From: Deltaproteobacteria bacterium
Lineage (GTDB): Bacteria; Myxococcota_A; Polyangia; Haliangiales; Haliangiaceae
Direction: 5' to 3'
Length of the DNA stretch: 33,798 nucleotides
Assembly: GCA_013812655.1 (NCBI GenBank)
Contig: JACCTC010000377.1
Span: 1-33,798, forward strand
Shown: one piece after another, positions 1 to 33,798 of the stretch
How positions within the stretch are numbered: position 1 is the first letter of the stretch
Layout of the letters: each line of letters begins with the position of its first letter
Translations under genes and position numbers: made by a program
The notes under the pieces: model-generated
Told to the model about the DNA's origin: nothing
Database searches by the model: none
Seen by the model: only the letters and a program-made list of their open reading frames with translations

Positions 1-165
1 GCCCGGCCCGGAGCTCCGCGGGCAGCGCGTACGCAGCTCGTTGGCGTCGAGCTTGGCGACCACGCGCGGCGGCAGCGGGACGTGATACGCGGCCGAGCCA
101 CGCAGCGCCTCGGGGACGCGCGCCGCGAGCGGCCCGAGGTTGACGGAGAGGTCGTGATCAGCCAC
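1..165 (-). CDS. hisC: Histidinol-phosphate aminotransferase, N-terminal fragment with apparent frameshift
   Basis: This is the 5' part of a PLP-dependent aminotransferase of histidine synthesis, which converts imidazole acetol phosphate to histidinol phosphate. The GTG at 163-165 overlaps the end of hisD by 8 bases, so the genes are probably translationally coupled. The first ~44 residues end in AKLDANEL, the hallmark N-terminal segment of HisC (usually KLDANENP or LDANELP). Directly after it the frame breaks. The annotated frame reads [11 protein letters not shown], but shifting by one base gives [10 protein letters not shown], which is what the family shows there. One C is therefore apparently missing near position 33 (CTGCG where CTGCCG is expected). 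Either this is a sequencing error close to a contig end or the gene is broken. The identity rests on a short stretch plus its place after hisD. Confidence 0.66.
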
Positions 166-1429
166 GCCGCCTCCGCATCAGCGCCGAGCGGCCATGGCCG
201 TCGAGGCCCTCGCACGTCGCGAGCGTCGCGATCGCATCGGCGTGCGCGGCTGCAGCCTCGGCCGTGTACTCGATCACGCTCGTCTGCTTGCGAAAATCGT
301 GGACGCCGAGTGGCGAGGCGTAGCGCGCGGCGCCACCCGTCGGCAGCACGTGGTTACCGCCGGCCAGATAATCACCAGCGGCCTCCGACGAGTACGCGCC
401 GACGAAGATCGCGCCGGCGGTCGTGCAACGCAGGGCGATCGCGCGAGCGTCGGCGAGCTGGAGCTCGAGGTGCTCGGGCGCGAAGGCATTCGCGAAGCCG
501 ATCGCGTCGTCGATCGAGGCGACGATCACCGCGGCGCCGTGGGCCTCGAGTGCCGCCTCGGCGATCGCCTTGCGTGGCAGATCCGCGAGCTGGCGCGTCA
601 GCTCGGCATCGATCGCGAGCGCGAGCTGGGCGGACGTCGTGACGACGACGGCGCGCGCCTCGGGATCGTGCTCGGCCTGCGCGAGCAGATCGGCGGCGAT
701 CCATGCCGGGTCGGCATCGGCGTCGGCGATGATCAGCACCTCGGACGGCCCGGCGATCGAGTCGATGCCGACCTCGCCGTAGACCTGCCGCTTCGCCGAC
801 GCGACCCACGCGTTGCCAGGCCCGACGATCTTGTCGACGCGCGGGATCGACGCGGTGCCGTAGGCGAGCGCCGCGATCGCCTGCGCGCCACCGAGCTCGA
901 ACACGCGATCGACACCGGCCACCCGCGCCGCGAGCAGGGTCTCCGGCGACGCACCCGGGGTGACCATCACGATCTCGGCGACGCCGGCGACCTTCGCGGG
1001 GATCGCGGTCATCAGCACGCTCGACGGATAACGCGCGGTTCCACCCGGGACGTAGAGGCCGACGCGATGGAGCGGCGTGACCCGGAGCTCGAGGCGCACG
1101 CCATCGAGATCGACATCGACCCCGGGATCGATCACGCGCTCGTGGAAGCCGCGGATCCGGCGTGCCGCGAGCTCGAGTGCCAGCCGTACCGACGGGGCCA
1201 CCTGATCGGCGAGGTCATCCCAGCGCGCGCGAGAGACCTCGTAGCTACCGGCGTTCGGCTCGCGATGATCGAAGCGTCGCGTGTAGTCGATCACCGCCGC
1301 ATCGCGCCGGGTCCGGACGTCCGCGAGGATCGCAGCGACCTGCTCGTCGATGCCGCCCGCCATGCGGGTCGTGCGATCGAGCAACGCGTTGGCTTCGGGC
1401 GTCCCGCCCTGGAGCTGCTTGAGCCTCAC
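158..1429 (-). CDS. hisD: Histidinol dehydrogenase
   Basis: HisD is a zinc enzyme that oxidises L-histidinol to L-histidine with two NAD+, the last step of histidine synthesis in the cytoplasm. The 423-residue length is normal. Family motifs are intact: VGLYVPGG near 123-130, GPGNAWVA near 203-210, AGPSEVLI near 227-234, zinc-ligand region QAEHD at 251-255, catalytic pair E319-H320 in PEHLEL, the ligand-type Asp in [18 protein letters not shown] (D353), and a C-terminal His at 412. The start is a GTG 18 bases after the stop of the upstream gene. It is the third gene of a minus-strand operon that begins with a lipoprotein and a duplicated membrane protein and continues into hisC. Finding hisD-hisC behind two envelope-type genes is unusual. 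Confidence 0.97.
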
Positions 1430-1447
1430 GGCGCGAGCATCGCACGC

Positions 1448-2740
1448 TCACACGCGACGGTCGATGTAGCCGCCCATCCGGACCGCGACGATGCCGACGT
1501 GCTCGTGCAGCGGCTGCAGCACGTCGACGACGAGCGAGCGGAACATCAGCTGGCTGCCGCCATAGAACGGCGCGATCCGGTTGCCCGGCGGCTCGACGAG
1601 CGTCGGCCGGGTCTCGATCCGCACGAGCGTCTCGTCGAGCCAGGTCACGTCCTCGACCCACGGCACCGACGAATTCGAGCTGATGCTCCACGCGGTGAGC
1701 CGCGGCAACCGCTCGAGCAGCCACGCGCGATCGATCGGTGCGGCGAGCTCGACGTCGAGCAACGGCCGCCCGCTGATCAGCCAGTCGTCGTAGCCCTCGA
1801 CGGGAAATCCCTGCGCGAGCGCGGCCCGTGCGACCGACTTCGCCTTCTGCCGGTTGCCGGTGACGACCGCGGCGATCCCGCCGATGAAGCCGGCGACCGC
1901 GCCGACGCCGACCCCGGCGACGCCGACCTGGCCGCCGACGGTCATCCCACCGAACGTGATCGCGATGACGGTACCGAGGCCACTCGGCGAGGCATTGGCC
2001 GCGTGCATCACGCGCTCCGCGCGCTGCCGCAAGCTTCGCGCTTCCTGCGGCGGCCGCCGGCTCGCGTTGCCGCTGTGGACGAGCGCCTGCAGCGCGGGTG
2101 GTGCACCCATCGCCTGCTCGCGAAACGCGCCGCCCATGCCCTCGACGCCGGTCGTTGTCGACGTGCGCTGACTCGCGACGAGCGCGGCGAGCGTCGCGTG
2201 GTCGCCCATCCGCATCGTGACGATGCCGACGTCGGCGTGGAGCGGCGCGAGGATCCGCTGGTGGAGCTCCCCGAGAAGCCGGCGATCACCGACGAACAGC
2301 GGCTGCGCGGTCGGCTGCTTGCCCGGGATCGCGATCCGACGCGTCACGATCCGGAACACGCGGTCGCTCTTGCGCTCGACCACCACCGCCGCATCGATCG
2401 CGGCCACCGAGGTCGCGACGATCTGGATATCGACGTCACGCTGGAGCTCGATGTCGAACGCGGGCTCGTTCGCGAGCAGCCACGCGCGATAGCCGTCGAC
2501 CGGAAAGCCCCAGGTGTCGACCTCGCGCAGCCCCTTCGCGATCGCGCGGCGATCGTCGAGTGCGATGCCGCCGAGCCCCGCGACGATCGCGGCCGCCGGG
2601 ATCAGGATCGGCGGTGCGGCGAGGCCGATCGCGCCGAGGGTCGCCGACGACACGATCGCGAACCCGCTCCGCGTCGGCGCGATGCCGAAGGCCCGGGCCA
2701 GCCGCACGTGATCGCGAGGTGGTCGCACGCGCCGACTCAC
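1448..2740 (-). CDS. Membrane protein of unknown function with internal duplication
   Basis: I do not recognise a named family. The 430 residues consist of two similar halves. Each has a Gly/Ala/Ile-rich hydrophobic hairpin (about 26-61 and 254-293) followed by a ~100-residue module. The modules start GFPVDGYRAWL (78) and GFPVEGYDDWL (311) and end PLHADVGIVTMRMG (166-179) and PLHEHVGIVAVRMG (410-423). A polar linker of roughly 75 residues (180-253) joins them. The hydrophobic parts suggest membrane anchoring, and the repeated modules look like a mixed alpha/beta soluble domain. The ATG at 2738-2740 overlaps the TGA of the upstream lipoprotein gene (ATGA), so the two are probably made together. 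hisD follows 18 bases downstream. No function is proposed. Confidence 0.85.
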   Translation of the reverse strand: MSRRVRPPRDHVRLARAFGIAPTRSGFAIVSSATLGAIGLAAPPILIPAAAIVAGLGGIALDDRRAIAKGLREVDTWGFPVDGYRAWLLANEPAFDIELQRDVDIQIVATSVAAIDAAVVVERKSDRVFRIVTRRIAIPGKQPTAQPLFVGDRRLLGELHQRILAPLHADVGIVTMRMGDHATLAALVASQRTSTTTGVEGMGGAFREQAMGAPPALQALVHSGNASRRPPQEARSLRQRAERVMHAANASPSGLGTVIAITFGGMTVGGQVGVAGVGVGAVAGFIGGIAAVVTGNRQKAKSVARAALAQGFPVEGYDDWLISGRPLLDVELAAPIDRAWLLERLPRLTAWSISSNSSVPWVEDVTWLDETLVRIETRPTLVEPPGNRIAPFYGGSQLMFRSLVVDVLQPLHEHVGIVAVRMGGYIDRRV

Positions 2741-3447
2741 GGCTTCGGCTTGCGGTCGCGCTTCGTCGGTTTGCTCGGCTCGGCAGGCGCATCGGGCGGG
2801 GCCACAGCGCGCTCCGGGATCTTCACGGCCTTGGGGTCGTACTTGTCGAGGTCGGGGCGTGGGTTGTCGGGATCATGCGCCGGCTGGTCGACGGGCCTGG
2901 GCTCGCTGTCGGGACCTGGCGGAAGCGGACCTTCGAGCGAGCCACCCGGCAGCTGCGAGGGATACCGATCCGCGTAACTCTCGACCATCGCGGCCGGCAC
3001 GCTGTCGCGCCCGCGGCCGCCGATCTTCACGACATGGCCCTTCGCCGGCCACATGATCCAGGCCTCGCCGTTGCCGGTGATCGACAGCGTGCGAGCTCCT
3101 CCGAGCCTGGTCTCGTCGACCTGGTAGCCCTGCTCGGCGGCGAGCCGGCGTGCGAGCTTCACGGTCTCACGTAGGACGCCGTCGGGACGCTCGTAGCGCG
3201 TCACGAAGACGTTGACGATGTCGTGGTCCTCGACGCGGCCACGCTTCTCGGCAGCTTCCGTGACGTAGCTCGCGGTGTAGGCCTCGGCCTTGTTGCCCTC
3301 CACCCACACCTCGACGTCGAGAACGGGCTGGAACCGTCGGAACTTCCACGAACCGAGATCACCCTCGACGACGCCGCGCTTCGGGATCGGGGGGGTGCCA
3401 CCGCATGCCGCCAGCATGGCGATCACGACGACAAGCAGGACGTTCAC
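2737..3447 (-). CDS. Putative lipoprotein
   Basis: This is a 236-residue protein with a classic lipoprotein signal, MNVLLVVVIAMLAAC, with the lipid-accepting Cys at 15. I chose the GTG at 3445-3447 because it puts this signal at the N-terminus; a longer reading frame would add 28 non-hydrophobic residues. After the Cys comes a mixed alpha/beta domain to about residue 165 without a recognised family. The last ~70 residues are rich in Pro, Asp and Lys and are probably disordered. The gene heads the operon with the duplicated membrane protein (4-base overlap), hisD and hisC. A TACGAT hexamer at 3455-3460, 7 bases before the GTG, is the likely -10 box. A partner role with the downstream membrane protein is inferred from the overlap only. 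Confidence 0.8.
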   Translation of the reverse strand: MNVLLVVVIAMLAACGGTPPIPKRGVVEGDLGSWKFRRFQPVLDVEVWVEGNKAEAYTASYVTEAAEKRGRVEDHDIVNVFVTRYERPDGVLRETVKLARRLAAEQGYQVDETRLGGARTLSITGNGEAWIMWPAKGHVVKIGGRGRDSVPAAMVESYADRYPSQLPGGSLEGPLPPGPDSEPRPVDQPAHDPDNPRPDLDKYDPKAVKIPERAVAPPDAPAEPSKPTKRDRKPKP

Positions 3448-3454
3448 CGCACCT

Positions 3455-3460
3455 ATCGTA
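3455..3460 (-). promoter_or_regulatory. Probable -10 element for the lipoprotein-hisD-hisC operon
   Basis: TACGAT on the minus strand ends 7 bases before the GTG start at 3447, so transcription would begin at or within a base or two of the start codon (leaderless). The same hexamer stands 17 bases behind a TTTACA box at 31984-32012, which supports its reading as a -10 element. I see no good -35 box here. Confidence 0.5.
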
Positions 3461-3489
3461 CCGCGTTCGACCGTCGGTGGCGTCTGTCG

Positions 3490-3518
3490 TTGACACCGCA
3501 GCCTCGGTCGCTGAATAG
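3490..3518 (+). promoter_or_regulatory. Probable sigma-70-type promoter of metK
   Basis: A perfect TTGACA (3490-3495) is followed by a 17-base spacer and the weaker hexamer GAATAG (3513-3518). Transcription would start near 3525, leaving only about five bases before the metK ATG at 3530, and no Shine-Dalgarno sequence is present. The spacing is ideal but the -10 box is poor. Confidence 0.5.
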
Positions 3519-3529
3519 TCCGACTACCC

Positions 3530-4789
3530 ATGGCCAGCTACCTGTTCTCCAGTGAATCCGTCACCGAAGGTCACCCTGACAAGCTGTGCGACGCCGTGTC
3601 CGACACGATCGTCGACGCTTGCTTCGCGGTCGATCCGACCAGCCGCGTTGCCTGCGAGACCGTGGCGAAGACCGGCTTCGTGCTCGTCTGCGGCGAGATC
3701 ACGACCAAGGCGCAGCTCGACTTCCAGAAGCTCGTGCGCGGCGCGGTTCGCGACATCGGCTTCACCAGCTCGCAGATGGGCTTCGATGCCGACACCTGCG
3801 CGGTGATGGTCGCGATCGACCAGCAGTCGCCCGACATCGCCCAGGGCGTCGATCGCGGTGATCCCGCGAAGCAGGGCGCCGGCGATCAGGGCCTGATGTT
3901 CGGCTACGCGTGCGACGAGACCAAGGAGCTGATGCCGCTGCCGATCCAGCTGGCGCACCAGCTCGCGCACAAGCTCGCCGAGGTTCGCAAGAAGAAGACG
4001 AAGGGCGTCGACTGGCTGCGCCCCGATGGCAAGACCCAGGTCTCGGTCCGCTACGAGGATGGCGAGGTCACCGGCATCGAGGCGATCGTCGTCTCGACGC
4101 AGCATGACGACAAGGTCAAGCACAAGACGATCGAGGAGGCGATCCGCGAGCTCGTGATCAAGCCCGTCCTCCCCGCGAAGCTGATCACCAACAAGACCAA
4201 GTTCCACGTGAACCCGACGGGTCGCTTCGTGATCGGTGGGCCGCAGGGCGACACCGGCCTCACCGGCCGCAAGATCATCGTCGACACCTACGGCGGTTAC
4301 GCGCGTCATGGCGGCGGTGCCTTCTCGGGCAAGGATCCGAGCAAGGTCGATCGCTCGGCCGCGTACTACGCGCGCTACATCGCCAAGCACGTCGTCGCCG
4401 CGGGCCTCGCCCGTCGCTGCGAGGTTCAGTTCGCGTACGCCATCGGCGTCGCCGAGCCGGTCTCGATGCTGGTCGACACGTTCGGCACCGGCTCGTTCTC
4501 CGACGATCAGCTCACCAAGGCCGTGCTCGCGACGTTCGACGCGCGCCCCGGCATGCTGATCAAGGAGCTCGACCTGCGCCGCCCGATCTTCCGCCAGACC
4601 GCGGCCTATGGCCACTTCGGCCGCGAGCTGCCGGACTTCACGTGGGAGAAGACGCCGCACATCGAGAAGCTCAAGGAAGCCGCGCGCGCCGGGACCAACG
4701 GTCACGCGGTCACCGGCAACGGCAAGGCTTCGAAGGCCAAGCCGGCCGCCGGCAAGAAGCCCGGCAAGTCCGCCACCGTCAGCGCGTAA
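3530..4789 (+). CDS. metK: S-adenosylmethionine synthetase (methionine adenosyltransferase)
   Basis: MetK forms S-adenosylmethionine from ATP and methionine and supplies the methyl donor of the cell. All key motifs are present: EGHPDK at 13-18 with the catalytic-site His, the GAGDQG hexapeptide at 116-121, and the glycine-rich P-loop-like GGGAFSGKD at 261-269. The enzyme core ends near residue 390. A tail of roughly 30 residues rich in Lys, Ala and Gly follows and is absent from typical ~385-residue enzymes. The ATG start is fixed by the universal SYLFTSESV-like N-terminus. No SAM riboswitch fits in the 82-base upstream gap. The gene is transcribed alone, divergently from the his operon, and ends at a hairpin at 4809-4830. 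Confidence 0.98.
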
Positions 4790-4808
4790 CCGTCACGCGT
4801 CCGACCTC

Positions 4809-4830
4809 CGAGGCACCTCCGGGTGCCTCG
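4809..4830 (+). terminator. Hairpin terminator after metK
   Basis: A perfect 9-base-pair stem, CGAGGCACC / GGTGCCTCG with a TCCG tetraloop, starts 19 bases after the metK stop. It is followed by ACTTCGTTTC, which is T-containing but not a full T-tract. It is the strongest stem-loop I found between genes in the window. Confidence 0.7.
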
Positions 4831-4909
4831 ACTTCGTTTCGGACTCGGGTTTCGGGGTCGTGATCGAAGTCTCGGTTCGCGCGACGCGATCCGTGCCATG
4901 GTCGAGGCG

Positions 4910-7633
4910 ATGCGCTGCGTGGGTCTTGCTGCGATCCTGCTGACCGCGTCGGCGGCGCATGCGTTCGTGCCGGAGCCTGGCGATCGCGATGACGGTGTCG
5001 TGGTCGCGAGCGGGTCAAGCGTGCGGCGCGCGCGGGCCGTCGAGGCGATGGCGCCGGATCCCGCGGGCTGGCGGCGGCTGCGCGATCGCGACACCGGAGT
5101 GGTGACCCAGCTGTGGGGCGGTCACGTCGATGTCCCCGGGGCGACGCGGGATCCCGTGCTCGCCGAGCGTGCTGCCCGCGCGTTCCTCGCCGCGCACCTC
5201 GCCGAGCTCGCGCCCGGTGCGCGTCTCGAGGATCTCGTGCTGGCGTCGAACCGGCTCGACGGCGCGCTGCGCACCGTCGCGTTCTTTCAGACCGCGCACG
5301 GCCTGCGCGTCGTCGGTGGTCAGCTGCACGTCGTGATCGGTCACGACCGGCTGTTCGTCGCGACGTCGGCGGCACTGCCCGACGTCCGGGTCTCGCTGCC
5401 GCGCGCGCGCCAGGCCGGATCGCTCGCGCGCACGACCGCGTGGTTGCGCAACGCGACCACCGCCGCGATCACGCTGCGTACGACTGGCGAGCGCGTGATC
5501 ATCCCGCTGGTACGCGGTCCCGGCGATGTCTCGTACGCGGTCGCCGATGTCGTCGATGCGACGGCGGGACACGACCGATGGACCGTGTATGTGGCGCCCG
5601 ATGGTGCGCCGATCCTGCGCGCGAGCCGCCATCATCACGCGACCGCAGCGCTGCGCTACGACGTCGGCGAACGCTACGCGAGTGGCACGCGCGCCGCCGC
5701 GAACGCCGTGCGCGCCACGATCACGGTCGATGGCGCCGCGACGACGACCGCAGCGGACGGGACGTTCAGCTGGCCGACCGCGACGAGCGCAACGGTGATC
5801 CCCGGGCTCGCCGGCGCCGTCGTCCAGATCATCAACGAGGCCGGGGCACTCGCGACCGCGACGTTGACCGCGCAGCCCGGCGTCCCCGTGGTGTGGAGCA
5901 TGGCCGGCAACGAGCTCGCGGATGCCCAGCTCTCGGCATACGTCTACGGCAGCATCGCGAAGGCGGCGGGCGCGCGCATGCACCCGGGCCTCGCGTGGCT
6001 CGAGCAACCACTCGAGATCCACGTCAACATCGACGACACGTGCAACGCGTTCTCGACGGGCGACGCGATCTTCTTCTTCCGCGGCGATTCACTGTGCCAG
6101 AACACCGCGCGGCTCGCGGACGTCGTGCACCACGAGTTCGGCCACTCGTTTCACCAGCAGTCGATCATCGAGGGCGCGGGCGCGATGGACGCGTCGACCG
6201 TCGAGGGTATCGCTGACTTCTTCGCGGCGACGATCACGAACGACTCCGGCATCGGCCGCGGCTTCTTCTACACCGACGACGCCGTGCGCGAGCTCGACCC
6301 GCTCGGCAACGAGCGCGCGTACCCGCGTGACCTCAGCCCGACCTCGCACGTCACCGGGCTCATCATCGGCGGCGCGCTGTGGGATCTCCGCAAGCAGCTG
6401 ATCGGCAAGCTCGGCACACCGGCCGGGATCGCCGCGGCGGAGAAGATCTTCGTCGGCATCCTCCAGCGCGCGGGCGATCTGACCGAAACATATGTCTCCG
6501 CGCTCACCGCCGACGACGACGACAGCAACCTCGGGAACGGCACGCCGAACAGCTGCATCATCGAGAGCGCGTTCGGCCGCCACGGGCTCGCCGGCGCGAA
6601 TTTCCAGGCGACCACGATCGCGCCGCCGGTTGTCGACGGCACCACGGTGTCGCTGGCGGTCACGACGCCGACCGGGACCGCGTGCCCGCCCGCCGCGGTC
6701 ACCGGCATGACGCTGTGGTGGGCTACCGGCGTCGACGAGCCAGTCGCGCTCCCTATGACGGCTCAGGGGGGAACCTGGTCCGCGACGATCCCGACGCCGC
6801 CCGACGGCACGGTGATCAGCTACCGGGTCGTCGCGACGCTCGATAACGCCGAGTCGATCGCCTACCCCGACAACCCCGCCGATCCGATGTACCAGCTGTT
6901 CGTCGGTACCGCGACGCCGATCTGGTGCGAGCGCCTCGACACCGATCCGATGTGGCAGCAGACCGGCGCGATCGAGTGGGACGTCGCGCTGCCGAACCCG
7001 GTCAACGCCGCCGCCGGCGATCCACCGGCCCCCTACGACGGGCCCGCGATGCTCGGCACCGATCTGCGCGGCGACGGCCGATATCGCCCCGACATCATGA
7101 CCGCGATCACGACGCCGCCGATCGATGCATCCCGCTATGGCCGCGTCCACCTGCAGTTCCGCCGCTGGCTCACGATCGAGGACGCCGGCCTCGACGTCGC
7201 CACCATCCGGGTCAACACCGCGCAGGTGTGGGCGAACGCGGGCACGCCGGCACGTACGCTCGATCACGTCGACAAGGAGTGGCGGTTCGTCGATCTCGAC
7301 GTCACGCCGTATGCCGCCGCACCGTTCACGATCCAGTGGACACTCGCGAGCGATCCGACCCGCAACCTCGGTGGCTGGAACCTCGACGAGATCTGCGTCG
7401 TCGGCCTCGACAAACATCCGCTGTGCGGCGACGGCATCATCGATCCCGGCGAGGCGTGCGACGACGCCAACGTCGACGACGACGATGGCTGCTCGGCGAT
7501 CTGCGCCGACGAGGCGTCCGATGACGGCGGTTGCTGCTCGACCGGCACCGGCGGCAACGATCCGACGGGACCATTGCTGCTGGGCCTCGGCCTGCTCGCC
7601 GTCGCGCGTCCCCGGCGTCGCCGCCGTCGCTGA
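4910..7633 (+). CDS. Secreted zinc metalloprotease with FTP-like propeptide and MYXO-CTERM tail
   Basis: This is a 907-residue exported protein. The N-terminus MRCVGLAAILLTASAAHA is a signal peptide. Residues ~45-175 resemble an FTP (fungalysin/thermolysin propeptide) region. The zinc site is HEFGH at 408-412, with a downstream EGIAD Glu at 432 as probable third ligand, as in gluzincins of the M4/M36 type. A beta-rich region follows. Near the C-terminus lies a Myxo-type cysteine-rich repeat (CGDGIIDPGEACDDAN...), then a CC motif, a short hydrophobic helix and RPRRRRRR, matching the MYXO-CTERM sorting tail. The protein is therefore likely surface-anchored or released after processing. I chose the ATG at 4910 over that at 4898 because CATGGT lies 7 bases before it, as at the thiolase gene; both give a usable signal peptide. 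Confidence 0.88.
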   Translation: MRCVGLAAILLTASAAHAFVPEPGDRDDGVVVASGSSVRRARAVEAMAPDPAGWRRLRDRDTGVVTQLWGGHVDVPGATRDPVLAERAARAFLAAHLAELAPGARLEDLVLASNRLDGALRTVAFFQTAHGLRVVGGQLHVVIGHDRLFVATSAALPDVRVSLPRARQAGSLARTTAWLRNATTAAITLRTTGERVIIPLVRGPGDVSYAVADVVDATAGHDRWTVYVAPDGAPILRASRHHHATAALRYDVGERYASGTRAAANAVRATITVDGAATTTAADGTFSWPTATSATVIPGLAGAVVQIINEAGALATATLTAQPGVPVVWSMAGNELADAQLSAYVYGSIAKAAGARMHPGLAWLEQPLEIHVNIDDTCNAFSTGDAIFFFRGDSLCQNTARLADVVHHEFGHSFHQQSIIEGAGAMDASTVEGIADFFAATITNDSGIGRGFFYTDDAVRELDPLGNERAYPRDLSPTSHVTGLIIGGALWDLRKQLIGKLGTPAGIAAAEKIFVGILQRAGDLTETYVSALTADDDDSNLGNGTPNSCIIESAFGRHGLAGANFQATTIAPPVVDGTTVSLAVTTPTGTACPPAAVTGMTLWWATGVDEPVALPMTAQGGTWSATIPTPPDGTVISYRVVATLDNAESIAYPDNPADPMYQLFVGTATPIWCERLDTDPMWQQTGAIEWDVALPNPVNAAAGDPPAPYDGPAMLGTDLRGDGRYRPDIMTAITTPPIDASRYGRVHLQFRRWLTIEDAGLDVATIRVNTAQVWANAGTPARTLDHVDKEWRFVDLDVTPYAAAPFTIQWTLASDPTRNLGGWNLDEICVVGLDKHPLCGDGIIDPGEACDDANVDDDDGCSAICADEASDDGGCCSTGTGGNDPTGPLLLGLGLLAVARPRRRRRR

Positions 7634-7669
7634 TCGGCGTGCTGATCGCACGGCCGGCGCGTCCCGCGA

Positions 7670-7675
7670 TAAGCT
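7670..7675 (+). promoter_or_regulatory. Probable -10 element (TAAGCT) for the membrane protein
   Basis: TAAGCT ends 6 bases before the TTG at 7682. The same hexamer lies 6 and 7 bases before the starts at 13445 and 21257. No -35 box is evident. It supports the TTG start over the ATG at 7715. Confidence 0.4.
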
Positions 7676-7681
7676 GGTGCC

Positions 7682-8203
7682 TTGCTCGCGCGCATCAAGA
7701 TTCCTCCCGAGGCCATGATCCCGCTGGCGATTGCGGCGGTCGCGCTGCTCGTCCTGATCTTCTTCGGCAGCAAGCTCGCCGACTGGAAGCGCCGCGCACC
7801 GGAAGCGTCCGCGACTTTCGGGCTCGCCGCCGCGGGTGTGCTGACCTCGTGCGCGGTGTTCTTCCTGCTGAGCTGCGTGACGAACCAGTCCGATCCGAAC
7901 AACCGGATCGCAAATCTGACGAACATCAACTTCACCGACGCGCCGGTCGCGGGTGGTATGGCGCTGCTCGCCGTCGTGTTCTACCGCTACGCGAACCAGC
8001 GCCTCGTCGCGCTGCTGATCGGCGTCGGCATCGCCGTGTTGATGTTCGCGAAGCCCTTCGTGTGGCCGGTTCTCAGCATCACCGACACCGGCTCCTGGCC
8101 ACGCGACCATGACGACCCCGAGCACCTGATGTTCTTCGGCCCGGCGATCGCGATCGCCATCGCGACGATCATCGCAGTCACCCGCAAGCCCAAGCTCCGC
8201 TAG
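7682..8203 (+). CDS. Small integral membrane protein, function unknown
   Basis: A 173-residue protein with about five hydrophobic segments: ~12-30, 44-65, 88-104, 107-130 and 148-167. The loop around 66-86 is polar (TNQSDPNNRIANLTN), and the C-terminus is basic (RKPKLR). I recognise no family. The start is either TTG 7682, preceded by TAAGCT at 6 bases, or ATG 7715, preceded by GAGG only 2 bases away; the membrane topology is the same in both. It follows the metalloprotease by 48 bases on the same strand. Its TAG stop shares the palindrome CTAG with the stop of the convergent cytochrome gene, so the two genes end on the same four bases. Confidence 0.72.
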   Translation: MLARIKIPPEAMIPLAIAAVALLVLIFFGSKLADWKRRAPEASATFGLAAAGVLTSCAVFFLLSCVTNQSDPNNRIANLTNINFTDAPVAGGMALLAVVFYRYANQRLVALLIGVGIAVLMFAKPFVWPVLSITDTGSWPRDHDDPEHLMFFGPAIAIAIATIIAVTRKPKLR

Positions 8204-10407
8204 CGGGACTCGGGGCGCAGCGGCAGCGTGTGGACCGGGTTGCGATCGCGCGCACAACGGTCCGAGCCGAGCGAGCAGCGGATGCGCAGGCCGGCAGCTT
8301 CGTCGGGTGACCGGAAGCGCGTGTACGCCGTCTGCGCGGCCTCGGCGTCGGGCGCGTCGAGCGCGGCGAGCGCGGTTGCTTGCGAGCGAAGCAGCTCGGG
8401 GTCGCGTGGTGCGATCTCGAGGCCCCGCGCGGTGGCCACGAGCGCCTCGGCATGATCGCCAACTGCGACGAGCGCGCGCGCGTAGACGGCCCACGCACCT
8501 GCATTCGACGGCGCGCGCGTGGTGCACGACTTCGCGGGGGCGATGGCGTCGGCGTACTGGTTCATGCGCATGTACGCGTCCGCGACGATCGCGTCGAGGA
8601 CCGGGGGATCCGCGCCGAGCAACGTGCGGGCCTGGGCCACGTGGGCGAGCGCGTCGGCGAGCCGGTTCTGTCGCGACGCGACCCAGCCGAGCTGCGCGTG
8701 GACCATCGCGCGAGACCGCGCATCAGGAGCCTTCGCGAGCGCGACACCAAGCACTGCGCGGGCGTCATCGAGCTGGGTCACCAGGCTCGCGACCAGCGCC
8801 ATCCCGTGCTCGTAGCTGCGCTCCCAGGCCGGGCGCGCGCCACCCGCGCCCTTGCGCGCGAGAACGCGATGGGGTGCGCGATTGCCGATCTCGAGGCGAG
8901 TCTCGGCGACGAGCGTGATCGGTTGCGGCTTGCATGGATCGAGCACGACATCGCGGATCCCGCGGGCGGCCGCGATGAACGCCTCGCCTTCGGGCGTGCG
9001 CGCCGCAGCGCAGGTCGCGGCCTGCATCGCGAGGTTGCGGCTGCGATGGCGAAGCCGCGCGGTGACGACGACCGACCGGACCCCCGCGGGTACATCGAGC
9101 GCATACCGCACCGCCTGCGCCTCGCGCGCCGCGAGCGTCTGGGTCGCGAGCTGCGTCCGGAACCGCGCGACGTCGTGCTCTTCGAGGACCTCGCCGCGCT
9201 CGTCGACGACCAGCGTGCGCAGCACGTGGGTGTCTTGATCTGCGGCGTCGAGCTCGTGCGCGAGGCCCGATGACGCGATCCGCGTGCCCTTGCGATCGGC
9301 GACCTCGATCTCGATCCAGGTGTCCTGGATGTCGAGGACGCCGCCCGGGAACCGGTGACCGACGAGCAGGTTGCGGATGACGACGTCGAGCTCGAGGCGG
9401 CTGCCCGGCACGACCGGCGCGGTCTCGGCCGGCAAGTAACGCCTGGAACCGATCCGCGCGCCGGCGATGTCGATCGATGCGGCGCCCTCGAGCTTCGCGC
9501 GCGTCAGCCGCAGCTGCTCGTCATCGCCGCGCATCGACGCCATCCAGGTGTGGCCGCCGACGAAGCGGTGCGACGCGACCGAACCCTGCTTCGCGCCGAG
9601 CTCGCTCGCCGACGCCGGGACGCGCTCCATATGACAGCCGATGCAGTCCTGCTTGTCGACCTTGTCGATGCGCGCCATGCCGTTGCCGGTGTACGCGGAC
9701 GCGCGCCACTGGCCGGGCTCGTCGATCCCGGTGAGGTGCACGGGCATCTGCATGTCGGGCGACAAGAAGCCGCGATGACAGCTCGTGCACAGCTCGGTAT
9801 CGACCTTCGTCGTGACCTGCTGCTTGTGGCGCGCGATCGAGGCCGGGTCGTCGAGCGCCGGCGCATCGATCGGCGCGGCGTTCCACACGTAGCTGCCATT
9901 GCCGTCGTGGGTCGTGCGCTGGATGCCGTGGCATAGCCGGCACGACACGCCGGTGTGCGAGCGCAGATCGTCGGCGGGGATCGGCCCGTCCGTCGTCATC
10001 ATCCCGTCGACCGCGAGGGGCATGTCATGACAGCCACCGCAGTGCCGGCTCGCAGGCTTGCCGAGATCCGCCCGCACGCGCTCGACGTTGAACCGGTAGA
10101 TCGGGTTACCGAACGACGCGAACGAGTGCGCGCTCGACGACCACTGCGCCGCGACATCCGGATGACAGGTCGCGCAGGTGTCGACGTCGGCGAGTATCGT
10201 GCCTTCGCTCAGCTCATCTCCCGTGGTGGCGCTGCCCCGCGGGCCGCGCTCGATCATCGCGAGGCTCGGCGCGAGCTCGCCTGGCGTGCTCGGGATCTGT
10301 GCACGCCACATGACCGCAGCGGTCGGCACCACCTCGCGCGCGGGCGCGGCGATCTCCTGGCTGCCGCACGCCACGAGCGCGAGCACGCAGGACGCGAGCA
10401 GCCTCAT
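8200..10407 (-). CDS. Pentaheme c-type cytochrome lipoprotein with TPR region
   Basis: A 735-residue exported protein. The N-terminus MRLLASCVLALVAC is a lipoprotein signal with Cys14. Five CXXCH haem-binding motifs follow: CATCH 78-82, CGGCH 123-127, CRLCH 156-160, CTSCH 207-211 and CIGCH 255-259. Their arrangement, with QWSSSAH after the first, resembles the cytochrome c554-like multihaem family. A beta-rich region follows, and from about 550 there are helical TPR-like repeats (for example ADALAHVAQARTLLGADPP). It probably carries electrons at the periplasm or cell surface; substrate and partner are unknown. The ATG at 10405-10407 overlaps the TGA of the upstream DUF2330 gene (ATGA), which fixes the start and implies coupled translation. 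Confidence 0.88.
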   Translation of the reverse strand: MRLLASCVLALVACGSQEIAAPAREVVPTAAVMWRAQIPSTPGELAPSLAMIERGPRGSATTGDELSEGTILADVDTCATCHPDVAAQWSSSAHSFASFGNPIYRFNVERVRADLGKPASRHCGGCHDMPLAVDGMMTTDGPIPADDLRSHTGVSCRLCHGIQRTTHDGNGSYVWNAAPIDAPALDDPASIARHKQQVTTKVDTELCTSCHRGFLSPDMQMPVHLTGIDEPGQWRASAYTGNGMARIDKVDKQDCIGCHMERVPASASELGAKQGSVASHRFVGGHTWMASMRGDDEQLRLTRAKLEGAASIDIAGARIGSRRYLPAETAPVVPGSRLELDVVIRNLLVGHRFPGGVLDIQDTWIEIEVADRKGTRIASSGLAHELDAADQDTHVLRTLVVDERGEVLEEHDVARFRTQLATQTLAAREAQAVRYALDVPAGVRSVVVTARLRHRSRNLAMQAATCAAARTPEGEAFIAAARGIRDVVLDPCKPQPITLVAETRLEIGNRAPHRVLARKGAGGARPAWERSYEHGMALVASLVTQLDDARAVLGVALAKAPDARSRAMVHAQLGWVASRQNRLADALAHVAQARTLLGADPPVLDAIVADAYMRMNQYADAIAPAKSCTTRAPSNAGAWAVYARALVAVGDHAEALVATARGLEIAPRDPELLRSQATALAALDAPDAEAAQTAYTRFRSPDEAAGLRIRCSLGSDRCARDRNPVHTLPLRPESR

Positions 10408-12332
10408 GCGGTCGGCCGCCGCCGGCGCATCACGAGCGCGAGGAAGATCCACACGGCGCCGACCGCCACGCCGATCGGCGCGCCATCGGATGCCTGGTTA
10501 CAGCCGCCGCAGCCGAAAAACTCGCCACAGGTCGGCTTCGGCTTCGGGATCATGTCCATCGCCGAGGGCTGCGGCCCGCCGCACGCGACACCGGGACGCG
10601 GGCTCGGCTGCTTGACAAGCCAGCCGTCGTCACCGCAGTCGGGTGGAGCCGGCGCGCAGACGTCGAGCGTGCGCAACGGCTCGCTGAAGTCCTCGGCACC
10701 CGGCGTCTGGCTCGCGATCGCGACAGCCTCGCAGCGCGGGATGTCGGCAGTGCCGGCGATCGCCGCCGCACCGGCGTGGCACGCGCACACGCCGACGCCG
10801 TTGCGATCGAGGCACACGCCCTGGCCGCAGCTCGCGGTCGCGCACCCGTCGGGGAGCTCGTCGCCGCCGGCGCGCAGATCGCATGGCGGCGTCTGCGGCA
10901 CGCAGGTCACCGACGGCAGGTTGTCGAGATCGGTGAAGCGCTGCGCGACGAATCCGGCGTTGCACTCGCAGGCGGGTGCGCCGCTGCTCGTGATCACGCA
11001 CTGTCCGGCGCCGCAGTACGTCGCCGCGCAGGCCTGCAGCTTCGTGATCTCCGCGAACCGGGTCTGATCGATGACGTCGCTCGCGCACCCGCCGAGGCTC
11101 GGCGAGCTGCCCGTGAGCGCGAGCCGACCGGCGAGCCCGGTGCCGAAGTCCGCCTCGAACGCGGGATCGAACGTCATCTCCTCGGCGGAAATACGCGTCG
11201 TGATTCGCGTCAGCGAGCTGTACTTGGTCGCCAGATCGTCGAGCAGCTGGACGCCCTCGATGACGTCGCCGGCCGCGAGACAGTCGCTGCGATCGAACTC
11301 GTCGCGCGGGCACTCGCATTGCTGGTTATTGCCGACGTTGCACTGATCGAACGAGTTGCCGCAGCAGAAGCTCGGACCGCCGAACTCCGGCCGCGCACCA
11401 GCCGCCCGGTACTCGATCGCGAATGCGTCGCCGCCGGCTTCGTCGATGGTGCGCGCGAGCAACATCGGATAGTTCGTGCGTCCGGACCTGTCGCGTGCGA
11501 TCCGCCCCTGATCGATCGTCACGACCGGATGGCCCTGCGGCTTGAACGGCTTCTGCGAGTAGATGAACGACGTCACCGTCAGGTGCGGCTCGGCCGCGAC
11601 CGCGGTGAGCACGAGCGGCACCTGCGGAAACGCCGCGCGGTACTTCATGCGGAGCGGCTTGATCGAGCTCGCACCGGCACCGGGCACGAGCTTCGCCGCG
11701 ACGAACACCATGTTCGCCTGGACGTAGGACTCCATGTAGATCGACGTCGTCTGGTTGACCACGAACCCGTTGCTGCGCAGCCACTGCGTCGCCGCCTCGG
11801 CCTCGCTCGCGCGAAACGTGACGGTCTGGTAGTCACCGACGACCTGCTCGCTGATCACGGTGACCGGCGGTCGCCCGCTCGCGCCCGCATCGGAGGCGAA
11901 TCCGGCATCGGGAAAGGGAATCCCACTGTTCTCGTTTCCGCACGACACCGCGTCGTGACGCGCGCACGCGTACTCGGAGACCGGGCAGATGTTCTCGTTG
12001 GTGACCTGCACCGCCGGCTCGGTGAGCGAGTCGAGAAATCCGAATGCCGAGAGCGGCGAGATCGCGAGCTCGGGCACCTCGGGCACCGGGATCAGCCACG
12101 CAAACTTCGCCGGATCGCCCGCGTACTTGATGAGCACGTGGGCGGTCACCCAGCCCGGCTCGACCTCGAAGATGATCTGCTCGGCGCGCTGGTTGACCGC
12201 GAACTCGCCCTCGGTCACCGATGGCGGTGACAGGCACCCGCACGCGACGGCCACTGGTGTGTCGACCACGAGGGCGGCACACGCGGCGAAGGACATCGCG
12301 AACCCGAGGGCAAACCGGTGACGGAGGCGCAT
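10404..12332 (-). CDS. DUF2330 surface protein with EGF-like cysteines and MYXO-CTERM-like tail
   Basis: A 642-residue exported protein. A signal peptide ends near residue 30, followed by CGC and a DUF2330-type region (AEQIIFEVEPGWVTAHVLIKYAGD, then WLIPVPEVPEL). The middle has many cysteines, including a CCGN...CNVG...CEC cluster and two EGF-like stretches (TYCGAGQCVITSSGAPACEC and a second near CGQGVCLDRNGVGVCAC). The C-terminus is GCGGC, a hydrophobic helix and RRRR from about 607, matching the MYXO-CTERM pattern of proteins cut by a rhombosortase or myxosortase-like protease. DUF2330 has no settled function. The gene is coupled to the pentaheme cytochrome by a 4-base overlap, so the two may form a surface complex (inference). 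The ATG has GGAG one base upstream, too close for ideal use, and TAGTGC six bases upstream. Confidence 0.87.
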   Translation of the reverse strand: MRLRHRFALGFAMSFAACAALVVDTPVAVACGCLSPPSVTEGEFAVNQRAEQIIFEVEPGWVTAHVLIKYAGDPAKFAWLIPVPEVPELAISPLSAFGFLDSLTEPAVQVTNENICPVSEYACARHDAVSCGNENSGIPFPDAGFASDAGASGRPPVTVISEQVVGDYQTVTFRASEAEAATQWLRSNGFVVNQTTSIYMESYVQANMVFVAAKLVPGAGASSIKPLRMKYRAAFPQVPLVLTAVAAEPHLTVTSFIYSQKPFKPQGHPVVTIDQGRIARDRSGRTNYPMLLARTIDEAGGDAFAIEYRAAGARPEFGGPSFCCGNSFDQCNVGNNQQCECPRDEFDRSDCLAAGDVIEGVQLLDDLATKYSSLTRITTRISAEEMTFDPAFEADFGTGLAGRLALTGSSPSLGGCASDVIDQTRFAEITKLQACAATYCGAGQCVITSSGAPACECNAGFVAQRFTDLDNLPSVTCVPQTPPCDLRAGGDELPDGCATASCGQGVCLDRNGVGVCACHAGAAAIAGTADIPRCEAVAIASQTPGAEDFSEPLRTLDVCAPAPPDCGDDGWLVKQPSPRPGVACGGPQPSAMDMIPKPKPTCGEFFGCGGCNQASDGAPIGVAVGAVWIFLALVMRRRRPTA

Positions 12333-12453
12333 GCTCCGGCACTACCCAAGACGCGCGCCACGGCAAATCACCGAGATCCGCGACGTTGCCGGCCGCGAGA
12401 TGCAGCCCCGGTCACCGATCAGGGCATCGCTGTCATGGCGCGGGCGCCGCGGC

Positions 12454-12471
12454 AGCTTCGGGAGCGAAGCT
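12454..12471 (-). terminator. Possible hairpin after the small lipoprotein gene
   Basis: AGCTTCG-GGAG-CGAAGCT forms a perfect 7-base-pair stem with a 4-base loop, 13 bases beyond the stop of the minus-strand gene at 12485. There is no T-tract, so it is only a candidate. The rest of 12333-12484 holds the start region of the DUF2330 gene and nothing else I can support. Confidence 0.35.
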
Positions 12472-12484
12472 CGCGGTCTCGTGC

Positions 12485-12973
12485 TCAGTGAACGAGCTGG
12501 GACCGCTTGTTCGCGAGCGTGCGCTCGAGGCGCGCGCCGTCCTTGTCGGTCTCCGAGCGGATGCCGAAGTAGACCTTGGGGCCGCGCGGGTCGTCGGTGA
12601 TCGTCAGCTTGAGATCGAACGGCTCGGGGCCATCGACGTTCTCGATGCGGAACTCGCTGGTGACCTTCTCCTTGGTCTCGGGCAGCACGAATCTGATCTG
12701 ACCCTCGGTCGTCTCGAACATGAACAGCTCGAACGTGCCCTTGAACAGCGTACGGTCCTGGAACACGCCGCCGCCCATGCTCGGCACGAAGCGATAGACG
12801 TGGAGCCGATCGCGATCGTTCTCGGGCATCTTGTCGAGCCAGTTGCGATCGAGCAGCAGTGTCCTCGCCTCGTCGGGCGGGACCGCACGCGACGGCGTTC
12901 CGGACGATGACGACGAGCAGGCACCGGCCGCGAGGCCGAGCACGAACAGGAACGAGAGCACGATCGGGCGCAT
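12485..12973 (-). CDS. Small putative lipoprotein
   Basis: 162 residues. The N-terminus MRPIVLSFLFVLGLAAGAC is a lipoprotein signal with Cys19 followed by a Ser-rich linker. The mature part alternates hydrophobic and charged residues, with RLHVYRFVP, FELFMFETTEGQIRFVLPE and FDLKLTITDD. This fits a small beta-barrel or lipocalin-like fold, but I cannot assign a family. The ATG at 12971-12973 is chosen because it begins the signal sequence. TACGGT 7 bases upstream (12981-12986) suggests its own leaderless promoter, although it also lies 29 bases behind the roadblock-like gene and could be cotranscribed. Confidence 0.75.
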   Translation of the reverse strand: MRPIVLSFLFVLGLAAGACSSSSSGTPSRAVPPDEARTLLLDRNWLDKMPENDRDRLHVYRFVPSMGGGVFQDRTLFKGTFELFMFETTEGQIRFVLPETKEKVTSEFRIENVDGPEPFDLKLTITDDPRGPKVYFGIRSETDKDGARLERTLANKRSQLVH

Positions 12974-12980
12974 GGGCCGA

Positions 12981-12986
12981 ACCGTA
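12981..12986 (-). promoter_or_regulatory. Probable -10 element (TACGGT) for the small lipoprotein
   Basis: TACGGT ends 7 bases before the ATG at 12973. The same hexamer precedes the gene starting at 16703. No Shine-Dalgarno sequence and no clear -35 box are seen. Confidence 0.42.
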
Positions 12987-13002
12987 GCACCTCGCAGCGC
13001 GA

Positions 13003-13377
13003 CTAGACCGCGAGGATCCGGAGCGCGCCCGCGGCGCCCCGCGTGATCTGGCGGCGCCGTGCCTCGGCCGTGCCGCCGACCGCGCACACGAGAAGCTCGG
13101 AGCCCTCGATCTCGACCTTCATCATCTGGACGTCCCAGTGATGGCCGGCCCCGAACAGCGTGCCGTTGAACTCCTTGATGCGAGTCCCGACCAGCACCAT
13201 CCTGGCCGCCACCTCGTCACACGCGAACGTGTCCCCCGACGAGGCGAGCGGCAGGCCATCGCCGTCCGCGACCACCATGGCTTCGATTCGCCCCTCTTCA
13301 CAGCAGGTGGCGAGCTGATAACGGAGAGCTTGCGTGGCCGTGTTGGCGCGACGGCGCCGGCGTTCGAGGGTGCGCAT
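13003..13377 (-). CDS. Roadblock/LC7-like small protein
   Basis: 124 residues. A basic N-terminus (MRTLERRRRRAN) precedes a helix, then GRIEAMVVADGDGLPLASSGD, a strand-turn-strand that resembles roadblock/LC7 domains, where a sequence like GVEGALVVDRDGLPLAS is typical. A second strand pair follows (VQMMKVEIEGSELLVCAVGG) and a C-terminal helix. In myxobacteria such proteins often accompany small GTPases or kinases, but no GTPase gene lies next to this one. The start is the ATG at 13375-13377; no Shine-Dalgarno sequence is visible. It stands divergent to the peptidase gene at 13445 and 29 bases before the small lipoprotein. The family call is moderate. Confidence 0.6.
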   Translation of the reverse strand: MRTLERRRRRANTATQALRYQLATCCEEGRIEAMVVADGDGLPLASSGDTFACDEVAARMVLVGTRIKEFNGTLFGAGHHWDVQMMKVEIEGSELLVCAVGGTAEARRRQITRGAAGALRILAV

Positions 13378-13432
13378 AACGAATCGTCACGGCCTGTCAC
13401 GTCGGGGGCAAGATTTTGCGCAGCGCGTGTCC

Positions 13433-13438
13433 TAAGCT
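13433..13438 (+). promoter_or_regulatory. Probable -10 element (TAAGCT) for the DPP-IV-like peptidase
   Basis: TAAGCT ends exactly 6 bases before the GTG at 13445, which would place the transcription start on the start codon. The six bases between are GCCCCC, so there is no ribosome binding site. Confidence 0.45.
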
Positions 13439-13444
13439 GCCCCC

Positions 13445-15640
13445 GTGAAGGCGCGTCTACTCGCTCGCGCTGCGCTCGCGCTGGCCGTCCTGACCTCCTG
13501 CCATCCAACCAAGCCCATGACGCCGACCTGGCCCGCCCTCGATGACAAGCTCCTCGCCGACGCCGCGGCGACCTTCAACTTCAAGCTCGGCGTCCCTGCC
13601 CCGCTCGCGGTGACCCGCGATGGCGCGGTGCTGTTTCGCAGCACGCCACCGCGCGCGTTCGTCTCGGATCTCTACGAGCTCGGCGCGGACGGCAAGGTCA
13701 GGACGCTCGCGACCGTTGCCGAGCTGCTCGGCACGACCGCGGAGATCCTGTCCGATGCCGAGAAGGCGCGTCGCGAGCGCTCCCGCACGGCGACCCGCGG
13801 GATCGTCGACATCGACGTCTCCGAGGACGGCGCGACCGTCATGGTGCCGCTCGGCGGGATGTTTCACCTGATCGATCGATCCAGCGGCAAGCGCGTCGTC
13901 GTCGATCCGAAGGGCGCGGCCTACGATCCGCACCTGTCGCCGGATGGCAGCACGGTCGCGTTCGTGCGCGATGGCGACCTCTGGCTCGCGAGCGCCGGTA
14001 GCGCGCCGCGCCAGCTCACGAAGCACCCCCCCAACGTCGAGTACGGCATCGCCGAGTTCGCGGCCATGGAGGAGCTCGGCCGCCGCCGCGGTTTCTGGTG
14101 GTCTCCCGACAGCAAGGCGATCGCGTTCCAGCGCACCGACGCGCGCGCGGTCGACACGCTCTACGTCGCCGATGCCCGGCATCCCGACAAGAAACCGGTT
14201 CCCTTCAAGTATCCGCGCGCCGGCACCGCGAACGCCGTCGTCGATCTCGGCGTGGTCAACATCGCCGGCGATGGAACGCCACGCTGGCTGACCTGGGACC
14301 TCGCGAAGCACGGCTACCTCGCGGCGGTGACCTGGCCGAAGCACGGCGCATTGACCGCGCTCGTCCTCGATCGCGATCAGACCGAGCTCGCGCTGCTCGC
14401 GCTCGATCCGGCGACCGGCGCGACTCGCACGTTACTCACCGAGCGCGACGATGCGTGGCTCAACGTCAACGTCGGCGCACCGCAGTGGCTCGAGGATGGC
14501 TCCGGATTCTTGTGGATGACCGAGGCGGGTGGCGCGTGGGTCCTCGAGTTGCGTGACGCCGAGGGTGCGCTCGTCCGCGCGCTGACCACGCCGGAATTCG
14601 GGCTTCGCCACCTCGCGGGTGTCGATGGGCGCTTCGCGATCGTCGAGGCCTCGACCGACGGGCCGCGCCAGGACGTGTGGCGGATCCCGCTCGACGGCGG
14701 CTCGCCGACCCGGCTGTCGGGCGGCGATGGCCTGGCGAACGTCATCAAGGCCAAGCACGGCGTCGTCGTGATCGACGCGATGTTCGAGGCCGGTGGCCGT
14801 GAGTTCGTCGCGATCAGCTCGATCGGCCAGAGCCGACACCTCCTACCGATCGTCGCCGAGCGTCCGGCGCTCGAACCAACGACACGACTCGAGACCGTCG
14901 TGCTCGGCGGCCGCACGCACCACGTCGCCGTCACCCGGCCGCGCACGTTCGATCGCAACCGCCGCTATCCCGTGCTGCTCAAGGTCTACGGCGGTCCGCA
15001 TGTCGTGACCGTGACCGCGGCGCGCGACTCCTACGTCATGGACCAGTGGTACGCGGACGCCGGCTTCATCGTCGTGCGCAGCGATAACCGCGGCACCCCC
15101 AACCGCGGGCGCGCGTGGGAGCGCGCGATCCTGCGTGACCTCGTCACGGTCCCGCTCGACGATCAGGTCGGCGCGCTGCAAGCCCTCGGCGAGCGCCATC
15201 GCGAGCTCGATCTGTCGCGGGTCGGCATCATGGGCTGGTCGTTCGGCGGCTACCTGTCGGCGATGGCCGTGCTGCTGCGGCCCGATGTCTTCAAGGCCGC
15301 GGTGGCCGGCGCGCCGGTCACCGACTGGACGCTCTACGACACCGCGTACACCGAGCGCTACATGAAGACCCCGGCCGCGAACCCCGATGGCTATCGCGCG
15401 ACGAGCGCGCTGACCCATGCGGCCAAGCTCGACCGGCCGCTGCTCGTGATCCACGGCATCACCGACGACAACGTGCACTTCGCGCACACGCTCGCGCTGA
15501 TCGAGGCGCTCTACGTCGCGGGCAAGCGCGCCGAGGTGATCACGCTGTCGGCGACGCACATGGTTCCGGATCCGCGGCTCAACTTCGCGCGCGAGCAGGT
15601 GCAAGTCGACTTCTTCCGCCAGCACCTCGGCGGGTCTTGA
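13445..15640 (+). CDS. S9-family dipeptidyl peptidase (DPP-IV type) lipoprotein
   Basis: 731 residues. The N-terminus ends in the lipobox LTSC (Cys19), so the enzyme is probably anchored in the cell envelope. Residues ~40-470 form the beta-propeller. Within it AEFAAMEE near 201-208, followed by GFWWSPDSKAIAF, matches the double-Glu motif that binds the free N-terminus of substrates in DPP-IV enzymes. The catalytic alpha/beta-hydrolase domain has the triad Ser599 (GWSFGGY), Asp674 (HGITDDNVHF) and His705 (SATHMVP). It should remove dipeptides from oligopeptide N-termini. The GTG start is preceded at 6 bases by TAAGCT. Its TGA overlaps the TTG of the pseudouridine synthase gene. Confidence 0.93.
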   Translation: MKARLLARAALALAVLTSCHPTKPMTPTWPALDDKLLADAAATFNFKLGVPAPLAVTRDGAVLFRSTPPRAFVSDLYELGADGKVRTLATVAELLGTTAEILSDAEKARRERSRTATRGIVDIDVSEDGATVMVPLGGMFHLIDRSSGKRVVVDPKGAAYDPHLSPDGSTVAFVRDGDLWLASAGSAPRQLTKHPPNVEYGIAEFAAMEELGRRRGFWWSPDSKAIAFQRTDARAVDTLYVADARHPDKKPVPFKYPRAGTANAVVDLGVVNIAGDGTPRWLTWDLAKHGYLAAVTWPKHGALTALVLDRDQTELALLALDPATGATRTLLTERDDAWLNVNVGAPQWLEDGSGFLWMTEAGGAWVLELRDAEGALVRALTTPEFGLRHLAGVDGRFAIVEASTDGPRQDVWRIPLDGGSPTRLSGGDGLANVIKAKHGVVVIDAMFEAGGREFVAISSIGQSRHLLPIVAERPALEPTTRLETVVLGGRTHHVAVTRPRTFDRNRRYPVLLKVYGGPHVVTVTAARDSYVMDQWYADAGFIVVRSDNRGTPNRGRAWERAILRDLVTVPLDDQVGALQALGERHRELDLSRVGIMGWSFGGYLSAMAVLLRPDVFKAAVAGAPVTDWTLYDTAYTERYMKTPAANPDGYRATSALTHAAKLDRPLLVIHGITDDNVHFAHTLALIEALYVAGKRAEVITLSATHMVPDPRLNFAREQVQVDFFRQHLGGS

Positions 15641-16296
15641 CGCTGATCCTCCATCGCGACGCGCGCTGTGTTGCCGTCGACAAGCCCTCCGGCGTCGCGA
15701 CCCACCGCGGCTGGGCCGACGACGACGATGCGCTGCTGCAGCAAGTTCGCGACGCGGTCAACGCGTACGTCTATCCGATCCATCGCCTCGATCGCGGTGC
15801 CTCCGGCATCGTGCTGTTCGCGCTCGACAAGGAGGCCGCGCGCGCGTTCTCCGACGCCTGGGAGCATGCCGACAAGCGCTACCTCGGGATCACGCGTGGC
15901 CACCCACCCGACCACCTCGTGATCGATCACGCGATCCCGCGCGCACCTGGTGAAGACCGGGTCCCGGCGATCACCGAGATCTGGCGGCGCGAGACGTTCG
16001 GCCGCTACGCGCTCGTCGAGGCGCGGCTGCACACCGGACGGCTCCACCAGATCCGTCGCCACCTCAAGCACATCGCGTGTCCGCTGATCGGCGACGTCCG
16101 CTACGGCAAGGGCGAGCACAACCGGATCTTTCGCACCCAGCACGCGTTGCACCGGCTCGCGCTCCACTGCACGTCACTCACGGTCGCGCATCCCGACGCC
16201 GGCACGCTCGCGGTGGCCTGTCCGCTGCCCGACGATGTCCTCGCGGCGATCGCGAGCTGTCGCGCCGCGTATCCGGTCACCGCGCCGGCTGCCTGA
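15637..16296 (+). CDS. truC: RluA-family pseudouridine synthase, TruC type
   Basis: 219 residues; it isomerises uridine to pseudouridine in RNA. The catalytic motif HRLDRGASG contains the conserved Asp52. Family features are DKPSGVATHRGW at 15-26, KRYLGITRG near 93-101, and TGRLHQIRRHLKHI with PLIGDVRYG. The arrangement, notably HRGW after the DKPSG motif and the RTQHALHRLALH segment, is closest to TruC, which modifies position 65 of some tRNAs; an rRNA target cannot be excluded. There is no S4 domain. The likely start is the TTG at 15637-15639, overlapping the stop of the peptidase gene (TTGA), so it is expressed with that gene despite an unrelated function. Confidence 0.88.
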   Translation: MTLILHRDARCVAVDKPSGVATHRGWADDDDALLQQVRDAVNAYVYPIHRLDRGASGIVLFALDKEAARAFSDAWEHADKRYLGITRGHPPDHLVIDHAIPRAPGEDRVPAITEIWRRETFGRYALVEARLHTGRLHQIRRHLKHIACPLIGDVRYGKGEHNRIFRTQHALHRLALHCTSLTVAHPDAGTLAVACPLPDDVLAAIASCRAAYPVTAPAA

Positions 16297-16313
16297 GCCG
16301 ACGACGATCAGGC
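16291..16313. terminator. Possible shared hairpin between convergent genes
   Basis: GCCTGA (16291-16296) and TCAGGC (16308-16313) form a 6-base-pair stem with an 11-base loop. It spans the stop codons of both the plus-strand truC and the minus-strand gene at 16308. No T-tract is present; since both genes end in GCC-TGA, the symmetry could be chance. Confidence 0.25.
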
Positions 16314-16703
16314 GACGAGCGTGTCGTCGAGATCGCGCACGCTGGCGTCGAGCACGGCCCAGATGATCGAGGCGATCACGGTGGCAACCGCGTCCTGCTC
16401 GGCGGCGGTCAGCACGATCGGCAGCTCGTCGATCTGATCGCGGATCGAGCGCACCATCGCGCGATCGCAGCGCCCGCCACGGACCGCGGCCATCCCAGCC
16501 GCCAGCGCGTGATGATCGAGGCGCAGATCGCCGAGCGGCGTCCGGCCACCGAGCACGCGACACGCCAGCTCGAGCCCGGCCGCAAACGCGTCGCCATCGG
16601 GAGACGCGAGCTCCCGCTCGAGCAAGCGGATGACGCCCGGCTGGCGAATCGCGAGCCAGCTGACGTCGTGTTCGGCGAGCTCCGGATCACTGAAAGCGAA
16701 CAT
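16308..16703 (-). CDS. Conserved-looking hypothetical protein, mostly helical
   Basis: 131 residues, predicted mainly alpha-helical, with no signal peptide and no family I recognise. Notable parts are the N-terminus MFAFSDPELAEHDVSWLAIRQ, the segment GGRTPLGDLRLDHHALAAG near 52-70, and an acidic C-terminal helix ending DASVRDLDDTLVA. Codon use follows the GC-rich pattern of the neighbours, and the start region has a TACGGT box 5 bases before the ATG at 16701-16703, so I take it as a real gene. It is divergent to the thiolase gene and convergent to truC. Confidence 0.62.
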   Translation of the reverse strand: MFAFSDPELAEHDVSWLAIRQPGVIRLLERELASPDGDAFAAGLELACRVLGGRTPLGDLRLDHHALAAGMAAVRGGRCDRAMVRSIRDQIDELPIVLTAAEQDAVATVIASIIWAVLDASVRDLDDTLVA

Positions 16704-16708
16704 GTCCG

Positions 16709-16714
16709 ACCGTA
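16709..16714 (-). promoter_or_regulatory. Probable -10 element (TACGGT) for the helical protein
   Basis: TACGGT ends 5 bases before the ATG at 16703, at the short end of the spacing seen elsewhere in the window. Confidence 0.35.
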
Positions 16715-16747
16715 AGCAGCCTCGGTTCTCGTGCGCCAGTTTTCGGC

Positions 16748-16753
16748 TATGGT
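16748..16753 (+). promoter_or_regulatory. Probable -10 element (TATGGT) for the thiolase
   Basis: TATGGT ends 7 bases before the ATG at 16761 and contains the alternative upstream ATG (16749), so that alternative start would lie inside the promoter. A near copy, CATGGT, stands 7 bases before the metalloprotease ATG at 4910. Confidence 0.42.
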
Positions 16754-16760
16754 CCGGCAG

Positions 16761-17993
16761 ATGGTGTCGGGAACAACTCGCGCTGCATATCTCGTCGACG
16801 GCATCCGCTCGCCCTTCGGCCGGTACGGCGGCGGCCTCGGTGGCGTACGTGCCGATGATCTCGCAGGCCAGGTGATCGCGGCGCTCGTCGCGCGTACGCA
16901 GCTCCCGGTCGATCGAATCGACGACGTCATCCTCGGCTGCGCGAACCAGGCCGGCGAGGACAACCGCAACATCGCGCGGATGGCGGCGCTGCTCGCAGGG
17001 CTGCCGGTCGGCGTCCCCGGCGTCACCGTGAACCGGCTATGCGGCTCCGGGATGCAGGCCGTCGCCGATGCCGCGCGGTCGATCGCTGCAGGCGATGCGG
17101 ATCTCGTGATCGCCGGCGGTGTCGAGCACATGTCGCGCGCACCGCTCGTGATGGCGAAGCCGACCGAGGCGTTCGCCCGCGGCAACCAGACGATCTACGA
17201 CACCACGCTCGGCTGGCGCTTCGTCAATCCGCGGATGGAGGCGATGCACGGCACCCTGCCGATGGGCGAGACCGCGGAGCGGGTTGCCGAGCGCTGCAAC
17301 GTCTCGCGCGAGGCGCAGGATCGCTTCGCGCTGCAGTCGCAGCAGCGTGCGGGCAAGGCGATCGCATCGGGACGCGTCGCCCAGGAGCTGACGCCGATCA
17401 TGACCGGCACCGACAAGAAGACCGGTGTCGCGATCCAGCTGACCGCCGACGAGCACCCGCGACCGGACACCACGCCCGAGCAGCTCGCGAAGCTGCGGCC
17501 CGCGTTCGTCGCGAAAGGTTCGACCACCGGCTCGGTCACTGCTGGCAACGCGTCGGGCCTCAACGACGGGGCCGCCGTCCTGCTGATCGCCAGCGAGCAG
17601 GCGGTCAAGGAGCTCGGGCTCCGACCGCGAGCGCGATTTGTCACCGGCGCGGCCGCGGGAGTGGAGCCTAGCTACATGGGGCTCGGGCCGATCCCGGCGT
17701 CCAAGAAGGTCCTCACGCGCGCAGGTCTGACGCCGCAACAGGTCGAACTGGCTGAGGTAAACGAGGCCTTCGCCGCGCAAGCGATCCCGTGCATCGATCA
17801 GCTCGGCCTCGATCCGGAGCGGGTCAACGTCAACGGCGGAGCGATCGCCTGGGGTCATCCGCTCGGTGCGTCCGGAGCGCGTCTCCTACTTTCTCTCATG
17901 ATCGATCTGGAGCTGACTTCGCGCCGGATCGGCCTTGCGACGATGTGCATCGGCGTCGGGCAAGGAATCGCGGTCGTGCTCGAGCGTGCGTGA
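16761..17993 (+). CDS. Acetyl-CoA C-acyltransferase (thiolase)
   Basis: 410 residues. It catalyses thiolytic cleavage of 3-oxoacyl-CoA to acetyl-CoA and a shortened acyl-CoA, or the reverse condensation. The nucleophile is Cys94 in NRLCGSGMQA; the second active-site pair is His366 (NGGAIAWGHPLG) and Cys396 (LATMCIGVGQG). The sequence is close in character to PcaF/PaaJ 3-oxoadipyl-CoA thiolases (GCANQAGEDNRN, TTLGWRFVNPRM), but no aromatic-degradation gene is nearby, so a beta-oxidation or general role is equally possible. I chose the ATG at 16761 because longer starts add residues not usual in the family and because TATGGT lies 7 bases upstream. It stands alone on the plus strand, divergent to the gene at 16308. 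Confidence 0.94.
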   Translation: MVSGTTRAAYLVDGIRSPFGRYGGGLGGVRADDLAGQVIAALVARTQLPVDRIDDVILGCANQAGEDNRNIARMAALLAGLPVGVPGVTVNRLCGSGMQAVADAARSIAAGDADLVIAGGVEHMSRAPLVMAKPTEAFARGNQTIYDTTLGWRFVNPRMEAMHGTLPMGETAERVAERCNVSREAQDRFALQSQQRAGKAIASGRVAQELTPIMTGTDKKTGVAIQLTADEHPRPDTTPEQLAKLRPAFVAKGSTTGSVTAGNASGLNDGAAVLLIASEQAVKELGLRPRARFVTGAAAGVEPSYMGLGPIPASKKVLTRAGLTPQQVELAEVNEAFAAQAIPCIDQLGLDPERVNVNGGAIAWGHPLGASGARLLLSLMIDLELTSRRIGLATMCIGVGQGIAVVLERA

Positions 17994-18021
17994 TCCATGT
18001 GGCCGGAATTATCGGTGACCC

Positions 18022-18055
18022 TTTTGGCGCCCGTTTTGTCGCCCACTTGGCACTA
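18022..18055 (+). repeat. Phased short direct repeats upstream of the large kinase gene
   Basis: TTTTGGCGCCC (18022-18032) recurs as TTTTGTCGCCC (18034-18044) with one mismatch, at a 12-base period. A weaker third copy, ACTTGGCACTA (18045-18055), follows at 11 bases. Copies about one helical turn apart just before a start region suggest an operator, but the protein that would bind is unknown. Confidence 0.35.
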
Positions 18056-18113
18056 GGAGCATGAGACAACAGGAAAATCCCCGATGCGGTGGTGGCGTGG
18101 GGGTTGGGTTGCG

Positions 18114-21100
18114 ATGACAGACGCGTTGCAGGACCAGGTCGCAAAGTCGCTCAAGCTCGTGGGACGGGTCCTCGGGGACAAGTTCCGGCTGACGGCCTGC
18201 ATCGGCATCGGCGGCAGCGGCGCGGTCTACAAGGCCGATCAGATCGCGCTCGGCCGCACCGTCGCGGTCAAGCTGCTCAACGAGGAGCTGTCCGCGGACC
18301 AGAAGATGATCCGGCGGTTCCGCGACGAGGCGACCTCGGCGTCGCGCCTCAACCATCCGAACATCGTCTCGATCATCGACTACGGCCAGGCCTCGGACGG
18401 CTTGCTCTATCTAGCGATGGAGTACGTCAAGGGCCCGACGCTGACCCAGCTCCTGGTCAACGAGAACCCGATCCCCGTCGATCGCGTGATCGACATCGTG
18501 ATGCAGTCGCTCGCCGGGATCGAGGAAGCGCACCTCGGCGGCGTCGTGCACGCGGATCTCAAGGCCGACAACATCATCCTCGATCAGCGACGCGCGGGCG
18601 TCGACGTCGTCAAGATCGTCGACTTCGGGATCGCGCGGCTCGTCACCGGCGTCCGCGATCCCGAGGACCGCTCGATCTCCGGCACGCCGGAGTACATGGC
18701 GCCCGAGGTGATCAGCGGCGCACCACCATCGTTCGCGTCGGATATCTACGCGGTCGGCATCATTCTCTACGAGCTACTCGCGTACAAGACGCCGTTCTTC
18801 GCAGGCTCGACAACCGAGATCCTCGCGAACCACCTCAAGGCGATGATCCCGTCGCTGCAGACCCGGCGCGAGCACGTCTCGAAGGATCTCGACGCGATCG
18901 TCGCCAAGGCGCTCGCGAAGCATCCCAACGATCGCTTCGCGTCGGCGGCCGAGATGCGCACCGCGCTGTCCTCGCTGCAGGTCAAGCGCCCGCGCACGAT
19001 GACCACGTCGGCGCGCTGCCTGGCGTGCAACGCGGCGATGTCGGCGGCGTTCAAGTTCTGCCCGGAGTGCGGCGAGCCTCGCCACCGGGTCACGGCGCCC
19101 GTCGAGGTCCAGCCAGCACCACCGCCCGATCTGCTGCCGCTCGCGTTCATCGGTCGCGACGCCGAGCTCGCCCAGCTCCTCGAGCACATGCGCAAGGGGC
19201 CCGGCAAGGACAGCGGGCTGCTGATCAGCGGCGTCGAGGGCACCGGGCGCAGTGCGCTGCTCCGTCATGCCTACGAGCGCGTCGGGCAGGAGACCCGCGT
19301 GATCTACCAGGTCGGCCCGGACCCGAGCGGGCTCGCCGCGCCGTTCTATCCGATCCGGTCGTTGCTCGCCGCGGTGCTGCAGCTGCCGCCGGTCTCGAGC
19401 GAGGTCGAGCTCCGCGACGCGGTGCTGTCGATCGGGCTCAACGAGCGTGACATCCCGGGAATCGCGCAGCTGTTCGGTCACCCGACGACGCTGCTCGAGC
19501 TCGAGCCGCCCGTGCGCCGCCGCGAGATGGTGTGGTCGACGCTGCGCGCTCTCGAGCGTGCAGCGATGATGGGGCCCGTCACCGTGGTCTGCGAGGACAT
19601 CGAGCGCTTCGATCATCCGAGCCTCGAGATCCTGAGACGCGGGACCGAGGCGACCGGCCTCGCGTTGCCGCCGATCGTGATGACGACGACGACCGAGTTT
19701 GCCGCGCAGTGGCCGGTGGCCGTACCCCGTCTCGAGGTCGGCGCGCTCGAGGCGAGCGCGCTCCAGCAGATCGTCGACAAGGTCGAGAAGGGTGGCCTGC
19801 GCGGCCTGCCGCCGGTCCAGACGCTGTACCAGACGACGCGCGCGTTCCCCGGCCACATCGAGCACGTCATCCGCTACCTGCTCGAAGGCGGCAAGTCCGA
19901 GGACACCACGACCTCGCTGCCTGACCTCGTGGCCGCGCGCTTGTCGCTGCAGAAGCAGACCACGCGCGACGTGCTGCAGGCGGCGGCGGTGCTCGGCATC
20001 GAGCCACAGCTCGATCTGCTGCGCGCGATGCTGCCCGCCGACACGCTCGAGGTCGCGCTTGCGGATGCCGAGCGCGCCGGTTTGCTCGGTCACGACCCTT
20101 CCGGCGAGCTCACGTTCACGAGTCGGCTCGTCCGCGACATCGTCTACGACGCCACGCCCGCCGATCTTCGCCGGTCGTTGCACGGCGCTGCCGCGATCGC
20201 CGTCGAGGCGATGTCGCCGGATATCGCGCTGCTCGGTCACCACCACGATCTCGCGGGTCACCCCAAGGACGCGATGACGTTGCTCCGTCGTGCCGGCGAT
20301 CACGCCGCCGAGCAACTCGACGAGGTCGGCGCCGGCCAGTTCTATCAGCGCGCCCTCGTCGCGGTTCGTCAGGCGGTGCAATCCGGTGACGACGACGGCA
20401 CGGCCGAGGGCCAGTTCGTCGCGCTCAGCGTCCGGCTCGCCGACGTGTTGCGCGCACGTGGCGAGAGCTCGCTCGCACGCGGCGTGCTCGCCGAGGCTCG
20501 CGACTGGTCGGGCTCGCCGATGCTGGTCGCGATGATCGATCGCGCCAGTGCCTCGATCGCGCTGTCCGAGGGCGATATCGATGGCTCGATCGCGGCGCTG
20601 CGACGCGGCGTCGGCCGCGCGATCTCGACCGGCGACATGAACCTCGTCTGCGAGCTCTATCTCGATCTCGCGGCCGCACTGCTGCGGGGCGGCGATGCCG
20701 ACACTGCACTCCACGAGCTGATCGAGTGCATCGATCTCGCGACCCTCGGCGAGGGCTTCACCGCGATCGACGGGCCCGAGCCGTTCTGGCGCATCCTTCG
20801 CCAGCAGGCGCAGATGGTCGAGAACGCCGGCGACTCGTACAAGGCGCTGCGGCTCGCCGAAGCGGCGCTGTTTCACGCGCAGCGCGTCCGCTCGCGGCTC
20901 GGCGCTGCCCGCGTCCAGCAGCTGCTCGCGCAGCTCTGCGACAAGGCCGGCCTCGGCGGCAAGGCCGAGCGTTACCGGCTCGCTGCGATCAACGAGATGC
21001 GCAGCCTCGGCGATCGCCGCGCCACGGCCGAGCTGCTGCTGAACGATACGCCGTCGAAGTCCGCCGTCGTCGTGACCTCACGCATGGAAGATGCGATGCA

Positions 21101-21179
21101 GCTCACGAAGGAGATCGGCTGGGCCGAGGGTCACGAGCGCGCGAAGCGCAAGAGCAGCCCGCCGAATATCAAGTCGTAA
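18114..21179 (+). CDS. Ser/Thr protein kinase with zinc ribbon, AAA-type NTPase and TPR-like C-terminus
   Basis: 1021 residues. The kinase domain spans ~24-285: glycine loop GIGGSGAVYK at 31-40, Lys53 in VAVK, catalytic loop HADLKADN at 146-153 (Asp148 present, the usual Arg replaced by Ala, so a non-RD kinase), DFG at 170-172, APE at 197-199. A zinc ribbon follows (C302-C305, C316-C319). Residues ~340-560 look like an AAA/STAND NTPase, with Walker A GVEGTGRS at 373-380, in which the usual Lys is Arg379, and a Walker-B-like VVCEDIERFD. The rest is helical repeats, as in large regulatory kinases of myxobacteria. No membrane helix is seen. I chose ATG 18114; the in-frame ATG at 18084 has an AGGA 9 bases upstream, but the ten codons between have unusual T-rich third positions. 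A stand-alone receiver gene follows after 77 bases. Confidence 0.93.
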   Translation: MTDALQDQVAKSLKLVGRVLGDKFRLTACIGIGGSGAVYKADQIALGRTVAVKLLNEELSADQKMIRRFRDEATSASRLNHPNIVSIIDYGQASDGLLYLAMEYVKGPTLTQLLVNENPIPVDRVIDIVMQSLAGIEEAHLGGVVHADLKADNIILDQRRAGVDVVKIVDFGIARLVTGVRDPEDRSISGTPEYMAPEVISGAPPSFASDIYAVGIILYELLAYKTPFFAGSTTEILANHLKAMIPSLQTRREHVSKDLDAIVAKALAKHPNDRFASAAEMRTALSSLQVKRPRTMTTSARCLACNAAMSAAFKFCPECGEPRHRVTAPVEVQPAPPPDLLPLAFIGRDAELAQLLEHMRKGPGKDSGLLISGVEGTGRSALLRHAYERVGQETRVIYQVGPDPSGLAAPFYPIRSLLAAVLQLPPVSSEVELRDAVLSIGLNERDIPGIAQLFGHPTTLLELEPPVRRREMVWSTLRALERAAMMGPVTVVCEDIERFDHPSLEILRRGTEATGLALPPIVMTTTTEFAAQWPVAVPRLEVGALEASALQQIVDKVEKGGLRGLPPVQTLYQTTRAFPGHIEHVIRYLLEGGKSEDTTTSLPDLVAARLSLQKQTTRDVLQAAAVLGIEPQLDLLRAMLPADTLEVALADAERAGLLGHDPSGELTFTSRLVRDIVYDATPADLRRSLHGAAAIAVEAMSPDIALLGHHHDLAGHPKDAMTLLRRAGDHAAEQLDEVGAGQFYQRALVAVRQAVQSGDDDGTAEGQFVALSVRLADVLRARGESSLARGVLAEARDWSGSPMLVAMIDRASASIALSEGDIDGSIAALRRGVGRAISTGDMNLVCELYLDLAAALLRGGDADTALHELIECIDLATLGEGFTAIDGPEPFWRILRQQAQMVENAGDSYKALRLAEAALFHAQRVRSRLGAARVQQLLAQLCDKAGLGGKAERYRLAAINEMRSLGDRRATAELLLNDTPSKSAVVVTSRMEDAMQLTKEIGWAEGHERAKRKSSPPNIKS

Positions 21180-21243
21180 GACCTCAAGACACGATCAACG
21201 TGAGGGTACGTTTTGCCTCGCGGAACAGCCTCCGGATCCGAGG

Positions 21244-21249
21244 TAAGCT
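21244..21249 (+). promoter_or_regulatory. Probable -10 element (TAAGCT) for the receiver protein
   Basis: TAAGCT ends 7 bases before the GTG at 21257, in the 77-base gap after the kinase gene. It suggests that the receiver gene can be transcribed on its own. Confidence 0.42.
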
Positions 21250-21256
21250 TTGGACC

Positions 21257-21667
21257 GTGGGAAGTATCTTGCTCGTCGAACCGGATCACGAAACCTGTGA
21301 TCGGTGGCAGACGGGGATCGGCGCGGAAGGTCACGCGGTCCTCTCGGCGGCGATGCACGACGCGCTTCCGCTGATCCGTGAAGGCGGCATCGATCTCGTG
21401 GTGATCGATTGCAGCGCGCAATGCAAGGGCGTCATCGAGCTCGCCCGTGGCATCCAGAGCTTGCCTGACGCGCCGCCGCTCGTGCTCGTGTCGGACTCGC
21501 CGGCCGCTCCCGAGATCTCCGTGCGGATCGGTGCCGTCTCGTTCCTCGCCAAGCCTTGCGAGCCCTCCGAGATTGTCGGCCTCGTGAATCGCTTGCTCGG
21601 CGCGCTGCGTCCGGTGCGCATGATCGACGACGACGAGCCGACCGGTCCAAACCGTACGTTCGGCTAA
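21257..21667 (+). CDS. Stand-alone response-regulator receiver domain
   Basis: 136 residues forming a single CheY-like receiver. The predicted phospho-acceptor is Asp51 (GIDLVVIDCS); the conserved Lys is Lys99 in FLAKPCEP; Ser79 (LVLVSDS) occupies the switch Thr/Ser place. The N-terminal acidic pocket reads LLVEPD, with Pro where the second Asp is usual, so metal binding may be weakened. No output domain follows; the tail (DDDEPTGPNRTFG) is short and acidic. The GTG start fits the family N-terminus GSILLVEPD and has TAAGCT 7 bases upstream. It follows the large Ser/Thr kinase and ends only 3 bases from the convergent pseudokinase gene. Confidence 0.82.
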   Translation: MGSILLVEPDHETCDRWQTGIGAEGHAVLSAAMHDALPLIREGGIDLVVIDCSAQCKGVIELARGIQSLPDAPPLVLVSDSPAAPEISVRIGAVSFLAKPCEPSEIVGLVNRLLGALRPVRMIDDDEPTGPNRTFG

Positions 21668-21670
21668 GCG

Positions 21671-22480
21671 TCAGCCTCGGCGGGCGACGCGCGATGCGAG
21701 CGTGACGCCGTTCGCGGTGAACGGTGCGAGCTCCGCTGCGAGCGCAGCGATCGTCGGAATGCGGTCGTCGGGTGCGTCGATCAGGCAGCGATCGATCACC
21801 GCGGCGAGCGCGGGAGGCGTGGCAGTACCGAGTAGCTCGACGAGCGTGCGGCCGATCGCCCAGACGTCGCTGACGACCGTCGCGGCGCCGGTCGCGCGCT
21901 GCTCGGGAGCCTGCAAGCTCGGCGCACTCGCAGCCGGACCGGGAAGCGGCGCACGCGCGGCGTCGAGCCGGAGCGAGGCGCGCGTCGCGTTCCACGCGGC
22001 GTGCGTGAAGTCGCGCAACCGCGCGAGCTGCGCGGCCTGTGCGGCCTGTCCAACAGTCGCCGGCTCGACGAAGATCTGCGATGGGCATAGCGCACCATGG
22101 ACGATGCCGGCGGCGTGCGCCTCGGCGATCGCATCGCAGACCTGGAGAATCGCGTCGACCGCGACGTCGACCGCCAGCTCTCCCGCGGCACGCCGGGTCG
22201 CGAGGTGCTCGCCGCCGAGGAACTGCCGCACGAAGTACGGGCCGCCGCGCTGGAGCTGGCCGACGTCGAGGATCCGCGGGATGTGCGGCGAGCGCAGGCG
22301 CGTCAGGTAGCGCGACTCGGCGAGCAGGCTCGTCACCGCGAGCGGCCGATTCGCATCGGCGGTGGCGAGCCGGCGGATCACGACCGGCACGTCCTGCACG
22401 AGGTGGTGCGCGACGAGCAGCTCGGCCGACAGCACGCGGTCGATCCGGTACTTGTTCGCGAGGACGTCGCCGACCTCCAC
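21671..22480 (-). CDS. Protein kinase-like protein lacking catalytic residues (pseudokinase)
   Basis: 269 residues with the layout of a Hanks-type kinase but without its chemistry. The glycine loop is lost (VLSAELLVAHHL), the VAIK Lys is replaced (VVIRRL, Arg36), and the catalytic loop reads HGALCPSQI from His128, with no Asp. The DFG site is degenerate (RDFTHAAW). Structural marks remain: APEQ, SDVWAIGRTLVELL, and the C-terminal CLIDAPDDR segment. It therefore probably acts as a binding or scaffold protein. Two GTG codons lie at the start; I chose the second (22478-22480) because GGAG stands 5 bases before it, while the first (22484-22486) overlaps the stop of the upstream glycosidase gene as GTGA. 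It ends a Nudix-glycosidase-pseudokinase operon. Confidence 0.85.
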   Translation of the reverse strand: MEVGDVLANKYRIDRVLSAELLVAHHLVQDVPVVIRRLATADANRPLAVTSLLAESRYLTRLRSPHIPRILDVGQLQRGGPYFVRQFLGGEHLATRRAAGELAVDVAVDAILQVCDAIAEAHAAGIVHGALCPSQIFVEPATVGQAAQAAQLARLRDFTHAAWNATRASLRLDAARAPLPGPAASAPSLQAPEQRATGAATVVSDVWAIGRTLVELLGTATPPALAAVIDRCLIDAPDDRIPTIAALAAELAPFTANGVTLASRVARRG

Positions 22481-22482
22481 GA

Positions 22483-24474
22483 TCACTCCACGATCAGCAT
22501 GCGGACGCCGCGCGCGACGAGCGCGATGCTCGCGCGGCCGCTCGCGATCCGGAACTGCTCGCCGGTGAACGGGTCGCGTAGCAGCTTCGCGCGGTCATCT
22601 GCGAGCAGCACCGCGGTCGCAGCCTTCGGCGCGTCGCTGACGACGAACACGACGCGCGTCGCGCCGCCGGTGTCCGCGTACGCCATCGCGCGCACGTCGT
22701 CGGGACGCTCGACCTGCCAGGCATCGCGTAGCTCGCCGGCAAGCGCGGCGAGATCATCGGCAAGGCCGCGCAGATCGTCGAGCGACCCAGCCTTGAGGCG
22801 GCCGACGCGACGGGGCGCCGGCTCGGTGAGCGGCTGACCGAGCTCGTCGTGGGTCGGCGTGCCCGGACCGATCACGACGATCGCGCGCTTCCGATCCGCG
22901 AGCGCGTGGACGTGCTGCCACAGCCCGCGATGGACGCGGTCCCCGGTCGGCACGATCACGGCGCGATAGCTCGCGAGCTCGTCCTCGGAGGTGCCTTCGT
23001 CGACGATCGCGTACGGGACCTGCGCGAGCTCGAGCGCAGTCGCGATCGCGGTCTGCCAGCGCCGCGCGGCGATCGCGCCGGGATCGCTGCCGAGCTCGGC
23101 CGCACCGCCCGGTCCGAGGCCGAGCGCCTCGGCGAGCACGGGGGTGACCGGATCGAGCAGCGACGATGCGATCCCGAAGCGCGCATCGGCGCGGGTGTCG
23201 ACGAGCGCGATCGGCACGGCCGCGGCGCCGGGGGCACGGCCTACGGTGGTGTCGATCTGCACGCGGACGCGGTGCAACGCAGGCCAGTCGACCTCGGCGA
23301 GCGCGGCGAGCAGCGGCTTGATCCAGCTCGCGTGAGGCTCGAGCGTGGCGGTCTGGGTGATCGCAGCGCCGTAGTAACGCTCGCGCTCGACCGCCATGAA
23401 CAGGTTGAAGCCGCGGATGCCGGCGGCGAGCAGCGACAGCAGATGATCGCGCTCGCGAAGCGGATCGTCAGCGTGCCCCAGCGGCGGGAACCACGGGAAG
23501 AACCCGACGCCAACCTCGAGCGCGAGAGGGATCGGCGAGGCATTGCCGACACACGCGAGCGCGCGGCGACGCAGATCGCGAAAGCCGGCGCGTGGCGTGT
23601 ACGCGTCGATCCCGACGGGTCCGCCGATCGCGCGCTGGATCCGGCGCAGATCGTAGTGACCGAAGTGCCCGGGCGGCAGGTTGTGAAAGCGCGCGACGCC
23701 GGCGAACCCCGCGCCGTCGAGCAGCTTGCCGAGCTCGCCCATCGCGCGCGCGATGTACTCGTCCTTGAAGCGCACCCACGACACGCAGCGGGCCGCATCC
23801 GCCGCGTTCCACGCACGTGGCGGATCGCCATCGAGACCCGTCGCCTCGTTCCACCACGCGATCGCTTCAGGATGATAGTCGTGATCGTACGCGCCGAGCC
23901 GGAAGAACATCTGCGCCTCGTTGTCGACGCCGACCGCGACCACCGTGCCGTCCTCGACGAACGGCGCGGCGACCTCGCCGACCGCCGCGTACCACGCGCG
24001 AACGCGCTCGCGAAACGCCGCGCTCGCGTACGACGGCACTGGCCATGCCTTGGGCGGTGATGGCATCCACACCGGTGTGCCGCGTGCGGTGCGCGCCTGG
24101 CACACCGGATCGCCGACGACGTGGTCGGGCATGCCGAAGCACGTGAGCTCGGCGTTGACGTGCGGTCCCGGCCGCAGCACGACCGCGAGACCCGACGCGC
24201 GCGCGAGGTCGAGGAACCGCGCGAGATCGGCGTCGCCAGCCCACACGTAGCGTCCCGGCTCGGGCTCGTGGACGCGCCACGGCACGTAGGTCTCGACGAT
24301 CGTCAGGCCGAGCGCGTGGATCTGCGCGAGGCACGCGGCCCAGCGCGCCGGCGGCACGCGCCAGTAGTGCATCGCGCCCGCGTAGAACGGGATCGATCGC
24401 GGCTGCGCTCGCGCGCCGCCGGCGCCGACGATCAACCCGCGCTCGTCGAACCAGGTGCGGCGACGTGCTTCCAC
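22483..24474 (-). CDS. GH35-like glycoside hydrolase (beta-galactosidase family)
   Basis: 663 residues with no signal peptide. The N-terminal barrel has the GH35 pattern: FYAGAMHYWRVPPARW (30-45), ETYVPWRVHEPEPGRY (61-76), LRPGPHVNAE (100-109). The probable acid/base is Glu186 in VGVDNEAQMF, and the nucleophile is Glu320 in LALEVGVGFF, after the fourth and seventh strands as in clan GH-A. The second half contains an amidotransferase-like alpha/beta section as in GH42/GH35 relatives (SYRAVIVPTGDRVH) and a beta-rich end. The sugar substrate is not predictable. The GTG start at 24472-24474 overlaps the Nudix gene by 43 bases; it is preferred to TTG 24435 because the family begins with a segment like WFDERGLIV before the barrel. 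The stop overlaps the next start region. Confidence 0.86.
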   Translation of the reverse strand: MEARRRTWFDERGLIVGAGGARAQPRSIPFYAGAMHYWRVPPARWAACLAQIHALGLTIVETYVPWRVHEPEPGRYVWAGDADLARFLDLARASGLAVVLRPGPHVNAELTCFGMPDHVVGDPVCQARTARGTPVWMPSPPKAWPVPSYASAAFRERVRAWYAAVGEVAAPFVEDGTVVAVGVDNEAQMFFRLGAYDHDYHPEAIAWWNEATGLDGDPPRAWNAADAARCVSWVRFKDEYIARAMGELGKLLDGAGFAGVARFHNLPPGHFGHYDLRRIQRAIGGPVGIDAYTPRAGFRDLRRRALACVGNASPIPLALEVGVGFFPWFPPLGHADDPLRERDHLLSLLAAGIRGFNLFMAVERERYYGAAITQTATLEPHASWIKPLLAALAEVDWPALHRVRVQIDTTVGRAPGAAAVPIALVDTRADARFGIASSLLDPVTPVLAEALGLGPGGAAELGSDPGAIAARRWQTAIATALELAQVPYAIVDEGTSEDELASYRAVIVPTGDRVHRGLWQHVHALADRKRAIVVIGPGTPTHDELGQPLTEPAPRRVGRLKAGSLDDLRGLADDLAALAGELRDAWQVERPDDVRAMAYADTGGATRVVFVVSDAPKAATAVLLADDRAKLLRDPFTGEQFRIASGRASIALVARGVRMLIVE

Positions 24475-25247
24475 GTTCGGTCCTCCAGCACGAAGCGGCT
24501 CGGGCCGCCTGCCCAGCTCGGCTGATACGTCAGCGGTGTGCTGTCACCGGTGCCGTTCACGGTGTACTCGGGATCCCACGGCAACAGCAGGCACGGCGGA
24601 TCCCCCGGAGCCAGCATGCGCAGCCGCGGCATGATCGGGTGCGGCTCCTCGGCGCGCGCGCGTCCGGTGGCCAGCACGTCGTCGATCGTCGCCAGCTGCG
24701 CGAGCTCCCAGCAGGTGCGGATCTGGGGCGGCGGCAGGTTGAGCTCGCCCGCGCGCGTGATCGCGTCGGCTGGCCGCGTCCAGATCTGCTCGACGGTCTC
24801 GATGTCGTCGAACGTCGGGTCCTGCCCGCTCGGCAGCTCGCACACGAAGAACCGCGCCGAGAACCGCTTCGGCTCGATCGACGGCGTGATCCAGTGCGCC
24901 CACGGCACGAGCCCGTCGGTCGACCACATGATCCCGGCGGCGGCGAGACAGGTGGCCGCGTTCGTGCCGCCGAGGATCTGCTTGCGCAGCTTCGCCATGC
25001 TCGGCGCCTCGAGGGTCTCGGCCTCCGCGCCGGTGTCGCGCGCGAGCAGCACGCCCGCCTCCTCGAACAGCTCCCGTGCAGCCGCCTCGCGCGCGTCCTC
25101 GTCGGGCTCTGCCGCGCCGCCCGGAAACACGAATGCCGAGGCCATGAACGAGGCCTGCTTCTGGCGGCGGACCAGGAACACCTCGAAGCCCGACTGCGCG
25201 GGGCGCAGCAGGATCACCGACGAGGCCTCCCGAAGCTGCGCGCTCAC
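24432..25247 (-). CDS. Nudix hydrolase, NUDT19-like
   Basis: 271 residues. The Nudix box is perfect: G44, x5, Glu50, x7, then RELFEEAGV at 58-66 (GX5EX7REUXEEXGU), which binds Mg2+ for pyrophosphate cleavage of nucleoside-diphosphate-linked compounds. The preceding FLVRRQKQASFMASAFVFPGG and the long C-terminal part (~150 residues after the box, including TPSIEPKRFSARFFV) resemble NUDT19-type enzymes, some of which hydrolyse CoA or acyl-CoA; this substrate is only suggested. The start is a GTG with TACGAA 7 bases before it and no Shine-Dalgarno. It lies 16 bases after the FHA gene and runs into the glycosidase gene with a 43-base overlap. Confidence 0.88.
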   Translation of the reverse strand: MSAQLREASSVILLRPAQSGFEVFLVRRQKQASFMASAFVFPGGAAEPDEDAREAAARELFEEAGVLLARDTGAEAETLEAPSMAKLRKQILGGTNAATCLAAAGIMWSTDGLVPWAHWITPSIEPKRFSARFFVCELPSGQDPTFDDIETVEQIWTRPADAITRAGELNLPPPQIRTCWELAQLATIDDVLATGRARAEEPHPIMPRLRMLAPGDPPCLLLPWDPEYTVNGTGDSTPLTYQPSWAGGPSRFVLEDRTWKHVAAPGSTSAG

Positions 25248-25254
25248 GTCTGTG

Positions 25255-25260
25255 TTCGTA
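25255..25260 (-). promoter_or_regulatory. Possible -10 element (TACGAA) for the Nudix gene
   Basis: TACGAA ends 7 bases before the GTG at 25247. It differs in the last base from the TACGAT boxes at 3455 and 31984. It lies between the FHA stop (25264) and the Nudix start. Confidence 0.28.
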
Positions 25261-25263
25261 CCA

Positions 25264-26196
<933 letters not shown>

Positions 26197-26253
26197 ACAG
26201 GATCGGCCCTCGCGAGCCATGTGCGGATCGCGAGTGGCTGCAAGGACTCGAAA

Positions 26254-26283
26254 ATTCTAGTGCCCAAACTGAGGCGTGCGCAA
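26254..26283 (-). promoter_or_regulatory. Probable sigma-70-type promoter of the FHA gene
   Basis: On the minus strand TTGCGC (26278-26283) is followed by an 18-base spacer and TAGAAT (26254-26259), a five-of-six match to the -10 consensus. Transcription would start near 26247, giving a leader of ~50 bases, unlike the leaderless starts elsewhere in the window; the gene accordingly has a GAGGG ribosome-binding candidate. Confidence 0.5.
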
Positions 26284-26294
26284 GCAAACGCCTG

Positions 26295-27122
26295 TTAATC
26301 GGTCGCGGCGACCTCTTCGATCACGTCGTTTCGCGGCGGCCGCAGCGCATTCACCACCCGGCGGTAGACCTCCTCGGAGACGACGAGGCTCGAATGCCCG
26401 AGGGGTACGGTCATCGCGTTGGCACCGGTGAGCCGCGTCGTCGCCAGCGGCACGACCCAGTCACGCGCTGCGGCGATCGTGTGAATCTCGACGTTCGGCG
26501 CCATCGGCCCCTGGGCGAGCTCGTCGAGAAACCGGCTCCGGGGCAACAGCTGCCAGCTCGACGTCGACCACAGCCCCAGCGTCAGGACGCCGGCGAGCGC
26601 GTACCAGGTCCCACGGACCGGGGTGCCCATCATGATGAGCTTGCGCACCCGGGCGTGGCCGCCGAGCTTCTTGACGTAGTAGAGGCCGATCAGGCCTCCC
26701 ATCGAGTGGCCAATGATATCGATGCGCTGCGACGGGGTCTGCGAGAGGATCCGCTCGATCTTGCGGTGGATCAGGAACGCGGAGCGCCGGATATCGCGGA
26801 CGTTGAGCGTGCCGAGGTTGAACGAGACGACGACGAAGCCATCCTCGACGAGCCGCCGCTCGAGCATGTACATCGAGCCACGGGTCCCGAGGAAGCCGTG
26901 GATGATCAGCACCGGCGGTGCATCGGGCGTGACCTGATCGAACGCGGCGCCGCGCCGGATCCGGTTGCCGCGCACGAGGTGGCGGAGATACGACAGCCCG
27001 TCGGCGCCGCCCGCGACGTCCTGACCGATCGTGCTGCGGCGGCCGAGCCAGCGCTTGGGAGCGTCGAGCGCCCAGCGCATCACCCATGACACCTTCCGCT
27101 TTCGTTCGGTCACCTCAGTCAC
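26295..27122 (-). CDS. Alpha/beta hydrolase, lipase-like
   Basis: 275 residues. The fold is clear: oxyanion segment PPVLIIHGFLGTRG at 69-82, nucleophile Ser140 in GHSMGG, probable acid Asp221 (AARDWVVP) and His243 (PLGHSSLV). It resembles bacterial triacylglycerol lipases/esterases that lack a signal peptide; the basic, helix-forming N-terminus (TERKRKVSWVMRWALDAPKRWLGRR) could bind membranes. The hydrophobic stretch YALAGVLTLGLWSTSSWQL (~174-192) may be a lid. The GTG start at 27120-27122 overlaps the end of the WGR-like gene by 8 bases, so the pair is coupled. The ester substrate is unknown. Confidence 0.87.
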   Translation of the reverse strand: MTEVTERKRKVSWVMRWALDAPKRWLGRRSTIGQDVAGGADGLSYLRHLVRGNRIRRGAAFDQVTPDAPPVLIIHGFLGTRGSMYMLERRLVEDGFVVVSFNLGTLNVRDIRRSAFLIHRKIERILSQTPSQRIDIIGHSMGGLIGLYYVKKLGGHARVRKLIMMGTPVRGTWYALAGVLTLGLWSTSSWQLLPRSRFLDELAQGPMAPNVEIHTIAAARDWVVPLATTRLTGANAMTVPLGHSSLVVSEEVYRRVVNALRPPRNDVIEEVAATD

Positions 27123-27855
27123 GATAGTCCGAGAAGCCCTCTGCGACGAATCGGCTGCACTCCTTCGCGTACGAGTGGCTCGCCGACGCGGAGGTAGGGT
27201 ATTCGACCACCCGCCACTGTCCGCGGGTTCCGACCGTGCCGAACCGGCTGATCACGAAGGTGCCGATCCGATAGACCAGCGCGAACGCCTCGGGATCGCC
27301 ACGCCGGCGAAGCGAGCGCGAGTCCCCTGGCGGAACCCGCCCTGGCGGTGCGGCAGGATCGTCGGGGTTACCGCTCGGGACCTCGCGTGGCCCCGGCATC
27401 AGGGCTTGCTCCTCGACCATCGTGCTCATCGGCGGGGCGACCGTCGTCGGAACCTCGGGCGGCGCGCCGACCTCCGCCTGCGGCTTCATGCCCGCGGTGT
27501 CGGCGCGCGATCGCGACGGCTCCTCGCCAGCGTGCTCGGCCTGCACGGCCGGGATCGGCGCTGGCGGCTCGTTGCTGAACGCCGACTTCGCGCCACTGCC
27601 GGCAAGCGGGGCACCGGTTTCGGGCGCCTCGGCCGCTGGCGCGCTCGCATCCGCGGGCTTCGCGGCATCGTCTGGCCTGGCATCGTCTGGCTTGGCGTCG
27701 GCGGGCTTGGTGTCGACCTTTGGCGGGTCATCGGCTTCGTCACCATCGCCACCACCACCCGCAGCGTCGCCACCTGGGCGCTGCTTGCGTGCGTACGCAA
27801 CGGTCGCGATCAGCGAGAGTCGCGAGGTCTCGGGAGTCTTCTTGGGTCGTCCCAT
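27115..27855 (-). CDS. Protein with disordered linker and C-terminal WGR-like domain
   Basis: 246 residues. A short basic N-terminus (MGRPKKTPETSRLSLIATVAYARKQ) is followed by ~150 residues rich in Pro, Ala, Asp and Lys, including KPADA-type repeats, surely disordered. The last ~65 residues form a conserved-looking domain: YRIGTFVISRFGTVGTRGQW, then SHSYAKECSRFVAEGFSDY. This matches the WGR domain pattern, in which a strand pair with W/F-G-R-x-G-T-x-G-Q is followed by a helix and a K...GY end; the Trp is Phe here. WGR domains occur with PARP and bacterial MolR-type proteins and bind nucleic acid in the former. The ATG at 27853-27855 is the likely start. It is coupled to the hydrolase gene and divergent from the pseudokinase at 28010. 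Confidence 0.68.
   Translation of the reverse strand: MGRPKKTPETSRLSLIATVAYARKQRPGGDAAGGGGDGDEADDPPKVDTKPADAKPDDARPDDAAKPADASAPAAEAPETGAPLAGSGAKSAFSNEPPAPIPAVQAEHAGEEPSRSRADTAGMKPQAEVGAPPEVPTTVAPPMSTMVEEQALMPGPREVPSGNPDDPAAPPGRVPPGDSRSLRRRGDPEAFALVYRIGTFVISRFGTVGTRGQWRVVEYPTSASASHSYAKECSRFVAEGFSDYRD
27664..27708. repeat. Three 15-base tandem repeats inside the WGR-like gene
   Basis: Units GGCATCGTCTGGCCT, GGCATCGTCTGGCTT and GGCGTCGGCGGGCTT run head to tail. On the minus strand they encode the KPADA/KPDDA/RPDDA pentapeptides of the linker. The unit keeps the frame, so length variation would alter only the linker. Confidence 0.7.
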
Positions 27856-27995
27856 GCCATCGGTGGTGCCACGCACTCGCGCGTGCGGGCAAGTTCACGC
27901 GGCGTCGACTTCGTTTCAGGACCACCTTCGCAACTTCGTGTCGATCGCCTGTCGATCGTCCCCGGCAACGCGTCGCGTCACCGGCTCGCCTCGTA

Positions 27996-28001
27996 TACAT
28001 T
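27996..28001 (+). promoter_or_regulatory. Probable -10 element (TACATT, within TATACATT) for the membrane pseudokinase
   Basis: TATACATT at 27994-28001 offers TATACA (10 bases before the GTG) or TACATT (8 bases before it). It is the most AT-rich spot in the 154-base divergent gap 27856-28009. No good -35 box or Shine-Dalgarno sequence is visible. Confidence 0.45.
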
Positions 28002-28009
28002 CAAGCTCC

Positions 28010-30568
28010 GTGAGTACGGAGCGCGTGGGCCGCTACCAGCTCCTGGAGCCGATCGGTATCGGCCCCAGTGGTTCGGTATCGCGCGCCAAGGTGTTCGGGG
28101 TCGCCGGCTTCGAGCGCCAGTTCGCGGTCAAGCGATTCCACGCCGAGGTCACCACGAACAGCACGGCGGCGCAGGCGCTGTCGGCGGCCGCGCGTGCATA
28201 CGGCAGCCTCGAGCATCCACGGATCGCGCGCATGTCGGAGTTCGGCGTCGCGCAGGGGACGACGTTCACGGCGGTCGAGTTCGTCGCCGGGCTCGATGCG
28301 CTTCGCCTGATCGCCGAGGCCCGGCTCGCGGGCGGCACGCTCGCATTGGGCGGTGCACTCGCCCTCGTCTCGCAGGCGGCGCGCGCGATCGGCTACGCGC
28401 ACGGGCGCGGCCTCTCGCACCTCGGGCTGTCACCGACGAACGTGATCGTGACGAGCGAAGGCGACATCAAGATCACCGACTTCGGGATCCTGTCTGCCAC
28501 GCTGCCGCCACAGCCGATCAACAGCTCCCGCCTCGCGCATCGCCTGCAGTACCTGGCACCCGAGCAGCTCTCCGGCGAGGCGGCGTCGGCGGCGACCGAC
28601 GTGTTCGCGCTCGGCGTGCTCGCCTTCGAGCTCGTCACCGGGCAGCGAACGTTCGGTGGCGACACGCCCGCCCAGATCGCGCAGGCCGTGATGGCAGGCC
28701 CGCCGGCGGAACCGCCGTTGCCGCGGCCGATCGTGCGCGTGCTGCAGCGCTGCCTCGCACGCTCGCCCTTCGAGCGGTTTCCCGACGCCCGCGCGCTCGC
28801 CGATGCCCTCGACGCCGCGCTGCGGGTCGCGCCGGTCCCCGGCACGCGCAAGGACATCGGCGCGCAGGTCACGCAGACGCTCGAGCGCATGGCCGCGCTC
28901 AACGACGGCGAGCTCAGCGGCATGCTCGCCCTCGACATCGGCACCGGTCCAGTGCCCAAGCAGCCGGCGCGGCCGCAGCCATCTAGCGCGGCGCTCGGCC
29001 GTGAGACCCGCGAGTCGCGCGAGTCCCACGATAGCCTCGACCTCTCGTCGCTCGATCTGACCGAGCCGGGCTTCGGGCGCGCGATGCCAGCGGTGCGTGG
29101 CTCGGCGCCTCTCGCTGGACCTCCACGCGATCTGCCGCCGGCGAGCACGGTGCGAGAGCTGCGTCCGTTCTCGACGGCGCCCGGGCTTCCACCGCCTCCG
29201 ATCCCGGTGCCGCCAGGGGTCGCCAGCCCACCGGACATCGCGTTCCCGGAGGGTCCGGCCTCGACCGAAACGCTGATCGGGATCCAGCACGTGAAGCCGG
29301 CGCCACCGCCCGCCGCGATCGGCCGGATCGCGACCGCGAAGGTTCCGCGCATGATCCCGAGCGTCCCGAACGTGCCGTTGCCACGCGCGACGACCGACAG
29401 CGAGACGTTCCTCGGCGGCGAGATCCCCGGCCTGACAACGATGCCCTCGCGCGCGGCGCCCAGCGACGCCGAGCTGCCCGCGGTGAAAGGGCGCCGCACG
29501 CCGTATCCCGAAGGCTCGAAGACGAACGAGATGGCACCCATCGTCGTCGAGCAGCTCAAGGCCGACGCCACGAAGCCCACCGCCGAGCTCCAGGCGATGA
29601 AGACCGATGGCGGACTTGCCGACCTCGACGACAGCTCGCAGCCGCTCGTGCCGGTGTCGCTCGCCGCGCGGGCGTTCTCGGCATCCGCGAGCTCGAAGAA
29701 GACGCCGGTGCCGACGACGCTGGCCGGCGTACTGCCACCATCGCGCTCCGGGCCGATCACGGCCGCGCCGCCACCGACTGGCTCGATTCCGATCGCGAGC
29801 ACACCGCCGCCGCTGCCGCCGCCGATCCACGTGGTCCCGCGAAGGCACAAGCCGCAGAACCGCAGCCGCGTGCCGTGGATCCTCGCGGGCTTGCTCGGCC
29901 TCGGCGTGCTCGGGCTCGGCGGCTGGTTCGCCTATCGCGAATTCGTCGTCACGCCGACGACCATCGCCGGGTCGGGCTCGGAACGCGTCGTCATCGCGAC
30001 GCCTGATGCTGCGATCGCGACCGCACCGACCGATGCTGCAGTCGCCACCGGGCCTGTCGCAGACGCTGCCGCGAAGCCGGCAGCTGCCGATGCCGCGGTT
30101 GCGAGCGCGCCACCCGATGCCAGCGCGCCGGTCGCGCCGCCGAGTGACTCGCTGACGATCACCTCGACGCCGAAGGGCGCCCGGGTCTTCCTCGACGGCT
30201 CGGATGCCGGCGTCACGCCGCTCAAGCTGCCGGGTACGCCGGATCGTCACACGATCGCGCTCTTGCTACCGAACCACGAGCTCTACGTCGCGCAGGTCGA
30301 CGGCCAGGGCACGTTCTCGATCCCGCTGAAGGAGGTGACGCCCACCGGCGGCCCCGCGGGCATCAAGGTCATCAAGTGCAAGGACAAGGACCGCTACTAC
30401 GTGTTCGTCGACGGCAAGCCGACGGGCATGACGTGTCCGACCGAGCGCATCGAGACCGATCTCGGTCCGCACGTCGTCGAGATCTATGACGTCGTGTCCG
30501 AGACTCGCAAGAAGTTCGAGATCGAGGTCAAGGACACCCGGCTGTCGTACCGCGTGAAGATCGAATAG
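28010..30568 (+). CDS. Membrane-anchored kinase-like protein lacking the catalytic Asp, with PEGA repeats
   Basis: 852 residues. The kinase-like domain spans ~8-275: loop GIGPSGSVSRAK, Lys41 (AVKRF), DFG at 157-159, APE at 183-185. The catalytic loop reads HLGLSPTN from His137, with Gly139 where the catalytic Asp belongs, so phosphotransfer is doubtful. A long Pro-rich linker (~290-610) follows, then a transmembrane helix at ~621-645, an Ala/Asp-rich stretch, and PEGA-type beta repeats beginning near 714 (STPKGARVFLDGSDAGVTPL) and 784 (YVFVDGKPTGM). PEGA domains usually lie outside the membrane and bind surface structures. The GTG at 28010 is chosen because the kinase fold starts at once; upstream in-frame codons lie antisense to the WGR-like gene. 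It is convergent to the sigma-54 activator gene. Confidence 0.92.
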   Translation: MSTERVGRYQLLEPIGIGPSGSVSRAKVFGVAGFERQFAVKRFHAEVTTNSTAAQALSAAARAYGSLEHPRIARMSEFGVAQGTTFTAVEFVAGLDALRLIAEARLAGGTLALGGALALVSQAARAIGYAHGRGLSHLGLSPTNVIVTSEGDIKITDFGILSATLPPQPINSSRLAHRLQYLAPEQLSGEAASAATDVFALGVLAFELVTGQRTFGGDTPAQIAQAVMAGPPAEPPLPRPIVRVLQRCLARSPFERFPDARALADALDAALRVAPVPGTRKDIGAQVTQTLERMAALNDGELSGMLALDIGTGPVPKQPARPQPSSAALGRETRESRESHDSLDLSSLDLTEPGFGRAMPAVRGSAPLAGPPRDLPPASTVRELRPFSTAPGLPPPPIPVPPGVASPPDIAFPEGPASTETLIGIQHVKPAPPPAAIGRIATAKVPRMIPSVPNVPLPRATTDSETFLGGEIPGLTTMPSRAAPSDAELPAVKGRRTPYPEGSKTNEMAPIVVEQLKADATKPTAELQAMKTDGGLADLDDSSQPLVPVSLAARAFSASASSKKTPVPTTLAGVLPPSRSGPITAAPPPTGSIPIASTPPPLPPPIHVVPRRHKPQNRSRVPWILAGLLGLGVLGLGGWFAYREFVVTPTTIAGSGSERVVIATPDAAIATAPTDAAVATGPVADAAAKPAAADAAVASAPPDASAPVAPPSDSLTITSTPKGARVFLDGSDAGVTPLKLPGTPDRHTIALLLPNHELYVAQVDGQGTFSIPLKEVTPTGGPAGIKVIKCKDKDRYYVFVDGKPTGMTCPTERIETDLGPHVVEIYDVVSETRKKFEIEVKDTRLSYRVKIE

Positions 30569-30589
30569 CGCGCGACGCTCGGCGACTGA

Positions 30590-31966
<1,377 letters not shown>

Positions 31967-31983
31967 CTCGAACCGGCCCGGCC

Positions 31984-32012
31984 ATCGTAGCCGCCGCTTT
32001 GCGCGGTGTAAA
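31984..32012 (-). promoter_or_regulatory. Promoter of the sigma-54 activator gene (TTTACA-N17-TACGAT)
   Basis: On the minus strand TTTACA (32007-32012) matches five of six -35 bases, with an exact 17-base spacer and TACGAT (31984-31989) as -10. Transcription would start ~11 bases before the ATG at 31966. It is the best two-box promoter in the window and anchors the reading of TACGAT as a -10 element elsewhere. Confidence 0.6.
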
Positions 32013-32021
32013 TACGCCTGG

Positions 32022-33548
32022 CTACTTGCCTTGCTGCACGGCGACGTCAGGTCCTGACATCGCGACGATCATGGCGGCGACCCCGGCGAGGAGCAGGATC
32101 GCCAGGATCACCATCCAGGGCCGCAGCTTGCTCTTGCGGCGTGCCGCGGAGGTTGCCCGGCGCGGCTTCTGCTTCGATGCCCGAGCTGGGGTTGGAATCG
32201 GCCCAGGCGGCGTGCTCGGGAAGCGCTGCGGCAAGCTCGCGATCAGCTCGTCGGGGTTCGGGGTCGCGGAGCGACCACTCGACGGCTGGAACGGTCCCGA
32301 ATCGATCAGCCGCGGGCCCGAGTCGAGACGCGGTCCGGCATCGAGATCGACGAGCGGCTTGGCGCCGTCGCTGCCTTCGAGATCGATCATGTTGATGAGC
32401 GAGGTCAGCTCGACGCCGTTGAACTTGCCGATCTCGGTCTTGGGCCGCAGCTGGTTCGCCTTCGCGGCGATCGAGTGGATCGAGACCGGGCCGATCGGCG
32501 GCGACGCGTAGTCGATATCCTCGTCATCGAGCTCTTCCTCGTCACCGGCGGCGTCGTAGACCTCGGTGCCGGCGCGCGGCACGTATCCGAAGTCCTCGTC
32601 GTCCTCGTCGGCGCGCCACTGATCGATCGGACCGCAGGTCTCGAGCAGCTCCTGCGCGAGCTCGGGTGCGGACATCAGGAGGCCATGGCGATGCGCGCAG
32701 CGATTCAGCGCCTCCTGGAACTCGCCGGCGGTCTGGTAGCGCTTGTCGGGATCGATCGCGAGCGACTTGGTGACGATCGCGTCCAAATCGGTCGTCAGCC
32801 CCTGCACCTTGCGCGACACCAGCGGCACCGGCTGCGAGTAGATCTCGTCGGCGGACGTCGTGATGCCCGCGTGCACGAACAGTCGCTCGCCGGTCAGGAT
32901 CTCGTAGAGGCACACCGCGAGCGAATACAGATCCGAGCGGTGATCGAGCGGCTCGCTCTTCGCCTGCTCGGGCGACATGTACCCGATCTTTCCCTTCACC
33001 TTGTAGAAGAGCGAGTTGTGCGTCGCGGCCTTCGCGATCCCGAAGTCGGTCAGCTTGACCTCGCCGGCATAGGACACGAGCACGTTCGACGGCGAGACGT
33101 CGCGATGGATCAGCTTGAGCGGCTTGCCGTCGAAGTCGCGCTTGACGTGCGCGTAGGCGAGCGCGGACAGCACCTCGCGGCTGATCCGGATCGCCGCGGC
33201 CGGCGAGAACCGCTTGCCGCGCCGCTTCGCACGGCGGAGCAACGTGCGGAGATCGCCGCCCGGCAGGTACTCCATGACGATGAAGTACTCACCGCCCGCG
33301 GTGACCAGATCGATCGTGTGGACGATGTTCGCGTGATCGAGCGTCGCGGACAGCTTCGCCTCGCGCAAGAAGAGGTCGATGAACTCCTCCTGCTGCGTGA
33401 ACTCCGGCAGCAGCTGCTTGAGCACGACCTCCATCTCGAAGCCGCCCGCGCCGAGCTTCTTGCCGACGTAGATCGCGCCCATCCCGCCCTCGGACAGGTG
33501 CTCGAGGACGACATATCGATCGATGGGTGCGCCCCCGACATCGACCAT
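32022..33548 (-). CDS. Membrane-anchored Ser/Thr protein kinase (PknB-type)
   Basis: 508 residues with a complete kinase domain at ~12-285: glycine loop SEGGMGAIYVG at 19-29, Lys44 (VVLKQLL), HRDVSPSN at 148-155 (Asp150), DFG at 168-170, SPE at 192-194 in place of APE, and SDLYSLAVCLYEILTG. After it come an acidic segment (DEDDEDFG..., EEELDDEDIDY), a Pro/Ser/Asp-rich linker, a basic stretch and one transmembrane helix near 478-499 (WMVILAILLLAGVAAMIVA), leaving only ~9 residues outside. It is thus tail-anchored with the kinase in the cytoplasm and no sensor domain outside. The ATG at 33546-33548 begins right before the domain. The gene is divergent, with a 25-base gap, from the FliJ/YscO-like gene and is followed by the FHA sigma-54 activator. 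Confidence 0.95.
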   Translation of the reverse strand: MVDVGGAPIDRYVVLEHLSEGGMGAIYVGKKLGAGGFEMEVVLKQLLPEFTQQEEFIDLFLREAKLSATLDHANIVHTIDLVTAGGEYFIVMEYLPGGDLRTLLRRAKRRGKRFSPAAAIRISREVLSALAYAHVKRDFDGKPLKLIHRDVSPSNVLVSYAGEVKLTDFGIAKAATHNSLFYKVKGKIGYMSPEQAKSEPLDHRSDLYSLAVCLYEILTGERLFVHAGITTSADEIYSQPVPLVSRKVQGLTTDLDAIVTKSLAIDPDKRYQTAGEFQEALNRCAHRHGLLMSAPELAQELLETCGPIDQWRADEDDEDFGYVPRAGTEVYDAAGDEEELDDEDIDYASPPIGPVSIHSIAAKANQLRPKTEIGKFNGVELTSLINMIDLEGSDGAKPLVDLDAGPRLDSGPRLIDSGPFQPSSGRSATPNPDELIASLPQRFPSTPPGPIPTPARASKQKPRRATSAARRKSKLRPWMVILAILLLAGVAAMIVAMSGPDVAVQQGK

Positions 33549-33556
33549 GAACGCGC

Positions 33557-33566
33557 AGTGTAACAT
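33557..33566. promoter_or_regulatory. Overlapping divergent -10 elements
   Basis: The 10-base sequence AGTGTAACAT reads as TACACT on the minus strand (33557-33562, 8 bases before the kinase ATG at 33548) and as TAACAT on the plus strand (33561-33566, 7 bases before the GTG at 33574). The two boxes share the TA at 33561-33562. If both are used, polymerase can occupy only one at a time. Confidence 0.48.
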
Positions 33567-33573
33567 CCCCGAC

Positions 33574-33798
33574 GTGGACCGGTATCGGCTGCGCCCGCTG
33601 CGTGAGGTCCGCGACCGCGACGAGCGTGCGAAGCGCAGCGATCTCGCAGCCGCGGTCGGTGATGCACGCGTCACGGCGGCGGACGTCGCGGCGGCCCACG
33701 GCCAGGTCGCCGCGGCACGCAGCGCGCTGGCAGCGGCAATCACGACCCGCAACACCCTGGTCGCCGGCCCCGCGGCCAGGCTTGCCCTCGCGGAGCGC
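33574..33798 (+). CDS. FliJ/YscO-like coiled-coil protein, N-terminal part
   Basis: 75 codons are visible before the window ends. The N-terminus MDRYRLRPLREVRDRDERAKRSDLA resembles FliJ, the flagellar export coiled-coil protein (typical start FRLQPLLELREREE), or its type III secretion counterpart YscO. The remainder is an Ala-rich charged helix suited to coiled coil. In secretion systems FliJ/YscO links the ATPase to the export gate. Myxobacteria lack flagella but some carry type III-type clusters with Ser/Thr kinases and FHA proteins, which would suit the genes to the left. The GTG start has TAACAT 7 bases upstream. The evidence is short, so the family is tentative. Confidence 0.5.
   Translation, partial: MDRYRLRPLREVRDRDERAKRSDLAAAVGDARVTAADVAAAHGQVAAARSALAAAITTRNTLVAGPAARLALAER

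What the first reader, a model, noticed from the sequence alone, without database searches (positions are those of the whole stretch)
3448..33573. Recurrent TANNNT box 5-8 bases before start codons: widespread leaderless transcription
Seen directly: ten of about nineteen first genes have TANNNT ending 5-8 bases before the start. They are TACGAT/3447, TAAGCT/7682, TACGGT/12973, TAAGCT/13445, TACGGT/16703, TATGGT/16761, TAAGCT/21257, TACATT/28010, TACACT/33548 and TAACAT/33574. Four more differ at one of the three fixed bases (CATGGT/4910, TACGAA/25247, TAGTGC/12332, GACGAT/13377). In DNA this GC-rich a random match in that narrow window should be rare (roughly 1-2 per 100 starts by base composition). 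Most of these starts have no Shine-Dalgarno sequence and no clear -35 box. Known from Actinobacteria and Deinococcus: TANNNT at this distance marks leaderless mRNAs. Widespread use in a myxobacterium-like genome appears little described, as far as I know.
Basis: partly seen in the sequence, partly recalled or inferred. Interest (0 to 1): 0.72.

Follow-up and report, generated by a model that had tools for sequence, protein, structure and literature searches.

The report
Widespread leaderless promoters in soil bacterium
Roughly a quarter of the genes that need their own promoter in this myxobacterium-like genome carry the promoter box directly in front of the start codon, so their messages probably begin at the first codon with no leader; this is real and strong here, but it is a known way of starting genes.

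Summary
In detail: all ten TANNNT boxes lie 5-8 bases before the quoted starts. The box behaves as a promoter -10, not a translation signal: 89 of 284 divergent starts but 1 of 113 overlapping operon-internal starts, with a TGn extension and weak -35; Shine-Dalgarno words run the other way. In same-genus orthologs it is kept in 59 of 71 rows for window genes that have it, 4 of 67 for those that do not. Best explanation: leaderless mRNAs from extended -10 promoters. Not new in kind: Zheng 2011 reported leaderless genes in 8 of 33 delta-Proteobacteria genomes. The family has the largest excess per Mb in a 236-genome phylum sample, and the signal is patchy there. No 5' ends were mapped.

The parts
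3455..3460 (-). TACGAT -10 box, 7 bases before GTG start at 3447
   Evidence: TANNNT in 3 of 3 ortholog rows
7670..7675 (+). TAAGCT -10 box, 6 bases before TTG start at 7682
   Evidence: no ortholog row found
12981..12986 (-). TACGGT -10 box, 7 bases before ATG start at 12973
   Evidence: TANNNT in 13 of 13 ortholog rows while upstream pairwise identity is 0.34
13433..13438 (+). TAAGCT -10 box, 6 bases before GTG start at 13445 (S9 peptidase)
   Evidence: TANNNT in 7 of 14 ortholog rows
16709..16714 (-). TACGGT -10 box, 5 bases before ATG start at 16703
   Evidence: TANNNT in 12 of 14 ortholog rows
16748..16753 (+). TATGGT -10 box, 7 bases before ATG start at 16761 (thiolase)
   Evidence: TANNNT in 11 of 13 ortholog rows
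21244..21249 (+). TAAGCT -10 box, 7 bases before GTG start at 21257 (response-regulator receiver domain)
   Evidence: TANNNT in 10 of 10 ortholog rows, all at the corresponding start codon
27996..28001 (+). TACATT -10 box, 8 bases before GTG start at 28010 (protein kinase with PEGA domain)
   Evidence: TANNNT 9 bases before a start in 2 of 3 ortholog rows, 10 in the third
33557..33562 (-). TACACT -10 box, 8 bases before ATG start at 33548 (protein kinase)
   Evidence: TANNNT in 1 of 1 ortholog row
33561..33566 (+). TAACAT -10 box, 7 bases before GTG start at 33574 (gene cut by the contig end); shares two bases with the box on the other strand
   Evidence: no ortholog test made
13383..13388 (-). 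GACGAT, variant -10, 5 bases before ATG at 13377
   Evidence: 0 of 14 ortholog rows have TANNNT; TTGCCC, 17-18 bases, GANNAT, 5-7 bases, ATG is found in 12 of the 19 fetched stretches L199-L217, one per genome
13406..13411 (-). TTGCCC, -35-like, 17 bases upstream of GACGAT
   Evidence: as above

Best explanation
The boxes are -10 elements of housekeeping-type (sigma-70 family) promoters, often with a TGn extension and mostly without a good -35 box. They sit 5-8 bases before the start codon, so RNA polymerase starts the transcript on, or within about three bases of, the first base of the start codon. The mRNA is leaderless or nearly so and is translated without a Shine-Dalgarno contact. About a quarter of genes that need their own promoter work this way in this genome; Shine-Dalgarno words are commonest at overlapping operon-internal genes. 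Shown: a position-locked, frame-locked, promoter-position-dependent, conserved box. Inferred: that it is the -10 actually used, that 5' ends lie at the start codon, that the sigma factor is the housekeeping one, and that ribosomes initiate there.
For: Position: TANNNT at distances 5, 6, 7, 8, 9 is seen in 7, 32, 22, 14, 14 of 575 first genes, against a mean of 2.0 per position at distances 14-39. Frame: at distances 5-9, 162 hits at 1827 in-frame ATG/GTG candidates against 14 at 1650 candidates in the two other frames (sums mine). Shuffles: 158 of 562 genes against mean 27.7, sd 5.2, maximum 41 in 30 shuffles. Whole genome, spacing 6-7 against phase-matched 18-19: 900 v 277 for ATG and 817 v 474 for GTG. 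Promoter-like: divergent 89 of 284, tandem gaps >=100 41 of 178, 50-99 24 of 85, 20-49 28 of 87, 0-19 12 of 76, overlapping 1 of 113, contig-edge 4 of 15; G at -2 is 58% and T at -3 32% (background 33% and 16%); TTG at spacers 16-18 in 20 of 199 against about 4 expected from the nine other spacers scanned (expectation mine). Not SD: 12 of 199 box starts have an SD-like word, 898 of 8910 internal codons do, and 45 of 112 overlapping starts without the box do. Conservation: 59 of 71 against 4 of 67 ortholog rows (sums mine) where the upstream pairwise identity is 0.34-0.51 for the four genes checked. Named genomes: Thermoleophilia MAG 245 v 16, Enterobacter 2570 v 2537, B. subtilis 2923 v 2780.
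Against: No transcript data. The -35 signal is weak. The tool's reversed-pattern control is less favourable: 517 for ATG, and 1637 for GTG, more than the 817 observed; I set it aside because it is equally high at spacing 18-19 (452 for ATG; 1639 for GTG) and is a different word. 13445 keeps TANNNT in only 7 of 14 orthologs. Distances 8-9 are also filled (31 and 27 of 199), so some messages may have leaders of 1-3 bases. Ortholog rows come from one genus and are not independent, and two genes without the box (27122, 4910) also have ortholog rows with it. Scanning several candidate starts inflates raw counts, hence the frame and shuffle controls. The fixed bases show identity 1.0 by construction.
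Confidence: 0.9

Rival explanations
1. The TANNNT box is a translation signal on the mRNA (read by the ribosome or a ribosomal protein), not a promoter.
For: It is locked to the start codon as a ribosome-binding site is.
Against: 1 of 113 overlapping operon-internal genes has it although all need translation, while SD-like words are commonest there (45 of 112 without the box); it has a TGn extension and a TTG signal at 16-18 bases.
Confidence: 0.04
2. Ordinary leadered promoters: the box is a real -10, but the true start codon lies further downstream and the adjacent ATG/GTG is not used.
For: My caller picked other starts for several window genes, e.g. 21353 instead of 21257 and 13517 instead of 13445.
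Against: The excess is specific to in-frame ATG/GTG, with little or none for TTG, CTG or ATT/ATC/ATA; for 21257 all 10 ortholog rows start at the corresponding codon next to the box, with similar first codons.
Confidence: 0.05
3. Chance matches picked by a reader who was free to choose starts.
Against: 158 of 562 observed; 59 of 71 against 4 of 67 in orthologs.
Confidence: 0.01

Closest known systems
Leaderless genes with TANNNT -10 in Actinobacteria (e.g. Mycobacterium tuberculosis, Streptomyces)
   Same: TANNNT next to the start, no SD, SD-led genes alongside (Zheng 2011 section 7; M. tuberculosis TSS paper PMC3898074 seen only in a search listing). A Thermoleophilia MAG gave 245 v 16 in my pattern test.
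   Different: Other phylum; ratio here 3.2 rather than 15; no 5' ends mapped here.
-10 motif adjacent to ORFs in Deinococcus-Thermus (Zhong 2025, PMC12340547; passages and section 11 read)
   Same: Box a few bases before the ORF, in about 30% of ORFs there; tested there as a promoter, with a -35 region enhancing expression.
   Different: Experimental proof there, only sequence evidence here.
delta-Proteobacteria leaderless genes predicted by Zheng 2011 (PMC3160421; passages and section 7 read)
   Same: 8 of 33 delta genomes with leaderless genes, mean 15.8% (5.7-20.6); TAnnnT form described for high-GC groups.
   Different: The passages I read do not name the eight genomes; that they are largely myxobacteria is my inference.

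Membership tests
Leaderless gene class with start-adjacent -10 (Actinobacteria/Deinococcus type) | TANNNT at a fixed 5-8 bases before the start codon, above chance, genome-wide | tested here: met
   on 1.07 Mb; on the whole genome
Leaderless gene class with start-adjacent -10 (Actinobacteria/Deinococcus type) | No Shine-Dalgarno enrichment at these starts | tested here: met
   12 of 199, against 898 of 8910 at internal codons
Leaderless gene class with start-adjacent -10 (Actinobacteria/Deinococcus type) | Box occurs where a promoter is needed, not inside operons | tested here: met
   89 of 284 divergent against 1 of 113 overlapping tandem genes
Leaderless gene class with start-adjacent -10 (Actinobacteria/Deinococcus type) | Box conserved in orthologs next to the start | tested here: met
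   59 of 71 ortholog rows over eight window genes, one genus only; weak for 13445 (7 of 14)
Leaderless gene class with start-adjacent -10 (Actinobacteria/Deinococcus type) | mRNA 5' end at the start codon | not testable with these tools
   needs dRNA-seq or Cappable-seq
Leaderless gene class with start-adjacent -10 (Actinobacteria/Deinococcus type) | Box recognised by the housekeeping sigma factor | not testable with these tools
   only the sequence form (TGnTANNNT, weak TTG at 16-18) points that way
Classical leadered sigma-70 promoter | -35 and -10 followed by a 5' UTR holding an SD | tested here: not met
   box 5-9 bases from the start leaves no room; SD-like word 12 of 199; TTG at 16-18 in 20 of 199

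The most novel reading that the evidence does not exclude
Within this one phylum, start-adjacent leaderless -10 promoters range from nearly absent to a main route for first genes, even among families of similar background. The window's family, relying mostly on an extended -10 with little -35, lies at the top. The trait would then have been gained or lost repeatedly at family level: a natural experiment on what makes a genome leaderless.
Probability: 0.45. Interest if true: 0.5.

Novelty: new member of a known kind. Interest (0 to 1): 0.36.

Why it matters
Gene starts in such genomes can be misplaced by callers that do not model the box, as my own caller seems to have done at some window genes. 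The box gives candidate promoters and 5' ends for uncultured species without RNA data, and the patchiness across the phylum offers a comparison of relatives with and without leaderless use.

Tried and rejected
Reversed-pattern control of the genome search: set aside as the main control because it is a different word and drifts with composition (e.g. G219 309 v 516; for GTG in the own genome 817 v 1637); replaced by the phase-matched spacing 18-19.

Shared divergent promoters: both genes carry the box in 16 of 143 divergent pairs, against 13.8 expected if independent, so there is no special coupling; compact pairs are noted in passing.

Near-miss boxes: CANNNT 1.03 and GANNNT 1.05 fold, TANNNA/G/C 1.71-1.85 fold, TANNNT 9.0 fold at distances 6-7 against phase-matched distances; not counted.

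Naming the organism: the one genome-contig scan, spent on the thiolase, returned 80 loci and none titled as a myxobacterium, and no 16S match was found in this assembly. 'Myxobacterium-like' rests on GC, genome size and kinase, FHA, PEGA and sigma-54-activator content and is my inference.

Literature: the listings (20 of 51 papers shown; 10 of 77 shown; 10 of 18 shown) held no title on transcript starts of leaderless genes in a myxobacterium; this covers only the held library and the rows shown. The GeneMarkS-2 paper was not held; its figure of 21.6% of bacterial species comes from passages of the StartLink paper PMC9581028.

Labels recalled and not from a call: extended -10 (TGn), -35 TTG, the SD words used.
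Full report
What was claimed and whether it is there. Searches show them at the stated places and spacings. The window (33,798 bases, GC 0.696) is contig C115 of an 8.125 Mb, 508-contig genome.

Is it more than chance? I took 79 stretches of the genome besides the window (a further one that repeats the window was dropped), 1.07 Mb in all, and called 909 genes with a self-trained caller that knows nothing of promoter boxes. In 575 first genes (divergent, or gap of at least 50) TANNNT peaks 6 and 7 bases before the predicted start (32 and 22 genes; 7, 14 and 14 at 5, 8 and 9) against a mean of 2.0 per position at distances 14-39. Because the caller misplaces some starts, I scanned all in-frame ATG/GTG from -150 to +90 in 562 first genes: 162 hits at distances 5-9 at 1827 candidates in the coding frame, 14 at 1650 candidates in the two other frames (my sums). 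TTG, CTG and ATT/ATC/ATA show little or no such peak. By gene, 158 of 562 carry the box, against a mean of 27.7 (sd 5.2, maximum 41) in 30 dinucleotide shuffles: 28% gross, about 23% net. Over the whole genome, spacing 6-7 exceeds the phase-matched spacing 18-19 by 900 to 277 for ATG and 817 to 474 for GTG, 966 sites in excess at these two spacings. The tool's own reversed-pattern control gave 517 for ATG and 1637 for GTG; the latter exceeds the observed count. It is just as high at spacing 18-19 (452 and 1639) and is a different word, so I judge it uninformative for GTG, but it is not a control that the finding passes.

Promoter or ribosome signal? One search separates them over 838 genes. 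The box (5-9 bases before some in-frame ATG/GTG) is at 89 of 284 divergent starts; 41 of 178, 24 of 85 and 28 of 87 tandem starts with gaps >=100, 50-99 and 20-49; 12 of 76 with gaps 0-19; 1 of 113 overlapping; 4 of 15 at contig edges. SD-like words in genes without the box: divergent 36 of 195, gaps >=100 29 of 137, 50-99 13 of 61, 20-49 9 of 59, 0-19 19 of 64, overlapping 45 of 112. At box starts the count is 12 of 199, and at internal in-frame codons 898 of 8910. Aligned on the box (199 rows), the base two before it is G in 58% (background 33%) and the one before that T in 32% (background 16%), as in extended -10 promoters. TTG occurs at spacers 16, 17 and 18 in 9, 6 and 5 of 199, against 0-4 at each of nine other spacers, so a -35 exists but is weak. 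The three inner bases carry almost no information.

Conservation. Proteins of 23 window genes were matched to stretches of 15 same-genus genomes. Eight genes with the box and at least one row have TANNNT 5-9 bases before an in-frame start in 59 of 71 rows: 3447 3/3, 12973 13/13, 13445 7/14, 16703 12/14, 16761 11/13, 21257 10/10, 28010 2/3, 33548 1/1. Eleven genes without it have it in 4 of 67: metK 0/3, 4910 1/3, 13377 0/14, 15637 1/14, 18084 0/12, 24474 0/6, 25247 0/6, 26220 0/3, 27122 2/3, 27876 0/2, 31966 0/1. The same permissive scan served both groups. Four genes (7682 with the box; 10407, 12332 and 22486 without) gave no row. For four genes, pairwise identity at -30 to -11 from the box is 0.34, 0.51, 0.41 and 0.34. 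Rows within a genus are not independent.

Near-misses. 13377 has TANNNT in 0 of 14 orthologs, but TTGCCC, 17-18 bases, GANNAT, 5-7 bases, ATG is found in 12 of the 19 stretches fetched, one per genome, and in the window (10 with GACNAT). It is probably also a start-adjacent promoter with a variant -10. 25247 has TAC at the right distance in 5 of 6 ortholog rows without the final T (by eye). Genome-wide, CANNNT and GANNNT are not enriched (1.03 and 1.05 fold) and TANNNA/G/C weakly (1.71-1.85), against 9.0 for TANNNT.

How widespread. The two ATG patterns were counted in 236 genomes of the phylum (tabulated, completeness of the table checked). An excess with z above 5 is seen in 105 of 236 and a ratio above 1.5 in 97 of 236. 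The window's genome has the highest excess per Mb (76.7), the other sampled member of its family the next (75.4). By ratio it is not the highest: 3.25, against for example 4.78 in G231, 4.76 in G211 and 4.63 in G084. Families f16, f20 and f22, with backgrounds (28-44 per Mb, medians of the rows) like the own genome's 34, have median ratios of 1.22, 1.33 and 1.09. Over the 154 rows the ratio falls as the background rises (rho -0.82), the excess per Mb not significantly (rho -0.12, p 0.14). Among 30 named genomes six have a ratio above 1.5: a Thermoleophilia MAG (245 v 16), a Gemmatimonadetes MAG (263 v 101) and four Chloroflexi MAGs. Enterobacter, B. subtilis and Acinetobacter are within 6% of 1. 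Excess per Mb alone is a noisy measure in AT-rich genomes: a Bacteroidia MAG reaches 148.7 and an Anaerolineales MAG 76.2 at ratios of 1.24 and 1.12.

What is known. Zheng 2011 reported leaderless genes with a TAnnnT signal in high-GC groups, and in 8 of 33 delta-Proteobacteria genomes at a mean of 15.8% of genes (passages and section 7 read); that these were mostly myxobacteria is my inference. Zhong 2025 showed by experiment that a -10 next to the ORF is a promoter in Deinococcus (passages and section 11 read). [quoted passage not shown] The finding is thus a strong new member of a known kind.

Verdict. Observation confirmed; interpretation supported by sequence; mechanism inferred with high confidence; novelty modest.

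Noticed in passing
window 16704-16760: The 57-base divergent region between starts 16703(-) and 16761(+) holds CGCCAGTTTTCGGC directly before the + box; with the box TATGGT (one extra base allowed) it is found in 6 same-genus stretches besides the window. Possibly an operator or -35 region.
   Followed up: partly
window 13378-13444: TTGCCC-N17/18-GANNAT before 13377(-) kept in 12 same-genus genomes: a start-adjacent promoter with an unusual -10, facing the start at 13445(+).
   Followed up: partly
window 33549-33573; L002 8416-8446; L007 7529-7559: Very compact divergent box-bearing pairs, start codons 25-29 bases apart; in the window the two boxes overlap by two bases, so polymerases would exclude one another. 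Both-sided pairs are not more frequent than expected.
   Followed up: partly
window 26221-26265: CACTAGAATTTT upstream of 26220(-) is kept in 3 of 3 ortholog rows; in two of them TAGAAT lies 10 bases before an in-frame TTG.
   Followed up: no
L170 (G268), about 2272: The S9 peptidase ortholog has an in-frame stop between open stretches of 323 and 470 codons; pseudogene or assembly error.
   Followed up: no
G000: No 16S rRNA match in a 93.5% complete assembly.
   Followed up: no
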